Origin: Phyllobacterium endophyticum
GTDB lineage: Bacteria > Pseudomonadota > Alphaproteobacteria > Rhizobiales > Rhizobiaceae
Direction of reading: 5' to 3'
Assembly (NCBI RefSeq): GCF_003010935.1
Contig: NZ_PGGN01000003.1
Span: forward strand, 310,001-374,000
Length of the DNA stretch: 64,000 nucleotides
Made by a program: the position numbers and the translations under genes. Below are positions 1 through 64,000 of the stretch, piece by piece (the first letter of the stretch is position 1; each line of letters starts with the position of its first letter). The notes below the pieces were generated by a model that was given only the letters and a program-made list of their open reading frames with translations, ran no database searches and was not told the origin of the DNA.

Positions 1-318
1 CCGGTCGCGCGGCTTTCGGGCGGCAATATCCAGAAGGTTCTGCTGGCGCGCGAACTGGCCGAAGGCGCCAAGGTCGTGATCTTCAACAAACCGACCTATG
101 GGCTCGATCTCGCCAATACGCTGGCGTCGCGCCAGCGCATCTGCGCCACCGCAGCGCGCGGCCTTGCTGTATTGCTGATCTCCACCGACCTTGAGGAATT
201 GCTCAGCATGTGCGACCGCATAGCCGTCATCGCCAGCGGAGCGCTGGTCGGCACCGTCGAGAACGTAGACGACGCCCGCACCAGGGTCGGTCGCCTGATG
301 ATCGGACTGGCCGCATGA
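1..318 (+). CDS. ABC transporter ATP-binding protein, C-terminal part (nucleoside/BmpA-type importer)
   Basis: Partial gene, cut at the 5' end by the window edge; about 105 codons remain. The visible part is the C-terminal nucleotide-binding domain of a two-domain importer ATPase of the YufO/RbsA-like class. It has the signature LSGGN followed by IQKVLLAREL and a Walker-B region reading VVIFNKPTYGLD, in which the usual DE is not kept; this is normal for the second half of these tandem ATPases. The stop overlaps the start of the next permease by four bases (ATGA), so translation is probably coupled. Its substrate cannot be read from this fragment. Its place directly ahead of B6 degradation genes makes a vitamin B6 compound a candidate. 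Confidence 0.88.
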   Translation, partial: PVARLSGGNIQKVLLARELAEGAKVVIFNKPTYGLDLANTLASRQRICATAARGLAVLLISTDLEELLSMCDRIAVIASGALVGTVENVDDARTRVGRLMIGLAA

Positions 319-1409
319 GTATCGACACCCCCTCGGTCAATGCTACCGCACCCGATCCCACGAGCGCGGCGGCCGCGCGCCGTGACATCCTCCACAGGCT
401 GCTGATGACGCTCGGCCCGATCCTGGCCGCACTGGTCATCGCCGGTTGCATCCTGCTTGCCGTCGGCGTCGACCCGCTCGCCTATTATGGCTATGTGTTG
501 GAAAAGGGCCTGTTCTCGCCGCTTGGCATTCAGCAGACGCTGACGCGCATGGCGCCGCTGCTGTTTCTTGCCGCCGGTCTGATCGTGGCCTTTCGCGCCG
601 GGATGTGGAATCTTGGCGGCGACGGCCAGTTCCTGCTTGGTGCCGTCACGGCAGCCGCCAGCGCTCCGGTGTTCGTCCAGTTGATGCCGGCCTGGCTGGC
701 TCTCATCTGTTCGTTCCTGATCGCCGCAGCGGTAGCGATGATCTGGTCGCTGGTGCCGGCGCTGCTGCGGGGCTATCAGGGCGTCAACGAGATCATCACC
801 ACGCTGATGATGACGTTCCTGGGCACCTCGCTTGCCAATGTTCTGGTCAAGCTTGTGTTTCGCGATCCCGGCACGACCGTTCCCCAGACACGCACGCTAC
901 CGGTGGAGGACCGGCTGCCGCGCCTGTTCGATACGACCATCACCAGCGGGCTGCTGCTCGGCCTGGCAGCAATCATCATCGTGCATCTGGTGATGACGCG
1001 CACGGCGTTCGGGCTGAAACTGCGAATCGTCGGCGCCAATCCGCGAGCGGCGATTCATGCCGGGCTCGGCGTACCTGGTCTGACTGTTGCCGTCTTTGCC
1101 ATTTCCGCCGGGCTCGCGGGCCTTGCCGGTGCCGTCGACATCATCGGCGTGCAGGGCAATGTCCGCGCCGACTGGAACCCCGCTTACGGGCTGGCAGTCA
1201 TTCCGGCCGTGTTCCTCGCCCGCATGAACGGTTTTGCCGCCATAGGTTTCGTGTTCCTGCTTTCGGTGCTGTCGATCGGCGGCGAAAGCGCGGCACGGCG
1301 GCTTGGTGTGCCCAATCATTTCACACTGGTACTGGTCTCCATCGTGCTGATCGTGCTCGCTCTTGCCGAGTATGTCGACCACCGTTACAACCAGTCGAGA
1401 AAGGCTTGA
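315..1409 (+). CDS. ABC transporter permease (BmpA/nucleoside type, YufP-like)
   Basis: Inner-membrane permease of about 364 residues in the BPD_transp_2 family that pairs with BmpA-type lipoprotein binding proteins. It begins MSIDTPSVN; this start overlaps the upstream ATPase stop by ATGA, and the longer upstream reading is the shadow of that ATPase. About eight to ten hydrophobic segments follow a roughly 30-residue cytoplasmic lead. The family loop GYQGVNEIITTLMM lies near the middle, and a late region carries the GLAGLAGAVDIIGVQG pattern. It is the first of two permeases that would form a heterodimeric pore. The substrate is unknown from sequence; operon position suggests pyridoxine-type compounds. 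Confidence 0.88.
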   Translation: MSIDTPSVNATAPDPTSAAAARRDILHRLLMTLGPILAALVIAGCILLAVGVDPLAYYGYVLEKGLFSPLGIQQTLTRMAPLLFLAAGLIVAFRAGMWNLGGDGQFLLGAVTAAASAPVFVQLMPAWLALICSFLIAAAVAMIWSLVPALLRGYQGVNEIITTLMMTFLGTSLANVLVKLVFRDPGTTVPQTRTLPVEDRLPRLFDTTITSGLLLGLAAIIIVHLVMTRTAFGLKLRIVGANPRAAIHAGLGVPGLTVAVFAISAGLAGLAGAVDIIGVQGNVRADWNPAYGLAVIPAVFLARMNGFAAIGFVFLLSVLSIGGESAARRLGVPNHFTLVLVSIVLIVLALAEYVDHRYNQSRKA

Positions 1410-1411
1410 GC

Positions 1412-3200
<1,789 letters not shown>

Positions 3201-3224
3201 TCGCCCGCCAAGTCAGGAGAGAAG

Positions 3225-4406
3225 ATGATGCGCTATCCCGAACACGCCGATCCGGTGATCACCCTGACCTCGGGGCCGGTGAACGCCTATGCGCAAGTGC
3301 TGCGCGGCCTCGGGCGCACGGTGCTTTACGACTACGACCCGGCGTTTCAGCTTCTCTACGAGAATGTGGTCAACAAGGCGCAGCAGGCGATGCGGCTGTC
3401 GAACAGGCCGGTCATTCTGCATGGCGAGCCGGTACTGGGCCTTGAAGCCGCCGCGGCTTCCCTGATCGCGCCCGACGACGTCGTGCTCAATCTTGCCTCC
3501 GGCGTTTACGGTAAGGGGTTCGGCTATTGGGCGAAGCGCTATTCGCCACACCTCATCGAAATCGAGGTGCCCTACAATGAAGCGATCGACCCGCAAGAGG
3601 TGGAGGCAATGCTGAAAGCGCATCCGGAAATCACCATCGTTTCCGTGTGCCATCATGACACGCCATCTGGCACCATTAATCCGATCGATGCCATCGGCGC
3701 GCTGGTCTCGGCGCATGGCGGTTATCTCATCGTCGACGCCGTCTCGTCTTTTGGCGGCATGAAGACGCATCCGGAGGATTGCAAGGCCGATATCTATGTC
3801 ACCGGTCCCAACAAATGCCTGGGCGCGCCTCCCGGCCTCACCATGATGGGCGTCAGCGAGCGGGCCTGGTCCAAGATGAAGGCAAATCCACTAGCGCCGC
3901 GCGCATCGATGCTGAGCATCGTCGACTGGCAAAATGCGTGGTCAAGGCACGAGCCGTTTCCGTTCACGCCGTCGGTCTCGGAGATCAATGGGCTCGATGT
4001 CGCGCTCGACCTTTATCTCGACGAGGGACCGGAGGCGGTGTGGGCGCGCCACACGCTTACTGCCAAGGCAATGCGCGCCGGCGTCACCGCGATGGGCCTG
4101 TCGATCTGGGCCGCCAGCGACTGGATCGCCTCGCCAACCACCACTGCCGTTCGCACCCCCGAAGGTGTTGACGAGAAGCTGCTTCGACAGGCCGCGCGCG
4201 CCCGCTATGGCGTGGTGTTTTCGTCGGGTCGCGGCGAAACATTGGGCAAGCTGACGCGGATCGGCCATATGGGTCCGACCGCCCAGCCGATCTACGCGAT
4301 CGCCGCGCTGACGGCGCTTGGCGGCGCCATGAATGCTTTGGGCCAGAAGCTTGCGATCGGCAAAGGCATCGAGGCGGCGCTCGCCATTATCGACGCCGAC
4401 GCGTGA
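3225..4406 (+). CDS. ppaT: Pyridoxamine-pyruvate transaminase
   Basis: Fold-type I aminotransferase of 393 residues. It transfers the amino group of pyridoxamine to pyruvate, giving pyridoxal and L-alanine. Pyridoxal is a substrate here, so the enzyme works without bound PLP and forms a Schiff base with substrate pyridoxal. The lysine is K197 in TGPNKCLGAPPG, the same position as in the M. loti enzyme (mlr6806). Asp171 in IVDAVSSFGG would contact the pyridine nitrogen. Length and sequence agree closely with that enzyme as I recall it. It begins 24 bases after the lactonase, behind an AGGAGAGAAG site. Related alanine-glyoxylate and serine-glyoxylate aminotransferases are the only realistic alternative, and context argues against them. 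Confidence 0.95.
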   Translation: MMRYPEHADPVITLTSGPVNAYAQVLRGLGRTVLYDYDPAFQLLYENVVNKAQQAMRLSNRPVILHGEPVLGLEAAAASLIAPDDVVLNLASGVYGKGFGYWAKRYSPHLIEIEVPYNEAIDPQEVEAMLKAHPEITIVSVCHHDTPSGTINPIDAIGALVSAHGGYLIVDAVSSFGGMKTHPEDCKADIYVTGPNKCLGAPPGLTMMGVSERAWSKMKANPLAPRASMLSIVDWQNAWSRHEPFPFTPSVSEINGLDVALDLYLDEGPEAVWARHTLTAKAMRAGVTAMGLSIWAASDWIASPTTTAVRTPEGVDEKLLRQAARARYGVVFSSGRGETLGKLTRIGHMGPTAQPIYAIAALTALGGAMNALGQKLAIGKGIEAALAIIDADA

Positions 4407-4411
4407 GTTGA

Positions 4412-5191
<780 letters not shown>

Positions 5192-5218
5192 CCTGATCCA
5201 TGCCGACACAGCGACCGT

Positions 5219-5626
5219 CTAACCAGGTGCTTGACCAAGCAGCTCAGGGCCGAGCGGCGTCGGCGCTTGTCCAAAGGCAGCCCACGTGCGGGCTGCCTTC
5301 ATCGGGCATATGAGGGGGTCAAACCTGCACATGGGTAAGACACTGTCCTTTTCCTGGCAAGCCCAGGTCCAGCCCAGCATCTGCTTTTTACCCTGGCGGC
5401 GTAGCTGGGGAGTGCCATCGACGCCGGTGCGCAAGATGTCGTGTATGCCGTAACGGCCGTCCGCAGTCATCCGGCAGATCGTATCAAATCGATTGTCGGC
5501 TGCATTGTCGGTCTCGAGTACGCAGCGCGCGACAAACCCGGATCGCACGACGGTAAATGCGATTGCATAGAAGAATTGGCGACAGTCGGCGTCACAAGGA
5601 CAATTGACGAAAACATCCCGATTCAC
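5219..5626 (-). pseudogene. Truncated gene of the 'FVNCP' hypothetical family
   Basis: Open frame of 135 codons. Residues 1-70 (MNRDVFVNCP..., ETDNAADNRF, RYGIHDI.RT) resemble the N-terminal half of a widespread family of small cytosolic proteins of unknown function whose members begin similarly with FVNCPFD and contain CRYGIHDISRTELD. After about residue 70 the resemblance ends. A neighbouring frame reads AGLDLGLPGKG, reminiscent of the family's LELGLFLGAKRFG, which suggests a frameshift. The remaining tail runs through a perfect hairpin. Two family positions are also changed (PCDADC for PFDxDY). I read it as a decayed gene; a short functional protein is possible. Confidence 0.5.
5274..5299. 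terminator. Perfect 10-bp hairpin after the B6 operon
   Basis: AAGGCAGCCC and GGGCTGCCTT form a perfect 10-bp inverted repeat around the loop ACGTGC, 83 bases after the pyridoxal dehydrogenase stop. No long T-run follows on the plus strand, and there is only TTT on the minus strand, so it is either a weak intrinsic terminator or an mRNA 3' stabilising hairpin. It also lies inside the 3' end of the minus-strand relic, which therefore probably does not encode protein there. Confidence 0.65.
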
Positions 5627-5697
5627 GCGGCCACTTATTCCTTGGCGTCGGCATTGTCGAGGAGGCAGCCTGGCCTTCAGGTCCTCCTTGGAGCATA

Positions 5698-7404
5698 TCA
5701 GCCTGGACCTGGGATAGGCGTGGGAGCCACGATCGACGCGGATCCCACATTTCGCACCAAAAAAGAATGGATCTGCGCGATGACCGCCGCGCCCTCACCG
5801 ACCGCGGCCGCGACCCTCTTGGTGGAGCCGGCCCGTGCGTCTCCAACGGCAAAGATGCCAGGGCAACTGGTTTCTAGCGGCAGTCGTTCGCCATGGCCTA
5901 TAGCGTCCCCCGTGAGAACGAACCCCTTTGGGTCGATCGCGACACAGCCGTCAAGCCAGCTGGTATTAGGATCGGCGCCAATGAACAGGAAGAGATGGCG
6001 CGAAGCACACTCCTCGGTCTCGCCGGTTCGGGCGTCACGGAAGGTGGCGCCGGTCAGACCTGTCTCTCGGTCGCCATGTAAGCCCACAATCTCGCTGCCC
6101 ACATGGAGTTCGACATTATCCAACCCCGCGATCCGGTCGATCAGATACTTTGACATGGTCTGCTCGAGCGGTCGCCGGACGACAAGGTGCAAGTGCCGGA
6201 CCTGCGGCGCGAGGTAGGCAACGGCTTGGCCGGCCGAGTTTCCGCCGCCGACGAGGGTGACTTCCTCTCCGGCGCACAGGCGGGCCTCGATCGGCGATGC
6301 CCAGTAGGAAACGCCGGCCCCCTCCAGCTCGTCGACATTGGTGATTTCAGGCCGACGGTAGCGTGCTCCTGACGCGATCACAATGGAACGCGCCCGCGCG
6401 GTACACCCATTGCTGAGCTCGAGAGAGAAAGGAGCTTCCGACTCAGGTCCATGGCAGCACAGCTTTCCGACGGTCAATGGGATTGCAAGCTCGGCACCGA
6501 ACTTCGTCGCCTGATTGAAGGCACGCCCTGCAAGAGCCTGTCCGGAGATACCAGTTGGGAAGCCGAGATAGTTTTCGATCCGGGCGGATGCGCCCGCTTG
6601 GCCGCCGAAAGCCCGCGAGTCGAGAACCAAAACAGACAGTCCCTCAGATGCCCCATAGACAGCGGTGGCCAGCCCAGCCGGTCCCGCTCCGACGACTGCC
6701 ACGTCATAGACATTCTTCGGATCGAGATCCGGCATGATGCCAAGACAGGACGCAGCATCCGCGTCGCTCGGATTTCTGAGCAATGTGCCGTTTGGGCAGA
6801 TCATCAATGGCAGATCTTCATGTGCAATGCCGAGCCGTTCGACCAGCTCGCGCCCCTCGGCCTCACATGCGGCGACGAGGGAGTGGGGATAGCCGTTGCG
6901 GGTGAGAAATCCGGACAACCTCACGATGTCGGGATCATCCCGGCGTCCAACCAGAATCGACCCCGCACCGCCGACCTGACCTTCTTGGATCAGCGAGACG
7001 CGACGGAGAATGTAGGCGCGCATGATTGCTTCACCAACATCCGCCGACCCGATGACAAGCGCGCGAAGATGTGGTGCATCAAAGGGTATTGCAGTAACGC
7101 CGTTGTCGCCCGCGACCACCGATGCCAGGGTTGCATGACCAGACAACTGATTGGTCTCGCCGGTGAACTGGCCGGTACCGTAGGAGGCGATTACGGACGA
7201 CCTGCCAGACCCAGCGCGCTGAATTGCATCGGCGGAGCCCTCTAGGACAAGCCAGGCAGGCACGTTGCGGGTTCCGATCTCATAGACGATGTCGCCTGGG
7301 CCGAAGCGCCTCGGCTCGCCGCTCGCGAAGCGCCGAGCCATCCTGATTTGGAAAGTCGAAAGTGTTGGATATGCTTGCTCCCGTCGAGCATCGGTGATCG
7401 CCAT
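5698..7404 (-). CDS. Cyclic-nucleotide-binding-domain flavoprotein, thioredoxin-reductase-like
   Basis: About 568 residues in three parts. Residues ~15-140 look like a cyclic-nucleotide-binding (CNB/CRP-like) domain (FGPGDIVYEIGT near residue 38). Residues ~145-220 are a glutaredoxin-like linker. Residues ~230-550 are a TrxB-type FAD/NAD(P)H oxidoreductase with GAGPAGLATAVYGASEG (FAD), GGQAG.S..IENYLGFP, GGGNSAGQAV (NADPH) and a late FAVGDAR motif (FAD). The redox-active CATC pair of thioredoxin reductases, expected before the NADPH motif, is replaced by WASP in YWASPIEARL. Disulfide reduction by the normal mechanism is therefore unlikely. The physiological acceptor is unknown. Downstream neighbours are on the other strand, so it is probably transcribed alone. 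Confidence 0.88.
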   Translation of the reverse strand: MAITDARREQAYPTLSTFQIRMARRFASGEPRRFGPGDIVYEIGTRNVPAWLVLEGSADAIQRAGSGRSSVIASYGTGQFTGETNQLSGHATLASVVAGDNGVTAIPFDAPHLRALVIGSADVGEAIMRAYILRRVSLIQEGQVGGAGSILVGRRDDPDIVRLSGFLTRNGYPHSLVAACEAEGRELVERLGIAHEDLPLMICPNGTLLRNPSDADAASCLGIMPDLDPKNVYDVAVVGAGPAGLATAVYGASEGLSVLVLDSRAFGGQAGASARIENYLGFPTGISGQALAGRAFNQATKFGAELAIPLTVGKLCCHGPESEAPFSLELSNGCTARARSIVIASGARYRRPEITNVDELEGAGVSYWASPIEARLCAGEEVTLVGGGNSAGQAVAYLAPQVRHLHLVVRRPLEQTMSKYLIDRIAGLDNVELHVGSEIVGLHGDRETGLTGATFRDARTGETEECASRHLFLFIGADPNTSWLDGCVAIDPKGFVLTGDAIGHGERLPLETSCPGIFAVGDARAGSTKRVAAAVGEGAAVIAQIHSFLVRNVGSASIVAPTPIPGPG

Positions 7405-7553
7405 TGTGTGAACTCCATATCGACATATCGGCCGGCCTATGGTCGTGCTCGTGAGCGACGGTATCCCGATCAGTTGTCAGTCTATCCTGCGCACCACCAA
7501 AGCCCAGGCTTGCCGCCTGCTGCCGCGGACATTTCCATGCAACCCATGGCGGG

Positions 7554-8783
7554 TCAAGCAGGCGCTGGCTGAGGAACCTTAGGCAAGGTGAGCGCAAAGA
7601 CGAGCAGACCCAGAAGGGTCAGTCCAAAGCCCGCCCATACGGTGGAGAGAAGACCAAAGCCGGCCGCAATTGTCAGGCTGCCTGTCCAGGCACCGATCGC
7701 GTTGGCAATATTGAGCGCAGCAAGGTTCAGGGCGCCCATCAATGTAGGGGCATCCGGAGCAACACGCGTCAGGCGCACCTGGATCGTGGGAATGGCGACC
7801 ATCATGGTGACGCCGACGCCGAACAGCGCTGGCATCAATATCCACACCTTGCCGCCACCGGTCGCCAGCACCGAAAGCACGATCAGGGCGCTGCCATAGC
7901 CCACGACCATTCCTCGCGCGGGATATGAATCCGCCAGCCGTCCTCCTATCCAATTACCCGCCGTCATTCCAAGGCCGAATAGTGCCAGCGCCACAGGAAT
8001 CCATGCTTGATCTAGCGTTGCAAGGTCGGTAACGAAGGGACCGATAAAAGTATAGACAGCGAAGATGCTGGCCACGCCGAGTGCCGCGACGAGCATCATG
8101 GCCCAAACCGCCGGCCGGCGCAGAGAGGCCAATTCCTGCCTCACGGATCCGCCCTGAAGCGCCTGGGTTCGAGGCACCCAGGTCCACAAGGCAATCAAGG
8201 CCAGACCGGCTACCGCGGCGACGCTGAAATAGGTGTTTCGCCAGCCAAGACTCTGGCCGAGGAATGTCGCCAGGGGCGAGCCGATGATCGTGGCGACCGT
8301 CAGACCGGACATGACGAGTGCAAAGGCCTTGCCGGCATGACCAGGGCCAACGATGTACGACGCAACCACGGCGCCGGCACCGAAATAGGCTCCTTGCGGC
8401 ATGCCGCTGATGAAGCGGGCGAAGGCGAACGTACCGAGATCGGTGGCGAGCGCAGACAGGACATTTCCCAGGATGAACAGGCCCATGAGGCACAGGAGAA
8501 GGGTTCTTCGGTTAAGCCGAGCCGCCGCCAGTGTAACGAGAGGAGCTCCGATCACTACACCGAAGGCGTAGGCAGCGATCGCATTGGTTGCTGAGGGGAT
8601 GTCGATTCCAAGACTGGCGGAGAACAGCTGGAGCATCCCCATGCTAGCAAACTCGGACGTCCCGATGCAGAAGCTTCCGAGTGCCAGGGCGAACAACGTG
8701 AGGCCCCGCTTTCGCCGCTCCGCCTCGTTCGTGCAATGCACCTTTACGGCAGCGCATTGGCCACGATAGGCTTTCTCCAGCAT
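7554..8783 (-). CDS. MFS transporter (AraJ/DHA1-type efflux)
   Basis: Major facilitator protein of about 409 residues with twelve predicted hydrophobic segments. It begins with a roughly 25-residue cytoplasmic lead, then LFALALGSFCIGTSEF, which is typical of AraJ/YdhP-type drug-proton antiporters. A conserved loop LNRRTLLL sits between helices 2 and 3, and the helix-4 region reads ARFISGMPQGAYFGAGAVV. Substrates of this subfamily range from sugars to drugs and cannot be read here. It lies between the flavoprotein and the diheme cytochrome, on the same strand, with gaps above 100 bases on both sides, so co-transcription is possible but not obvious. Confidence 0.87.
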   Translation of the reverse strand: MLEKAYRGQCAAVKVHCTNEAERRKRGLTLFALALGSFCIGTSEFASMGMLQLFSASLGIDIPSATNAIAAYAFGVVIGAPLVTLAAARLNRRTLLLCLMGLFILGNVLSALATDLGTFAFARFISGMPQGAYFGAGAVVASYIVGPGHAGKAFALVMSGLTVATIIGSPLATFLGQSLGWRNTYFSVAAVAGLALIALWTWVPRTQALQGGSVRQELASLRRPAVWAMMLVAALGVASIFAVYTFIGPFVTDLATLDQAWIPVALALFGLGMTAGNWIGGRLADSYPARGMVVGYGSALIVLSVLATGGGKVWILMPALFGVGVTMMVAIPTIQVRLTRVAPDAPTLMGALNLAALNIANAIGAWTGSLTIAAGFGLLSTVWAGFGLTLLGLLVFALTLPKVPQPAPA

Positions 8784-8910
8784 CTCTGCCTCCTTTCACA
8801 ATGGACCGAAGGATCACGCCGATCAGCACGAAACGGCCCACCCAAATGTCCGGTTGTCCGACCATGCGCACCGCGCCGCATGCGCATCGAACCACACCAC
8901 AGTCTCCTCC

Positions 8911-9543
8911 TCAGTCCGGACAGGGCTGGCCGGCGGCTCCCCAAAGAGCCATGTCTTTGACGTGATCCTCGAAGGTTCCCGGCGGGGTCGTGCGGCCGGC
9001 GCCAGGCGCCCAGGCTCTTGGAATAAATCCGCTAAGTGATGCGTCGTGCCTCAAATGCTCGAGGAGACCGGCAGCGTCGCGGCCGCCATTGCGTTTGGGA
9101 TCCTTCAGTTGGGTACAGATCTCGGCACCACTCTTGCCAAACCAGATGAATTCCACCGGCGCAAGCTGCCAGTCGATACCTGCATGCAAAGGCGCCGGTG
9201 CTGGATCGTTCGGTGCGGTCGAAGTCACGTGACACGTCGAACATGGGATTGTCTCTGCCCCTATCCGGCTTTCTCCACCATGGATATTCATGCCGTGCAC
9301 TCGCGGCTTGCTTTCGCCAGCAGGTGTCCAGATCGGAATAGCCTGAGCATCGACGTGACAATTGGCGCAACGTGGGTGCGTCACCACCGCTTCAATTCTC
9401 TTCCAGGCCTGCAGCCCCTCGGCGGTGCTGACGCTGCCAGGCGGCAGCACATCGTTCGCCCCGTCTTCAGCCAGGACTATTCCCATCAGGGCGAAGATTG
9501 ATGAACTGGCAAACGTGAGCGCGATCAGAGTTGTTCTTCTCAT
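8911..9543 (-). CDS. Periplasmic diheme c-type cytochrome of a molybdenum hydroxylase
   Basis: Secreted protein of 210 residues with an N-terminal signal peptide (MRRTTLIALTFASSSIFALMG). It has two CXXCH haem-attachment motifs, CANCH at 59-63 and CSTCH at 101-105. It sits nine bases downstream of the isoquinoline-1-oxidoreductase-like large subunit and in the same direction. It most likely accepts electrons from the molybdenum hydroxylase in the periplasm and passes them to the respiratory chain. This is a known arrangement for Tat-exported members of this family, whose large subunits lack FAD. Some annotations give such proteins the enzyme-subunit name. Confidence 0.85.
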   Translation of the reverse strand: MRRTTLIALTFASSSIFALMGIVLAEDGANDVLPPGSVSTAEGLQAWKRIEAVVTHPRCANCHVDAQAIPIWTPAGESKPRVHGMNIHGGESRIGAETIPCSTCHVTSTAPNDPAPAPLHAGIDWQLAPVEFIWFGKSGAEICTQLKDPKRNGGRDAAGLLEHLRHDASLSGFIPRAWAPGAGRTTPPGTFEDHVKDMALWGAAGQPCPD

Positions 9544-9552
9544 GGCCCGCCC

Positions 9553-11808
9553 TCACACGAAATCGATGAACTTGTTGAACGGCATCTCGCGGATACGCTT
9601 GCCGGTCGCGGCGAAGATGGCGTTAGCCAGCGCGGGCGCCGCAGGTGGTACGGGCGGCTCACCAATGCCCCTGACGGTGTAGTCGTTTTCCAGGCCACGC
9701 ACCTCGATCACGGGACACTGATACATGCGCATAGCTTCGTGGTGGTTATAATTGGTCTGTTGCACAGCCCCTTTGGCATAGGTGAGTTCGCAGTTCATAG
9801 CATGGCCAAGACCCCACACGACGCCGCCCTGGACGAGATTCTCGAAGTTGACAGGATCGATAATCTTTCCGACATCAGCGGCCACCCACACCTTGTCGAT
9901 TTTGATACCTGCGCCTGTCATAGTCACTTCGACGATCTCAGCAACAGCCGTGCCAAACGACTCGACAAACGCAACGCCGCGGCCTTTACCGCTTCCAAGG
10001 GGGCCTTTCCAGTCCGCCATCTCGCCAACGGTTTCCATAAGCTTCCGGTAGATGGGAATCTTGCACATTTCGATGCGCGCCATGAGCGGATCGAGCCCCG
10101 CTGCGTGAATCAACTCGTCGATAAAACTTTCGGTGAAAAATCCGTTGGCTGAAGCCCCAACGGACCGCCAGGTCGTCGACGGTGACAGTCCTTGTACTTC
10201 GAAGCTTGTCGCCCGGTAATTGGGAATGTTGTAGTACACGTTCCAGATGCCAACCGCCAGTTGGCCATCGGGGTCCTTCGTTGGCGCGCCCATCCTCGCC
10301 TGGAGCTCTTTGAATGGCGCTGTTGCGGCCACCTGCAAATCGGCCGCCATGATCTTTCCACCATTGACACTTCCCCGACACCTGCCCATCGCAATCTGCC
10401 GAGGAATGTCCTGCAAGAAGTCTTCTTTGCGTGAGAAGATGAGCTTTACAGGTATCCCTCGCATCTGGTTCGCGATCTCGGCAAGTACTCTGACATTTTC
10501 GAATTCGAGGCGATGCCCAAAGCTCCCACCCATCCACTCGTTATGGAAGGTCACCTGTTCCGGCTTCATGCCAATTGCTGTGGCAGCGATGTACTGCACG
10601 GATTGTGGCGTTTGATGTCCGACCCAGATTTCCATTCCCTTATCGGTGACGATGCCTATGCCGTTGAGCGGCTCCAACGGTTGATGCCCCACGTAAGGTG
10701 CGCGATATTCCGCCTCGACCAGCGTACCATCATTCAACCCGGCGTCGATCTTGCCGTCGTTGCGCCACTCCTTACCGAGAAATTGTGGAGCAAAGGAAGC
10801 GGCAACGACGTTCCAGTGGTCAGCCTGTTCGGCCGGATATTTGCTCGGCTCCCATATGCAGTCGACCATTTCGGCCGCTTGCATCGCGTACCAGCTGTTC
10901 GTCGCGATCACGGCGATACCATTCGATATCTTGAGAATGGTCTGGACCCCAGGCATCGACTGAGCTTTGCTGGCGTCGTATGACTTGATCGGCTGCCCCT
11001 TGTTGGGGTTCAGCTTGACGGCGGCGTAAACCATGCCGTCCATCGTCCGGTCGATACCGAATTTCATTTCGCCGGTGACTTTTGATCGGATATCGAGTCG
11101 CTCCATCGGCTTGCCGAGAATTCGCCATTGTGACGGTTCTCGGAGCTTGGCGACCGCGACGGGTGTAATCTTCGCCGCATCGGCCGAAAGCGCGACGTAC
11201 GGAATTTTCGTCCCGTCGGGCAAGATCACGCTTCCGGCCTCCGTGCGTAAGTCGACGACCGCGATTCCTGTGCGCTTGGCTGCAGCCGCCTTGAGCGTTT
11301 CCCGCGCGATCGCGCCGGCCATGCGCAGCTTTTCGTAGGTATCGGGAATGGCACTCGAGCCCCCGGTCATCTGCAGGCCGGCTTTCCTGAGCCATTCCAG
11401 GGCCGCCGCGCGAGCCTTCTCGGCTTCAGGGCTTTGGTCTGCCGCCATGAACGGCGCAAGTTCGTGGGCAAAGCCAGTATTGAAATAGGCAGGACTAGGT
11501 CCGGCGAAGCGAACCTCGAATTGCCCAGGCTCCAAGTCCAACTCTTCGGCGATCATGAGAGGCTGGATAGAACCGACCCCTTGGCCTTTGTCGGCATGCT
11601 GGGCAATCAGTGTTATTTTTTCCGGACTGATCTCTACCCAAGGATTGAATGAAACCGAATTCGGGCCGAGGTCCGCCATCAGCGGATTCGACGCGGCAGC
11701 GGAAGGTGCCGGTTGCGCCTGACCATACTGCCCGAAAGCCACACCTCCAGCGACCGCGACGGAGCCGAAAACGAAAGTACGACGCGAGAGACCCGGTTTC
11801 TCGCTCAT
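9553..11808 (-). CDS. Molybdopterin-binding large subunit, isoquinoline 1-oxidoreductase / aldehyde dehydrogenase type
   Basis: About 751 residues. The chosen start MSEKPGLSRRTFVFG is preceded by GGAGGG and places a twin-arginine signal (RRTFVFG) at residues 9-15, so the enzyme is exported folded. The start overlaps nothing and lies one base after the stop of the 2Fe-2S subunit. The body is the xanthine-dehydrogenase-like Mo-binding fold: GHQTPQ, a GGSFGHRLEFE motif and a C-terminal GIGEPPVPPAAPALANAI stretch with the expected catalytic Glu. It should hydroxylate N-heterocycles or oxidise aldehydes using water. The actual substrate is not determinable. It forms an operon with the Fe-S subunit and the diheme cytochrome. 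Confidence 0.92.
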   Translation of the reverse strand: MSEKPGLSRRTFVFGSVAVAGGVAFGQYGQAQPAPSAAASNPLMADLGPNSVSFNPWVEISPEKITLIAQHADKGQGVGSIQPLMIAEELDLEPGQFEVRFAGPSPAYFNTGFAHELAPFMAADQSPEAEKARAAALEWLRKAGLQMTGGSSAIPDTYEKLRMAGAIARETLKAAAAKRTGIAVVDLRTEAGSVILPDGTKIPYVALSADAAKITPVAVAKLREPSQWRILGKPMERLDIRSKVTGEMKFGIDRTMDGMVYAAVKLNPNKGQPIKSYDASKAQSMPGVQTILKISNGIAVIATNSWYAMQAAEMVDCIWEPSKYPAEQADHWNVVAASFAPQFLGKEWRNDGKIDAGLNDGTLVEAEYRAPYVGHQPLEPLNGIGIVTDKGMEIWVGHQTPQSVQYIAATAIGMKPEQVTFHNEWMGGSFGHRLEFENVRVLAEIANQMRGIPVKLIFSRKEDFLQDIPRQIAMGRCRGSVNGGKIMAADLQVAATAPFKELQARMGAPTKDPDGQLAVGIWNVYYNIPNYRATSFEVQGLSPSTTWRSVGASANGFFTESFIDELIHAAGLDPLMARIEMCKIPIYRKLMETVGEMADWKGPLGSGKGRGVAFVESFGTAVAEIVEVTMTGAGIKIDKVWVAADVGKIIDPVNFENLVQGGVVWGLGHAMNCELTYAKGAVQQTNYNHHEAMRMYQCPVIEVRGLENDYTVRGIGEPPVPPAAPALANAIFAATGKRIREMPFNKFIDFV

Positions 11809-11809
11809 C

Positions 11810-12271
11810 TCAATTCCCTCCAATCTTCTGAGCGGCTGTGTGAATCGCGAGGCGAATACGTTCATATGTTCCACACCGGCAGAGATTTCCCGACATGACC
11901 TTGTTGATGTCCTCATCCGAGGGTTGGGGATTCAATTTGAGCAGGGAGATCGCTTGCATAATTTGGCCGGTTTGACAGTAGCCGCACTGCGGTACCTGAT
12001 GTTCGATCCAGGCCTCCTGCACCGGGTGCAGCTTGCCATTACCCACGGCTTCAATCGTGGTTATGGCCTTGCCCGCAATATCAACCATACGTGCCTGACA
12101 GGAGCGCACGGCTGCTCCATTGACTTGCACCGTACAAGCGCCGCATTGGGCTATTCCGCAACCATACTTTGGACTTGTTATGCCAAGCTCATCGCGCAAA
12201 ACCCAGAGCAAAGGCATCTCGGGAACCACGTCTACTTGATGCCTAACGCCATTTACCGTGATATCAAACAT
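11810..12271 (-). CDS. 2Fe-2S small subunit of the molybdenum hydroxylase (IorA-like)
   Basis: Iron-sulfur protein of 153 residues carrying two [2Fe-2S] clusters. The N-terminal plant-ferredoxin-like domain has C38, C43, C46 (CGIAQCGAC) and C58. The C-terminal four-helix domain has C96, C99 (CGYC), C131 and C133 (CRC). It transfers electrons from the molybdenum centre of the adjoining large subunit to an external acceptor, probably the diheme cytochrome encoded last in the operon. It has no signal peptide, so it is presumably exported together with the Tat-tagged large subunit. It is the first gene of the operon, and its stop is one base from the next start. Confidence 0.94.
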
Positions 12272-12592
12272 GGCAAGCCTTCCCTAAGTTGCTCGTACTT
12301 GGCTATTGCAGGCAACCGTACTCGCGGCTTTCAAAGCTGCAAAGAATAGTTGACCGAAAATTTACTTCTTTTAACCGGCGGTTTGACATCAGCAACGGCC
12401 AACGCGGCGCCGAGGGAAAGTCGCCGGGGCATGCTGTCCGAAGGCGGCATGTCCAGTGCGCGACAAGTTCAGGATCGGTATCTCGCCAGAACCCGAGCGG
12501 GTGGCATGAGCACTGCGCCAATTCCTCACGACCATGGCTCCCTGTCTCGAGGGTGTAATAGCCATGCACGGCTTTTTTATCCGGATGTCTGG
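12272..12592. other. Intergenic, promoter region of the molybdenum hydroxylase operon
   Basis: About 320 bases between the 2Fe-2S subunit start and the GlcG-like gene stop. An 88-codon minus-strand reading exists but resembles nothing I know and lacks a ribosome site. The segment probably holds the promoter of the hydroxylase operon; no clear -35/-10 pair or repeat was recognised. Confidence 0.4.
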
Positions 12593-13021
12593 TTAAGCGT
12601 TGCTTGAATCAAGTGCCGCGATTGCCGCCTCAGCGACCGAAATGTCTTGCTCTATCGTTCCGGCGCTCGCGCCCACCGCACCAACGATTTCGCCGTCCAT
12701 GCGCACCGGTATGCCGCCGCCGAAGATGATGACCCGCCCGCCATTGCTGTGCTCAATGCCGAAGAGCGGCGCACCAGGCTGTGCCAGTTCACTTAAATAG
12801 GCGGTGGTCTTATCGAATAGACGTGCCGTCACTGCCTTGCCGATGGCAAGATCGATGCTTCCGATGAGCGCCCCGTCCTGACGCGCAAAAGCCACGAGAG
12901 CACCACCGTAGTCGACGACGGCAATGTTGTAGGAAACGCCGAAGCTTGCGGCTCTGGCTTCCCCCGCCTCCAGCATGCGTTTCGCATCAGACAGGGTGAG
13001 GGTGGTACGAGTACAAGGCAT
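12593..13021 (-). CDS. GlcG/HbpS family haem-binding-fold protein
   Basis: Small protein of 142 residues in the GlcG/HbpS (DUF336) family. It is recognised by the pattern AVVDYGGALVAFARQDGA near residues 34-51, followed by a KAVTARLF segment and the glycine-rich FGGGIPVRMDGEIVGAVGASAGT region near residues 100-122. Members bind haem or act as accessory proteins next to glycolate, diol or molybdenum-enzyme operons; the function here is not known. It has no signal peptide. It lies upstream of the molybdenum hydroxylase operon on the same strand with a 320-base gap, so it may be separately expressed but functionally related. Confidence 0.85.
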   Translation of the reverse strand: MPCTRTTLTLSDAKRMLEAGEARAASFGVSYNIAVVDYGGALVAFARQDGALIGSIDLAIGKAVTARLFDKTTAYLSELAQPGAPLFGIEHSNGGRVIIFGGGIPVRMDGEIVGAVGASAGTIEQDISVAEAAIAALDSSNA

Positions 13022-13494
13022 CGTTCTTCCTCGGCCGGTTTTGCGTTTCCGCGCCTGAATCGGGTTAATTCGATAAACTCACTGACAGCCCCTCGGTTGT
13101 TATTTTCCCGGGCAACAACGGGTCGAGAAGCAGCCGAGCTGCCATCGCTTGCTCTTCGCGATTGTCCTGGAACGGCACTGCTGCAAGAGACTGTGTGCGA
13201 AGCCGTGCGAAGTACATTACAACCGAACGCGCCAAAATGGGGTAAAAAAAGGTAATTCCGGTAGGAGAGCTGTCAAAACGGCGCTTTCCTTGGATAGCCG
13301 AAACAGCAGAGAGAACCAGCGCTCTGGTCGCGGCGGATAAACCAGAGGCTACGATCGCGAGATGAAAAGCAATGGAGCAAGCTCCCTGCTGCTCTAGCGT
13401 TGACCCGCCTTTGCGGCTTTTTCGACGTTCCGATCCCTATCGGCTCTTTGGAATGATCTCCCGCATACCTTTACGTTCAGAGACCTTGGGCATC
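13022..13494. other. Intergenic, no gene recognised
   Basis: Stretch between the GlcG-like start and the winged-helix relic. Short plus-strand readings exist at about 13149-13340 and 13372-13641, but neither resembles a known protein as it stands. The second is interesting only because, after a frame change, its 3' part matches a winged-helix domain (separate entry). The divergent promoters for the GlcG-like gene and the regulator presumably lie here. Confidence 0.4.
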
Positions 13495-13633
13495 GTCAGC
13501 AAGGACGAAACTCATCAGCTTCGCCTGGCCGAATACATTCGTCCACGACCAAGATCCAAATGGCAATATCGCCGCTCTACGACGTGTCACTTCCGACCTG
13601 CGCTTGCGAGCATGCTATACGCGCGCGGATTAA
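13495..13633 (+). pseudogene. Relic of an OmpR/PhoB-type winged-helix domain
   Basis: Read with one frame change, this segment gives VSKDE, then ISFAWPNTFVHDQDPNGN and IAALRRVTSDLR before a stop. This matches the DNA-binding helix region of the regulator encoded just downstream, which has VGKDQLMSFVWPDTFVHESN and IAALRRAL at its residues 54-85. It lacks the ATPase part and has a frameshift near 13510, so it is a decayed duplicate or the remains of a paralogous regulator. It cannot be translated as one protein. Confidence 0.6.
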
Positions 13634-13749
13634 GAGGTTAAATTGGTCTGGCAGACCGAAGCTCACCTATCGAGCCTGGGGTGTGTTCTGGCAGATGCAG
13701 GAGTCGCTACTCGGAACATCGTGTTCATGACGGAGTCATTCGGGGGTGC

Positions 13750-16593
13750 ATGGAACGATCTGGCAAACTAGACGGTAAGACATATTGCTTCGGGGACTAT
13801 CGGTTCATTCCCAACCGACAATTGTTGATGCTTGGCGACAAACCGCTGCGGGTGGGAGCCCGGGCTCTCGATCTGCTCCACCTGCTCCTCATCCACGCGG
13901 GGGAAGTCGTCGGCAAGGATCAACTGATGAGCTTCGTCTGGCCGGACACCTTCGTGCATGAAAGCAACCTGAAGGTAAACATCGCCGCCTTGCGCCGTGC
14001 TCTTCGGCAAGAAGCATCAGGACTGTCGTGCATCGCCACGGTAAGCGGCCGCGGCTATCGCTTTGTCGCGCCGTTGCGCGTCTATGGACGAGATCACTCG
14101 CCGTTGGCTTTCGATTCTGGCATGGCACCAGCGAGAGAACTGCCGAACATCGCGCCGATTATTGGTCGCGATCAAGTGATCACCGCGCTCGAAGCCAAGC
14201 TTGCGACGGAAAGATTAGTGACTGTTGTCGGCCCGGCCGGAGTCGGCAAGACGACGGTCGCATTGGCCACAGCGGGCCGCCTTCCGAAACGCTATGGCGA
14301 TGGTGTTTGCTTCGTGGATCTCGCCACAATCGGTGACCCACAGCTTGTGGACGCGGCGATTGCGGCTTCGCTGGGGGTCAGCGGCAAATGGACCAATGTG
14401 CTTGCCGGCATCGTCGAGACATTGCGGCATTGCGAAATGCTGCTTGTGCTCGACAATTGCGAGCATGTTCTTAGCACGGCCTCCGCCATCGCGGAGCATC
14501 TGGGGCTGGCGCTTCCCAACATTCGCATTATTGCGACGAGCCGTGAACCGCTCCGCTCGCGGTGCGAGAATGTCTATCGGTTATCCCCGCTCCCGTATCC
14601 GGACGGGAACGGTAGCACCAACCGAAAGGATGCCCTGGCCTTTGCTGCCGTCGAGCTGTTTGTCAGGAAGGCACACGAGGCGTGTGGCTACGTGTTAGAT
14701 GACATGGACGCGCCTACGGTGACGGCTATTTGTCGACGTCTCGACGGCATCCCGCTTGCGATCGAACTTGCCGCGTCGAGGCTGGCAACTATGAATCTGG
14801 CAACCTTGCTTGGTCTTCTCGAACGCAGCTTCGAGCCGCTCAACTCGGGACCTCGCAAGACTCTACCGCGCCACCAGACCCTTCTTGCGACCCTGGATTG
14901 GAGCTACCAACTCCTATCCGCGGATGAGGCTCGGCTCCTGCGATTGCTTTCGGTTTTTTCGGCAAACTTCTTTCTATCCGATGTGATCGGTGTCGGCGGA
15001 AGTATCGAGGAGATAGCGGCGTGCACTGAAAACCTCGCCGCGAAATCGCTCCTGTCGGTGGCGTACGACACCGGCGTGCCACGCTATCGCCTGCTCGACA
15101 GTACTCGCAGCTTTGCGGCCGAGCGGCTAATCTGGAGTGGAGAAGCCGCCGACGCTCAATCCAACCATGCTCGCCATCTTCTACGACTATTCGAGCAAGC
15201 CGAGCTGGAGTGGCAATGGCAGCCGAGGAACCAATGGACCGCCACTTACGAACCGCGGTTTAACGACTTGCTCAAGGCGATCGATTGGACTTTGGGCGAG
15301 GGCGCCGATCCTGAGGTCGGCGTGCGTCTTACCAGCGCTGCAATTCCGCTTTGGGACGAGTTGTCGACCGTCGCTGAAAGTCGTCGGCGCGTAGAACGGG
15401 CACTGCAATCAGTCGAAGCCCTTTCGCGATGCGACCCCGCTGTCAAAATGAAACTGATCGCCTCCTATGCCTCGGGCCTCAATTTCTCCGACCATCTCGG
15501 TCACGAAGCAGACGCGGCGTGGATGGATGCCAACCAATTGGCGCAGGAGATCGGCAATATCGACTACCAGCTTCGAACCTTGTGGGGACTTGGCATACTG
15601 CAAAGCTTCACCGGTCGGCACAGGCAGGCAATCACGACGCTCAGGCAATTTGCCGAGCTCGCCAGTGGGGAAAATGAACGGGCGGTCATAGCAGAGGGAG
15701 AGCGGGTAAGGCTGATGGCCGCCTTTTACTGCGGCGAGGTCCGGTTTGCCTACGATGACCTGAAGAAGCTCGTGCGCGAGCATGCGGCCACCGCAAAGCA
15801 ATCGGGCGTAGCCCGATTCCAGATGGACCGGTACGTGTCGATCCGGGTGGCTTTGGCAATGACGGCCTGGGTGGCTGGCGATCGAAGCGAGGCGACGACG
15901 GCGCTCCAAGATGCGCTCGATCACAGCCTTGCGCTCGGTCACTTGGTTTCACATTCCAACGCCCTTGCACAGGCGGCCCTACCTATCGCGCTGTGGTCCG
16001 GCGAGACCGAAACTGCGCGCCGACATGTTGAGTTTCTAGCGCGCAATCTTACCTTGCGCGATATCGCCATCTGGCGACCCGTCTGTCATTTCTATGAGGG
16101 TGCCGTGAGGAGCATGGATGGCGACAGCGAGGGCGTCGACGTGATGCAACTGGCGATCAGGCAACTTGTTGCCAACAATTTCATCGTTCGGGTGCCGGTC
16201 TACCTCACCATCCTTGCGGAAGCCGCATTGTGTCATAAACGTTTCGCGCTCGCCCGCGACAGCCTGAGCTTTGCCTTCGATCGTGCCGAGCGTCAAGGCG
16301 AGTACTGGTCCCAGCCGGAACTGCAGCGGGTGCGCGGGCTGCTACAGTGGCGGGATGGCGACCTGTCAGGCGCCTCGGAAACGCTGCTGCTGGCAACGGA
16401 GACCGCAAGAGAGAGCGGTGCGCTTTTCTTCCGGCTGCGGGCCTCGACGTCTCTGGCGGAGCTGTGGTCGGAAACTAACCGCCATCGGGCAGCAGCCGAT
16501 CTGCTGTCGCCCGTCTGCGCCCAATTCGATAATGTACCGCCCTGTGCGACAGTAGCAAAGGCGCGTCACCTTCTCGATACCCTCAGGCGATAG
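13750..16593 (+). CDS. Winged-helix transcriptional regulator with STAND-type ATPase domain
   Basis: About 947 residues. An OmpR-type C-terminal-regulator (winged-helix) DNA-binding domain occupies residues ~10-110, with the recognition segment SNLKVNIAALRRAL and the wing GRGYRFV. An NB-ARC/STAND-like ATPase domain begins near residue 137 with Walker A GPAGVGKT at 161-168, a Walker B LLVLDNCEHV and an ATSREPL sensor stretch. A long helical C-terminus of TPR-like character (from ~450) would sense the ligand. This architecture is common in rhizobial and actinobacterial signal-responsive activators. The start MERSGKLDGK was chosen because the first 23 codons of the longer frame show no homology. 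It stands divergent from the GlcG/molybdenum hydroxylase genes and may control them. Confidence 0.87.
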   Translation: MERSGKLDGKTYCFGDYRFIPNRQLLMLGDKPLRVGARALDLLHLLLIHAGEVVGKDQLMSFVWPDTFVHESNLKVNIAALRRALRQEASGLSCIATVSGRGYRFVAPLRVYGRDHSPLAFDSGMAPARELPNIAPIIGRDQVITALEAKLATERLVTVVGPAGVGKTTVALATAGRLPKRYGDGVCFVDLATIGDPQLVDAAIAASLGVSGKWTNVLAGIVETLRHCEMLLVLDNCEHVLSTASAIAEHLGLALPNIRIIATSREPLRSRCENVYRLSPLPYPDGNGSTNRKDALAFAAVELFVRKAHEACGYVLDDMDAPTVTAICRRLDGIPLAIELAASRLATMNLATLLGLLERSFEPLNSGPRKTLPRHQTLLATLDWSYQLLSADEARLLRLLSVFSANFFLSDVIGVGGSIEEIAACTENLAAKSLLSVAYDTGVPRYRLLDSTRSFAAERLIWSGEAADAQSNHARHLLRLFEQAELEWQWQPRNQWTATYEPRFNDLLKAIDWTLGEGADPEVGVRLTSAAIPLWDELSTVAESRRRVERALQSVEALSRCDPAVKMKLIASYASGLNFSDHLGHEADAAWMDANQLAQEIGNIDYQLRTLWGLGILQSFTGRHRQAITTLRQFAELASGENERAVIAEGERVRLMAAFYCGEVRFAYDDLKKLVREHAATAKQSGVARFQMDRYVSIRVALAMTAWVAGDRSEATTALQDALDHSLALGHLVSHSNALAQAALPIALWSGETETARRHVEFLARNLTLRDIAIWRPVCHFYEGAVRSMDGDSEGVDVMQLAIRQLVANNFIVRVPVYLTILAEAALCHKRFALARDSLSFAFDRAERQGEYWSQPELQRVRGLLQWRDGDLSGASETLLLATETARESGALFFRLRASTSLAELWSETNRHRAAADLLSPVCAQFDNVPPCATVAKARHLLDTLRR

Positions 16594-16598
16594 TACTT

Positions 16599-16904
16599 CT
16601 AGCCATTCTTGTTCGCGACCAGCGCGGGCTCAAGGACAAAGGCGTTGCGGTCCGCCAGGTCGTGGATTTTCGACAGATAGTTCTTGAAATGTGGCGTCTC
16701 GCGGTGGACCGCCACCGCTGCATTGTCGACATAGAGCTCGTCTAGCGCATAGCGGTCGGCCTTCGTCTGGTCCCGCCAGATATCCCAGCGCAGATTTCCC
16801 GGCTCCGCCCTACACTTGGGCGCCATGCTGAAAAGCAATGCCTCAAGTTCTTCTGCCTTGCCCGGCCTTGCCAACAAAGTCGCGATGATTTTGATGTGAG
16901 CCAT
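16599..16904 (-). CDS. Antibiotic biosynthesis monooxygenase (ABM) family protein
   Basis: Small protein of 101 residues with the ABM ferredoxin-like fold: IKIIATLLARPGKAEELEALL at the N-terminus, a middle EPGNLRWDIW strand and HFKNYLSKI helix. Such proteins (YgiN type) are cofactor-free quinol monooxygenases or simple dimeric oxygenases that handle reactive quinones. Its stop is only five bases from the stop of the large regulator on the other strand, so the two converge without a spacer terminator. The alpha/beta hydrolase gene ends 20 bases behind its own start region on the same strand, suggesting a hydrolase-ABM transcript. Confidence 0.85.
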   Translation of the reverse strand: MAHIKIIATLLARPGKAEELEALLFSMAPKCRAEPGNLRWDIWRDQTKADRYALDELYVDNAAVAVHRETPHFKNYLSKIHDLADRNAFVLEPALVANKNG

Positions 16905-16924
16905 GATCCGAATCTCTCAGTCTG

Positions 16925-17680
16925 CTATTTTGCACTACCCGCAGTTTCTATGAAGGCCGCGACCTCCTCCGGATGGGAGAGCATCACGGCATGGCTGCTG
17001 TTGATTTCCACAGTTGTGGCGTTAGACCGCTTCGCAAATGCCCGAAGAAAAGTCGGCGGAATCATCAAATCGTTGGTGGTAACCATGAAATGCGACGGCT
17101 TGGCCTTCCACGCGACCTTGGTGATTTTTGTCTGCACCGCTTCTAGCCCCCAAGGTACCTGGGCGATGGCCATAAAACGTGTAATCGAAGCATCGACATC
17201 AGCCGCGAAAGCATTCGGGAATTTTGCAGGATCCACGAGCAGGTAGCCGTCGTGGGGCGGCAGTAGCGGCGCGCCCGACTCTCCCGGCGGTACCGGCTGC
17301 TCTCCAAGCGACGCTACAGACTCTCCGGCGTCGGGCGCAAAAGCTGCGATATAGACCAGACCTCGTACTTTCGGATTGTCACCCGCCTCCGTGATGACCA
17401 TTCCGCCATAGGAGTGGCCAACGAGAATTACCGGGTGTCTTGCAGCTGAAATAACCTGCTGCGTCGCCGCAACGTCGCCGTTGAGGCTGATCGTCGGGTT
17501 CTGGACCACCAGCACTTCATAGCCTTTGTTAGCCAGGATGTCGAATACCGCCTTCCAGCCGGAGCCGTCGACGAAGGCGCCATGCACAAGAACAATCGAC
17601 ACGGTCTTTTCGTTTGATTGAGCCAGCGCGGCTGCGGGAGCAATCAAAGACAAGAGGAGGGCTAGAGCAATGCGTATCAT
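16925..17680 (-). CDS. Secreted alpha/beta hydrolase
   Basis: About 251 residues. The start MIRIALALLLSLIAPAAALAQ gives a clear Sec signal peptide and has an AAGGGAAG site upstream; the longer frame does not. The mature domain is an alpha/beta hydrolase of the salicylate-esterase-like (Abhydrolase_6) type: oxyanion region LVHGAFVDGSGW, a nucleophile elbow GHSYGG (Ser central), and a C-terminal SSHAVMLSHP stretch carrying the likely catalytic His. Substrate is unknown; such enzymes cleave esters or act as haloperoxidase-like lyases. It precedes the ABM protein on the same strand by 20 bases, so the pair is probably co-expressed. Confidence 0.87.
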   Translation of the reverse strand: MIRIALALLLSLIAPAAALAQSNEKTVSIVLVHGAFVDGSGWKAVFDILANKGYEVLVVQNPTISLNGDVAATQQVISAARHPVILVGHSYGGMVITEAGDNPKVRGLVYIAAFAPDAGESVASLGEQPVPPGESGAPLLPPHDGYLLVDPAKFPNAFAADVDASITRFMAIAQVPWGLEAVQTKITKVAWKAKPSHFMVTTNDLMIPPTFLRAFAKRSNATTVEINSSHAVMLSHPEEVAAFIETAGSAK

Positions 17681-17738
17681 GAAATTAGCTTCCCTTTGGT
17701 TGAGGATGTACACCGCGAGGTACTACGCTCCGTTTGCT

Positions 17739-18536
17739 TCACGACGCCAAACTGGCGCGATCAAGTGCTTCAATGAGCTTTGCCGCGATCGGATGATCGG
17801 AGCGCGGGTTCTGGCCCGTGATAAGTTCCCGATCGACGACCACATGAGGCTCGAAATCTGTACCAACTGTCGTCTCGGCGCCGGCTAAGTCCAAGGTTTC
17901 GGGCATATTGAAGTAAAGCTTGCCGTGCAGGATGTTATCCTCGATGGGTTTTTCTTCAGTTGCCGAATAGACCGTCATCTTATAGCCGGCATATTGCCAT
18001 CCCTTCGCAAGTTCTGCCGCCTTGACCCGGTCACCTTGAATCAGCGCCGCGCGAAATTCCGTCGCCCGAGGCATTGCGGAGATCGAGACGATCGGGCCGT
18101 GGCAGAGCAGGGCGGTGGGCTTTCCGGCTGCGTGGAAATGCCGAAGGATCTCTCCCGCGTCGGGATCCTGCATCAGATCGACGACGGGCCCTTGTCCGCC
18201 TGGCGCGAATACGCCGTCATACTCATCCAGCCCCTCCTTGATCACAGATTGCAGAGTGCGGCCCGTATTCGTCGAGGGATCGTTGGCGAAGAAATCCTTG
18301 CCACGAAGATACGCCGCCTCGTCGCCGCCGAAATGCTGGACTGCATCCGATGCCGGGTCAATGTAAGGCTTGGCGCCCGAAGGAGTGGCAAGCAGAACTT
18401 CATAGCCTGCGCCGACAAGCGCCAGCATAGGCACCACTGTTTCATTTAGATATTGTCCCATTGGCCCGGTGCCGCCGCCCTGAATTTCGATACGTGTGGC
18501 GTTCGAGCCCATCACCAGCACTTTTCCCTTGCTCAT
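17739..18536 (-). CDS. DJ-1/PfpI family protein (Hsp31-like)
   Basis: Cytosolic protein of 265 residues of the type 1 glutamine-amidotransferase-like superfamily. The nucleophile elbow ALLCHGP puts the catalytic cysteine at residue 145 followed by His146. An early FAPGGQGPVVDL motif and a glutamate in the YEVLLATPSG region complete the expected site. Hsp31-like members act on methylglyoxal or as stress chaperones. It begins 150 bases downstream of the MFS carrier gene on the same strand and precedes the hydrolase-ABM pair, giving a small detoxification-like cluster. A frameshifted AraC regulator is located at the far end of the cluster. Confidence 0.88.
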   Translation of the reverse strand: MSKGKVLVMGSNATRIEIQGGGTGPMGQYLNETVVPMLALVGAGYEVLLATPSGAKPYIDPASDAVQHFGGDEAAYLRGKDFFANDPSTNTGRTLQSVIKEGLDEYDGVFAPGGQGPVVDLMQDPDAGEILRHFHAAGKPTALLCHGPIVSISAMPRATEFRAALIQGDRVKAAELAKGWQYAGYKMTVYSATEEKPIEDNILHGKLYFNMPETLDLAGAETTVGTDFEPHVVVDRELITGQNPRSDHPIAAKLIEALDRASLAS

Positions 18537-18682
18537 AAAACCTCCTGATGTTTCACGGCGGATGGCGGGTCGGAGTCAGCCGTCCGGAACTGGAGAGATG
18601 ATATCGCGGCGACACCAAGACAGCCGGTTAAAAGAGGTAAAAACCAACATCGGTCATGACAGCCAGAATTGGTCCGGTGATG

Positions 18683-19918
18683 CTAGGCGAATGCCTTGTT
18701 CTCCCGGGTCGGATAGGGCCCCAGGAGCAGGATCGTTGCCGCACCAGCCACAAGCAGCAGCGCACAGCCTTTGAGTATTCCCGAATAGGTGCCCGTACTG
18801 TCGAATGCGTAACCAAATAGGCTGGGTCCTACAAAAGCGCCCACCACGAAAATGCCGTACAAAGTGGCGTAGGTCGTGGCATAGCTGCGCATCCCGAGGT
18901 AGCGGGCGACCAGATAGGCCATCAGGTCGAATTCCACCCCAGAAGTGAGGCCAAGCAACAAGATAGCAATGCAGGCCATGGGAAAGCTCACATGACCCTG
19001 CGAAAGTATGAGGCAGGAGGCAGCGCCCAACGTCAATATGACCGTACCTACTGCGGGCGCCCAGAAGCGATCGACCAGAATACCGCCAAGCAGTCTGCCG
19101 GCCACAGCTGCTATTCCGACGAGGGAGGCGAGCTGAACGATTTCGCTGGGAGATAGGCTCAATGAACGAAGTATGTTCTCGATATTGGGTAGTGGCGCGG
19201 CGACGGCGAGCGACATAGGCACGAAGACCATGGCCAAGAGCCAAAAATAGCGGGAGCGGAAGGCCTCACGAGCGGTCATGCCTTGCAAACCCTCGCTCGG
19301 CGCCGGCCCCGTGCCAGCATACGTATGTGGCAACCTGGCGAAGCCCCAGAGAACCATTGGGCACGCGATGAATATGGGCATTGCCCCAACCACCAAGATC
19401 GCGACACGCCAACCACCAGTTTCGATCAACAGTTGAGCCAGCGGCTTCACCACGAAGGCGAAAAGGCCCGCGCCCGATAGCACGATGCCAAGGGCAAGAC
19501 CTCGGCGTTCTTCGAACGCATTGTTGATCACCCGCGTGAAGACGACGGGCGTCGCTCCCAACCCGAAGATCCCAATAGCCAGCCACGACACATAATATTG
19601 TTCGATAGAGCCGTTCGAGGCCGCGAGCGTCATGTAGCTCAGACCTAGACATGGCAGGGAGATTGACGCCACCAGGCGCGCACCAAACCTATCGATCAAC
19701 GTCGCGAAAAAGGGGCCAATGATCAGAACAGCTGCCGCCAATAGCGACAAGCCGCCAAAAATAACGGCGAAAGACCAACCGAATTCTTCCGCGAAGATCG
19801 GCGCAAGGACGCCGATCGTGTAGAACGGAATTGCGGGTAAACCAAAAGCTGTTCCAAGCAAGCCGGCCAACACCAGCTGCCACCCGTTCCAGAACTCGGT
19901 GAAGTTTGTTCCTTTCAA
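18683..19918 (-). CDS. MFS transporter (OFA/monocarboxylate-like)
   Basis: Major facilitator protein of 411 residues with about twelve hydrophobic segments. Early helices contain GLPAIPFYTIGVLAPIFAEEFGW, typical of the oxalate/formate and monocarboxylate-like subfamily. The helix 2-3 loop reads IDRFGARLV and the central cytoplasmic loop is short and charged. A late SGVEFDLMAYLVARYLGMR stretch is characteristic of these carriers. The transported compound is unknown, probably an organic acid. It is the first gene of the minus-strand run with DJ-1, hydrolase and ABM proteins, and it faces the broken AraC gene across about 170 bases. Confidence 0.87.
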   Translation of the reverse strand: MKGTNFTEFWNGWQLVLAGLLGTAFGLPAIPFYTIGVLAPIFAEEFGWSFAVIFGGLSLLAAAVLIIGPFFATLIDRFGARLVASISLPCLGLSYMTLAASNGSIEQYYVSWLAIGIFGLGATPVVFTRVINNAFEERRGLALGIVLSGAGLFAFVVKPLAQLLIETGGWRVAILVVGAMPIFIACPMVLWGFARLPHTYAGTGPAPSEGLQGMTAREAFRSRYFWLLAMVFVPMSLAVAAPLPNIENILRSLSLSPSEIVQLASLVGIAAVAGRLLGGILVDRFWAPAVGTVILTLGAASCLILSQGHVSFPMACIAILLLGLTSGVEFDLMAYLVARYLGMRSYATTYATLYGIFVVGAFVGPSLFGYAFDSTGTYSGILKGCALLLVAGAATILLLGPYPTRENKAFA

Positions 19919-20091
19919 CGGGCACTTCCTGCTTTCGAAAGTTCGGCAATCGCATCGTTGGGCAAGACACTATGTGCGCAATGTATCCCTATGTGCAAGC
20001 CATGCGAGGTTTGCGACAATCTCGAAAACGGCGAATAGTCTCGAATGAATGCGGCATGGTGCTATCCGAACGCTCAGCGTCACCAACAGTT

Positions 20092-20483
20092 ATGCGCAAC
20101 GTGTCGCGCGCGGTTGCTATAATTCGCTCGGACCACGCGAAGACATTGCGCGTGCAGGAGCTCGCCGGGCGGCGGGAATAAGCGCCTCCGCATTCTATGA
20201 GCATTTTCGCATGATTACATCGCTGACCCCGCTGCAATTTCAAAAGCAGCTGCCCCTGATCGAGGCGAGGCGAATGCTCCTTGCCGAGGGCGCGATGATC
20301 AGCAACGCAGCCTATGCGGTTGGTTATGAAAGCCTGCCGCAGTTCACCTGCGAATATGGACGAATGTTCGGCCTGCCGCCGTCCCGCGATGTCCGGGCGG
20401 CTCGACATCGCATCCAGTCGACAGCCTGGGGGAATTCCTCGCTGCCTCGAATTGCGGTACCATGGTATCGTGAGCAACATTGA
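20092..20483 (+). pseudogene. Frameshifted AraC-family regulator fragment
   Basis: Two overlapping frames together spell the C-terminal DNA-binding half of a YqhC-like AraC regulator. Frame one gives VSRAVAIIRSDHAKTLRVQELAG. After a one-base shift near 20165, frame two gives ISASAFYEHFRMITSLTPLQ, then ARRMLLAEGAM and VGYESLPQFTCEYGRMFG. No N-terminal ligand-binding domain is present upstream, so the gene is both truncated and frameshifted. It stands divergent from the MFS gene, the position expected for the original regulator of that cluster. Confidence 0.72.
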
Positions 20484-21179
20484 AGGACAGGAGAACCGGT
20501 GTCTGGAGCACTTTCATACGTGAATCCCTAACGATTGCGGCAAATCGGCATGGGGAGAGTCGCGCAGAAATTTGTCACCGCGATCATCCCATACATAGCC
20601 AGGAAGTGAGTGATGGACACGCCTGCTGCACGCCTGAGACCTTTCTGTCCCAAAGCATTGAACAGACCCGCGCGCATCCGACATGGTAACATTCCATCTA
20701 CGTGCTTGAGTCGCTCGTAGGGCTCCTCTGGTCCCAGATCTCATGATGATCGGCTCGAACAACACAGGCGAGACCATCGTCGACCAGGTGTTGGACAACA
20801 AGATTATCCGTCGGGGTCGACGATCCGGCCCAGCGCAATATCCGTTGTTCCAGACGTCACACCGATTTCGACGGCGTCCTTGTCAAACAGGGTCAGCCGC
20901 AGCTTGATGTCGATCGCTTGCTCGCGCAACTGACGGGGTCTCGCGGCCATCAGCACGAATTCAACGTGCTGTTGGGAGCGATGGTAAAGCGCTAGGTGGC
21001 TCGAATCTGCTTTACAGGAATGCTTGGACAACAGAACTCCCCTCCAAAATCGTGAGCCTGTTTCAGGCGCATATGTCGACAGGAAGGACCAGCACCACTC
21101 GAGTAAAGAGCGGATACGCAATTGAACCCTCTACGTGATAGCGAATGTCTCAAGGTAATTGGCTGATCTGGGTCTTTAT
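20484..21179. other. Intergenic, no recognisable gene
   Basis: About 700 bases between the AraC relic and the LuxR regulator stop. Minus-strand readings at 20514-20801 and 20804-21121 have unremarkable composition and no family resemblance that I can name. The second contains LREQAIDIKLRLTLFDKDA near its end, which looks protein-like and may be a gene fragment. I see no RNA gene or clear terminator. Confidence 0.35.
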
Positions 21180-23777
21180 CTAGGACATAGTTCTTAATAC
21201 GGCCTGGGTTCGGTTTTTGACGCCAAGCTTGGAGAAAAGATTTTTGGTATGGGATTTGACTGTATTGATATTGATGTTGAGCCTATTAGCGATTTCGCTG
21301 TTGGAAAGGCCCCAGCGTAATAGTTCCAGCACTTCTTCTTCCCGTTGCGTCAGAGTATTTGCGAAAAGATCTGCTGAGCTTGCAAGTCGTCTGTCCGCAC
21401 GAGGAGGCAGGCTGGCCTGTGGGATATCCAGATAGATGTCGAGTGTATTGCCGAGGTCCGGGTGTTGCAGCGCCAACACTGAACTGCTGCCGCCTCCCAG
21501 GCGCGTCACCAGGCGGGCGACTTGAAGGGCGCTTAACGTGCGGCCTTGCTGGGCCGCCGTAGCCTCGACAGCGCGCAATTTTTCGAGAGCGAGGGCTCTC
21601 TGCCCGGTTTCAATCAACGCCCGTGCCTCAACGACATCGTACGCATCCCAAATCTGCCATGCTTGTGGCGGATAGCGACGCCGGGCCTCTGGCAAGTGGA
21701 GGGTGAGGCGCTCCCACTCGCGCAACCCCTCGACTGTATTCCCAAGGCGGAACGCCCGGCTGGCCCGCTCGACGGCAAGCTGGAATTCGAACCGGAAATC
21801 ATCGGTTTCGTAGGCGCGGCGGCTGGCGCGCACCAACACGTTGGTTGCTTCGTCCGAACGGCCCGTCGCATCGTAGACGCGGGCAAGTCCGATCGTTGCG
21901 GTCAGCACGCGCTCACAGAGGCCGGAGACGTCGGTAGTATGCTCGGACGGCGTGGCGCGAAGCCAGAGCTGTTCGGCTTTATCGAACTCACCTCGATCGA
22001 AAGCAACAACGCCCAAAAGCACAGAGGGCAGCGCAACCATGTAGGAATGTTCGCCGAAATTGCTGCGCGCGATTCGTAGCGCGTCTTCCGCCACGCTCTC
22101 TGCCTCTCGCATATGGCCACGTGCAATATAGCACATGGCAGCGATGGAGCGGGAATGGAGGCCGCCCCAGTGCACCGCCATCTCGTCGTATATCCCTTTG
22201 GCCCGCCAGGTCAGCCTTTCAGCAAGCTCAAGGGCGCCAGCTTGAAGGGCAAGGTAACTGTGAATGGAATCGAGATCCACTTGGCCGAAGGCAAATTGGT
22301 CGAGCTCGTGGCCATCAAGCGCGTCGATATGGGAAAGGCCGCTCGTAAGGTCGCCACCATAAGCGCCGATGAGAGCACGCATCAGATGCAGGCGACCATC
22401 GATATCAAGTCCGGTTTCACGGGCAATGAGCGACATTCGGCTTGCCTTGTCGGCAGCGAGCGCCTCGATCGTGCGAAGTGTCTGCTCTGCCTGCAGAAAG
22501 CGCCGCATGTTGATGGAGCGCCAAACCTGCAGGAACAGCAGCAGCGGCCGTTCTTCGCGCGCATCGCGCGGCAGCTGCTGCATCCAGCGGGAAAAGACTT
22601 CGAACCGCCCGTGGCTTAGATAGTCGAAGAGGCAATAGCTCTCGATCATCTCCGCTGCCCATTCTGGACGGCGTGCAAGGAAGGCGTGCCGCACGGCATC
22701 CATCGGGGAGCCGCTCTCGATGAACCATCGGGCGGCGCGCGAATGAAGATCAGTGAGGTCGATGCCCGTTTCGGAATGAAGCCGAGTCTGCAGAAATTCC
22801 TGGAACAGGTGGTGATATTTATACCATTGCTGCGCTCCCGGCAGGGCGACCACGAAAAGCTGGGCTTCTTCGAGGAAAGACAGGATCTCGGTACTGTCGT
22901 TGCGCCTCGTCACGGCATCGCAGAGGCCAGCACTCAACGCGTCGAGAATCGAGGTCAAGGTCAGAAAGCTGCAGACCTTTTCCGGCAGGCCAAGGATCAC
23001 TTCTTCAAGAAAATACTCTACAAAGGCGCGATGGCTTCCCGTCGGAGGCGTGTTGGAAAACGCGCCCGGCACGCGACCGAGGACGAGCGACGCGAGCCGG
23101 AGACCCGCTGCCCATCCTTCAGTGTAACCGTGCATCTGCCTGCTCTCTTCAGAGGTCATCGATACGCCTGGCGACGCCTGGAAAAAGGCCTCTGTCTCAC
23201 TCTCGTCGAAAAACAGCTCCCCGACAGGTACTTCGAGGATCTCGCCGCTAACCCGCAGGCGGCCGATAGGGATTGAGGGACGGATGCGGCTGGCCAACAC
23301 GATAGTCAAATTCGGGATACGAGCCGCAAGAATGCTACTTATCGTTTCGCCCCCATCTCCGCCTTCTACGAAATGATAATCATCGACAAACACGGCAAGG
23401 GGCGCCATTGCGGCATATCGCGCCGTCGTTGCCACTAGGCGAGCTAGGCCATTCGACTCGTCACGAGACTTTGCGGGCGCCCCGAACTGGATGAAGCTTG
23501 CTTCGACAGCGAAATTCAAAGCGTCGGCGAAGAAGAGCGGATCGCGGTCAGCCTCTCTGGCTGAATACCAAACTGTTTTGGAGCCGGCCGCTACCAGGGA
23601 CTCATACCACTGCGCGAGCAGCGTGGTCTTGCCCGAACCGGCGGGGGCATGGACGAGGCAGAGCCGGTGTTGCTGCAGCAAGTCGGACATAGTCGTCAGC
23701 CGTGGCCGGTTGATTACCCCTTGCGAAGCGCGCGGTGGGGACGTGTAGCGATTGATGAGGCTCGATTGCTGCGACAA
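21180..23777 (-). CDS. MalT-like LuxR-family transcriptional regulator (LAL type)
   Basis: Large ATP-dependent LuxR regulator of 865 residues. Residues ~20-300 form the ATPase domain with Walker A HAPAGSGKTTLLAQW near residue 43 and VFVDDYHFV as Walker B. A long helical TPR-like region (~370-780) would bind an inducer. The C-terminal LuxR helix-turn-helix reads LTQREEEVLELLRWG, then NININTVKSHTKNLFSKLGV. It is divergent from the amidase and peptide-importer genes, which it most likely activates in response to an amide or oligopeptide-like ligand. An inverted AGGGTGAYA repeat in the shared promoter region is a candidate binding site. Confidence 0.9.
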   Translation of the reverse strand: MSQQSSLINRYTSPPRASQGVINRPRLTTMSDLLQQHRLCLVHAPAGSGKTTLLAQWYESLVAAGSKTVWYSAREADRDPLFFADALNFAVEASFIQFGAPAKSRDESNGLARLVATTARYAAMAPLAVFVDDYHFVEGGDGGETISSILAARIPNLTIVLASRIRPSIPIGRLRVSGEILEVPVGELFFDESETEAFFQASPGVSMTSEESRQMHGYTEGWAAGLRLASLVLGRVPGAFSNTPPTGSHRAFVEYFLEEVILGLPEKVCSFLTLTSILDALSAGLCDAVTRRNDSTEILSFLEEAQLFVVALPGAQQWYKYHHLFQEFLQTRLHSETGIDLTDLHSRAARWFIESGSPMDAVRHAFLARRPEWAAEMIESYCLFDYLSHGRFEVFSRWMQQLPRDAREERPLLLFLQVWRSINMRRFLQAEQTLRTIEALAADKASRMSLIARETGLDIDGRLHLMRALIGAYGGDLTSGLSHIDALDGHELDQFAFGQVDLDSIHSYLALQAGALELAERLTWRAKGIYDEMAVHWGGLHSRSIAAMCYIARGHMREAESVAEDALRIARSNFGEHSYMVALPSVLLGVVAFDRGEFDKAEQLWLRATPSEHTTDVSGLCERVLTATIGLARVYDATGRSDEATNVLVRASRRAYETDDFRFEFQLAVERASRAFRLGNTVEGLREWERLTLHLPEARRRYPPQAWQIWDAYDVVEARALIETGQRALALEKLRAVEATAAQQGRTLSALQVARLVTRLGGGSSSVLALQHPDLGNTLDIYLDIPQASLPPRADRRLASSADLFANTLTQREEEVLELLRWGLSNSEIANRLNININTVKSHTKNLFSKLGVKNRTQAVLRTMS

Positions 23778-23823
23778 GAGACATCCACATTCAGTTCGGT
23801 TACATGCGAGCGTATCACTCTTT

Positions 23824-23856
23824 AGGGTGACACAAAATATTTCTGGATATCACCCT
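23824..23856. promoter_or_regulatory. Inverted AGGGTGA repeat between regulator and amidase
   Basis: AGGGTGA at 23824-23830 and its reverse complement TCACCCT at 23850-23856, with 19 bases between. Extended, both arms read AGGGTGAYA. It lies between the divergent MalT-like regulator and the amidase gene, about 70 bases before the likely amidase start. A LuxR/MalT-type activator site is the simplest reading; this is inference. Confidence 0.4.
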
Positions 23857-23925
23857 TCGGGATCATGCGAGGAATTTGGGCGTGATCTAGTCTCAGACCC
23901 TTACCTGAATTGGGGGTCTTTCAAG

Positions 23926-25347
23926 TTGCAGCTCAGCGAATACCGGAACTTCGACGCCACAGGACTGGCCGAACTCGTAGCCAAGCAAGAGGTGACGGCT
24001 AGCGAATTGCTTGATGCGGCGCTAGCCGGCGTTGCGGCGGTCGATGGCGAGCTCAATGCGGTGATCGCCACCTTCGAGGAGGAAGCCCGACGCTTCATCG
24101 CGCAGGAGCTTTCAGACGGTCCGTTCAAGGGCGTCCCTTTTCTGCTCAAGGATCTGACGGCGCACTATGGTGGACAGCCGACCGGCGCCGGATGGCCACC
24201 ACGCGCAGCCGTCCGACCCGCCGAAGATTCCGAGCTTGTCCGTCGCTTCAAAAAGTCGGGTGTTGTGATCTTCGGCAAAACCTCGGTTCCCGAGCTTGCC
24301 ATGGACTGGACGACACGCTCGCGCGCCCATGGCGTAACCAACAATCCCTGGGACACCACACGCACGGCCGGTACGTCAAGTGGCGGTACGGCGGCGGCGG
24401 TTGCGGCCGGCGTGGTGCCGATGGGGCACGGCAATGATGGCGGCGGTTCGATCCGTGTGCCATCGTCGGCCTGCGGCTGCTTCGGCCTGAAGCCGAGCCG
24501 CGGCCGCAACCCGGTCGCCCCGTCGGGCAGCACCTGGCAGGGCATGCTGGTCGAGCACGTGCTTTCGCGCTCTGTGCGCGACAGCGCCGGCATGCTGGAC
24601 GCGACCCAGGGTCTGCATGTCGGCCAATTCTTCAACAGCCCGCCCGGCGAGGGATTCGCAAGCGAAGTCGGCCGCGATCCCGGGAAATTGCGCATAGGCG
24701 TCTCGACCAAAGCGCCCTATGGTGCGGCGACCCATCCCGATTGCGTCACGGCGATCGAGGAGACAATGAAGTTGCTCGAAGGCCTAGGCCATATCTGCGA
24801 GTCCCATGACATCGAGTTGCCGCCAGATGGCTGGAGTGCGTTCGAAACCTTCATCCTGGCGGAATATGCGACCGACATGAGGCTGGAGGAAGACGTTTTA
24901 GGACGCAAGCTGACGGCAGACGATTTTCCGCCCATGCTGTGGGAGATGATCGATGCCGGCAACGGTATCTCGGCGGTCGACGTCAATGTCGCAACGACAC
25001 GCCTGCACGCGGTCGCCTCTGCCGTCACCTCCACGTTCAACCGCTATGATGTCTTTCTGTCGCCGACGCTTGCGCAGCCGCCGCTTGCGCACGACGCCTT
25101 CCCGCAGGCGACGTCGATGCGGGAGCATTATGAATTCTACCTCTCCTGGATGCCCTTCACCCATATCTTCAACGTCAACGGCTCACCAGCTATGTCGGTA
25201 CCGCTCGTCTGGAATGCGGAAGGCCTGCCGATCGGCGTCCAGTTCGCCGCTGCTCCGGCCGCAGAAGGCCTGCTTTTTCGACTCGCATCGCAGCTTGAAA
25301 TGGCAAGGCCATGGGAGGGCAAACGTCCGCCAATATCGGTGGCCTAA
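23926..25347 (+). CDS. Amidase (amidase-signature family)
   Basis: About 473 residues from a proposed TTG start at 23926, preceded by GGGGG about ten bases upstream. Family similarity begins at SEYRNFDATGLAELV, while an ATG at 23752 would add 58 unrelated residues and overlap the divergent regulator gene. The Ser-cisSer-Lys triad is visible: Lys75 (LLKDLTAHYG), Ser151/152 (GTSSGGTAAAVAAG) and Ser175 (GGGSIRVPSS). It hydrolyses an amide to a carboxylate and ammonia in the cytosol. It is the first gene of an operon with a five-part peptide-type importer, which suggests the imported compound is an amide or short peptide-like molecule. Confidence 0.9.
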   Translation: MQLSEYRNFDATGLAELVAKQEVTASELLDAALAGVAAVDGELNAVIATFEEEARRFIAQELSDGPFKGVPFLLKDLTAHYGGQPTGAGWPPRAAVRPAEDSELVRRFKKSGVVIFGKTSVPELAMDWTTRSRAHGVTNNPWDTTRTAGTSSGGTAAAVAAGVVPMGHGNDGGGSIRVPSSACGCFGLKPSRGRNPVAPSGSTWQGMLVEHVLSRSVRDSAGMLDATQGLHVGQFFNSPPGEGFASEVGRDPGKLRIGVSTKAPYGAATHPDCVTAIEETMKLLEGLGHICESHDIELPPDGWSAFETFILAEYATDMRLEEDVLGRKLTADDFPPMLWEMIDAGNGISAVDVNVATTRLHAVASAVTSTFNRYDVFLSPTLAQPPLAHDAFPQATSMREHYEFYLSWMPFTHIFNVNGSPAMSVPLVWNAEGLPIGVQFAAAPAAEGLLFRLASQLEMARPWEGKRPPISVA

Positions 25348-25390
25348 TCCATGATTTGCAGTCCAATCATAAAAACAGGGAACATAGCTT

Positions 25391-26941
25391 ATGACAAAGC
25401 ACCATCTCCGCAAAGTTGTCTCCGCACTGCTGGCCGCAGCAGCGTTCGGCACCGGCCTGAGCCTGTCCGTCGCTGCCGCCACAGACCTGACCGTCGCTCG
25501 CGCCGTCGACGCCGACAGTCTTGATCCCGACAAGACCAGCACGACTCAGTCGCTGCAGATGACCAACCTGATCTTCGATACCATGCTGACCATGGACAAG
25601 GACGGCTCCTTGCATCCGGGCCTCGCCAGCGAGTGGTCCATGTCGGAGGATGGCAAGACCTATTCCTTCACCATTGGCGACGGATTGAAGTGCCATGATG
25701 GCAGCACCTTCGACGCCGCCGCAGCCAAGGCGAGAGTTGATCGCGCCATCGATCCGGCCACCATCAACCCGGACCGTTCGCTGTGGGGGCCGATCACAGG
25801 CACCAGCGTGGAAGGCAAAGTGCTTAAGGTGTCGCTGTCGGAACCCTACAGCCCGTTTTTCTCATTCCTGACCGGCATCCAGGCGGGCTTCATCTGCCCA
25901 TCCTCATTTGCTACCGCCGATTTCAGGCCGATCGGAACCGGCCCATTCAAGTTCGTCAGTTGGACGCGCAACGATACCCTCCAGCTTCAGGCCAATGCTG
26001 ACTACAAGAACTTTAATCCGCTTGTCGAAAACCCAGGCAAACCGCATGTCGACAAATTAACATTCAAGGTCATTCCGGAAGCGGTTGCCCGCATGGCGTC
26101 CCTACGCTCCGGCGAGGCCGATCTCGTTGAGCCTTCGTTGGAGGAAACGGCGGAGCTGAAGAGTGACGGCGCTTTCAAAGTCTATGCCGCCGAGCTGTCG
26201 GGCCAGCAGGTGTTGGCCGCATTCTCCTGGAAGGTCAAGCCGTTCGATAACCCGGAAATCCGAAAGGCGATCGGCATGGCGATGAATCGGGATGCCTATG
26301 CCAACATTGCATTCGAGGGTCTGGTCCATACCTCCAATTGCCCCGTCGCGCCAAATCTGTTTTCCACGGATGAGGAATTGTGCGCCACTTGGGGGGCGAA
26401 ATACGATCCTGATGGCGCCAAGGCGATCTTGGAAAAGGCCGGGTACACGGCCGATGAGCCGCTGAAAATAAAGCTAGTAGCTCACAAATTGTCGGGCTGG
26501 GACCAGATGCATCAGATCATGCAGCAGGATTTGGCTGCTATCAACGTCCAGGCAGAGATCGAAACGCGCGAGGTCGCATCGCACTTCGATCACATGACGA
26601 GTGAGAATAAGCGCACTGATGGAATGCCGTATGTCTGGACCATGGGCATGTCGGGCGTGGATCCGGATTATCTTAACTTCCTTTGGAAGCGCCCCGGCTT
26701 CGTGAACATGGGCTTGAATGAACAAGTCGACACCATGCTCGACGAGCAGCGCAGGTTGTCGGGCGACGCTCGCGCTGCCAAAATCCACGACATCGAAAAA
26801 TATCTGATGGAAAATGCCTATACCGTCCCGCTGCTATCGCCGGGCTGGAACTGGCTTATGGCATCAAGCGCAAAAGTCGAAGGCTTCAAGCTAGGGTTCA
26901 TGGTATCTCTCCTGTTTAATGACGTGACCCTCAAGCAATAG
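25391..26941 (+). CDS. Peptide/nickel-type ABC transporter substrate-binding protein
   Basis: Periplasmic solute-binding protein of 516 residues, SBP_bac_5 (DppA/OppA) family. It has a Sec signal peptide ending around LSVAAATD, the N-terminal DADSLDPDKTSTTQS pattern, LASEWSMSEDGKTYSF and a later NPEIRKAIGMAMNRDAY segment, all family hallmarks. It would capture the substrate for the permeases and ATPases encoded next. It starts 43 bases after the amidase. Related proteins bind dipeptides, opines, glutathione or amides, and specificity cannot be read from the sequence. A perfect intercistronic hairpin follows its stop. Confidence 0.92.
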   Translation: MTKHHLRKVVSALLAAAAFGTGLSLSVAAATDLTVARAVDADSLDPDKTSTTQSLQMTNLIFDTMLTMDKDGSLHPGLASEWSMSEDGKTYSFTIGDGLKCHDGSTFDAAAAKARVDRAIDPATINPDRSLWGPITGTSVEGKVLKVSLSEPYSPFFSFLTGIQAGFICPSSFATADFRPIGTGPFKFVSWTRNDTLQLQANADYKNFNPLVENPGKPHVDKLTFKVIPEAVARMASLRSGEADLVEPSLEETAELKSDGAFKVYAAELSGQQVLAAFSWKVKPFDNPEIRKAIGMAMNRDAYANIAFEGLVHTSNCPVAPNLFSTDEELCATWGAKYDPDGAKAILEKAGYTADEPLKIKLVAHKLSGWDQMHQIMQQDLAAINVQAEIETREVASHFDHMTSENKRTDGMPYVWTMGMSGVDPDYLNFLWKRPGFVNMGLNEQVDTMLDEQRRLSGDARAAKIHDIEKYLMENAYTVPLLSPGWNWLMASSAKVEGFKLGFMVSLLFNDVTLKQ

Positions 26942-26950
26942 TGGGTTTGA

Positions 26951-26979
26951 ACCGCCCTGTCGCCAATAGACAGGGCGGT
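26951..26979 (+). terminator. Intercistronic 11-bp hairpin after the binding-protein gene
   Basis: ACCGCCCTGTC and GACAGGGCGGT pair perfectly (11 bp) around the loop GCCAATA, ten bases after the binding-protein stop and before the first permease. No T-run follows. Such hairpins commonly attenuate read-through or protect the upstream mRNA so that the binding protein is made in excess of the membrane parts. Confidence 0.7.
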
Positions 26980-26999
26980 CAATGGCCGGAAGGGTCGTG

Positions 27000-27923
27000 A
27001 TGCCGTTTCTGATATTAAAACGAGTGCTTGTCGCCTGCTCTACCGTCATAGCGGTGATCGTGCTGTCCGGCATGCTCATCCATGTGGTTCCGGGCGATCC
27101 GGTGACCGCCATGATGGCACAGTCCGTCTCTGCGACGCCGGAGGCGATGGCTGAGATGCGTGCCCGCCTCGGTCTGGACCTGCCGGTCTGGCAGCAGGTG
27201 ATGCTCTATCTTACAAAGGTGCTGCAGGGTGACCTCGGCACGACCATCCGCGGCAATGAGTCTGTCCTGATGCTGCTTTTGCAACGGCTGCCCAACACCT
27301 TTGCATTAGCTGTCTCGGGCCTCGCGCTGGCGCTGGCGATCGGTATACCGCTCGGTTTCATGGCAGCCGTCAACCGGGGCCGGATCGCTGATACTGCCGT
27401 CATGTTCATTGCTGTGCTCGGCGTGTCGATCCCGGCATTCTGGCTGGGTCTCATCATGATCCAGCTCTTCGCGCTGAAGCTCAACTGGCTTCCCGTCGCT
27501 GGGTCGAGCTGGCGCAACATCCTCCTGCCGGCTCTGACGCTCGGCCTGACCTATTGCGCGCTTGTCGCCCGCATGACGCGTTCGGCGCTGGTTGATGTGC
27601 TGGAAGAGGACTATATCCGCACCGCCCGTGCAAAGGGACTGCGTGAACACGAGGTCTTGTTCGTACATGCGCTCAGACCGGCGCTGATCAGCATTGTCAC
27701 CGTCGTCGGCCTCGTCTTCGCCTATCTGCTCGGTGGCCAGGTTATCATCGAAAACGTCTTCTCCTGGAACGGCATCGGCCGCCTGGCGGTCCAGGCCATG
27801 CTGGAACGGGATTATCCGATGATCCAGGGCTTTATCGTCGTCTTCGCCACCTCTGTGGTTATCGTCTCGATGCTGATCGACATTCTCTACAGTTTTCTTG
27901 ATCCGCGCATGAGGCAGAAATGA
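27000..27923 (+). CDS. Peptide-type ABC transporter permease (DppB-like)
   Basis: About 307 residues with six hydrophobic segments. It begins MPFLILKRVLVACSTVIAV; the ATG six codons upstream (26982) is also possible, but a GGAAGGG stretch better suits the later one. It carries the DppB-type N-terminus (MLIHVVPGDPV) and the EAA-loop segment DYIRTARAKGLREHEVLFVHALRPAL near residues 200-225, which contacts the ATPases. It pairs with the next gene product to form the membrane channel. Its last four bases overlap the DppC-like start (ATGA). Confidence 0.92.
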   Translation: MPFLILKRVLVACSTVIAVIVLSGMLIHVVPGDPVTAMMAQSVSATPEAMAEMRARLGLDLPVWQQVMLYLTKVLQGDLGTTIRGNESVLMLLLQRLPNTFALAVSGLALALAIGIPLGFMAAVNRGRIADTAVMFIAVLGVSIPAFWLGLIMIQLFALKLNWLPVAGSSWRNILLPALTLGLTYCALVARMTRSALVDVLEEDYIRTARAKGLREHEVLFVHALRPALISIVTVVGLVFAYLLGGQVIIENVFSWNGIGRLAVQAMLERDYPMIQGFIVVFATSVVIVSMLIDILYSFLDPRMRQK

Positions 27924-28768
27924 GCACTACGACAGAGATTTCCATATGGACTCGGCGCCCGCCGTTCAGCGTCGTTCTCGGTCTCGCACTGGCGATCTTC
28001 ATCATCGCTACATCGCTGCTTTCCCATTATTTGGCGCCATTCGATCCGACGCGGATGGCAGCCGGTCCACGGCTTGCCGCGCCTTCTGCCGCGCATCTGT
28101 TCGGCACGGACGAATTCGGCCGTGACCTTTTGAGCCGGCTGCTGGTCGGCGGCCGTTTGTCCCTCGGTATCGGCACCACCGCCGTGGTCAGCGGGCTCGT
28201 GATCGGCGGGCTGATGGGACTCATCGCCGCCTTTGCCGGCCGGTTCGTCGAGGCGGTGCTGCTGCGTCTCATCGACGTGCTTTATTCCTTCCCCGACACA
28301 CTGATCGCGCTGGCGCTCGTCGCTTTTCTTGGGCCCGGGATCGAGAATGCCACGCTCGCCATCGCCATCAGCCTCGTGCCCTTCTACGCCCGAGTCACAT
28401 ACGGACTGGCGGCGGCTGAAAGGGCCAAGCCCTATATCGAGGCCGCTAGGCTTGCAGGCATCCGTTCCGGCCGGCTGGTCCGGGTGCACGTAATGCCGAA
28501 TATCGGCCAGAGCCTGATCGTCATGGGAACGCTGGGCTTCTCTTCGGCAATCCTGTCTGCCGCCGGTCTTTCTTTCCTCGGCCTCGGCGTGCAGCCGCCG
28601 TCTCCGGAATGGGGCGCGATTCTTGCCTCCGGCCGCAATTACATCAACAAGGCGCCGTGGATCCTGATCTTCCCGGGCGTTGCCATTTGCCTGACCGTGC
28701 TTTCCTTCAACCTGATCGGTGACAGCCTGCGGGACCTCGTCGATCCCCGTCGCAAGGGACGATCATGA
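27920..28768 (+). CDS. Peptide-type ABC transporter permease (DppC-like)
   Basis: Membrane protein of 282 residues, DppC class. A single N-terminal helix is followed by the HLFGTDEFGRDLLSRLL motif near residues 55-71, which is a signature of this subfamily. The EAA loop reads PYIEAARLAGIRSGRLVRVHVMPNI near residues 170-195. A late LSFLGLGVQPPSPEWGA motif is also diagnostic. Start and stop overlap both neighbours by four bases, so translation is tightly coupled within the operon. Confidence 0.93.
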   Translation: MSTTTEISIWTRRPPFSVVLGLALAIFIIATSLLSHYLAPFDPTRMAAGPRLAAPSAAHLFGTDEFGRDLLSRLLVGGRLSLGIGTTAVVSGLVIGGLMGLIAAFAGRFVEAVLLRLIDVLYSFPDTLIALALVAFLGPGIENATLAIAISLVPFYARVTYGLAAAERAKPYIEAARLAGIRSGRLVRVHVMPNIGQSLIVMGTLGFSSAILSAAGLSFLGLGVQPPSPEWGAILASGRNYINKAPWILIFPGVAICLTVLSFNLIGDSLRDLVDPRRKGRS

Positions 28769-29598
28769 GTATTCCCTATCTCAGTGTCCGGGACCTCTCC
28801 GTCAGCTTTGTAACCGGGACAGGCAACTTCTATGCGATCGACGGCATCAGCTTCGATCTCGCGCGTGGCGAAATCCTCGCTCTCGTCGGGGAATCCGGCA
28901 GCGGCAAGAGCATGACCTCGCTGTCGATCATGAAGCTGCTTCCTGCGGTGGCGCAAATGAGCGGCCGCATCCAGATCGAGGGACAGGATATTTCGGCGTT
29001 CGGCCGTCGGCAGATGCAGGATGTGCGCGGCGCCAAGATCGGGATGATCTTTCAGGAGCCGATGACCTCGCTCAATCCGGTCTTGACCATCGCGCGGCAG
29101 ATGACGGAGGGGCTGGTGCGTCACAACGGCGTCTCTCGGCGCGAGGCGCTGGCAACGTCCTATACTTGGCTCGAGGATGTCGGTATTCCCGAACCGGATC
29201 GCGTCCTGGCGCAATATCCGCATCAGCTTTCGGGCGGCATGCGCCAGCGTATCATGATTGCTGCAGCACTTGCACTACGGCCGGGCATCCTGATCGCCGA
29301 CGAACCGACTACCGCGCTCGATGTCACTGTTCAGTCGCAGGTGCTCGACCTGCTGGTCGACCTCAAGTCGCGCTCAGGCTCCGGAATCCTGTTGATCACT
29401 CACGACATCGGTGTTGTTGCCGAGACCGCCGATCGCGTCGCCGTCATGCGCGGCGGGCGCATTGTGGAGACCGGAACGGTGGATGAGGTGCTCCGCTCAC
29501 CGCAGCACGATTATACCAAGGCACTGCTTGCCTCGCACCTGACGGTGGACAAGGGGCTGAAGCAGCGCGAGGCGGAATTCGAAAGGGCTCGGCCATGA
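28765..29598 (+). CDS. Peptide-type ABC transporter ATP-binding protein (DppD-like)
   Basis: ATPase of 277 residues. Walker A is GESGSGKS near residue 41, the Q-loop is FQEPMTSLNP, the signature is LSGGMRQR, Walker B is ILIADEPTTALD and the switch His is in ITHDIGVV. The LSGGMRQR form and TALDVTVQ are typical of DppD/OppD. It works with the following DppF-like ATPase. The usual DppD C-terminal oligopeptide-binding-domain extension, which often carries a Cys-rich Fe-S site, is short here. Start and stop overlap the neighbours by four bases. Confidence 0.93.
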   Translation: MSIPYLSVRDLSVSFVTGTGNFYAIDGISFDLARGEILALVGESGSGKSMTSLSIMKLLPAVAQMSGRIQIEGQDISAFGRRQMQDVRGAKIGMIFQEPMTSLNPVLTIARQMTEGLVRHNGVSRREALATSYTWLEDVGIPEPDRVLAQYPHQLSGGMRQRIMIAAALALRPGILIADEPTTALDVTVQSQVLDLLVDLKSRSGSGILLITHDIGVVAETADRVAVMRGGRIVETGTVDEVLRSPQHDYTKALLASHLTVDKGLKQREAEFERARP

Positions 29599-30482
29599 TG
29601 TCCGAACCCGTGCTGAAGGTCGAAGGCTTGCGCAAATCCTTTACGGTCAACCGGCGCACGGTGCATGCGCTGAACGGTGTTTCCCTCGTGCTGCATCGAG
29701 GCGAGACGCTTGGGATCATCGGCGAAAGCGGTTCTGGCAAATCGACCCTCGGGCGCATCGCCGTCGGGCTTGATACGCCGACCGCGGGCGAGCTCCACAT
29801 CGAGGGTATGCGCATCGATACCTTGCCGCCACCGGTGCGCCGCGAAAAGCAACGGCAGTGCCAGATGATCTTTCAGGACCCCTATTCCTCGCTCAATCCG
29901 CGATTGACAGTCGGCCGGCAGATTGGCGAAGGGCTGTTCGCGCGGGGCGAACGCGACTGGCCGGTGATCAAGACCACGGTCGCCGATCTGCTCGAGCGGG
30001 TCGGGCTGAAGCGGGAGTTCGCGAAACGCTATCCGCACGAATTCTCAGGCGGTCAGCGGCAGCGCATTGCTGTCGCCCGGGCGCTGGCGCCAAGCCCGCA
30101 AATCGTAGTCGCCGATGAGCCTGTTTCTGCGCTCGACGTCAGCATCCAGGCGCAGATACTCGATCTTCTTGCCGACCTGAAGAAGGATGGAAATCTTTCC
30201 TATCTCTTCATTTCGCATGACATGGCCGTGGTTGCGCGCCTCTGTGATCGCATCGCCGTCATGCACCGCGGGCGGATCGTCGAATGCGGGCCTGTCAGGG
30301 CCGTTATCGAAAATCCCCAGCATCCTTACACCCGCAACCTACTGGATGCAGTGCCGCGCTTCGGCCGGCGGCGCACAGGGCAGAAGCCGGTTCCCGTCCA
30401 TCTGCCGCAGCATGGCGACGATGACACCTTCGTGACCGTGGCCGAAGGGCACACCGTGCTTCAGGCCGCCGGCGGCTTCTGA
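29595..30482 (+). CDS. Peptide-type ABC transporter ATP-binding protein (DppF-like)
   Basis: ATPase of about 295 residues (a second ATG one codon later would give 294). Walker A is GESGSGKS, the Q-loop is FQDPYSSLNPRLTV, the signature is FSGGQRQRIAVARAL, Walker B is VVADEPVSALD and the switch region is ISHDMAVVARLCD. The PYSSLNPR form marks the DppF/OppF side. A C-terminal NPQHPYTRNLLDAVPR segment is the oligopeptide-binding extension. It is the last gene of the amidase-importer operon; no clear terminator hairpin was seen in the 450 bases after it. Confidence 0.93.
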   Translation: MMSEPVLKVEGLRKSFTVNRRTVHALNGVSLVLHRGETLGIIGESGSGKSTLGRIAVGLDTPTAGELHIEGMRIDTLPPPVRREKQRQCQMIFQDPYSSLNPRLTVGRQIGEGLFARGERDWPVIKTTVADLLERVGLKREFAKRYPHEFSGGQRQRIAVARALAPSPQIVVADEPVSALDVSIQAQILDLLADLKKDGNLSYLFISHDMAVVARLCDRIAVMHRGRIVECGPVRAVIENPQHPYTRNLLDAVPRFGRRRTGQKPVPVHLPQHGDDDTFVTVAEGHTVLQAAGGF

Positions 30483-30935
30483 TTGATGCGCATGTCCAGA
30501 ACGGAGACAAGCTTCGCGTGTGGCTCAAAAACCCAATGGCGGTCATATGGCGGGCATTATGGCGAAAGTCTGTGAATTGGAACTTCGTTCCAAGGAGGCG
30601 GCTGCAAACGCATCCCTGGCGGAACGCATGAACAGCGCGTGGGCGGTTCCACGCAGTCGTAGAGTCGGCGCAAGAACTTGAACTCGCCACAGTCCGATCG
30701 GTGGCAATTCAATGCTGTCCGATGTTCAAAGACACGTTCTATCCAACCCAAGTATTTGCTCGCATTTTAAAGTGACCGCCGATCGCAGCCCATACAAATG
30801 GTAGCCGGGTCGCTATGCGGCCGGGGCGCCGCGCAGTCCTCGGCCTTAGCAAAACCCGTATATGCTGATCCATCGGCAGGATGGCATCACCGAATTGAAC
30901 AATAGGGAGTTTTCATCGATAGTCCGGGAAGGCAT
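30483..30935. other. Intergenic, no gene recognised
   Basis: About 450 bases between the DppF-like stop and the LysR start. The minus-strand readings here (for example 30557-30751) show no family features. The promoter of the LysR gene should lie near the 3' end, where the sequence becomes A/T-richer around 30885-30915. I see no repeats or RNA gene. Confidence 0.35.
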
Positions 30936-31901
30936 TTGGACCGAAAGTTAGATTCATTGAAGGACTTTAGAAATCTTCCCCTCCCGACACTGCGGACTTT
31001 CGAGGCGGCAGCGCGTCATCAAAGCCTGTCGAAGGCCGCGGCTGAGCTGCACCTCACCGACAGTGCGGTCAGTCACCAGTTGCGGAAATTGGAAAGTGCG
31101 CTGGGTTATGATCTTTTCAACAAAGCGGGAAGAGGTGTTGTTTTAACCGAGGCGGGCCAAGTGTTCGCCAAAACCGTCGCCACGGCGCTGCAGAATATTC
31201 TGGCTTCGGCGCTCCTGCTTTCCGAGGTGGGACAGGAAGGCGGGCGGCTTGATATTGCCTGTCCTCCAATGTTTGCGGGTGGATGGCTTGCCAAGCATCT
31301 GAAGGGTTTCTGCCGGGACCATCCCAGCGTGGAGTGCCATATCCGGCTCGCCGAGAACCAGAAAATCCATGAGATTGCAGATATCGATGTCGGAATCCTG
31401 TTCGGTAGCGGCGGATGGCCCCACAAATGGTCAACCCTCTTGGCTCACGTCAATATCACCCCCGTCTGTAGCCCGAGGTTATTCAACCAAATCGGAAAGA
31501 CCATCACAAAGGTATCGGATCTGCATGATGTGATTCTTTTGCACTGGGATGATGGTTCCGAATGGAGACGGTGGCTCACCGAGGCAGGTGCACAGGATCC
31601 GCACAGCTTTACGCGTGGCCTTTATTGCAGCGATCTGGGCATGGCGATAGACCTTGCCATCAACGGGACTGGCGTGGCCTTGGTCAGCGACACCCTCTCT
31701 TCGTCGGACCTTGCGACCGGAAATCTGCTGACGCCGTTTCCCTTCTCGATAGATGCGTTCGGCGGCTGGCATGTCGTTTGCAGTCAGGCGAGCTTGCAGC
31801 GCTCTAGCACGCGCGTTTTCATGAGATGGCTGCTTGGTCATTTTGGCGGTAGCGCAGCCCTTGACACTGCTTTGGCAGGCCCCGGCATGATGAACCCGTG
31901 A
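30936..31901 (+). CDS. LysR-family transcriptional regulator (GcvA-like)
   Basis: Regulator of 321 residues. The N-terminal winged helix-turn-helix reads PTLRTFEAAARHQSLSKAAA, then LHLTDSAVSHQLRKLE, with the GcvA-type start of the domain at about residue 15. A two-lobed effector domain follows from about residue 105. It lies ahead of, and in the same direction as, a polar amino-acid importer and a ureohydrolase. The 195-base gap between them contains a perfect 14-bp inverted repeat that could be its operator. GcvA-like members often sense amino acids. The start ATG near 30936 has no strong ribosome site, so a slightly different start is possible. Confidence 0.9.
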   Translation: MDRKLDSLKDFRNLPLPTLRTFEAAARHQSLSKAAAELHLTDSAVSHQLRKLESALGYDLFNKAGRGVVLTEAGQVFAKTVATALQNILASALLLSEVGQEGGRLDIACPPMFAGGWLAKHLKGFCRDHPSVECHIRLAENQKIHEIADIDVGILFGSGGWPHKWSTLLAHVNITPVCSPRLFNQIGKTITKVSDLHDVILLHWDDGSEWRRWLTEAGAQDPHSFTRGLYCSDLGMAIDLAINGTGVALVSDTLSSSDLATGNLLTPFPFSIDAFGGWHVVCSQASLQRSSTRVFMRWLLGHFGGSAALDTALAGPGMMNP

Positions 31902-31952
31902 CAAGCTATCACGTAAGGGTGGATTTCCGCACTTGTGAATGCTGAAAAGACC

Positions 31953-31987
31953 CCTGCAATACATGATGGATTTTCATGTATTGCAGG
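31953..31987. promoter_or_regulatory. Perfect 14-bp inverted repeat upstream of the amino-acid importer
   Basis: CCTGCAATACATGA (31953-31966) and TCATGTATTGCAGG (31974-31987) are exact reverse complements around a seven-base spacer. The repeat sits 51 bases after the LysR stop and 110 bases before the importer ATPase. The AT-rich centre and lack of a T-run fit an operator better than a terminator, though a LysR-gene terminator is possible. Confidence 0.6.
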
Positions 31988-32096
31988 AAGAATCATCAAT
32001 TGCCGAATTTTGTCTCATGCCATTAACTGCCACAACAATCAGGCAAAAAAGACCACGCTGCGACAGGGGTGTTTACGCAGTAAGTTGGGAGGCAGC

Positions 32097-32867
32097 ATGG
32101 AAAAACTCTCCGTTACCGGTATTCGTAAATCCTATGGCGATGTTGAGGTATTGAAGGGTATATCGCTCACTGCCAATGCCGGGGATGTCATCAGCATCAT
32201 CGGAGCCAGCGGCTCGGGCAAAAGCACGTTCCTGCGCTGCGTCAACTTCCTGGAACGTCCCAATTCGGGCAATGTTGTCATCAACGGCGAAACACTGAAG
32301 ACCGCCACGGATCGTGACGGCCTTTTGAGGTCAAAAGACAAGGCGCAACTGCAGCGTATGCGTAGCAAGCTGGCGATGGTCTTTCAGAATTTTTGCCTTT
32401 GGTCGCATATGTCGGTCATATCCAATATCGTCGAAGCCCCGATAAGCGTACTCGGCGTATCGCGCGACGAAGCGACCGATCGGGCGAAAGCCAATCTGTC
32501 CAAGGTTGGGCTTGGCCATGATGTTTTGCAAAAATATCCCTCACACCTTTCCGGTGGCCAACAGCAGCGCGTGGCCATAGCCCGCGCGCTCAGCATGAAT
32601 CCCGACGTCATGCTCTTTGACGAGCCGACATCGGCACTCGATCCTGAACTTGTCAGCGAGGTACTCAAAGTTATGCAGACGCTTGCCGATGAGGGTCGCA
32701 CGATGGTTGTCGTGACCCACGAAATGGGATTTGCCCGGCACGCATCGAGCAAGGTGGTTTTCCTCCACAATGGCGCTGTCGAGGAAGAGGGGGCGCCAGG
32801 AGATCTATTCGCAAATGCCCGCAGTGAGCGGCTGCAGCAATTCATGGCTGGTCGTCTCAAGCACTAG
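32097..32867 (+). CDS. Polar amino-acid ABC transporter ATP-binding protein (HisP-like)
   Basis: ATPase of 256 residues. The start [14 protein letters not shown] has a GGGAGG site upstream; the longer frame extends into the operator region. Walker A is GASGSGKST near residue 37, signature [15 protein letters not shown], Walker [15 protein letters not shown] and switch His in VTHEMGFA, with the HisP-type insert of about 20 residues after Walker A. It powers the two permeases encoded downstream. It begins an operon of ATPase, binding protein, two permeases and a ureohydrolase. Substrates of the class are Arg, Lys, His, ornithine or opines. Confidence 0.93.
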
Positions 32868-32954
32868 CCATGAATTCGGCGATCGGGCGGCGGGGTCGCT
32901 GTCGCCAGCCGATTTTACAAGAACACCATCAATCACAATCCAGAGGACGGACTT

Positions 32955-33719
32955 ATGAACAAGACTGTTAAATCTCTTCTTGCCGCGACAATGATCGCAC
33001 TGATCACGACTGCATCTCACGCGGCCGACAAGATCAAGATTGCCACGGACGCCACCTTTCCGCCCTTCGAATCGATCGATTCCAGCGGCAAGCTCGTCGG
33101 CTATGATGTCGAGCTGATGCAAGCCGTTTGCGATGCTGTCAAACTTGACTGCGATATTTTCAATGCGGCTTGGGATGGAATGATTCCCGGCCTGATCGAC
33201 GGCAAGTATGATGCACTGATCTCGCAATTGACAGTTACCGAAAAACGCCGCCAGATTCTCGCCTTCAGCGATATTTACGATCATCCAATTTTCCGTTTCG
33301 TTGCCAAGAGGGGCGCGTCGTTCGAGTTCACGCCCGAGGGACTCGCCGGCAAGACCATCGCGGTTCAGACAGGAACACCGATGGATGCATATATAACCAG
33401 CCATTATCCCAAGGCCATCATCAAACGCTACGATACGGGAAGTTCACCCTATCTCGAATTGACGGCGGGTCGCGCCGATCTCCATATCAGTTATCAGGCA
33501 CAGATCATTCACGGCTTCCTCAACTCGGACTCCGGCAAGGGTTTCGAGCTCGTGGGCCCCGAGCTGACCGGCAAGGATGCCAAGGAGTTCGGTGAGGGTG
33601 TCGCCGTTGCCGTCAACAAGAAAAACAGCGAGCTCATCAGCCAAATCAACAAGGGCCTGGCAACCTTGCGCGGGAACGGTCAACTCGCGGCGTTGAACAA
33701 AAAATACTTCGGCGAATAA
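32955..33719 (+). CDS. Amino-acid ABC transporter substrate-binding protein (ArgT/OccT-like)
   Basis: Periplasmic protein of 254 residues, SBP_bac_3 family. The signal peptide ends near SHAADKIKIATDA. The domain has the family start ATFPPFESIDSSGKLVGYDVEL and a GMIPGLIDGKYDALISQLTVTEKRRQ stretch around residues 76-101. Arg/Lys/opine-binding relatives share this pattern, so a basic or guanidino amino acid is the likely ligand. It lies 87 bases after the ATPase and six bases before the first permease. A second pair of binding proteins in this region (near 43.8 and 47.0 kb) belongs to another importer. Confidence 0.92.
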   Translation: MNKTVKSLLAATMIALITTASHAADKIKIATDATFPPFESIDSSGKLVGYDVELMQAVCDAVKLDCDIFNAAWDGMIPGLIDGKYDALISQLTVTEKRRQILAFSDIYDHPIFRFVAKRGASFEFTPEGLAGKTIAVQTGTPMDAYITSHYPKAIIKRYDTGSSPYLELTAGRADLHISYQAQIIHGFLNSDSGKGFELVGPELTGKDAKEFGEGVAVAVNKKNSELISQINKGLATLRGNGQLAALNKKYFGE

Positions 33720-33725
33720 GCTGTT

Positions 33726-34415
33726 ATGATCGCCGATTTCACCCGAACGATTCTTGCGGCAGGGGTAACAACCCTGCTGCTTGCCTTCGCATCCCTTATG
33801 GTCGCGATCGTGCTTGGGCTCATCGCTGCCTATTGCAAGCTGTCGCGCAGCTTCCTGCTTCGTGCCTGCGCGCAAATCTACACCTTCGTCGTTCGTGGTA
33901 TCCCTGATCTCGTGGTCATTCTGTTGGTCTATTACAGTGTGCCCGCAGTGCTCAACCAGCTGGGCGACAATGCCGGTTTCGAGGTGCGTGTCGAGTTCTC
34001 TCCGCTTTTCGCGGGTGTTGCGACGCTTGGCCTGATCTTCGGCGCTTATATGACTGAAACCTTCAAGACCGCCTTGATTAACATTCCCAAGGGACAGATC
34101 GAAGCAGCTGTCGCATATGGGCTGCGTCCGCGACGGGTATTCACGCACATTGTGTTGCCGCAGATGATCAGACTCGCTCTGCCGGGCTTTACCAACAACT
34201 GGCTGGTACTTGTGAAAGCGACAGCACTTGTCTCGCTGATTGGCCTGCAGGACGTCATGTTCCGGGCCAAGGGTGCGGCTGAGGCGACCGGAAAGCCTTT
34301 TACCTTCTATCTGATTGCCGCCGGCTTCTATCTCGTCGTAACCATTATTTCCATGCTGATTCTCGCGATGATTGCGCGCCGCTTCGAGCGCGGCATAAGG
34401 GAGATCACGTCATGA
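33726..34415 (+). CDS. Amino-acid ABC transporter permease (HisQ-like)
   Basis: Membrane protein of 229 residues with about five hydrophobic segments. The EAA loop reads IPKGQIEAAVAYGLRPRRVFTHIVLPQM near residues 118-145, and an early FVVRGIPDLVVILLVYY segment is typical of HisQ/OccQ permeases. It forms a heterodimer with the following gene product, and its last four bases overlap that start (ATGA). It begins six bases after the binding-protein stop. Confidence 0.92.
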   Translation: MIADFTRTILAAGVTTLLLAFASLMVAIVLGLIAAYCKLSRSFLLRACAQIYTFVVRGIPDLVVILLVYYSVPAVLNQLGDNAGFEVRVEFSPLFAGVATLGLIFGAYMTETFKTALINIPKGQIEAAVAYGLRPRRVFTHIVLPQMIRLALPGFTNNWLVLVKATALVSLIGLQDVMFRAKGAAEATGKPFTFYLIAAGFYLVVTIISMLILAMIARRFERGIREITS

Positions 34416-35104
34416 ATTGGGACATCATCGTCGAAAATCTCGGTCTTTACGCGGCAGGCGCAAAATTGACGCTGCTGTTGACCGTCGTATCGCTAGCCCT
34501 TTCGTTCTTTATCGCCGTACCGCTCGCCTTGGCGCGCAATAGTCCATCACCGTTGCTTCGCTATCCTGTCTTTGTCTATACCTTGATCTTTCGCGGAACG
34601 CCGCTCTTGGTACAGTTGTTTCTGATCTATTTCGGTCTTGCCCAATTTGAGCTGGTCCGAACGAGTATCGTATGGCCTTGGCTCTCAAGCCCGCTGGTCT
34701 GTGTGCTGATCGCCTTCGTAATGAACACGACGGCCTACAGCACAGAGATATTTGCCGGTGGTTTGCGCCACATCCCTTTTGGTGAAGTAGAAGCAGCGCG
34801 GGCCTATGGCATGTCGCCGCTGACCCGAGCCCGAAGGATACTCATCCCGGCGATGCTGACGCGCTCATTGCCGCTCTACGGCAACGAAACGATCATGATG
34901 CTGCAGGCAACTTCCCTTGCAAGTACGGTAACATTGCTTGAGATCACCGGCGTGGCGCGCAACATCACACTGACCTATTACGTGCAATTCGAGCCATACG
35001 CCACGGCAGCGATGATTTACCTGGTCTTTACGTTCATTCTGGTCGGGCTGTTTCAACTCGTCGAACGCAGATGGGCCGGGTATCTCGAACACAGGGTCGG
35101 CTGA
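34412..35104 (+). CDS. Amino-acid ABC transporter permease (HisM-like)
   Basis: Membrane protein of 230 residues, the HisM/OccM partner. It shows [20 protein letters not shown] near residues 65-85 and the EAA loop IPFGEVEAARAYGMSPLTRARRILIPAML near residues 123-150. Both are characteristic of polar amino-acid permeases. A gap of 104 bases separates it from the ureohydrolase gene downstream, which is in the same direction and possibly on the same transcript. Confidence 0.92.
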   Translation: MNWDIIVENLGLYAAGAKLTLLLTVVSLALSFFIAVPLALARNSPSPLLRYPVFVYTLIFRGTPLLVQLFLIYFGLAQFELVRTSIVWPWLSSPLVCVLIAFVMNTTAYSTEIFAGGLRHIPFGEVEAARAYGMSPLTRARRILIPAMLTRSLPLYGNETIMMLQATSLASTVTLLEITGVARNITLTYYVQFEPYATAAMIYLVFTFILVGLFQLVERRWAGYLEHRVG

Positions 35105-35208
35105 CATGCACCGACGTGGATGTCGCGCGTCGCCAGAATACGCCCCGACCCTGCGCCTATCGCGTCCCCATTAAAGACTTGTCCACCCAAGACAACAGAG
35201 GAAATCCT

Positions 35209-36171
35209 ATGAATCAGAAAGCAGATCTCGGTGCCCTTTTCGGAGCGGCATCGGAAACGACGACCTTTCTCGGCCTTGAGGCTTGCAGTGATCTTGATAC
35301 ATTGGTCGCACCAATCGCCTTGATCGGGGCGCCTTGCGGTACTTCCTATCGTTCAGTGGGAGCTTATTGCCGCAACGGGCCTGACGCATTGCGGCAGGCA
35401 ACCGGTTCTCTTACCGCCAACATCGATCGACATGATTTTGACAATGGCGGCGCTGTTTTTCCACAAACGCGTCTGCGGGCTGTCGACTGCGGAAACCTTC
35501 CCTATGACGAGAAGGATGGTGCCGGAAATCGTGCGTTGATCCGCAATGCGGTGCTCAAAGTCCTGCAGCGTGGCGCAGTGCCAATTCTGCTTGGCGGCGA
35601 CGATTCCGTCCCCATTCCCATGGTGGAAGCGATCGGTGCGGCTGCTGATGGGAGAAAATATACCATTTTGCAGATCGACGCCCATATCGACTGGCGCGAA
35701 ATCCACATGGGCGAGCGCATGGGCCTGTCTTCGACGATGCGTCGCGCGTCGGAAATGCCGCACATCGAGCGCATCATCCAGGTAGGTGCACGGGGAATTG
35801 GATCGGCGGCAACGCAGGATTATGAAGACGCAGTCGCATGGGGCGTTAACTTCGTTTCGGCATGCGATCTACACAGGCTTGGTGTCGAAGCAGCGCTTGG
35901 ACTGATCCCGGAGGGCAGTGACATCATCATATGCATCGATGCCGATGCACTGGATCCTTCGCTCGTTCCGGGTGTTATCGGTCGCGCGCCGGGCGGGCTG
36001 AGCTACTATCAGGTTGTGGATCTCATCAAGGGGGCAGCAGGACGGGGCAGGATTGCTGCCATGGACTTCGTCGAGTTCATGCCGGAGCGCGATGTTGATG
36101 GGATTGGCGCGCTCACTTTCGCGCGGGTGATTACCACCGCGCTCGGGATCATTGCCCGTCAAGCCAAATGA
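35209..36171 (+). CDS. Arginase/agmatinase-family ureohydrolase with altered metal motif
   Basis: Protein of 320 residues in the ureohydrolase superfamily, which splits guanidino compounds into urea and an amine. Conserved metal motifs: GGDDS at 129-133, DAHID at 157-161 and DADALDP at 244-250. In classical members the first motif is GGDHS, so a metal-ligand His is replaced by Asp132. The other ligands (D157, H159, D161, D244, D246) are intact. The start MNQKADLG follows an AGAGGAAA site; the longer reading has no homology. Downstream of a basic-amino-acid importer and near ornithine cyclodeaminase, it probably acts on arginine or a related guanidino acid. Agmatinase, guanidinobutyrase and other activities remain open. 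Confidence 0.87.
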   Translation: MNQKADLGALFGAASETTTFLGLEACSDLDTLVAPIALIGAPCGTSYRSVGAYCRNGPDALRQATGSLTANIDRHDFDNGGAVFPQTRLRAVDCGNLPYDEKDGAGNRALIRNAVLKVLQRGAVPILLGGDDSVPIPMVEAIGAAADGRKYTILQIDAHIDWREIHMGERMGLSSTMRRASEMPHIERIIQVGARGIGSAATQDYEDAVAWGVNFVSACDLHRLGVEAALGLIPEGSDIIICIDADALDPSLVPGVIGRAPGGLSYYQVVDLIKGAAGRGRIAAMDFVEFMPERDVDGIGALTFARVITTALGIIARQAK

Positions 36172-36474
36172 AAAGTTAACGGTGATATTCAGAAAGGCTT
36201 TTTGAATGTACGCAAGGGCCGTGGGCCATATCGTCGCCGGGCAAGGGCAGAGCGAAGGAGGCCCATTGATCCTGCAAACCAGTGCCAATGAGAAATCGTT
36301 GCAGGCAAGTGTGGTGCCGGCAAGGGGATTGTTTGCATGGGCTGTTCGTCTCATTCTGTGGCCGCGTTGATTTCGGATCGGCCGCGCTCTCTCCAGCCTT
36401 GATGTCAACGCGCGTTGGAGGGTGGTTCGGTTTGCTGAATTTGCGCCCGCAACGATTTATGACCGCCAAGCCTG

Positions 36475-37407
36475 CTAATCGCGGGGTGTCAGATGAATTC
36501 CCGCAAGCGTGCAGCGGACCGACCCGCCGGCACGTTCTATCGTTGGGATATCCAGCGGGACAGGGCGGGCGCTTTCTTCGATCACGGCAACCTGATGGGG
36601 CTCCAGCGTAGCCAAAGCCGTGGTCGATAATGCAAGGACACGTCCGTCCTTGCCTTGGAGTTCTATCGCGTTGCCGGCAAACCGGGCAATCTGCTCGTTG
36701 CTCAGTGCGATAACCTGACGGCCAGATCGTTCTAATCTGGCAATGATTTCCTGCCGCCGCCCCGTGTCGGTCAGCATATCAAGACCCATCATGACAAATT
36801 CCGTTGCGACGCACATGAGGACATTGGTATGGTAGACCGCCCTGCCACGGCTATCGTGAGCGTCGAATGCCATGGGCTCGAAATTGAACTGGGTGCAGAA
36901 GCGTTCGAGCGCGATCGGATCTGTCCGGTCTGAACGGACTGCATAGGCAACGCGGTCGATGTGATCGAGAACCATCGCTCCCGTTCCTTCAAGAAAAAGG
37001 CCGTCATATTCGAGACCCGAATAGTCTATGATTTCCTGCACCCGGTATTGCTGCTTCAATAACTCAATCACGTCGCTACGCCGTTCGCGGCGGCGACTGA
37101 TAACTTTCATCGGGTAAACGGCGATCTGACCGCCGGCATGGGTCGAGAACCAGTTGTTTGGAAAGACCGAATCCGGTGTTTGCATTCCCAAGTCCTCGAA
37201 AAGATGGATTTTTATACCATTGCTTTGCAGAACCTCGGTCGCGCGGGTTATCTCGCTATAGGCAAGCGGCGCGAGGTCTTTGTGGCTCTCATCACTTGCC
37301 TGAAAATGATTGTCGGCCGCTGTATCGGTGTTAACATTGAAATGGTGGGGTCGCACCATGACGGCGGCAGACGGTGCTTGGATTGAAAAGGAGGAATGTC
37401 GGGGCAT
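36475..37407 (-). CDS. ctlX: Citrulline utilisation hydrolase CtlX-like (amidinotransferase/deiminase fold)
   Basis: Protein of 310 residues of the guanidino-group-modifying superfamily. The start shows VMVRPHHFNVNTDTAADN, which is typical of CtlX-type proteins. The catalytic set appears as the acidic/NN segment PDSVFPNNWF at 78-87, His193 in YHTNVLM and the nucleophile Cys299 in GGSVRCTLAGIHL. CtlX has been described as turning citrulline to ornithine, releasing ammonia and CO2. It lies 17 bases downstream of the ornithine cyclodeaminase gene, on the same strand, so the pair would take citrulline to proline. The name rests on sequence resemblance; arginine deiminase-like activity is an alternative. 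Confidence 0.85.
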   Translation of the reverse strand: MPRHSSFSIQAPSAAVMVRPHHFNVNTDTAADNHFQASDESHKDLAPLAYSEITRATEVLQSNGIKIHLFEDLGMQTPDSVFPNNWFSTHAGGQIAVYPMKVISRRRERRSDVIELLKQQYRVQEIIDYSGLEYDGLFLEGTGAMVLDHIDRVAYAVRSDRTDPIALERFCTQFNFEPMAFDAHDSRGRAVYHTNVLMCVATEFVMMGLDMLTDTGRRQEIIARLERSGRQVIALSNEQIARFAGNAIELQGKDGRVLALSTTALATLEPHQVAVIEESARPVPLDIPTIERAGGSVRCTLAGIHLTPRD

Positions 37408-37424
37408 AATTTGTGCTCCAGGAA

Positions 37425-38480
37425 TTATTGGCGGCAGCGTTGCAACATGCCGAAGAGGTCGCGTGGGTCATCCGGGTCTGCGATGATATCGAGGTTCTGG
37501 CACAAATCAGTGCCCGCAAGCCGGGCGCGGACGAAACGGAGCGCCGAGAAATCCTCAATAGCGAAGCCTACGCTGTCGAACAGCGTGATCTGTTGCGGGT
37601 TGCATCGTCCTGCCGCTTCACCCGAGACAACGCGCCAAAGTTCGGTCACCGGAAAATCTGCTGGCATTTGCTGAATCTCACCTTCGATGCGGGTCTGCGG
37701 CGCAAATTCGACGAAAGTATCGGATCGAAGCAGGATGTCACGGTGGAGTTCCGTTTTGCCGGGGCAATCGCCACCAATCGCATTGATGTGAATGCCCGCC
37801 CCAATCATATTGTCGGTCAAGATGGTGGCGAACTGCTTGTCAGCGGTGCAGGTGGTGATAATCTCGGCCCTCTCGATCGCCGCTTGCGGCGAGCAACAGC
37901 CAATAACTTCAAGTCCAGATCCGGCCAGATTGCGCCGGGTTTTCTCGGTGGCGCGGGGATCAATATCATAGAGCTTGATCGTTTCGATGCCGCAGACGGC
38001 CTTCATCGCGAGCGCCTGGAATTCGGCTTGGGCGCCATTGCCTATTATCGCCATTGTGCGAGCGCCAGAAGGAGCCAGATTTCTGGCAGCCATCGCAGAT
38101 GTGGCCGCCGTGCGCAGTGCCGTGAGCATTGTCATTTCCGATATAAGCACAGGGTAACCGGTGGATACTTCGGCAAGCAACCCGAAAGCGGTAACGGTCT
38201 GCAGTCCTTCGATGGTGTTCCTCGGGTGTCCATTCACATATTTGAAGCTATAGACAGCCCCATCTGATGTTGGCATGAGTTCGATCACGCCCTGACGGGA
38301 ATGACTGGCGATACGAGGTGTCTTGTCAAAACTCTCCCATCGCCGGAAGTCGTCCTCGATGACGTCGGTCAGTTCGCAAAGGAACTTTTCGATGCCAACG
38401 TGATGGATGAGGTGCATCATGTTTTCGACGCTGACGAAAGGAACCATTGCCTTATCGGACGGAGGGGAAAAGCTCATCAT
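37425..38480 (-). CDS. Ornithine cyclodeaminase
   Basis: Protein of 351 residues in the ornithine cyclodeaminase/mu-crystallin family. It carries a Rossmann NAD motif IIGNGAQAEFQALA near residue 145, the preceding TALRTAATSAMAARNLA helix with the ornithine-binding Arg, and a late IGGDCPGKTELH segment with the catalytic Asp. It converts L-ornithine to L-proline and ammonia with bound NAD+. It is the first gene of a two-gene operon with ctlX and divergent from an Lrp-type regulator, with a palindromic operator candidate between them. The double methionine start (MMSFS) leaves the exact first residue uncertain. Confidence 0.92.
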   Translation of the reverse strand: MMSFSPPSDKAMVPFVSVENMMHLIHHVGIEKFLCELTDVIEDDFRRWESFDKTPRIASHSRQGVIELMPTSDGAVYSFKYVNGHPRNTIEGLQTVTAFGLLAEVSTGYPVLISEMTMLTALRTAATSAMAARNLAPSGARTMAIIGNGAQAEFQALAMKAVCGIETIKLYDIDPRATEKTRRNLAGSGLEVIGCCSPQAAIERAEIITTCTADKQFATILTDNMIGAGIHINAIGGDCPGKTELHRDILLRSDTFVEFAPQTRIEGEIQQMPADFPVTELWRVVSGEAAGRCNPQQITLFDSVGFAIEDFSALRFVRARLAGTDLCQNLDIIADPDDPRDLFGMLQRCRQ

Positions 38481-38566
38481 GATTCTCCTGTGCGCTGTAA
38501 CGTTCGGTTGACAGGAAGCCTACAAAATCAGATATGCTGTCCGAAATCGCAATCTTGTGTAATTAT

Positions 38567-38582
38567 AGGCAATAAATTGCCT
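38567..38582. promoter_or_regulatory. Palindrome AGGCAATAAATTGCCT, candidate Lrp/AsnC operator
   Basis: AGGCAAT and ATTGCCT are exact reverse complements around AA, a 16-base A/T-centred palindrome 39 bases before the Lrp-type regulator start and about 90 bases from the ornithine cyclodeaminase start. The shape fits Lrp/AsnC binding sites. It probably mediates autoregulation and control of the divergent operon. Confidence 0.55.
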
Positions 38583-38621
38583 GATGTGGCAGCTGACTTG
38601 TACTAATTGTAAAGGAACGTG

Positions 38622-39065
38622 ATGCGGGCTGACGTTGCCAAATACACGCCTGATCAGCTGGACCGGATGATTATCGCACATTTGCGGGTTGACGGTCGCG
38701 CTTCGCTTTCGACGCTTGCCCAAGCCATGGGCGTGGCACGCGGTACAGTGCAAAACAGGTTGGATCGACTTACTGCCACAGGCACTCTGATGGGTTTTAC
38801 AGTGCGTGTTCGGGAAGATTATGATGACAATGCGGTCCACGCGGTCATGATGATTGAGGTTGTCGGCAAATCGACGACGCAGGTGATACGCAAATTGCGC
38901 GGCCTACCCGAGGTTCACACTTTGCACACGACGAATGGCAATTGGGACCTCGTGGCCAATATTCGCGCAGCAAACCTCAATGGGTTCGACCGTGTCCTAC
39001 GAGAGGTCCGGATGATCGACGGTGTCTCGAACAGCGAAACGAGCTTGCTGCTTAGTAGTGTGTAA
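38622..39065 (+). CDS. Lrp/AsnC-family transcriptional regulator
   Basis: Regulator of 147 residues. N-terminal helix-turn-helix LDRMIIAHLRVDGRASLSTLAQ, then MGVARGTVQNRLDRL, followed by the RAM ligand-binding domain from about residue 68 (VMMIEVVGKSTTQVIRKLRG). An AAGGA site lies five bases before the ATG; a GTG just before it is also possible. The divergent arrangement with ornithine cyclodeaminase and ctlX makes it the likely controller of that operon, probably responding to ornithine, citrulline or arginine. This is the usual layout for ocd-lrp pairs in rhizobia. Confidence 0.92.
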   Translation: MRADVAKYTPDQLDRMIIAHLRVDGRASLSTLAQAMGVARGTVQNRLDRLTATGTLMGFTVRVREDYDDNAVHAVMMIEVVGKSTTQVIRKLRGLPEVHTLHTTNGNWDLVANIRAANLNGFDRVLREVRMIDGVSNSETSLLLSSV

Positions 39066-39289
39066 CCTCCAAGGCTTCCTGCCCATTCGTGTGTGTGCTC
39101 TGGAACGGCGGCGGCCGCATCTGCCGTGGAGCGGTCCTTCATGATGGGGCGGCGTCGCAGGTGGAAACGCTATCAACCGATCCCATTGGAGCGAGGATAT
39201 GTCTTGCGGAACGCTTACCGTTCCCTCTTGCGAGGTCGCCGCTGCAAGGTCTGGCCGACGCTATACAAGCTCGCAATCCCGCGCTGTTG

Positions 39290-39760
39290 ATCGCATCGTC
39301 GTGAAAGTCCCAGAACTCACGTGCAAACCGGCCCATGAGGCCCGAGCGGGCTGGTTCGCTGAGCGGATGGCTAGGAAACTGGCGTCAACGGGAACGCCGA
39401 AGGGCCGGACAACGACGCCTCTTTCGACAAATTCACAAGCGGATGCGGCATTGATGATGGCAATGCCCGCACCCTCGCTAACGAGGGTGAAAGCCGTATG
39501 CGACAGACGGGTTTCCAGCCTCGAAAGACGGGGCACTCCAGCCAGCGTCACCTCCACGCGCATCGCAAAGATGGTGCCCGCTCAAGGCTGATCATTCGCT
39601 GTGTTTCAAGGTCGAGGGGGTTAACGACCGCTCTGTCCCGAAGAGGATGGTCTTTGGGCATTGCCACGACGGCCATGAGGGGACTTGTCTCAAGGATGAA
39701 GCCGAAACGGTCCCACCGGCCATCCGCATAACCGATGTCGTTTTGGCCGGAGGCTACGCC
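39290..39760 (-). pseudogene. Frameshifted LysR-family regulator fragment
   Basis: Minus-strand frames join to give part of a LysR effector domain. The first segment has GQNDIGYADGRWDRFGFILE and AVVAMPKDHPLRDRAVVNP. After a shift near 39575 comes LSHTAFTLVSEGAGIAIINA and VERGVVVRPFGVPVDASFLA. A second shift near 39335 gives RFAREFWDF. The N-terminal helix-turn-helix is missing. It is clearly a gene in decay and cannot act as a DNA-binding regulator. Confidence 0.75.
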
Positions 39761-39784
39761 TCATTTCGTAGGTCGAGGTTAGGT

Positions 39785-40453
39785 TTAGCCGTTATGAGAG
39801 ATGCCGTCTCCACTGAGATCCGCAGACTGCTTGATGTGCTTGACCGTAACGCGCTTCAGTTCTTCGGTATCCTTCGCAACCAGAGCATCGATCATCTGGT
39901 GGTGCTCCCGCGAAGATTGTTCAATCCGGGCCCGTGTTTTCCATTGTGACACCGGCGCCGAGGACGTCCTCTGGCGGATTTCGGTCACAAGGTTCACAAG
40001 TTCGCTGTTGCCACAAAGCGCAAGCAGTTCGCGGTGAAAGGCGAGATTGGCTTCGTAGAGCTCAATCATGGTTCCGTTCATGATGAGATCGTCAAAACGG
40101 CATGCGAGGTCCCTGAGCTTTTTCGTCGTCAGTTCCGAGGCCCTGGCAACGATCTTGTCCGCGACCGCAGTCTCAAGGATAACACGAACATCGCTCACTT
40201 CTGTCGCCTGACGGCCATCGGGCTCATAAACGTGATAACCGCGATTGGGGACATGTTCGACAAGACGTCTTTGAACAAGTCGGTCAAGCGCACGCCGCAC
40301 TTCCGGCCGGGTGCTTTGGTACCGTTGTTCGAGATCGATCTGTTTCAACCACACGCCCGGCGCGAGCACGCCCGCGAGGATATCGTGCAGGATCAAATCG
40401 GTGACATCGACGGTTTTGAGCTGTGACCTTGTTTTCGCTTTTGCTTCACTCAT
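39785..40453 (-). CDS. GntR-family regulator, FadR/FCD subfamily
   Basis: Regulator of 222 residues from the start MSEAKAKTRSQ, chosen for its GAGAGGGAT ribosome site. N-terminal winged helix (LILHDILAGVLAPGVWLKQIDLEQRYQ) at about 15-80, with RPEVRRALDRLVQRRLVEHV, then an all-helical FCD effector domain with the metal-ligand pattern (ANLAFHRELLALCGN and REHHQMIDAL). FCD proteins usually bind organic or amino acids. It is divergent from the M20/M28 and amino-acid importer operon, which it likely represses. A perfect 16-base palindrome sits in the shared region. Confidence 0.9.
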   Translation of the reverse strand: MSEAKAKTRSQLKTVDVTDLILHDILAGVLAPGVWLKQIDLEQRYQSTRPEVRRALDRLVQRRLVEHVPNRGYHVYEPDGRQATEVSDVRVILETAVADKIVARASELTTKKLRDLACRFDDLIMNGTMIELYEANLAFHRELLALCGNSELVNLVTEIRQRTSSAPVSQWKTRARIEQSSREHHQMIDALVAKDTEELKRVTVKHIKQSADLSGDGISHNG

Positions 40454-40566
40454 CCCTCTCTCCCGTGTCCCAGCCAAATGCGCGGGGCTCTGAGGCATTC
40501 ATCCTCACGAGATGTACGCCAGACAAATAGTTTTACCCAGAGGTTGCGTAAAAATTATTTGCGTCT

Positions 40567-40582
40567 AAATTGGTGCCAATTT
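40567..40582. promoter_or_regulatory. Palindrome AAATTGGTGCCAATTT, candidate GntR operator
   Basis: AAATTGG and CCAATTT pair exactly around TG, 34 bases before the M20 amidohydrolase start and 114 bases from the GntR/FCD start. The position between a divergent regulator and its probable operon and the TTGGTnCCAA core suit a FadR-type operator. Direct TTGCGT copies lie just upstream (from about 40548). Confidence 0.5.
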
Positions 40583-40616
40583 TGGTTACTATCACAAAAC
40601 AACCAGTCGGGAAAAG

Positions 40617-42041
40617 ATGAGAAATTCGGAAGAGGTCTGGCAAATCGTCGAGTCCAAGCGTGATGCATTCTTTGAATTGAGCGATCGCGTATGGGAGATG
40701 CCTGAGACGAACTACGAAGAATACCGCTCGTCGGACGCGCATGCCCATCTGCTTGTGAAAGAAGGGTTTCGCATCACCCGCGCCATCGCCAATTTGCCAA
40801 CGGCGGTGGTGGGCGAAGCAGGAGAGGGCGGACCAATCATCGCCATTCTCGGCGAATTCGACGCGCTCCCGGGCCTTAGCCAGGTAGCTGGACTGGCCGA
40901 AGAGCGGCCGATTGTCGAAGGCGGCAACGGGCATGGCTGTGGCCACAACCTTCTCGGGTCAGGGTCGATGCTGGCAGCAACTGCGGTCAAGGATTACCTG
41001 GCGAAAAACGGACTGAAGGGTCGCGTCCGCTACTATGGCTGTCCCGCTGAAGAAGGCGGCTCATCGAAGGGCTTCATGGTGCGTGCCGGCCTATTCGACG
41101 ACGTCGACATTGCCATTTCCTGGCATCCGGCAGCCTTTGCCGGCGTGAACAATCCAATCTCGCTTGCCTGCAACGAAATCAATTTCCATTTCAGCGGCCG
41201 CGCGTCGCACGCCTCGGCAACGCCGCATCTGGGACGCAGCGCCCTGGACGCTGTCGAACTGATGAATGTCGGCGTGAACTACATGCGCGAACATATGCCA
41301 TCGAGCGCGCGTATCCACTATGCCGTTACCGACACAGGCGGCTCTGCCCCGAATGTGGTTCAGGCCCGGGCCACCGTACGCTACCTGGTACGGGCGCGTG
41401 ACCTGCCGGAGCTCAATAGCCTTGTCGCGCGGGTCAAGAAGGTCGCAGACGGTGCGGCATTAATGACCGAGACCACCGTCCGCAGCCGCATTATCAGTGG
41501 CGATGCCAATCTTGTTGGCAACACGCCGCTCGAAACCTTGATGCATGCGCAACTGGAGCGTCTTGGCCCGCCTAATTTCGACGAGGCCGACCATGAGACG
41601 GCGCGGAAATTTCAGGAAACGTTCTCGCAAGAGGATATTCTATCCTCCTACAAGCGCTTCAATGTGACGCCCAAAAAAGGCCAGGCGTTGTGCGGCAGCA
41701 TTTTCCCCCCCCAAAGTGGTGACGGATCGATCGTCGGCTCGACGGATGTTGGGACGGTGAGCTGGGTTGTCCCGACAGTACAGATGCGCGGGGCGACCTA
41801 TGCCATCGGCACGCCGGGACATTCATGGCAGCTGGTCGCTCAAGGCAAGCTGCCTGCGGCGCACAAGGGCATGGAACATGCTGCCAAAGTGATGGCGGCG
41901 ACCGCCATCGACCTATTTGCCAATCCCGATCTCGTTGAGGCCGCCAAGGCCGATCATCGACAGCGTCTGGACGGAAAACCGTTCATCAACCCCATACCGG
42001 ATGATGTCGAGCCGCCATTGCCGGAGAACACGGATGTCTGA
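40617..42041 (+). CDS. M20-family amidohydrolase, AbgB-like
   Basis: Metallohydrolase of 474 residues similar to AbgB, the p-aminobenzoyl-glutamate hydrolase subunit. Metal-site motifs are present: GHGCGHNLLG near residue 102, PAEEGGSSKG near 144 and SWHPAAF near 167. A lid-domain segment ASHASATPHLGRSALDAV follows. It would cleave an acyl- or aroyl-amino acid amide bond and release a free amino acid in the cytosol. Its stop overlaps the M28-like gene by eight bases, so the two are coupled. The rest of the operon is an amino-acid importer, which suggests a conjugated amino acid as substrate. AbgA is absent. Confidence 0.9.
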   Translation: MRNSEEVWQIVESKRDAFFELSDRVWEMPETNYEEYRSSDAHAHLLVKEGFRITRAIANLPTAVVGEAGEGGPIIAILGEFDALPGLSQVAGLAEERPIVEGGNGHGCGHNLLGSGSMLAATAVKDYLAKNGLKGRVRYYGCPAEEGGSSKGFMVRAGLFDDVDIAISWHPAAFAGVNNPISLACNEINFHFSGRASHASATPHLGRSALDAVELMNVGVNYMREHMPSSARIHYAVTDTGGSAPNVVQARATVRYLVRARDLPELNSLVARVKKVADGAALMTETTVRSRIISGDANLVGNTPLETLMHAQLERLGPPNFDEADHETARKFQETFSQEDILSSYKRFNVTPKKGQALCGSIFPPQSGDGSIVGSTDVGTVSWVVPTVQMRGATYAIGTPGHSWQLVAQGKLPAAHKGMEHAAKVMAATAIDLFANPDLVEAAKADHRQRLDGKPFINPIPDDVEPPLPENTDV

Positions 42042-43710
42042 GACAGGTTTTGAACCGGACAAAGATCAGCTGATGGAACACATTCGCGAGTTTTCGCGCA
42101 GGGTGAAACTGTCCGGTACGGCCGAAGAACTTGAAAGTTTCCGCTATCTGCAAGCGCAGATGGAAAGCTATGGTTACGATGTCCGGCTCATCCAGCACGA
42201 TGCTTATATCAGTCTACCAGGCAAGGCGCGCGTCATTGTGGATAGCCGCATGCTGCGCTGCATTACCCATTCGATGTCCGTATCCACATCAGGCGTTTCG
42301 GCTGAAATCGTTTACGTCGGCGAAGGCACAGCGGCCGAGTTCAGCACAACGGACGTTGCCGGGAAAATCGTCCTCGTCGATGGTATAGCGAGCGAAGAGG
42401 TCGCTGCGCTTGCCAGCGTTGCCGGGGCGATCGGTCAGCTTCATATCAGTCCCAACGAGCATCTCTATGAAATGTGCGTGTCGCCTGTGTGGGGCAGCCC
42501 TTCACAGCATACACGTTCAATACTGCCGTCCACGGTCATCTGTTCCGTGCCAAATGATGAAGGGGCGAAGCTGCGGACACGCTGCGAGCAAGGGGAGGCA
42601 GTCACTATTTCCATGCAGGCCGAGGTCGATACCGGTTGGCGCAAAACGCCTCTGCTGATTGCTGAGCTGGGGTCGTTGGTCGGCAATCAAGACGAACCTT
42701 TCGTGTTGTTCTCGGGCCATCACGACACATGGCACTACGGCGTCATGGATAATGGCGGCGCCAATGCGACAATGCTGGAGGCTGGGCGCCTGCTTGCCGC
42801 CCATCGCTGCGAATGGCGAAGGGGGCTGCGCATCTGCTTCTGGTCGGGTCACTCACACGGGCGCTATTCGGGCTCGGCATGGTATGCGGACGAATATTGG
42901 ACCGAGTTGGAGCAGCGCTGCATCGCCCACGTCAACGTGGATTCGACCGGCGGCAAGGGGGCAAGTGTGCTCACCAATTCAGGAGTGGTCGACGAGTTGA
43001 AGGCAGTGGCGTTTGAGGCGGTCGAAGTCATCAGCGGCCAGAAACATGCCGGGCGGCGCCATGGTCGCGCCGCCGACCAGTCGTTCTGGGGCATCGGCAT
43101 TCCTTCGATGTTCGGAAGTCTCAGCCATCAGCCTGCGGGACCTGTCAAAATGCTGACGGCGCTCGGCTGGTGGTGGCATACCCCGCATGATACGATCGAG
43201 CACATCGATCCGCAAAACCTTGTACGCGATACGCGGATCGTTCTTGGCGCTCTGCGAGCGCTGCTGATGTCCCGTATCCTGCCTTATGATTATACGGCCT
43301 ATGCCGGTTCCCTGGCGGATGAAATCGCGCACCTCAAGCGGCAACTCGGCGACAGGCTGGATATCAGCGCCCTTGAATCGGGTGTGTCGTTTCTGCGGGA
43401 CAATGCGGCAAACCTGGTTGCCCGGTCGAAATCCGCTAGCGATGAAGAGACCCCACGTATCAATGCTGCGCTCATGCGCGCATCGCGCCGGCTTGTCCCG
43501 CTCAACTATACGACCGGCGAGCGCTTCCACCACGATTCAGCCCTGCCGCATCCGGTCTGGCCATCATTGGAGGGGATCAGACAACTGGCGCGGCAACCGG
43601 AAGGTTCGGCCGACCTACCGTTTTATGCGGTGCACGCGCGTCAAACGCGAAATCGCATTTGCCATGCCTTGCGTGAAGCCAATGCGGAACTGGAGGCGGT
43701 GCTGACCTGA
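42034..43710 (+). CDS. M28/PA-domain peptidase-like protein with atypical active site
   Basis: Protein of 558 residues from the overlapping start MSETGFEPDK. A PA-type insert lies at about 85-200, and the M28 (glutamate carboxypeptidase II-like) domain begins near 215. Expected zinc positions are H230/D231 (GHHDTWHYG), D239 (MDNGGAN), D303 (NVDSTGG) and a late WWHTPHD. The canonical catalytic and bridging glutamate pair, normally EE in a FxxEExGLxGS segment, is replaced by GHSHG at 272-276 in FWSGHSHGRYSGSAW. Either it uses a different base or it is not a classical peptidase. It shares an operon with the M20 enzyme and an importer. I cannot name a substrate. Confidence 0.82.
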   Translation: MSETGFEPDKDQLMEHIREFSRRVKLSGTAEELESFRYLQAQMESYGYDVRLIQHDAYISLPGKARVIVDSRMLRCITHSMSVSTSGVSAEIVYVGEGTAAEFSTTDVAGKIVLVDGIASEEVAALASVAGAIGQLHISPNEHLYEMCVSPVWGSPSQHTRSILPSTVICSVPNDEGAKLRTRCEQGEAVTISMQAEVDTGWRKTPLLIAELGSLVGNQDEPFVLFSGHHDTWHYGVMDNGGANATMLEAGRLLAAHRCEWRRGLRICFWSGHSHGRYSGSAWYADEYWTELEQRCIAHVNVDSTGGKGASVLTNSGVVDELKAVAFEAVEVISGQKHAGRRHGRAADQSFWGIGIPSMFGSLSHQPAGPVKMLTALGWWWHTPHDTIEHIDPQNLVRDTRIVLGALRALLMSRILPYDYTAYAGSLADEIAHLKRQLGDRLDISALESGVSFLRDNAANLVARSKSASDEETPRINAALMRASRRLVPLNYTTGERFHHDSALPHPVWPSLEGIRQLARQPEGSADLPFYAVHARQTRNRICHALREANAELEAVLT

Positions 43711-43739
43711 ACGCGGTCCGGCAACAGTTCGCGGATAAT

Positions 43740-43755
43740 GAGGCCTTGCGGCCTC
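43740..43755 (+). terminator. Short hairpin before the first binding-protein gene
   Basis: GAGGCC and GGCCTC pair around TTGC, 30 bases after the M28-like stop and 20 bases before the binding-protein gene. It is short and lacks a T-run, so it is more likely an mRNA-processing or attenuation hairpin that separates enzyme from transporter expression than a full terminator. Confidence 0.4.
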
Positions 43756-43774
43756 CAAACAAAGGGGAATGAAC

Positions 43775-44626
43775 ATGAAGAAAAAATTGCTGCTGGCTAT
43801 CATAGCAACCACTTTGGCATTCACGGGTACGGCGGCAAACGCCAAGGACTGGACCCGTGTCAAAGTCGGAATCGAAGGTGCCTTTCCGCCCTGGAACATG
43901 ATTGACTCTGCCGGCAAATTGTCGGGCTTCGATGTCGACCTGATCCAGGATCTGTGCACGCGCGCCAAGGTCGAATGCGAACTCATCACGGGCGAATGGA
44001 CGAGCCTTATCCCCAGTCTGAACGCCGGCAAGTTCGACCTCGTCATGACGCTCGGCATCAATGAAAAGCGCAAGCAGGTCGTCGACTTCACGGTGCCCTA
44101 TGCGAGTGGCGTTGCCAGCTTTCTGACGGTGAAGGACGGAACGGTAGCCGCTCTTCCCATGACAGGCGAGCGCCTCAACCTGAATGACCATGCCAAGGCC
44201 GACCCCGTGATGACCGAGATCGGCAAGGAGCTCAAGGGCAAGTCTGTCGGCGTTGTCGGCTCGACAAGCCAGGAACAGCTTATCCAATCCTATTTTGGCA
44301 ATACCGTTACGGTCCGCACCTATAAGAGTTCGCCCGAACGCGATCTCGACCTGAAGGCAGGCCGTATTGATGCGGGTTTCGACAGTGGCGTCTACGCAAC
44401 CTCGATGTTGGCCAAGCCAGGCAATGAGGACCTGCAGATGTCCGGCCCCCTTGTCAAAGGCGCCATGCTTGCAACGGAAGTAGCGCTTGGCACGCGCAAG
44501 GGCGAGACCGACCTTCGCGAAAAGTTCGATGCTGCGATCAAAGCTGCGGCCGAGGCAGGCGTCATCAAGACGCTTTCGGAAAAGTGGAGCAAGCTCGATC
44601 TCACGCCAACATTCAGCGGAAACTGA
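43775..44626 (+). CDS. Amino-acid ABC transporter substrate-binding protein (first of two)
   Basis: Periplasmic protein of 283 residues, SBP_bac_3 family. MKKKLLLAIIATTLAFTGTAANA is a clear signal peptide, and an AAGGGG site eight bases ahead supports this ATG over one two codons earlier. Family pattern: GIEGAFPPWNMIDSAGKLSGFDVDL, then SLIPSLNAGKFDLVMTLGINEKRKQVVDF. The NocT/OccT-like length and pattern suggest octopine/nopaline-type or other Arg-derived ligands, but this is only a family resemblance. It lies 64 bases after the M28-like gene and 70 bases before the first permease. Confidence 0.91.
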   Translation: MKKKLLLAIIATTLAFTGTAANAKDWTRVKVGIEGAFPPWNMIDSAGKLSGFDVDLIQDLCTRAKVECELITGEWTSLIPSLNAGKFDLVMTLGINEKRKQVVDFTVPYASGVASFLTVKDGTVAALPMTGERLNLNDHAKADPVMTEIGKELKGKSVGVVGSTSQEQLIQSYFGNTVTVRTYKSSPERDLDLKAGRIDAGFDSGVYATSMLAKPGNEDLQMSGPLVKGAMLATEVALGTRKGETDLREKFDAAIKAAAEAGVIKTLSEKWSKLDLTPTFSGN

Positions 44627-44696
44627 ACGCGCAGTTTCATGAGTAGGGCACAGCTATGCCGTTCAATCATCTCCATGAAGTCGGATCGCACGCGTC

Positions 44697-45416
44697 ATGA
44701 ACCAGCCAGACTTCCTTGACGTCGTCAGCTTTGCACCGGGTGGGTGGGGCGGTGCCCTTCTGGCTGGAGCCTGGATGACGATACTCATCGCCATATCGGG
44801 ATTTCTGATCGGTTCGATCATCGGCACATTCGGTGCTTGGGCAAAGGTCTCCGGCGGCAGGACCATACGGGCCATCGCTGATGGATATACGACTGTGCTG
44901 CGCGGTATTCCCGACCTTCTCGTCATCTATCTGTTCTATTTCGGCGGCAGTGCAGCGGTAACAGCGATCGGGCGTTTTTTCGGTTCGGAGGGGTTTATCG
45001 GCTTTCCGGGTTTTTTGGCCGGTGCATTGGCGGTGGGTATTACGTCGGGCGCGCAGCAGACAGAGGTGTTTCGCGGGGCATTCAAGGCCGTGCACCGGGG
45101 TGAAATAGAAGCGGCTGTCGCTTGCGGCATGTCGCGCGCTGTGCGGTTCCGCCGGATCATCGCACCATTGACGCTGCGTCATGCGTTGCCCGGTATGGGC
45201 AATGTCTGGCAGGTCGTGTTGAAGGAATCGGCTCTCGTTTCGATTACGGGCGTCGCGGAATTGCTGCGTCAGGCCCAGGTGGGCGCCGGATCAACCGGAA
45301 TGCCTTTCAACTTCTATGTCGTGGCCGGTGCGATTTACCTGATGATCTCGACCTTCTCAGGTGCGCTGCTGCAATGGTCCGAGCGCTACTTTTCACGCGG
45401 CGTCAGGAGGAACTGA
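44697..45416 (+). CDS. Amino-acid ABC transporter permease (HisQ/OccQ-like)
   Basis: Membrane protein of 239 residues with about five hydrophobic segments. TTVLRGIPDLLVIYLFYFGGSAAVTAIG near residues 62-90 and the EAA loop VHRGEIEAAVACGMSRAVRFRRIIAPL near residues 129-155 are characteristic of the HisQ/OccQ permeases. Its stop overlaps the following permease start by one base (TGATG). It would pair with that gene product, and a binding protein lies on each side of the permease/ATPase set. Confidence 0.92.
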   Translation: MNQPDFLDVVSFAPGGWGGALLAGAWMTILIAISGFLIGSIIGTFGAWAKVSGGRTIRAIADGYTTVLRGIPDLLVIYLFYFGGSAAVTAIGRFFGSEGFIGFPGFLAGALAVGITSGAQQTEVFRGAFKAVHRGEIEAAVACGMSRAVRFRRIIAPLTLRHALPGMGNVWQVVLKESALVSITGVAELLRQAQVGAGSTGMPFNFYVVAGAIYLMISTFSGALLQWSERYFSRGVRRN

Positions 45417-46135
45417 TGGATTGGACATTCACGTTTGAAACGTTCATCAGCCTCGTTGCGGCCATTCCATTGACGCTGCAACTTGCTGCCGCGTCGATCC
45501 TGCTCGGCGCTTTTCTCGCCCTCGGTCTGGCGTTGTTCAGGCTTTCCGGAGTTCGCATTCTGGACTGGTTTGCCAGGTTTTACGTATTCGTGTTTCGCGG
45601 CACGCCGCTCCTGGTGCAAATATTTCTCATCTACTACGGGCTCAGCCAGTTTCCGGCGGTGCGCCATACGATTTTGTGGCCGATATTGCGCGAGCCCTAC
45701 TGGTGCGCCGTCATTGCACTGACGCTCAATACTGCCGCCTATGCCAGCGAAATCATCCGCGGCGGTCTGTTGTCGGTTCCGCACGGCCAAATAGAAGCCG
45801 CCCGTGCCTGCGGCATGCCGCGCCTTATGGTTTTCCGGCGGATCGTCCTGCCTCTTGCGATTCGGCAGGCATTGCCGGGATATGGCAACGAGATGATTTC
45901 CATGGTCAAGGCGACATCGCTTGCCTCGATCATCACGCTGATGGAAGTCACCGGGGTTGCCGCGAAAATCATCTCGGAAACCTACCGCGCCATCGAGGTC
46001 TTCATCGTCGCTGGCGTGATTTACCTGACCATCAATTTCCTGCTCACGCGGCTGGTGCATGTCGTCGAATACATGCTGAGCCCGCATCTTCGCGCGCCGC
46101 GGCTGCAGACCCCCGTTCAAGGAGAGAGCAAATGA
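45416..46135 (+). CDS. Amino-acid ABC transporter permease (HisM/OccM-like)
   Basis: Membrane protein of 239 residues, start [10 protein letters not shown]. It shows [20 protein letters not shown] near residues 60-80, an AEIIRGG-like segment ([25 protein letters not shown]) and an EAA loop before [19 protein letters not shown]. It is the second half of the channel and overlaps the ATPase start by four bases (ATGA). It resembles the first importer's HisM but is clearly a separate gene, not a recent duplicate. Confidence 0.92.
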
Positions 46136-46914
46136 ACGCTCAGGTGCCTGCAATCACGCCATTGGCGCTCGACGTCAAGGATCTGCACAAGAGTTTCGGT
46201 AATGTCGAGGTGCTGAAAGGGATTTCGCTCGGCGCACGCGAAGGCGAGGTCGTTTCGATCCTCGGGTCTTCAGGTTCCGGCAAGTCGACCCTGCTGCGCT
46301 GCATCAATCTTCTTGAAGTGCCCGATTGCGGCGACGTAACGGTCGGCGACGAGACGATCCGCATGCAGCGCACGCGCGATGGCAAGAGCCGGGCGGCGGA
46401 CCAGGCACAGGTCGAACGTATTCGCTCACGGCTCGGCATGGTGTTCCAAAGCTTCAACCTGTGGTCGCACAAGACCATCCTCGAAAACGTCATCGAAGCG
46501 CCGGTCCACGTGCAAAAGCGCCCACGCAAGGAGTGCGTGGAAGAGGCCGAAGCGCTTCTGGCGAAAGTTGGTATCGCTGAAAAACGCGATCATTATCCCT
46601 CGCACCTGTCAGGTGGCCAGCAGCAACGCGCCGCCATAGCGCGCGCTCTCGCCATGCGGCCGAAGGTGATGCTGTTCGACGAGCCGACCTCGGCGCTCGA
46701 TCCGGAGCTTGTCGGCGAGGTGCTGCGCGTCATGCGTGGTCTGGCCGAAGAGGGCCGCACCATGCTGGTGGTCACCCACGAAATGGGCTTTGCCCGCGAT
46801 GTCTCAAGCCGTGTCGTCTTCCTGCACAAGGGACTCGTTGAGGAGGACGGCCGGCCTGACCATGTTTTCGTCAAGTCTAAATCCGAACGATTTAAACAGT
46901 TTATCAAAGGTTGA
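46132..46914 (+). CDS. Amino-acid ABC transporter ATP-binding protein (HisP/OccP-like)
   Basis: ATPase of 260 residues, start [12 protein letters not shown] after a GGAGAG site. Walker [10 protein letters not shown] near residue 45, signature [15 protein letters not shown], Walker [15 protein letters not shown], switch His VTHEMGFA. The 20-residue insert after Walker A that marks the HisP subfamily is present. It closes the importer core, but one more binding-protein gene starts 37 bases later, so the transcript continues. Sequence is similar to the ATPase at 32.1 kb, in agreement with two related importers in one island. Confidence 0.93.
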
Positions 46915-46951
46915 ATTGATCAGCCGCGATCAAAAAGGGGAATTCCTGGAA

Positions 46952-47806
46952 ATGAAATACGTAATCTTTACGCTCAAAGCCCTGCTGTTGGCGGCGTTTG
47001 TCTTTTCGGCTACCGCCCATGCGGAAGGCAAGAAATGGACGCAGGTCACCATCGCCACGGAAGGCGCCTTCAAGCCGTATAACTTTACCAGGCCCGACGG
47101 AACACTCGACGGTTATGAGATAGAGCTTTCGAAGTATCTTTGCAATTACATGAAAGTTGAGTGCAAGATCGTCGTGCAGGACTTCGACGGGATGATCCCG
47201 GCGCTCAATGCCGGCAAGTTCGACGCCATCATGTCGGGCATGTCGGCGACCACGAAGCGTGAGCAGATTATCGACTTCAGCCAGTCCTATGGTTCTACCG
47301 GCCAGGCTTTCGCAACGTTGAAATCAAGCCCGCTGGCAAGCATGGAATTCACAGGGGAGGTTTTCTCGCTGGCGTCCAATGAGGCAGGCGCCGTCAACGC
47401 TTTGGAGAAGCTGAAGCCACTCTTGCAAGGCAAGACCATCGGCGTGCAGACCGCTTCGACAGGCGCGACCTTCGTCGAAAAATACCTGAAGGATGTTGTC
47501 GACGTTCGCGAGTACAAGACCACCGAGCAACATGATCTTGATCTTGCTGCGGGCCGTGTTGATCTCGTTATGGCCTCCATGGCTTATCTGACGACATCGA
47601 CCGCCAAGCCAGGCAATGAGGAAATGACCGTCGCTGGTCCAAGGTTTCAAGGTGGGTTCCTGGGCAAAGGCAGCTCGGTCGGTATGCGCAAGAACGAACC
47701 GAAATTGAAAGCTATGTTTGACAAGGCCATCGATGCAGCCAAGGCCGATGGCACGATCAAAACATTGTCGCAGAAGTGGTTTGGCTTCGACGTTACGCCC
47801 CTTTGA
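46952..47806 (+). CDS. Amino-acid ABC transporter substrate-binding protein (second of two)
   Basis: Periplasmic protein of 284 residues, SBP_bac_3 family. MKYVIFTLKALLLAAFVFSATAHAEG is a signal peptide. Family pattern: IATEGAFKPYNFTRPDGTLDGYEIEL, then GMIPALNAGKFDAIMSGMSATTKREQIIDFSQSY. It differs substantially from the one at 43.8 kb, so the importer may use two receptors with different ligands. It is the last gene of the operon; about 220 bases of non-coding sequence follow, without a recognised terminator. Confidence 0.91.
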   Translation: MKYVIFTLKALLLAAFVFSATAHAEGKKWTQVTIATEGAFKPYNFTRPDGTLDGYEIELSKYLCNYMKVECKIVVQDFDGMIPALNAGKFDAIMSGMSATTKREQIIDFSQSYGSTGQAFATLKSSPLASMEFTGEVFSLASNEAGAVNALEKLKPLLQGKTIGVQTASTGATFVEKYLKDVVDVREYKTTEQHDLDLAAGRVDLVMASMAYLTTSTAKPGNEEMTVAGPRFQGGFLGKGSSVGMRKNEPKLKAMFDKAIDAAKADGTIKTLSQKWFGFDVTPL

Positions 47807-48030
47807 TGGATTGAACATGCCGGGCACTCAGGCGACCGTACTGATGGCCGGCTGTCCCACGATCGGTGCATCGATCAGCTGGGCAAGATCTCACCGAATG
47901 CCGGAATCGTCTTTAGCAGCGTGACGTTGGCTTTGGCCTTGGTCATCGCCCGGATTGTCACTTCGATTGCTTGATCTGCTACCAACCCATGCACCAGAGT
48001 TTCGTCAAGGGTCCAGGCAGGAGCAAATCG

Positions 48031-48390
48031 TCATCTTACCCTTCTGGACCTGCCAAAGATCGCCTGCGTAAGATGGAAGCTTAAGATCCCAATTGCGAGC
48101 AGGGAGATGACGGGGCGTTTATAAATTTGCTTTTCACCTTCGTACCGTAGCCGTGTCGGCGCCTGGGCGACAATTATTGCTACTTCTTCAGCGATAAGAC
48201 TTGCCGACTCGGCAAGGCGGCTAATCTCCGCACGCAGTGCCGCCAGTTGCTCTGACATGGATGGCTCATGCGATTGTTCTGCGTTCACAGCTGCTTTGTT
48301 TTGTGCAAGAACCTGATCGACCAGGTAGGTGTCACTTTCGGTTTCGTCTGCATGACGGGGAGGTTCGATTTGCATTGAACGATCCTGCAT
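48031..48390 (-). CDS. Small membrane-anchored hypothetical protein (ElaB/YqjD-like architecture)
   Basis: Hypothetical of 119 residues. The middle (about 40-85) is a likely coiled coil (SEQLAALRAEISRLAESASLIAEE), and the C-terminus carries one hydrophobic segment (VISLLAIGILSFHLTQAIF) followed by a basic tail (GRSRRVR). The shape, soluble coiled coil plus C-terminal anchor, is like DUF883/ElaB proteins, but I do not find a convincing family signature. The start may be a few codons later (MQIEPP). Confidence 0.5.
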   Translation of the reverse strand: MQDRSMQIEPPRHADETESDTYLVDQVLAQNKAAVNAEQSHEPSMSEQLAALRAEISRLAESASLIAEEVAIIVAQAPTRLRYEGEKQIYKRPVISLLAIGILSFHLTQAIFGRSRRVR

Positions 48391-49122
48391 TGTTCTGGAG
48401 GACTGGTAACCTCATCATCGACCGCGCTGAGTAATTCCAACAAGATCTTGTTCAGCCGAGCCGAGGCTAACGGTCTCACAACGCCTTAGTTCCCGTGACC
48501 ATCGGGCACGCTGCTTTCCACGCTGCCTGCGACAAGCGCTTAAGTTGATTTCTGGCTCGCGCCAGACCGGCATGGTCCAGCTATTGACGATTCGGTTTCA
48601 AATGGGCGACCTTCCCAGAAAGCGCGGAAAGCCACGAGCACTTTGACATTCATTTGGCCGAATCGATCTTGAACTGAGGTGAGCCGGAAACTTGCTTTCC
48701 CTTCCGATACGCTGTTGATGGTTTTTCGCCTGTAGGAGGTGTCCAATCTCGGGTGATCGGGCTAGTGCTGTGCCGACTACCAGCAACGACTATGAATTTG
48801 GCTCGTGTATCGGTTTTGACATTGGAGCACCTCACAGCGCTGTCTCGACAGAAAGAGAGGCTCTGCTCAGCAAGCCAAAAGAAATGTCCAAGGCGGTGAG
48901 GCGATAGCCTGCATGAGAAGCATCTACTCGTGAGAGAAAACAAGGCGCTGTTCCTACAGATCATGGCTTTTGCTTCCAATTTCTGTCTACCTGTGTTCCA
49001 TCGTTTTGACCAAGAGTTTGGGTTGGTTGCCTTCGATGAAACCGCGCTAACCCGCAACAAGGAAAGCTCCTCCGGCGCGCGGCCTGGAAACTACGGGGTC
49101 TTTGAACCCTGATGATCACGCG
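48391..49122. other. Intergenic, no gene recognised
   Basis: About 730 bases between the small membrane protein and the adenylate cyclase-like gene. Several readings of 60-136 codons exist (for example minus 48650-49060), none with recognisable features, signal or ribosome site. The base composition is less GC-rich than the flanking genes. It seems to be eroded, non-coding DNA. Confidence 0.4.
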
Positions 49123-50904
49123 TCAACCTGCCAGTCCCACCTTACGGAGGCCTTCTACGCGGCGCTGAAAGTCATCCGGGTTCTGGAACGGAAGGACGCG
49201 GCGGCGGCGTTCAATGGAAAATGTAGGATTGAGCTGAATGGCCTGTTCCCAGGCCTTAAGGCTTTCTCCAGGTCGTCCAAGGTGGCCATAGCAGGAAGCG
49301 AGCAGGGCATGGGCGATGTCCGACTGAGGGTTGCGTGCGAGCCGCTCCATGAGTGCGCCAACAGCTTTCTCATAGTCGCCGAGGGAAAAGTGCGCATCGG
49401 CGAGAAATTGTAGCAGGACATCCGGGTAGTGCGGGTCCAACTGCATCGAAACAGCAAGCGTCTCGAGCGCAGATGCTGGATCGCTAGAAAATATCTGGAT
49501 ATGGGCAAATAACAAAAGGAGGTCGATTGAGTTGGGGGAAAGCATAAGTCCCCGTTGCGCCTCTGCCCGAGCACGGTCAAGATCCCGGCTCCACATGCAA
49601 GCCATACCCAGGGCGAAGTGACCATTGTGTTGTTGCTCGTCCATTTCGACTGCTTGATGTGCGAGTTCCAATCCGGTCCGCAGTGAGTTGTCAGGCTCAG
49701 TGCTCCAGGCGTTGATGTAATCAAGCACATGCGTGAAGGCGATGAGGGCGTGGGCCGCCGCATATGCCGGATCGACAGCGATTGCAGCCCCTGCCAAGTT
49801 GCGCGCCGCGATGTTTCCGGGTCGGGTGCAAGCCAAGCTCTGCTCGCGGCCGCGCAACAGGAATTCATAGGCCTCGATGTTCGTCGCACGCTCATGGGCC
49901 AGGTGGTCTCGTTCGCTAGCCGTGAGCTTGAGCTTGAGGGCAGACACGATTTCCTGAGTGAGTTCATCCTGAACTGCGAAAATATCGGTCAGGTCGCGAT
50001 CGAAGCGGCTGGCCCAGACATGTCCGCCGCTCATTGAATCGATCAATTGCGCTGTAACCCGAACCCTGTTGCCCGCTTTGCGAACGCTACCTTCAAGCAG
50101 GTAGCGGACGCCGAGCATCCTGGCCATATCCGGAACGGAAACCGACGTCTTCTTATATACGAACGATGAGTTGCGGGCGATCACGTGCAATTCCGACAGC
50201 TTCGAAAGGTCCGTAATAATGTCTTCGCTTATACCGTCAGAGAAGTATTCCTGCTCTGCGTCGCCGCTCATGTTGTTGAACGCAAGCACGGCGATGGAGG
50301 GTTTGTCAGGAATGGACGGTGGCGCTGAAGGTTCTCCTGAAGCCTGGGTCTGTGATGCTGCGGATTTCGGCTGGGCTGGCAGGCCAACTTGGAGCGAATA
50401 AACCCTTACCGGGTCGGTGATGTTCTTGAGCTGCATTGCACCGCGGTCGTCGATTACCAGATCAAGCCTGGCCTTGACCTGCCAGTAGGCCTGCTCGGAC
50501 AGACAGATACATCCGGGCTCGCAAATGCTCTCAAGGCGTGCGGCAATATTGACGCCGTCACCCATCAGGTCCCCGTCACTCTCCTCCACAACGTCACCCA
50601 GATGGATACCGATGCGAAATTCAATGCGGCGGTCGGGCGGCAGGCCTGCATTGCGCTCAACCATAGCATTTTGCACTTCGATGGCACAGCGTACGGCATC
50701 CACGACACTGCGGAATTCGACCAGGCTCCCATCGCCGGTGCGCTTGACCACGCGGCCATGATGCACGGCGATTGTAGGATCGATCAAATCGCTGCGCAGG
50801 GCCCGCAACCTTGCCAGGATGCGATCCTCGTCGGCACCAGCGAGCCGACTGTAGCCGACCACGTCGGAAACCAGGATTGCTGCAATCTTCCGCATCTCGC
50901 CCAT
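49123..50904 (-). CDS. Adenylate cyclase class III with TolB-like and TPR domains
   Basis: About 593 residues from MGEMRKIAAILVSDVVGYSRL. The class III cyclase domain (about 1-170) has the metal-binding aspartate in SDVVGYS, GRVVKRTGDGSLVEF and GDGVNIAARLE. A TolB-N-like segment follows (SIAVLAFNNMSGDAEQEYFSDGISEDI near 220-250), then helical TPR repeats to the C-terminus, with FALGMACMWSRDLDRARAEA and related units. Such proteins, common in rhizobia, make cAMP in response to unknown signals. It has no signal peptide. The upstream MGSVGLDF codons could extend it by 19 residues. Confidence 0.88.
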   Translation of the reverse strand: MGEMRKIAAILVSDVVGYSRLAGADEDRILARLRALRSDLIDPTIAVHHGRVVKRTGDGSLVEFRSVVDAVRCAIEVQNAMVERNAGLPPDRRIEFRIGIHLGDVVEESDGDLMGDGVNIAARLESICEPGCICLSEQAYWQVKARLDLVIDDRGAMQLKNITDPVRVYSLQVGLPAQPKSAASQTQASGEPSAPPSIPDKPSIAVLAFNNMSGDAEQEYFSDGISEDIITDLSKLSELHVIARNSSFVYKKTSVSVPDMARMLGVRYLLEGSVRKAGNRVRVTAQLIDSMSGGHVWASRFDRDLTDIFAVQDELTQEIVSALKLKLTASERDHLAHERATNIEAYEFLLRGREQSLACTRPGNIAARNLAGAAIAVDPAYAAAHALIAFTHVLDYINAWSTEPDNSLRTGLELAHQAVEMDEQQHNGHFALGMACMWSRDLDRARAEAQRGLMLSPNSIDLLLLFAHIQIFSSDPASALETLAVSMQLDPHYPDVLLQFLADAHFSLGDYEKAVGALMERLARNPQSDIAHALLASCYGHLGRPGESLKAWEQAIQLNPTFSIERRRRVLPFQNPDDFQRRVEGLRKVGLAG

Positions 50905-51369
50905 GTAGCGCCAGTCTCCCTTGGACCACACTACCATAAAGTCGAGGCCAACACTTCCCACGTTCGATTTTTGTGTACGACCGTCGGCCGAGCGCTTTGT
51001 ACAAAGGTAGGGATAGCCGAGAGAGTTGCTTCGTCAAATCACAAGGTGGAGGATCGACACCAATCAACGTTCAAATGCAAGGTTTCGCAGAAGCTTCGCA
51101 TTTTCGGCGGAGAAATTGGCGACGCGACGCAACCAGAATCATCGCTATTCAGGTATCGGCCCTGGCTACCACTGGCAAGGCCAGTCTGGAGAACCCTCAT
51201 TCGCGCCAAGACCGGTCGCAATCCCGCTGGCATCATCCTGTTGTAAGGCAAAAATTTCAGAGTAGTGCCATTTCCAATGTAGCAAATGTCGGGCGACCTC
51301 CTTGCTCCATAGCACCCAATGCTGGAAATCCTATTTGATTGCACGTGGAGCCAGGTCTTATCGACCTCA
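50905..51369. other. Intergenic with a 12-base palindrome
   Basis: About 460 bases upstream of the cyclase-like gene and downstream of the AraC gene. No real protein is seen. A perfect palindrome CTTTGTACAAAG lies at 50995-51006, close to where the cyclase promoter would be. No other repeats or RNA gene were recognised. Confidence 0.4.
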
Positions 51370-52176
51370 TCATCGCTTCCCGTCGCCGAGGGTGGCGTCA
51401 ATTACAAGCTGGCGAACGAATTCTCTCGCGGTCATTCCGCACAATGCGTGAACTTCCCGGCTCAAATGGGGCTGATCGGCATAGCCTGCGTCGATCGCAA
51501 GACTTGCCAGGGAGCCCTGCGGCAACACTTCGGCACAGGCCTTCAGGCGTTGCAGGCGAAGAATCCGGTCCAGCGTCTTCGGTCCGTACCCAAAGTGTCT
51601 TCGGCTCCACCTGCGCAGCGTTCGCTCGCTCATGTTTAAATGGTCCGGGAGAGCGCTCACCGGTACTCGCCCCTCCGTCTGTGTGTCGAGGAGCCTCACC
51701 ATCACCGAAGCTTCGGCCGGCGGAGGCCGAATGGCCACCGCCACGTCCGCCATGAGTTCCTGGAACAGCGCAAGACGGTTGCCAGCGATGGGCTCGGCTT
51801 CCAGCTCTTCGGCCACCTCGATGGCTCTCTTTCCCCACAACTCGAACATCGACACTTCCTGCCCCACGATCGCATCGAGCGGCAGGCCCAGCCACTTTTC
51901 GGCGGCGCCCGGCCGAAACCGTAGTCCCAAGATCGTGCCGGGTCGCAGCACCCGCCGGGCGGCCGAGGCATCGGGGCCGACGACGGTGAACCTGTTGTCG
52001 CGCCAGAGAAGGTCGACGCACCCGTCCGGGATCACAGTCGACTGGACCCTTTTGACGGCAGCGATCTCGTTGGTCCAGGCGCACAGGAAATGCGGGCGGA
52101 GCGTGGGGATCGCCAGTGTTTCGTTGTAGGTGCCGGCGCGGAAGGCGAGGATATGGCATTCATCGGCGGGGATCAT
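51370..52176 (-). CDS. AraC-family transcriptional regulator (DUF6597-type N-terminus)
   Basis: Regulator of 268 residues. The N-terminal domain has IPDGCVDLLWRDNRFTVVGPDA near residues 48-70, then GLRFRPGAAEKWLGLP, the pattern of DUF6597-type AraC proteins. The C-terminal AraC helix-turn-helix reads LNMSERTLRRWSRRHFGYGPK, then LASLAIDAGYADQPHLSREV. The start MIPADECHILAF was chosen within a slightly longer frame; neither start shows a clear ribosome site. It is next to VOC-type genes, one of them on the opposite strand, a common layout where the regulator controls a small dioxygenase-like gene. Confidence 0.87.
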   Translation of the reverse strand: MIPADECHILAFRAGTYNETLAIPTLRPHFLCAWTNEIAAVKRVQSTVIPDGCVDLLWRDNRFTVVGPDASAARRVLRPGTILGLRFRPGAAEKWLGLPLDAIVGQEVSMFELWGKRAIEVAEELEAEPIAGNRLALFQELMADVAVAIRPPPAEASVMVRLLDTQTEGRVPVSALPDHLNMSERTLRRWSRRHFGYGPKTLDRILRLQRLKACAEVLPQGSLASLAIDAGYADQPHLSREVHALCGMTAREFVRQLVIDATLGDGKR

Positions 52177-52270
52177 TGCGCAGACCACTGCTAGGGTGCA
52201 ACACACTCAGAATAGCCTACGGGGCTACGGGCCGTCAAATCACGGCGATCTGCTGAATGCCATCTTTGGT

Positions 52271-52500
52271 TTAGAGCACCAACTCGTAGCCGTCCGGATC
52301 GGGGAAATGGAAGACGTTGGCCGGAGAAAATCGTAGATTAGCCTGATGATCCTGCCGCCAGCCTGCTCGACCCGCGTGACGGTCCCGGCAGTCCGTTGGA
52401 ATAGAGAAGAAGGACGAGCGGCCTGCTGCCCAACCTCACCGGAGCTGCCGTGCTGGGGCCACCACCCTACAGCGTCCGTCGATGAACTCGTATATTTCGG
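52271..52500 (-). pseudogene. Frameshifted VOC (glyoxalase-like) protein fragment
   Basis: The minus strand reads TVTRVEQAGGRIIRLIYDF and, after a frame change near 52335, SPANVFHFPDPDGYELVL followed by a stop. Together these match the C-terminal half of a VOC-fold protein (AAGG..I...F...FPDPDGYELVL). The N-terminal half is not recognisable. It is decayed remains of a glyoxalase-like gene beside two other VOC genes. Confidence 0.6.
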
Positions 52501-52621
52501 ACGGCAACCGGTGAAGGTCCACCCAAAGGCCCGCCCGTGAGCGCTGCGGGTGGCCGTTTCGTTCAAGACCCTCGCGGGGCCACGACTTTATCATGTGACC
52601 TCGGTCAACCCGGGAACAACG

Positions 52622-53098
52622 ATGAAACCGCGCATTTCCGTCCTGACAATTGCCGTCGCCGACCTCGAGCGCTCGCTGCGATTCTACCGCGACGGCCTCG
52701 GATTGCCGACGGAAGGGATCATCGGCCGCGAGTTCGCGCATGGCGCCGTGGCTTTTTTTGAGCTGTCCGGTGGGTTGAAGCTGGCAATATGGGCGCAGGA
52801 CGACCTCGCCTATGATACAGGTCTGCCCAAGGCGCCGATAACCTCCACCTCCTTTACCATCGGGCACAACGTCGTGCTGCAGGAAGAGGTCGACCAGCTG
52901 ATGGCCGAGGCCGCCCGCGCCGGCGGCGAGATCATCAAGTCCGCGCAGAACACCTTCTATGGCGGCTACGCGGGATACTTCCGTGACCCGAATGGGCATC
53001 TGTGGGAATCGTCTGGAATCCCGCTGCCATACCCGATGAAAGCTCCGCCTGAATGCGACCGGCCTCCCACGGTACTCCAGCTGCTGTCCTACGGATGA
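52622..53098 (+). CDS. VOC-family protein with a late frameshift
   Basis: Vicinal-oxygen-chelate protein of 158 residues: MKPRISVLTIAVADLERSLRFYRDGLGLPTEG at the start and YFRDPNGHLWE near residue 122-132. After that, the frame reads SSGIPLPYPMK, but the next frame reads GIVWNPAAIPDESSA then TGA at 53050-53052, exactly how VOC proteins of this kind end (HLWEIVWNP). One A is probably missing around 53010, so the last 25-28 residues are altered. The metal-ligand residues of the first half are unaffected. It could be a sequencing error or a recent mutation. Confidence 0.82.
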   Translation: MKPRISVLTIAVADLERSLRFYRDGLGLPTEGIIGREFAHGAVAFFELSGGLKLAIWAQDDLAYDTGLPKAPITSTSFTIGHNVVLQEEVDQLMAEAARAGGEIIKSAQNTFYGGYAGYFRDPNGHLWESSGIPLPYPMKAPPECDRPPTVLQLLSYG

Positions 53099-53192
53099 TC
53101 CCGGTTGTTGCAAATAGCTTGTGGCAGCAGCTAGCGCCTCTCCAACCCTGGTGTGACTGCTGCAACTCTCATCATCCATGGGAAAATGAACA

Positions 53193-53546
53193 ATGGTCGT
53201 AAAACGTATCGTTGCCAATGTCGCAGCAGATTCGGTCCAAGAGGTTAGAACGTTCTACTCCGCCCTTTTTGGGTTGGACGTTCTAATGGACCTTGGCTGG
53301 GTGGTTACGCTGGGAACCGCCGAAGTGGCGGTCATCCAGATGAGCATTCTTAGCGAGGGAGGGTCGGGAGCGCCGGTCCCCGACCTATCGATAGAGGTTG
53401 ATGACGTGGATGTCGTGTACAGCCGCGCGAAGGCGATGGGCTGCGAGGTAGTCCACGATCTTAGGAACGAACCATGGGGCGTCAGGCGCTTCTTTATCGT
53501 CGATCCCACCGGAAAGTTGATCAACGTGCTGAATCATCTGACGTAG
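53193..53546 (+). CDS. VOC-family protein (glyoxalase/bleomycin-resistance-like)
   Basis: Small protein of 117 residues: VVKRIVANVAADSVQEVRTFYSALFGLDVLMD at the start and IVDPTGKLINVLNHL at the end, the usual single VOC repeat that dimerises to make a metal site. The region SIEVDDVDVVYSRAKAMG follows the family pattern. No substrate can be named. It starts 94 bases after the frameshifted VOC gene and may be co-transcribed with it. Confidence 0.85.
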   Translation: MVVKRIVANVAADSVQEVRTFYSALFGLDVLMDLGWVVTLGTAEVAVIQMSILSEGGSGAPVPDLSIEVDDVDVVYSRAKAMGCEVVHDLRNEPWGVRRFFIVDPTGKLINVLNHLT

Positions 53547-53548
53547 CA

Positions 53549-53563
53549 GACCCGCTACGGGTC
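53549..53563 (+). terminator. Short hairpin after the second VOC gene
   Basis: GACCCG and CGGGTC pair around CTA, three bases after the stop codon. It has no T-run, so at best it is a weak terminator. Confidence 0.35.
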
Positions 53564-54344
53564 ACTAAAATCGTGACGTGTGTCTTGGACTCCCGGCCTT
53601 GATAAGATCTGCGTGACGGCTCTGTTCTGAGGTAGGGGAGTTTTGCTGGGTAGGTCCGCTTTCCAGTCTATGACCTTCCAAGTGGTCATGCCGCTTCCCA
53701 CGCTGAAGTTCGCCAATGCCACGGTCGCGATAAAACCGCAGGGGTTCCGGCTTGTTGCGGCCGCAACCAGACTGTCTGGTTGCGGGCGCGGGAGATCAGT
53801 TTTCTGCATTAGGCTCAGAGGATTGCCTCTGTCGCGGCGCTCCCGTCCGGGTTCGCAGACAGCCCATAAAACACCTGGAGGCCGGCGATGATTGGCGTGC
53901 CTTTGGCTGAGTGTATCTGCGTCCTTATGCGGATACAACGCGCCCGCGTATGCCGGTCCGAGTGCCTAACTTCCAGTGGATGCTGGAAATTGCTTTGGTT
54001 GCGGGGAGAGGCGCTACTAAGAAGTGCTGTGGTGTAAGTTAACAATCGGACAACGTGTAGACCGTCGAGAGTGATTAGAACGAAGCAGTCGTCTCGCCCA
54101 ACATTCCAGTCAATTAGCAGCTCTGGGGTGAGCACGCAGCCGTGACCATGGCGAAGGCTGGATCGAGACGTCGTTGCTCAATAAATCCGGTTCGCAACGT
54201 AATCTTTGCGCGTAGAAATCCCCACTTATGAAGAGCATTGCGGCAACTATCAAAGTTCTCATGAAATGTCCGATTGCGGGCGAATAACTGCATGTTATTC
54301 TGCCGTCTCAGCTTAACTAGGCCTGACCCGACGGAGTGGAAGAA
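53564..54344. other. Intergenic; possible small hypotheticals, shared 16-base repeat
   Basis: About 780 bases without a convincing gene. A minus-strand reading at 53815-54135 ends in GTPIIAGLQVFYGLSANPDG, which looks protein-like but is not recognised; another lies at 53555-53938. The 16 bases TGGCTGAGTGTATCTG at 53904-53919 recur at 58063-58078 ahead of the HipA relic. The short reading after it begins MRIQRARVC, somewhat like the start of HipB-type repressors. Confidence 0.35.
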
Positions 54345-54551
54345 ATGAACAGGAAAGAGCTACTTTCTAGGCTGAAGATCAGACGGTCTGTTGCAATCGC
54401 CGGGATGTTAAAGAGTGGCGAGAACGACAAATCACTTCGCGCTCTTAGTGAGATTCAGGGATCGATCGCTGCCATTGAGGTATACTTAACGGAAAATATG
54501 GAGCTAACGAAGTCCCCATCCGAAGACCCCAACTTTACCCTCAACAGGTAG
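54345..54551 (+). CDS. Small hypothetical protein
   Basis: Reading frame of 68 codons beginning MNRKELLSRLKIRRS behind a GGAG site eight bases upstream. It is predicted mostly helical and charged, with no signal peptide, membrane segment or known motif. It may be a genuine small gene because the ribosome site and codon use look natural. I do not recognise its family. Confidence 0.45.
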   Translation: MNRKELLSRLKIRRSVAIAGMLKSGENDKSLRALSEIQGSIAAIEVYLTENMELTKSPSEDPNFTLNR

Positions 54552-54699
54552 AGCCCAAGTTGTCGGATCATCATTGGAGAACCTTACTCTTCTCAAGTGT
54601 GAATGTCGCGAAGTTGAAGCGGAGCCATTCCATGTTTCAACAGGCGGGGCGCTGCTTGAGCATCGGAATCCCTGTTATAGTGCCGTGCGATTCTCGATT

Positions 54700-55202
54700 G
54701 TGCGTAGCCTGACCGCGACGCTGCTTCCGGCTCTTGTTGCAAGTTCGGCGAGTGCTGCCGATATATATTGGGATCCTAACGGCACCGCCGCCAACCGCGG
54801 CGGTACGCAGATGGGACAAGCTCGTCTTTCTGGAGCCCAACGGGGATGGCGTCAGCGGCCCCTATGGCGCCTGGAGCAATGGCGCACTCGACAACGCCTT
54901 CTTCGGCGGGGCCGCCGCCGGCACGGTGAACCTGGGAGTGCCGGTCACTGTCCACAACGATCTTGACCGGGAACGCCGGGCTGACCAAGCGGGGGCCGGT
55001 GCCCTGACCCTCACGGGCACCAACACCTTCAACGGCGGACTCAACATCACTGCACGCACCCTGAGCGTCAGCGGCGATGCGTCGCTTGGCGCCGCGAGCA
55101 AGGGCATCGCCTTGTCGGCCGGCACCACTCTGCGAAGCAACCGGCTCCCAGGAAAATATTGCGCTCGACACAAGATTACACCCCAGCAACGCCTTGAGTG
55201 AT
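54700..55202 (+). pseudogene. Relic of an autotransporter passenger domain
   Basis: Two frames together give an autotransporter-like sequence. One carries a signal-like LTATLLPALVASSASAADIYWDPNG. The other has the passenger-associated repeat GALTLTGTNTFNGGLNITAR, then TLSVSGDASLGAASKGIALS. A later frame reads IALDTRLHPSNALS. There are at least two frame changes and internal deletions, and the beta-barrel C-terminus is absent. It is the remains of a large surface protein of the PATR type. Confidence 0.7.
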
Positions 55203-55363
55203 ATCGTAGTAGCTCGGCTACTTCGGTGGGCCCTGATAAGAACATCGCCAAACTATAGGTGTCTGGAGAGGAACCACAGCAACAATAGGGGTTCATTTGC
55301 GGCACGCGGAGAACTGCTACCTTCTCATGACGGTCAGGCAGGTGCGTCGCAAAAAGTCGGTTT

Positions 55364-56185
55364 TCACGCGACAGCCTTGGGCCGGCCATTGCTCATCAGC
55401 TCGATGAGTCTTTGGAGACGGGCCACCACGTCACTGGTTTCCAAGAGTTGCTGCTTCTGTTCGAGACTGGTCGATAGCAAAGGGGCGACTGTGTCGGCTA
55501 ACAGGCCGGGATTTCCGATCGAAGGCAGGGCGAACCTGGCTTTGGATCCCGGCGGTAGTGCAGAAAAATCGACCCGGGCGTAAATCTGGTACGCATCGAG
55601 AACCGCACTCGACAGAGCGGCTGCCTCCGTCGACTGGCCGCGTTCGTCGTCAATTGGCGTAACCTCCGCCGCCAGGAACCCGTCATCGGTCAGCCGGACC
55701 ATGCCCGTTCGCTGAAGCCCGCAGACGGTAACCTTGAGGGTCCCGTCCACCTGTGTCTGGCGATCGACCATGTTTGCTATGACTCCCACTGGATAGAGGG
55801 CTTCAAGAGTGCTGGGATGATCGTTGTCGCCATGCCTTTGGGCGACAACGAGAACGCGCCGGTCGCTGGCAAGAGCGTGTTCCACGGCCTGTCGGGTTTT
55901 CTCGCGTGCCACGAAAATCCTCGAGATCATGTGCGGAAACAGGACCAAGTCCCGCATAGGAACGAGGGGGATCTCCGCCCCCGCTGGATTAGACGGTTCG
56001 GCACTCACCGATGTCGCTGTCGACTGCCTTGCCTGGATCGTTGCGGCCAATACGTTCCAGTCTCGAAAGCCAAGAATTCGAGCAACGAGCTCCTGGCTCT
56101 CACTGTTGGTGAAGGTGACAGATTTGGCGTGAAGCGCTTCACGTAGGGTTTTCGCCATAGCTTTGGCATCGCGGAAATCGCGCAT
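55364..56185 (-). CDS. Orphan LON N-terminal-domain protein with glyoxalase-superfamily-related N-terminus
   Basis: Protein of 273 residues. Residues 1-50 (MRDFRDAKAMAKTLREALHA..., ESQELVARILGFRDWNVLAA) form a helical module often seen in rhizobial 'glyoxalase-superfamily' proteins. Residues ~70-265 are the LON substrate-binding domain: IPLVPMRDLVLFPHMISRIFVAREKTRQAVEHAL and GVIANMVDRQTQVDGTLKVTVCGLQR. No AAA+ or protease domain follows, so it is not a Lon protease. Standalone LON proteins may be adaptors or regulators; role unknown. It appears to be transcribed alone. Confidence 0.85.
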   Translation of the reverse strand: MRDFRDAKAMAKTLREALHAKSVTFTNSESQELVARILGFRDWNVLAATIQARQSTATSVSAEPSNPAGAEIPLVPMRDLVLFPHMISRIFVAREKTRQAVEHALASDRRVLVVAQRHGDNDHPSTLEALYPVGVIANMVDRQTQVDGTLKVTVCGLQRTGMVRLTDDGFLAAEVTPIDDERGQSTEAAALSSAVLDAYQIYARVDFSALPPGSKARFALPSIGNPGLLADTVAPLLSTSLEQKQQLLETSDVVARLQRLIELMSNGRPKAVA

Positions 56186-56516
56186 GAGATGGTCCTCTGC
56201 ATAAACGAACGGAAAACGTCAGGGGCTTGCGTTGCTGACCCGTTCGTTCGGGCAAAGGGAGCCATGAGTGGCTCGATACATTCACCGTACCCCGAGGGGC
56301 GCAAGCAGCAGGCTGTATCCACCGAGCGCAAATTGTGCGCAGAAGCCTTTTACTTGTCAACCTCAAGCTGGGCTACAGTTCGTTTTGGGGTAGGAAGCCG
56401 CCGCTCCCCTGTCGCGCAAGTCCCGACTGACGACACTTGCCTTCCCGAATCTGCCGCGTCGCAGAATATGGAGTTCTGCGAGAGCCGCCAATGACCGGTA
56501 TGGCGTGACTTGGACC
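56186..56516. other. Intergenic, no gene recognised
   Basis: About 330 bases between the LON-domain start and the stop of the small protein downstream. Both strands carry overlapping short readings (for example plus 56189-56494) without family features. The promoter of the LON-domain gene should lie here. Confidence 0.35.
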
Positions 56517-56690
56517 CTAGCTATTCCCTTTGGTTGGCTTGCAATCGATTTCAGAGGTATTTTGAGTTTCTTCAACCGCGTCCGTTGCTGTTTGAAGCTG
56601 CCTGGGGTCCCATAGCGGCTCTTGATCGCGAACGACCTGCCGACGACCGTTGCGTTTGATTTCAACGACAAATGATTTTGCGGGTTTCAT
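56517..56690 (-). CDS. Small basic rhizobial hypothetical protein (57 residues)
   Basis: A 57-codon frame, MKPAKSFVVEIKRNGRR..., ending QNTSEIDCKPTKGNS. The pattern MKPAK.FVVE.KR at the start recurs in short proteins of unknown function scattered over rhizobial genomes. It is too short for ordinary ORF calls. No motif or membrane segment is present. A larger alternative frame on the same strand lacks such a pattern. Confidence 0.55.
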   Translation of the reverse strand: MKPAKSFVVEIKRNGRRQVVRDQEPLWDPRQLQTATDAVEETQNTSEIDCKPTKGNS

Positions 56691-56848
56691 AGGATCTCTG
56701 GTTGAATGTCTCGGGGGTCAAATCAATCATAGGCCATCAGCGTTATAAAACATATCCTCTAGGAAGAATATTCTGGTCGGGCGGCCTCCAAAGTCACAGC
56801 GCAAAACCGCGGGGCGAAACCGCCCAACGCTTGGTCCATAAGCCGGGC

Positions 56849-57169
56849 TCAGAGAGGCTCATCGAGAATCTCCTGCCTGATACCGAGCATCAGCCGCATG
56901 ATCCTTATTGTACCCGCCGCTTCAAGCATAATCGCCTTCGTTTCGTCCGCGTACCTGAAATCGATGTCGTCGGCGAACTGGCTCAACCGAGCCGCAATAT
57001 CAGAACCTGGGTAATTTGCGGGCTCGCCGGATAAAGCAAAGAGGGCCTGGTACCAGTGGATGACTGTCGAGGTCTCCCGCAATAACGCTTGTTTCTCGCC
57101 GTTGGAAAGAACCACGGCATCGTTTGCGCACCGGATAAGATCCCGACTGATGCCGTCTCGTACCCGCAT
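56849..57169 (-). CDS. Hypothetical protein, second gene of a small operon
   Basis: About 106 residues from MRVRDGISRDLIRCANDAV. It is helical, with VIHWYQALFALSGEPANYPG in the middle and a C-terminal RIMRLMLGIRQEIL. The start lies two bases after the stop of the upstream small gene, a tight coupling that supports both being real. I do not recognise a family. Confidence 0.5.
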   Translation of the reverse strand: MRVRDGISRDLIRCANDAVVLSNGEKQALLRETSTVIHWYQALFALSGEPANYPGSDIAARLSQFADDIDFRYADETKAIMLEAAGTIRIMRLMLGIRQEILDEPL

Positions 57170-57171
57170 CC

Positions 57172-57411
57172 TCACTCCGTCTCTGCTACTTCGCCGCATG
57201 CGAAGAGCGCAGTTGGCAGGCCGAAAGCATCGATATGGGTTGGACCCCGCGGCTCCATGGCGGAACGTCGGCGCGCTTTGCAGTTAAACAGCAGCCCCAT
57301 GCTAACAGCCTCTTCTGGAGTATCGAATTGCATAGGATCATAGGCAGACACAAGCTCATCATTGTCAGCGCGGTCGAATTCGACGACGATGAGGCGAGAG
57401 CCAGTGCTCAT
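57172..57411 (-). CDS. Small rhizobial hypothetical protein, first gene of a small operon
   Basis: About 79 residues: MSTGSRLIVVEFDRADNDELVSAYDPMQFDTPEEAV at the start and GLPTALFACGEVAETE at the end. This resembles a group of short rhizobial proteins that start MSTGxRLIV.FxFDRNDEGEL and end LF..GEVP, of unknown function. It is followed at once by another small gene. The middle of the protein diverges from that group. Confidence 0.55.
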   Translation of the reverse strand: MSTGSRLIVVEFDRADNDELVSAYDPMQFDTPEEAVSMGLLFNCKARRRSAMEPRGPTHIDAFGLPTALFACGEVAETE

Positions 57412-58129
57412 TCATGGAAACAAGCCCCGGGGGCGGCTTTTAGAAGGCCGTCACGGTCCCTCAACTGGCTGTAGCCCCGTAACAACCTGCATCGCGTCTC
57501 TTAGCTCCACTACAGCGACCTTAGGCGCAGATGCGCCGCATGTACGGTGCGGCGGTGCATCAATGCTGGTCCGTGAGGGTCCTAGCCAAAGCTTGCCTCT
57601 ATTCAGTCGTCTCTGGCGGAAACTTGATGGGCGCAAGACTCTGCAGAACGGGGAGCTTGTTTGCGGTCGTCACGGGTTGGTCCACATGTCGGTGATTGGA
57701 TCGGCAGCATTGGTCAGTTCGTCATCGACATCGTGCGGGTGCATCTTCAACGACCAAGCAATGCCCATAAATCCCCTGATCGCGACGTCTCGCAGGAAGT
57801 GTTATTCGACCATTAACAAAAAGGGCAAGATGATGAGTGACACCGCCCTTGTAGCGCTTGACTAGATGAGGCCTCGGGTATTTTCAACAAAACCTTCTGC
57901 CCGGTAGAAACTTCTTAGGATGAATTTCACACGCATGAAGCAGTGTGAGTGCTAGCCGCGTCACAGCTTTGCAGCATCGATTATGCGTTTTCCGTCCCAC
58001 GAGAAGACCCACAACAAAGGTCTAGGTCAAATTCTGGAGCCAGGCGACGATTTTCCAGGACCTGGCTGAGTGTATCTGTCTCCTTGGGCGGGTTCCGCAT
58101 AACAATCCTTGGGCTGGCGCGTATATCAG
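57412..58129. other. Intergenic, no gene recognised
   Basis: About 720 bases between the small operon and the HipA relic. Plus-strand readings (57362-57865 and others) look like noise. A 16-base sequence at 58063-58078 also occurs at 53904-53919. Two copies of GGCGCGTATAT lie near 58115 and 58170. No RNA gene recognised. Confidence 0.35.
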
Positions 58130-58512
58130 CCTTTTAACCGCGCTCCCCTATACTGACGCCTATACGCTGGCGCGTATATTGGTGTTTGGCGACATGAACG
58201 AACAGATCGTCCGCCGGATCCCGCGCAAGAAATTCAAACTTGCAATGGCGGTTGGCAAAAACCGCCACTGTGCTATCCATGACATCCTACCCCCGTCACT
58301 TCATGCAGGCAGCGGACCTTTGCGGTGTCGGCACCCTGGCGATGAAAGCGATGTTTGAAGACATCGAGGCGAACGCCGAACAGCCGGCAGGGGCCGCTAT
58401 CGCGGCGCTGCCCAATGGTTTTCCCGACCAGCTCGTAACGTCGACCCTGGCGGCCATCAGCCACCGCGTCCGGCTCGTTGCCGATTTACTATCGCGAACG
58501 CCTCATGTCTGA
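58130..58512 (+). pseudogene. Relic of a HipA-family kinase toxin, C-terminal part
   Basis: From about 58194 the frame gives KKFKLAMAVGKNRHCAIHDIL. After a shift in the run of C bases near 58290 it reads YPRHFMQAADLCGVGTLAMKA, then LPNGFPDQLVTSTLAAISHRVRL before the stop. This matches the C-terminal end of HipA proteins (FKLAMAVG..RHY.I...RHFMQTA). The kinase core and the HipB antitoxin are missing. It is a decayed toxin-antitoxin locus. Confidence 0.68.
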
Positions 58513-58732
58513 AGCAGGAAATTGCCCGCATTGCATTCTCGGTCAGGTTTCGATCCGTCACGTTGGGCCGTAAAGGACGGTTGCTTCGGGGCGTTAACAG
58601 ACCGCCGCCTGCTTTGGGCACTCGGGGCTGGTCGGGTTTTGGCCAAGGTGACAAAATGCTCGTTCAAACTTCAATCGCACCGCGTGAACGGCCGGCCTTT
58701 TATGCAATGGGCCGCGAGTTGTTATCGCCCGC

Positions 58733-60541
58733 CTACTCGGCACTCAGCGACGCTTGGAGATGGCAGCGAAATCCGGATGGGGCGTAGATCATTTCCACCT
58801 GGCCGCCGCGCTCCGCCGACAAGAGCCCCTGGATCAATTGCGAACCAAATCCTCTGCGTGTCGGCGAAGCGACAGGCGGTCCTCCTCTTTCGATCCAGTC
58901 TATGAGCAGCTTCGGTTCCTCGGCCCGCACCACTGACCAAACCACGCTTACCTTTCCAGTGTCCGTCGACAGCGGTCCATATTTCGCAGCGTTGGTGGAG
59001 AGTTCATGCAGAATGAGTGATAGTGCGACCACCAGTTTCGGCGGAGCGGAGATTTCGGGACCTTCGATCTGAAAACGACTTGCGGGATAAGGCGCGACTG
59101 CTTCGCGGACGAGGCGTTCCAAACTGGCACTTTGCCAGTCTCCATGGGTGAGGAGATCGTGCGCTCGAGCCAGCGACTGCAAACGCGCCTCGAACGTGGC
59201 GCCGGCGAGTTCGAGGTCGGTCGCCTTGCCGAAGGTCTGCCTCGCGATGGCAGTGACGGTCGCCAACACGTTTTTGACACGGTGGTTCAGCTCGGCAATG
59301 AGAACGTTCTTCGTTCGCTCAGCTTCAATACGCACGCTGATGTCTCGGGCATTTTTCGAAGCGCCAACGATGCGGCCATAAGCATCGTAGATGGGCGAAA
59401 CGGATAGGGAAACCTGGACCTCGCGGCCGCTCTTGTGACGGCGGACGGTATCGTGCGGATCGACCCGCTCCCCGGCCTTGATGCGGTCGATGATACGTCT
59501 TTCCTCATCGACCCGATGCTCCGGTATGAGGATGGCAACGGACTTGCCGAGAACTTCTCCGGCCGTGTATCCATAGACCTTCTCCGCTCCGCCGTTCCAA
59601 TCCGTTATCATCATGTTCAGGTCGATTCCAAGGATGGCATCTTCCGATGATGCGATGATCGCTGCCAAGTGTCGTTCGGCTTCCAATGCGCGGCGACGTG
59701 CGGTGATATCGACGACCACCGCGACGACTTCCCCAACCCTGCCGTCGCGATCCTTCACGGCTGAGACATGGTTGGAAACCCAGATCGGAGTGCCGTCCTT
59801 GCGTATATATCGCTTTTCGATCACGAAGCTCTTGCCCTCCACACCAAGGTTCCGCACCTGCGCCATGTCTTCGGGCAAATCTTCAGGGTGGGTAATGTCC
59901 TTGAGCGTTAGTGTCAGCAATTCCTCTCGCGTGTAGCCGACAATGTGGCAAAACCCTGGATTTACGAATGATAAGTGTCCTTCCAGATCAGCTTGGATGA
60001 CACCAACCATCGTGTGCTCGATCATTGAGCGCAGGCGCTCCTCGCTTCTACGAAGCGCGACCTCGTACCCCACCCGTTCGGTCGTCTCGTTGACGATGCA
60101 GAAAACCGCAAGCACTTTTCCATTGGCGTCATAGATTGGCGAATAGGAAATGTCGAAATACACCGTTTCCGGCACCGGACGCTCAATATAAAACGGCCTA
60201 TCCTTCGCCGTGACAGTTTCGCCGTTCTCGAACACGCGGCGAAGCATCGGCTCGAGGTCTTCCCAAAGCTCGGCCCAGTTCTCCCTCGCGGGTCTCCCAA
60301 GAGCTGCGGGGTGTTTGGTGCCAATGCTGGGGGCATAGGCATCGTTGTAGATCGCAACAAACTCTGGGCCGCAAAACATGACGATCTGCGCCTGGGACGG
60401 CAACGCAAGATCAACGGCGCACTTCAGCGGGACCGGCCACGAGGACATGGGACCAAGACTTGTGGCCGCCCAGTCGTAGTCGCGAATGAGCGCAGCCATG
60501 GTATTGTCTTCGCGTGTCAGGTCTGTGGGGTTGTCGAGCAT
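58733..60541 (-). CDS. HWE-family sensor histidine kinase with three PAS domains
   Basis: Cytoplasmic protein of 602 residues without membrane segments. Three PAS-like domains lie at about 35-155, 165-282 and 288-402; the second and third have clear PAC ends (VVVDITARRRA and NARDISVRIEA). The HWE kinase core follows with phospho-acceptor His420 in ELNHRVKNVLATVTAIARQTFG, then HELSTNAAKYGPLS (N box). A GGPPVASPTRRGFGSQLI stretch near the C-terminus is the G box. The ribosome site GGAGGCAGG precedes the ATG closely. HWE kinases are common in rhizobia, often light, redox or general-stress sensors. No response regulator is adjacent. Confidence 0.9.
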   Translation of the reverse strand: MLDNPTDLTREDNTMAALIRDYDWAATSLGPMSSWPVPLKCAVDLALPSQAQIVMFCGPEFVAIYNDAYAPSIGTKHPAALGRPARENWAELWEDLEPMLRRVFENGETVTAKDRPFYIERPVPETVYFDISYSPIYDANGKVLAVFCIVNETTERVGYEVALRRSEERLRSMIEHTMVGVIQADLEGHLSFVNPGFCHIVGYTREELLTLTLKDITHPEDLPEDMAQVRNLGVEGKSFVIEKRYIRKDGTPIWVSNHVSAVKDRDGRVGEVVAVVVDITARRRALEAERHLAAIIASSEDAILGIDLNMMITDWNGGAEKVYGYTAGEVLGKSVAILIPEHRVDEERRIIDRIKAGERVDPHDTVRRHKSGREVQVSLSVSPIYDAYGRIVGASKNARDISVRIEAERTKNVLIAELNHRVKNVLATVTAIARQTFGKATDLELAGATFEARLQSLARAHDLLTHGDWQSASLERLVREAVAPYPASRFQIEGPEISAPPKLVVALSLILHELSTNAAKYGPLSTDTGKVSVVWSVVRAEEPKLLIDWIERGGPPVASPTRRGFGSQLIQGLLSAERGGQVEMIYAPSGFRCHLQASLSAE

Positions 60542-61045
60542 CCTGCCTCCGTGGGTCTCTGTTCATCAGAGGGCCAGCCCCCCCGGAAGTCAATAATCAA
60601 CGACAAGGCTGGCGAAGCCGTGTGACCATCTGCTTGTCCGCCAACCGGCGCGAGAGATAGCTGTCGCCCTCGCCTGCGGGAACGGCGGCAGCAATAGGTC
60701 AGCTTGGAAAGACAGCTCCGTCTCAGGATTTCTTTCGAAAACGGATTTGCTTGAGCCGCCAGCGACGGCGTACATGTACGCTCTCTCATCGCTCCCCCTG
60801 ATCGAAGCAACCCACCAGAAGGTGGCCGCTCCTTGGTTATCCACCAAGCCCCAACTTTTTTGAAGTCGCGTGGGCCTGAACTTCCCGCCTTCGTCGACTG
60901 GCCGGATGCCAGCTAAACCCGGCCGGAACGTAAGCCACCCTGACTCACAGCGGTACTCCAGGAAACGCACGCAGGCGCGGGAGCCAATCACAATCGCGAT
61001 GCTTCATGCGCCATCGTCCGAGGGCGCTGATGCCATTGGGGCCCG
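60542..61045. other. Intergenic; possible eroded hypothetical
   Basis: About 500 bases between the kinase start and the GntR stop. A minus-strand reading at 60590-60991 contains SWGLVDNQGAATFWWVASIRG and SVFERNPETELSFQADLLL, which looks protein-like, but no family is recognised and no ribosome site is visible. It may be a gene fragment. Promoter of the kinase probably lies at the 5' side. Confidence 0.35.
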
Positions 61046-61948
61046 CTACGATAGGGCGTTTATGCGCAGCGAGGAGAGTAGTGTCTGCTTTGATGTGCGC
61101 AGGTGATCGCGCGCTGCCGCGAGTGCGCAGGCTTCGTCGCGCGATTTCAAGGCCGCGATCAGCCGCAAATGTTCGTCGATCGCGGCTGCGTTACGCTCGC
61201 GTTCGTCCTTCTTATCCCACTGATAATGGTAGTGGAAAATCAAGGAGATCACCTTCTGGAACTCGGCGACGAAGCGATTGTGCGTGACGCTGCCTATTGC
61301 CAGGTGAAAGCGCTCGTCCAGCAGGGAGAAATCATGGAAGCGCTCATCGATTGCCGCTGCCAATGCGCGATGCGCGTCGTCGAGCTCCTCGATCTTGTGC
61401 CAGATCTGGTGGTTGTCGGGCAGAGCTATGAGTTGCGAAATCGCGTTGAGCTCAATCATCATTCGAAAATCGGAAAGTTCGATCGCGAAATCCGAAGTAA
61501 ATCCAACCAGCTCCCAACCGTTTTTGGGCCGACGTTTGACAAGGCCGAACCGGCTGAGCGACGCCAAAAACTCCTGCAAGCCGTAGACGCTGACCCGAAA
61601 CTGTCGGGCAAGTTCGGCGACATTGAGCGGCGTGCCCGGCGGGACGTCAAAACGCAGGATCCAGTAGAGAAACTGACGTTCGAGCTCTTCGGGAGAAACC
61701 TGGCTGGCACTGACCGGCAGCCATTCGCCGGGGCGCGGCATGCGCATGAGCGCTTTCTGACGCCCCCTCCATTGCACCACCCCGATCATGTTCAAACGCT
61801 CGAGAATCGAACGGATCACGGTACGGCTCACGTCAAATTGCGCGGCAAGCGCGAGTTCCGAAGCCAGGAGGTCACCTGGTTTCAACGTGGAGCACTCATC
61901 GAGAACCGCGTTGAAAGTTACCCTGAAACGGTCGTCCGTCCGCGCCAT
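61046..61948 (-). CDS. GntR-family regulator with two winged-helix regions and FCD domain
   Basis: Regulator of 300 residues, start MARTDDRFRVTFNAVL behind a clear AGGAGG site; the longer frame is unsupported. The first winged helix (1-70: LALAAQFDVSRTVIRSILERL) is followed by a second one (about 95-155: LNVAELARQFRVSVYGLQEFLASL) and then an FCD ligand domain with the metal-type pattern LLDERFHLAIGSVTHNRF. Tandem DNA-binding modules in one chain are uncommon in this family. It is divergent from the sugar-type importer, its probable target. Confidence 0.88.
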   Translation of the reverse strand: MARTDDRFRVTFNAVLDECSTLKPGDLLASELALAAQFDVSRTVIRSILERLNMIGVVQWRGRQKALMRMPRPGEWLPVSASQVSPEELERQFLYWILRFDVPPGTPLNVAELARQFRVSVYGLQEFLASLSRFGLVKRRPKNGWELVGFTSDFAIELSDFRMMIELNAISQLIALPDNHQIWHKIEELDDAHRALAAAIDERFHDFSLLDERFHLAIGSVTHNRFVAEFQKVISLIFHYHYQWDKKDERERNAAAIDEHLRLIAALKSRDEACALAAARDHLRTSKQTLLSSLRINALS

Positions 61949-62080
61949 CGCGAGTGCCTCCTGTCGCGGCCTGCATATATGAAAGTACAAGTGTCGACAA
62001 TAATTAAAAACAATTGACAGTGGGGATGTCGACCGGGCACTCTGCATTTAATTATTTTGTACCGCCTGGGGAGGGGCGTT

Positions 62081-63103
62081 ATGTCAGTTGTAGTGGAGAG
62101 GCTGGCCGTGCCGTTAACGCGGGTGAAAATTTCATCCGATGCCCTGCATAAGCTTTCAGCGTTGTTCACGCTTTTCATGCTGGTTGGACTTTTCGCTTTT
62201 GGCAATGCCGCTTTCCTGAGCGTCGGCAACGGACTGACGGTGCTCTTGCAGACGTCTGTAATCGGTCTGCTCGGGATTGGTATGACGCTGGTAATCGTCA
62301 CCGGAGGGATCGATCTTAGCGTGGGTTCGGTGCTGGCGCTTTCCGGAACCGTGGCTGGGCTGGCGGTCAAGGCCGGAATTCCTGTACCGCTCGGCATGGC
62401 CATGGGGATCGCGGTCGGGGCTCTGTGTGGGGTCGTCAATGGGATCGTGGTCACGAAGATGCGCATCACGCCATTTGTTGCCACGCTCGGCATGATGCTG
62501 ATCGCGCGGGGTACTGCTTTGCAGATCACCGGCGCCGCTCCGATTTCGCAGCTGGGCGAGGCGTTCGGCAGGCTGGGAAACGGTTCGCTTTTCCGAATGA
62601 TCGGCATGGGTTCAAATGGGCTGCCCAAGGTCATCTTTCCGGGAATTCCCTACCCGGCCATCCTGCTTGTCGTCGTCGCGGTTGCCGTCGGCTTCATGCT
62701 GCGCCGGCGCTCCATCGGCCGTCACATCTATGCCACGGGCTCGAATGAGGAAGCCGCGCGGCTTTCCGGTGTTGAGGTCGACCGAACCAAGATCGCCGCC
62801 TATGTCATGTCCGGCGCCCTCGCCGGACTGGCCGGGATCGTTTTGATGTCCCGACTGGTTACTGCCCAGCCCAACGAGGGCGTCATGTACGAGCTCGACG
62901 CGATCGCTGCGGCCGTCATAGGCGGGGCCTCGCTGATGGGCGGGGTCGGCAACGTGTCCGGAACCATGATCGGCGCCTTCATCATCGGCGTCCTGCGCAA
63001 CGGCCTGAATATGGCAGGCGTCTCAGCCTTCATCCAGCAGATCATCATCGGCTTCGTCGTCATCATGGCGGTCTATGTCGATCAGTTGAGAAGCCGCCGT
63101 TAA
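62081..63103 (+). CDS. Sugar-type ABC transporter permease (RbsC-like)
   Basis: Membrane protein of 340 residues, start MSVVVERLAVPL behind GGGGAGGGG. It has about eight to ten hydrophobic segments with the RbsC-family landmarks VTGGIDLSVGSVLALSG near residues 77-93, FVATLGMMLIARG near 131-143, and ATGSNEEAARLSGVEVDRTK near 217-236. The latter is the ATPase-contact loop. It forms a homodimeric channel for a pentose, polyol or similar sugar. It is the first gene in its operon, unusual because the ATPase normally precedes; that ATPase must lie beyond the window. Confidence 0.92.
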   Translation: MSVVVERLAVPLTRVKISSDALHKLSALFTLFMLVGLFAFGNAAFLSVGNGLTVLLQTSVIGLLGIGMTLVIVTGGIDLSVGSVLALSGTVAGLAVKAGIPVPLGMAMGIAVGALCGVVNGIVVTKMRITPFVATLGMMLIARGTALQITGAAPISQLGEAFGRLGNGSLFRMIGMGSNGLPKVIFPGIPYPAILLVVVAVAVGFMLRRRSIGRHIYATGSNEEAARLSGVEVDRTKIAAYVMSGALAGLAGIVLMSRLVTAQPNEGVMYELDAIAAAVIGGASLMGGVGNVSGTMIGAFIIGVLRNGLNMAGVSAFIQQIIIGFVVIMAVYVDQLRSRR

Positions 63104-63136
63104 CCGGCAAAACTGTCTTCATCAGAGGAGGAGAAT

Positions 63137-64000
63137 ATGAAGAAGACCTTGAAAGCACTGCTTCTGGCAAGCACAATGATTGCCGCGCCCGCCACGGTCA
63201 TGGCGGGAGAAATCGCGGTGATCGTCAAGACGACGAACTCGAATTTCTGGCAGAATGTCAACAAGGGCGCTTCGGCCGCGATCGCCGGCCAGAGTGAACA
63301 CACGATGACCTTCAACGGCCCGGCCGCAGAATCGGCGATTGCCGATGAACTGAGCATGGTCGAAAACGCTATCAACCGCGGCGTAATTGGCATCGTGCTC
63401 GCACCCTCGGATCCGGACGCGCTTGCTCCGGCCGTCAAAAAGGCCCACGAAGCTGGCATCCCGGTCGCAATCATCGACTCCGCGCTCTCGGATGCCGGCA
63501 AGGGCAGCTTCCAGACCTTCCTTTCGACAGATAATTGCGCGGCCGGCAAGCTGGCCGCATCGATGATGATCGACAAGGTCGGCAAAGAAGGCAAGGTGGC
63601 CGTGATGTCCTATGTGGCGGGGGTCGGTTCGGAAGTCGGTCGCGTCGGCTGCTTTGTCGATCATCTGAAGGCGAATTCCAAGCTGGAAATCGTCGGCCCA
63701 TACTATTCGCAGTCTCAGATGGCAACGGCGCTCAACCAGACGACCGACGTGCTTGCCGCCAATCCGGATCTCAAAGGCATCTTCGGCGCCAACGAGCCGA
63801 CAGCGGTCGGCATGGGCCGTGCTCTTGTCCAGGCCAGCAAGGCGGGCGAGGTCGTGGCCATCGGCTTTGACGGCAACGAAGACCTGCAGGCCTTCGTCAA
63901 GGATGGCACTCTCGTCGCCACCATGGTCCAGGGTTCGTACCAAATGGGCGAACTCGGCGTGAAGGCCATTCTCGACATCGTCGGCGGCAAGAAGGTCGAG
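63137..64000 (+). CDS. Sugar-type ABC transporter substrate-binding protein (RbsB-like), partial
   Basis: Incomplete at the 3' end: 288 codons are visible. The start MKKTLKALLLASTMIAAPATVMAGE is a signal peptide with a GGAGGAG site before it. The mature domain is of the RbsB/periplasmic-binding-4 type: VIVKTTNSNFWQNVNKGASAA, GVIGIVLAPSDPDALAPAV, and a late FGANEPTAVGMGRAL stretch. It follows the permease by 33 bases. Ligand unknown; the pattern fits pentose, inositol or similar small sugars. Confidence 0.92.
   Translation, partial: MKKTLKALLLASTMIAAPATVMAGEIAVIVKTTNSNFWQNVNKGASAAIAGQSEHTMTFNGPAAESAIADELSMVENAINRGVIGIVLAPSDPDALAPAVKKAHEAGIPVAIIDSALSDAGKGSFQTFLSTDNCAAGKLAASMMIDKVGKEGKVAVMSYVAGVGSEVGRVGCFVDHLKANSKLEIVGPYYSQSQMATALNQTTDVLAANPDLKGIFGANEPTAVGMGRALVQASKAGEVVAIGFDGNEDLQAFVKDGTLVATMVQGSYQMGELGVKAILDIVGGKKVE

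Follow-up and report, generated by a model that had tools for sequence, protein, structure and literature searches.

Two neighbouring units in Phyllobacterium endophyticum: a candidate guanidino-acid importer and atypical ureohydrolase homologue linked to a citrulline cassette, and a separable amidohydrolase unit

The window analysed here is a 64,000-nucleotide stretch of contig NZ_PGGN01000003.1 of Phyllobacterium endophyticum (the host genome below). As shown in Table 1, its positions 30936-47806 (17 kb) hold, according to gene content and occurrence in other genomes, two neighbouring units. The first, AB (30936-39065), consists of a LysR gene, a histidine/arginine-type ABC importer and a ureohydrolase homologue, adjoining a block of CtlX, ornithine cyclodeaminase (OCD) and Lrp, and the second, C (39785-47806), is a GntR-M20-M28-ABC cluster. 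An earlier note had read the whole as one integrated system for scavenging guanidino and ureido amino acids, and all the gene classes that it listed were recovered with Pfam and NCBIfam, among them two HisP-type ATPases (ORFs 31935 and 45676) and three SBP_bac_3 binding proteins (32955, 43769 and ORF 46709). Several of the listed ORFs were overlong, and the likely starts given in Table 1 were re-set by in-frame ATGs, with the additional help of relatives and a structural model for the ureohydrolase. A 130-residue ORF at 39199 matched no Pfam or NCBIfam family and had no homologue in the compared loci of other genomes.

Table 1. Genes and candidate operator of units AB and C, with positions in the window.
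Feature	Position	Strand	Evidence
LysR-family regulator of the importer block	30936..31901	+	Pfam LysR_substrate and HTH_1; same stretch in 7/12 other AB genomes
ABC ATPase, HisP type	32097..32867	+	NCBIfam PRK10619 best but below cut-off; in-frame ATG; 12/12 other AB genomes
Periplasmic binding protein, LAO-like, Tyr180 at LAO Asp161	32955..33719	+	SBP_bac_3; site residues identical in 35/35
ABC permease, HisQ type, AB	33726..34415	+	NCBIfam, Pfam; other AB loci
ABC permease, HisM type, AB	34412..35104	+	NCBIfam, Pfam; other AB loci
GGDD ureohydrolase homologue	35209..36171	+	PF00491, 171 bits; start moved from 35071
CtlX citrulline hydrolase	36475..37407	-	NF046062, 393 bits vs 334; FPNN, HTN
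OCD	37425..38480	-	NF005762, 572 bits vs 350
Lrp/AsnC regulator, divergent from OCD-CtlX	38619..39065	+	Pfam; in compared stretch of 10/12 other AB genomes
GntR/FCD regulator of block C	39785..40498	-	Pfam; divergent from M20 in L081, L082, L083, L089
Palindrome AAATTGGTGCCAATTT, candidate GntR operator	40567..40582	.	Core TTGGYGCCAA recurs in module-C loci
M20 amidohydrolase (AbgB-like), block C	40617..42041	+	TIGR01891, 244 bits vs 154
M28 peptidase-like hydrolase, block C	42034..43710	+	PF04389; ORF opens at 41917, likely in-frame ATG at 42034
Binding protein 2, block C	43769..44626	+	Closest solved relative: octopine-binding protein
ABC permease, HisQ type, block C	44697..45416	+	NCBIfam, Pfam
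ABC permease, HisM/ArtM type, block C	45416..46135	+	NCBIfam, Pfam; in-frame ATG
ABC ATPase, block C	46132..46914	+	NCBIfam, Pfam; in-frame ATG
Binding protein 3, block C	46952..47806	+	Closest solved relative: octopine-binding protein

Both CtlX and OCD score over the curated cut-offs of their families. CtlX carries FPNN at 82-85 and HTN at 193-195, motifs in which an Asn replaces the substrate-binding Asp (PMC9007349); HTN was conserved in 17/17 aligned CtlX sequences and FPNN in 16 of them, with FLNN in the remaining one (L080). The use of citrulline through CtlX-OCD has been published, with fitness data implicating both genes (Price et al. 2022, PMC9007349); in the same work ctlX was important on ornithine too, and biochemical proof for the family was called missing. 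The intergenic region between OCD and Lrp showed no inverted repeat of at least 8 nt (distance limit 40), nor was any seen by eye in the alignment of seven such regions, and thus no Lrp operator was found at this place.

The linkage of this block with the importer-ureohydrolase half was studied in 397 genomes of the order, 24 of which have CtlX. Close orthologs of the ureohydrolase were defined by E <= 1e-160, a threshold chosen after seeing the list, where identity falls from 76% to 68%, and all genomes bearing them have CtlX (11/11), at distances between 45 bp and 16.8 kb (hypergeometric 3e-15, kinship not corrected; five families). With the looser cut-off of E <= 1e-100, the figures were 13/24 and 6e-12 for the 397 genomes, and in the two extra genomes CtlX was not near the ureohydrolase gene. 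To this extent the integration claimed by the earlier note stands, whereas it does not extend to the AbgB-like gene, the M28 gene and the second importer (see below). On a 40-row CtlX tree, parsimony requires nine changes of the label "linked", at least three of them forced by strongly supported branches, a pattern that may also fit a single gain of linkage with several losses. Eight named importer-ureohydrolase loci lack CtlX in the compared flank (four of them with no CtlX found genome-wide), and the close ureohydrolase is missing from 13 of the 24 CtlX genomes, so neither half needs the other. In one genome (G205) the same importer accompanies CtlX-OCD-Lrp with a different ureohydrolase that bears GGDHS, in such a way that an amidinohydrolase step is seemingly demanded at that position. 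Urease is present in 13/13 AB genomes. The neighbours were surveyed at 80 loci, in four of which (L106, L132, L143, L167) the gene caller had missed the ureohydrolase; 20 neighbours were scanned, and in the more distant loci many of these had housekeeping or phage functions and gave no clue to the substrate.

The closest solved relatives of the AB binding protein are arginine-, histidine- and LAO-binding proteins. LAO Asp11, Asp30 and Arg77 are kept in 35/35 sequences, residues that would contact the carboxylate and the cationic side group of a ligand. The Asp161 of LAO-type proteins for free L-amino acids, which holds the alpha-amino group of the ligand (PMC5740067), is absent from the AB protein, with Tyr in 35/35, and Met takes the place of Gln122 in the same set; Thr at LAO Ser72 keeps one possible amino-group contact. 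The protein departs from the octopine signature Ser91-Asn111-Thr163-Ala164-Asn202 at the four sites read, having Thr, Pro, Met and Tyr at LAO 72, 121, 122 and 161, and no opine oxidase was found among the AB genes with NCBIfam and Pfam. Opine catabolism is disfavoured for AB on these two grounds. The variant OccJ-N202D behaves like the wild type for octopine and arginine (PMC5740067), so LAO 161 does not settle the ligand by itself; the Q122A change gave LAO the ability to bind octopine (PMC5740067), so binding of an opine-like ligand is still a possible reading.

The ureohydrolase homologue belongs to the arginase superfamily (the PF00491 cut-off is 22 bits), and falls below every NCBIfam cut-off listed, those for arginase RocF (TIGR01229, 56 bits vs 227.6) and agmatinase (TIGR01230, 101.5 vs 174.3; PRK02190, 102.8 vs 302) included. 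An Asp occupies the position of a metal-ligand His, giving GGDD for GGDH in 20/20 aligned relatives and 79/80 named loci; GGDH is present in 5/5 solved ureohydrolase sequences compared. The acid/base position has Leu and not His in the alignment. DAHxD, the two aspartates of DxD and the Glu are unchanged in 20/20, as is Trp208-Arg209 after DAHID. The site matching Arg209 is, according to PMC8125230, Tyr155 in E. coli agmatinase and Asn130 in human arginase; Asn130 is there described as a determinant of specificity for arginine. The structural model has a pLDDT of 83.9 (under 50 for residues 1-50), and the 50 solved chains listed by Foldseek gave TM scores of 0.62-0.74 by query length and 0.70-0.87 by target length, at 23-28% identity. 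The metal-ligand change could bring low or zero ureohydrolase activity.

Unit C occurs in four other genomes and is found elsewhere as its own operon without AB; one of the sampled genomes besides the host (G367) has both units. The co-occurrence check proposed in the earlier note thus gave what the note had named as counting against its proposal, namely the independent inheritance of C. In one C locus (L083), the interval from the second permease to binding protein 3 showed no ATPase with the first ATPase as query. The claim of operator-like palindromes failed for Lrp and held for AAATTGGTGCCAATTT, located between GntR and M20. Its TTGGYGCCAA core aligns in the host and in 3/4 of the remaining module-C loci (two of these belong to the same genus), and the fourth has TTGACGCCAA at that position. 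When both strands of the window were scanned with the pattern, itself taken from this alignment, a single site was found (mean by chance 0.10; as many in 4/100 shuffles). Another candidate palindrome lies 5' of LysR (30535-30558). As for the opine-like compounds invoked earlier, their catabolism is disfavoured for AB, as described above; in C, the closest solved relatives of the two binding proteins, which there stand beside amide hydrolases, are octopine- and nopaline-binding proteins.

The explanation that we favour, with a probability of about 0.48, is that these are two catabolic units whose adjacency here is happenstance: AB would scavenge a guanidino acid without a free alpha-amino group, beside citrulline-to-proline recycling, and C would be independent. 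The earlier note's guanidino/ureido theme, with its course through ornithine to proline, fits AB. Gene content, the linkage of the two AB halves, the separability of C and the residue changes are observed; for regulation, the activity and substrate of the ureohydrolase, and functional coupling we infer the following. LysR would control a LAO-derived importer of a guanidino acid with carboxylate and guanidinium (candidates are 4-guanidinobutyrate, 2-ketoarginine and argininic acid; arginine itself is possible), which the GGDD ureohydrolase would split into urea and an amino product. Under Lrp control, the neighbours would convert citrulline to ornithine (CtlX) and ornithine to proline (OCD). 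Both halves would be separate transcription units held together by selection, because both would handle arginine-derived compounds. C, with its GntR, M20, M28, ABC and two binding proteins, probably serves to take up an amino-acid conjugate and to break its amide bond.

More tentatively, the GGDD proteins may be a widespread ureohydrolase subfamily of their own, altered at the two-metal site and devoid of the His acid/base, which cuts arginine analogues that lack the alpha-amino group (argininic acid, 2-ketoarginine, 4-guanidinobutyrate), and together with the re-tooled LAO importer may make up an undescribed guanidino-acid scavenging module repeatedly linked to the citrulline cassette. Two more specific readings drawn from neighbouring genes were not adopted. 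Canavanine or N-hydroxy-arginine as substrate is kept as a lead: the gene following the ureohydrolase in 2/80 loci (L097 and L124; Pfam on L097 only) encodes a PLP enzyme of the Cys/Met type; it is nearest to methionine gamma-lyase among solved structures and lies below all NCBIfam cut-offs listed. For 2-ketoarginine via an Ldh_2 ketimine reductase, an Ldh_2-type gene lies within seven genes of the ureohydrolase in 4/80 loci (L102, L114, L125, L133; Pfam on L102 only), and the L114 copy is nearer to malate/sulfolactate dehydrogenase than to DpkA.

A simpler reading, which we regard as unlikely, takes AB for an arginine-plus-citrulline catabolic island, in which the importer would take up arginine and citrulline and the enzyme would be a divergent arginase supplying ornithine to OCD. 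Ornithine is central to both OCD and CtlX. In G450 (L075), a true arginase (310 bits vs 227.6) lies between an Lrp gene and CtlX-OCD, an arrangement which suggests that the partner step in AB may be nothing more than arginine to ornithine, and in the AB locus of Aureimonas frigidaquae (L106) an arginase-like gene adjoins OCD. Moreover, three AB genomes (G361, G507, G496) have no arginase found over the cut-off. Against this, 10/13 AB genomes have such an arginase as a separate gene (the host copy is at G000:C5:551726), and the Tyr at LAO Asp161 and the low arginase score described above also speak against it.

It is quite improbable that the ureohydrolase homologue is a non-catalytic or partner subunit, like the beta subunit of metformin hydrolase, which has a degenerate metal site (PMC11399263). 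One metal-ligand His and the acid/base His are missing, the four best of the 50 solved chains listed are metformin hydrolase chains, and related plasmid clusters have two ureohydrolase genes flanking an importer, but the remaining ligands are invariant, an Asp is able to bind metal, and 10/12 other AB genomes have a single ureohydrolase match in the compared stretch (a second, partial match was found in G239 and G315).

A single pathway across all 17 kb is highly improbable: despite the adjacency in the host, the presence of both units in G367 and an overlap of the M28 gene (nine genomes) with the close AB ureohydrolase (two of these nine, the host and G367) that goes beyond chance with the host counted (0.023 with every M28 match, 0.004 with only the four closest), this overlap is not significant without the host (0.19 and 0.07), AB and C lie about 127 kb apart in G367, and no plasmid record covers 80% of the 17 kb at a single place, the best matches among those listed covering parts of one or other AB half or of C.

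If the favoured explanation is right, many soil and plant-associated Alphaproteobacteria would possess a guanidino-nitrogen route that has yet to be characterised, and a ureohydrolase fold would function with an unusual set of metal ligands. The published citrulline cassette gains a frequent partner, and it is made plain which part of the 17 kb belongs together.

Compared with known systems, the AB binding protein (254 aa) shares with OccJ and NocT a Trp at LAO 52 and a Gln at LAO 117, and differs from the LAO and opine-binding proteins described in PMC5740067 by Tyr, Met and Pro at 161, 122 and 121. The ureohydrolase homologue has the arginase fold and the DAHxD, DxD and Glu ligands in common with agmatinase, GbuA, GpuA, plant arginase and metformin hydrolase, whereas it shows GGDD in place of GGDH, and Trp-Arg after DAHID; at the acid/base His position, agmatinase 1wog has Asn and not Leu. 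The N-hydroxyarginine hydrolase DcsB also has another residue at the Mn_A His and is not known to have the acid/base His, but there the residue is Cys instead of Asp and the context is biosynthetic. By description, Sinorhizobium meliloti SpeB2 is likewise a rhizobial ureohydrolase; it acts on 4-guanidinobutanoate and 5-guanidino-2-oxopentanoate (PMC7268258). Finally, the CtlX-OCD pair agrees with that of Price et al. 2022 in the adjoining ctlX and ocd, the family score and the FPNN and HTN motifs, and differs in its linkage here with a unit of LysR, ABC importer and ureohydrolase; neither "ureohydrolase" nor "agmatinase" occurs in the main text of PMC9007349.

The window corresponds to bases 310001-374000 of contig 6 in a 5.5 Mb genome, and every gene class that the earlier note had named for its 17 kb was found with Pfam and NCBIfam, several of the listed ORFs being overlong relative to the genes, with probable starts set separately. 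That note had read the whole 17 kb as one candidate guanidino/ureido amino-acid scavenging pathway, a claim that stands for blocks A and B, as an association, and falls for block C.

Coordinates of the blocks and of neighboring or related features
Location	Positions	Content
Window, block A	30936-36171	LysR, HisP-type ABC importer (binding protein 1), GGDD ureohydrolase
Window, block B	36475-39065	CtlX, ornithine cyclodeaminase (OCD), Lrp
Window, block C	39785-47806	GntR, M20 amidohydrolase, M28 hydrolase, second importer with binding proteins 2 and 3
Window, directly upstream	23752-30482	Amidase homologue and Dpp/Opp-type peptide ABC transporter
Window, downstream of C	49123-50961	Adenylate/guanylate cyclase-domain protein with TPR repeats
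L070	7493-8356	Ureohydrolase that is not an ortholog, nearest to formimidoylglutamase, adjoining the same importer and CtlX-OCD-Lrp
L098	10993-12117	Saccharopine-dehydrogenase-like gene convergent with ureohydrolase, Lrp-family gene behind (family scan made on this copy)
L100	10993-12096	As L098
L099, Labrys okinawensis	13724-14023	Second ureohydrolase copy, a fragment (72% identity), near the intact gene
L140, marine Rhodobacteraceae contig	2507-10957	One GGDD and two GGDH genes of the ureohydrolase family
L146		Gene set similar to that of L140
L183, Rhizobium rhizogenes plasmid pOC-Colt5.8	7992-8903	Related "agmatinase" with GGDC (Cys at metal-ligand position), near conjugation genes
L184	7968-13046	Two ureohydrolase genes flanking an amino-acid ABC importer, LysR gene adjoining
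L185	5971-11784	As L184; a urea carboxylase-associated gene then follows

Three marker proteins were searched in 397 genomes from the order. CtlX was detected in 24 of them (E ≤ 1e-60) and M28 in 9 (E ≤ 1e-120). For the ureohydrolase, E ≤ 1e-100 gave 24 genomes and E ≤ 1e-160 gave 11; the stricter limit was chosen after viewing the list, where identity falls from 76% to 68%. In each of the 11 genomes with a close ortholog, CtlX shares the contig with the ureohydrolase at a distance of 45 bp to 16.8 kb (hypergeometric chance 3e-15, or 5e-14 without the window genome, ignoring kinship among 11 genomes of five families). At the looser cut-off CtlX was present in 13/24 ureohydrolase genomes (chance 6e-12, kinship ignored), and in the two extra ones, G156 and G450, it is not close to the ureohydrolase. 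M28 and a close ureohydrolase coincided only in the window genome and in G367, there 127 kb apart (chance 0.023, falling to 0.004 when the four closest M28 genes are taken); leaving out the window genome, the overlap is one genome (0.19, or 0.07).

The whole module C, from GntR to binding protein 3 with two permeases, was found at four loci (L081, L082, L083 and L089), three of them with the intervening ATPase. In seven other genomes (L084-L088, L091, L092) the fetched region held M28 but not the remainder of the operon, with weak M20 matches apart from M28 in L085 and L088, and in L090, another region of G052, M20 and M28 stood alone; for one M28 search, regions were fetched for three of the eight matching genomes besides the window's. 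No plasmid record matched 80% of the 17 kb at a single place: for Phyllobacterium sp. T1018 the match falls within C, without M28 and one binding protein, for Shinella sp. WSC3-e the best match falls within A, and for NGR234 it falls within CtlX-OCD.

Twelve AB genomes (carrying importer-ureohydrolase and CtlX) besides the window were mapped, ten with close orthologs plus G092 and G042 from a family sample of 121. ATPase, binding protein, two permeases and ureohydrolase were together in all 12, and LysR joined them in seven. OCD and Lrp each lay inside the fetched stretch in 10/12, one of the two genomes without OCD showing a contig end at that place. Gene order varied. Of the five genomes with no LysR there, four have Lrp between ureohydrolase and CtlX, and in the fifth CtlX comes straight after the ureohydrolase. 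Searching named genomes with an alignment of the ureohydrolase gave at least 549 loci, of which the best 80 were retained. CtlX was in the fetched flank (up to 10 kb, often ended by a contig edge) of 16 (L096, L099, L101-L110, L114, L117, L119, L125), including Labrys, Rhizobium, Mangrovicella, Shinella, Faunimonas, Aureimonas, Kaistia, Martelella, Ancylobacter and Leisingera; these seem partly to overlap the mapped set. Eight importer-ureohydrolase loci (L093, L094, L095, L097, L098, L100, L113, L124) had no CtlX nearby; for four of them it sits at another place in the genome, and for the other four a search of the genome found none, so that A and B are separable, yet strongly associated. By parsimony the linked state requires nine changes on a 40-row CtlX tree, at least three of them forced by strongly supported branches. 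Repeated gain of the linkage is likely, and a single gain followed by several losses may also be compatible with the tree.

Amidase and peptide-transporter genes also adjoin block A in Shinella (L186, L094) and Pararhizobium (L093). Their proximity may be chance only, given the identities to the L186 genes (33-51% for the window's, 30-43% for L093's).

By sequence, the solved proteins nearest to the ureohydrolase are agmatinase, guanidinobutyrase, plant arginase and guanidinopropionase; by fold (model pLDDT 83.9) they are chains of metformin hydrolase, agmatinase and guanidinobutyrase. Its score reaches none of the NCBIfam cut-offs listed. GGDD stands in place of the GGDH motif in 20/20 aligned relatives, in 79 of the best 80 named loci (L143 was not read), retrieved with seeds containing the DAHID and MRRASE stretches and not GGDD, and in 7/9 more distant homologues (not read in two). 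Trp-Arg directly follows DAHID in 20/20. Other homologues with this Trp-Arg have GGDH, and the R. rhizogenes plasmid gene has GGDC, so the fourth position varies within the clade. The acid/base His (His163 in E. coli agmatinase, Asn in agmatinase 1wog; PMC8125230) is replaced by Leu219 in the window protein and by Tyr or Phe among the more distant homologues. The remaining metal ligands are invariant among aligned relatives. In the N-hydroxyarginine hydrolase DcsB, too, the metal-ligand His and the acid/base His are both missing. The L184 and L185 sets are possibly a two-subunit ureohydrolase system.

Binding protein 1 was aligned with 34 homologues (at least 55% identity) and the solved lysine/arginine/ornithine-type protein LAO, some genomes being represented by two rows (29 distinct sequences, LAO counted). 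LAO Asp11, Asp30, Ser69 and Arg77 are kept in 35/35; equally in 35/35, Phe52 is replaced by Trp, Ser70 by Gln, Thr121 by Pro, Gln122 by Met and Asp161 by Tyr. In LAO, Asp161 and Ser72 hold the amino group and Arg77 is in the pocket, and the opine-binding OccJ and NocT have Asn or Ser at the Asp161 position (PMC5740067). Among four solved relatives compared, that column holds Asp in LAO and in two histidine-binding-type chains (2m8c, 1hpb), whereas 3tql has a gap with Asp beside. The alignment points to a ligand that carries a carboxylate and a positively charged side chain but no free alpha-ammonium; we infer this from the set of changes and not from one, since the OccJ-N202D mutation was without effect and LAO-Q122A acquired octopine binding (PMC5740067). 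Binding protein 1 could possibly take an opine-like compound or arginine.

We give close to an even chance (about 0.48) to AB combining scavenging of guanidino acids that lack a free alpha-amino group with citrulline-to-proline recycling. More tentatively, the GGDD proteins might be a distinct ureohydrolase subfamily for such arginine analogues, forming with a re-tooled LAO importer a module repeatedly linked to the citrulline cassette. That AB is instead an arginine-plus-citrulline catabolic island with a divergent arginase appears less likely: a separate arginase scored above cut-off in 10/13 AB genomes, the window's included, although three had none above it, an arginase adjoins CtlX-OCD in G450 and an arginase-like gene adjoins OCD in the Aureimonas locus L106. 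The post hoc linkage cut-off, the tree compatible with a single gain and the less firmly excluded opine-like or arginine binding slightly weaken the first two readings and slightly strengthen this last one. An amidinohydrolase seems a required step whatever the substrate, since G205 keeps the same importer and CtlX-OCD-Lrp, but with a different ureohydrolase (GGDHS). Urease is present in 13/13 AB genomes.

Block B is already known: in PMC9007349, mutant fitness indicates that ctlX and ocd, often adjacent, matter for citrulline use, ctlX being important on ornithine too, and its authors call biochemical proof missing. FPNN and HTN, which distinguish CtlX from deiminases there, are both carried by the window CtlX. 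In the open-access literature searched, only two papers were found to name CtlX together with citrulline, and none to pair GGDD with arginase. Block A is a ureohydrolase with an unusual metal site, GGDD in place of the GGDH of the five solved sequences compared, behind an importer with an unusual pocket. In arginine-fed Bradyrhizobium bacteroids, labelled citrulline, ornithine and 4-guanidinobutanoate appear together (PMC7268258), which could be a setting for side-by-side use of A and B. S. meliloti uses the ureohydrolase SpeB2 for 4-guanidinobutanoate and 2-ketoarginine (PMC7268258).
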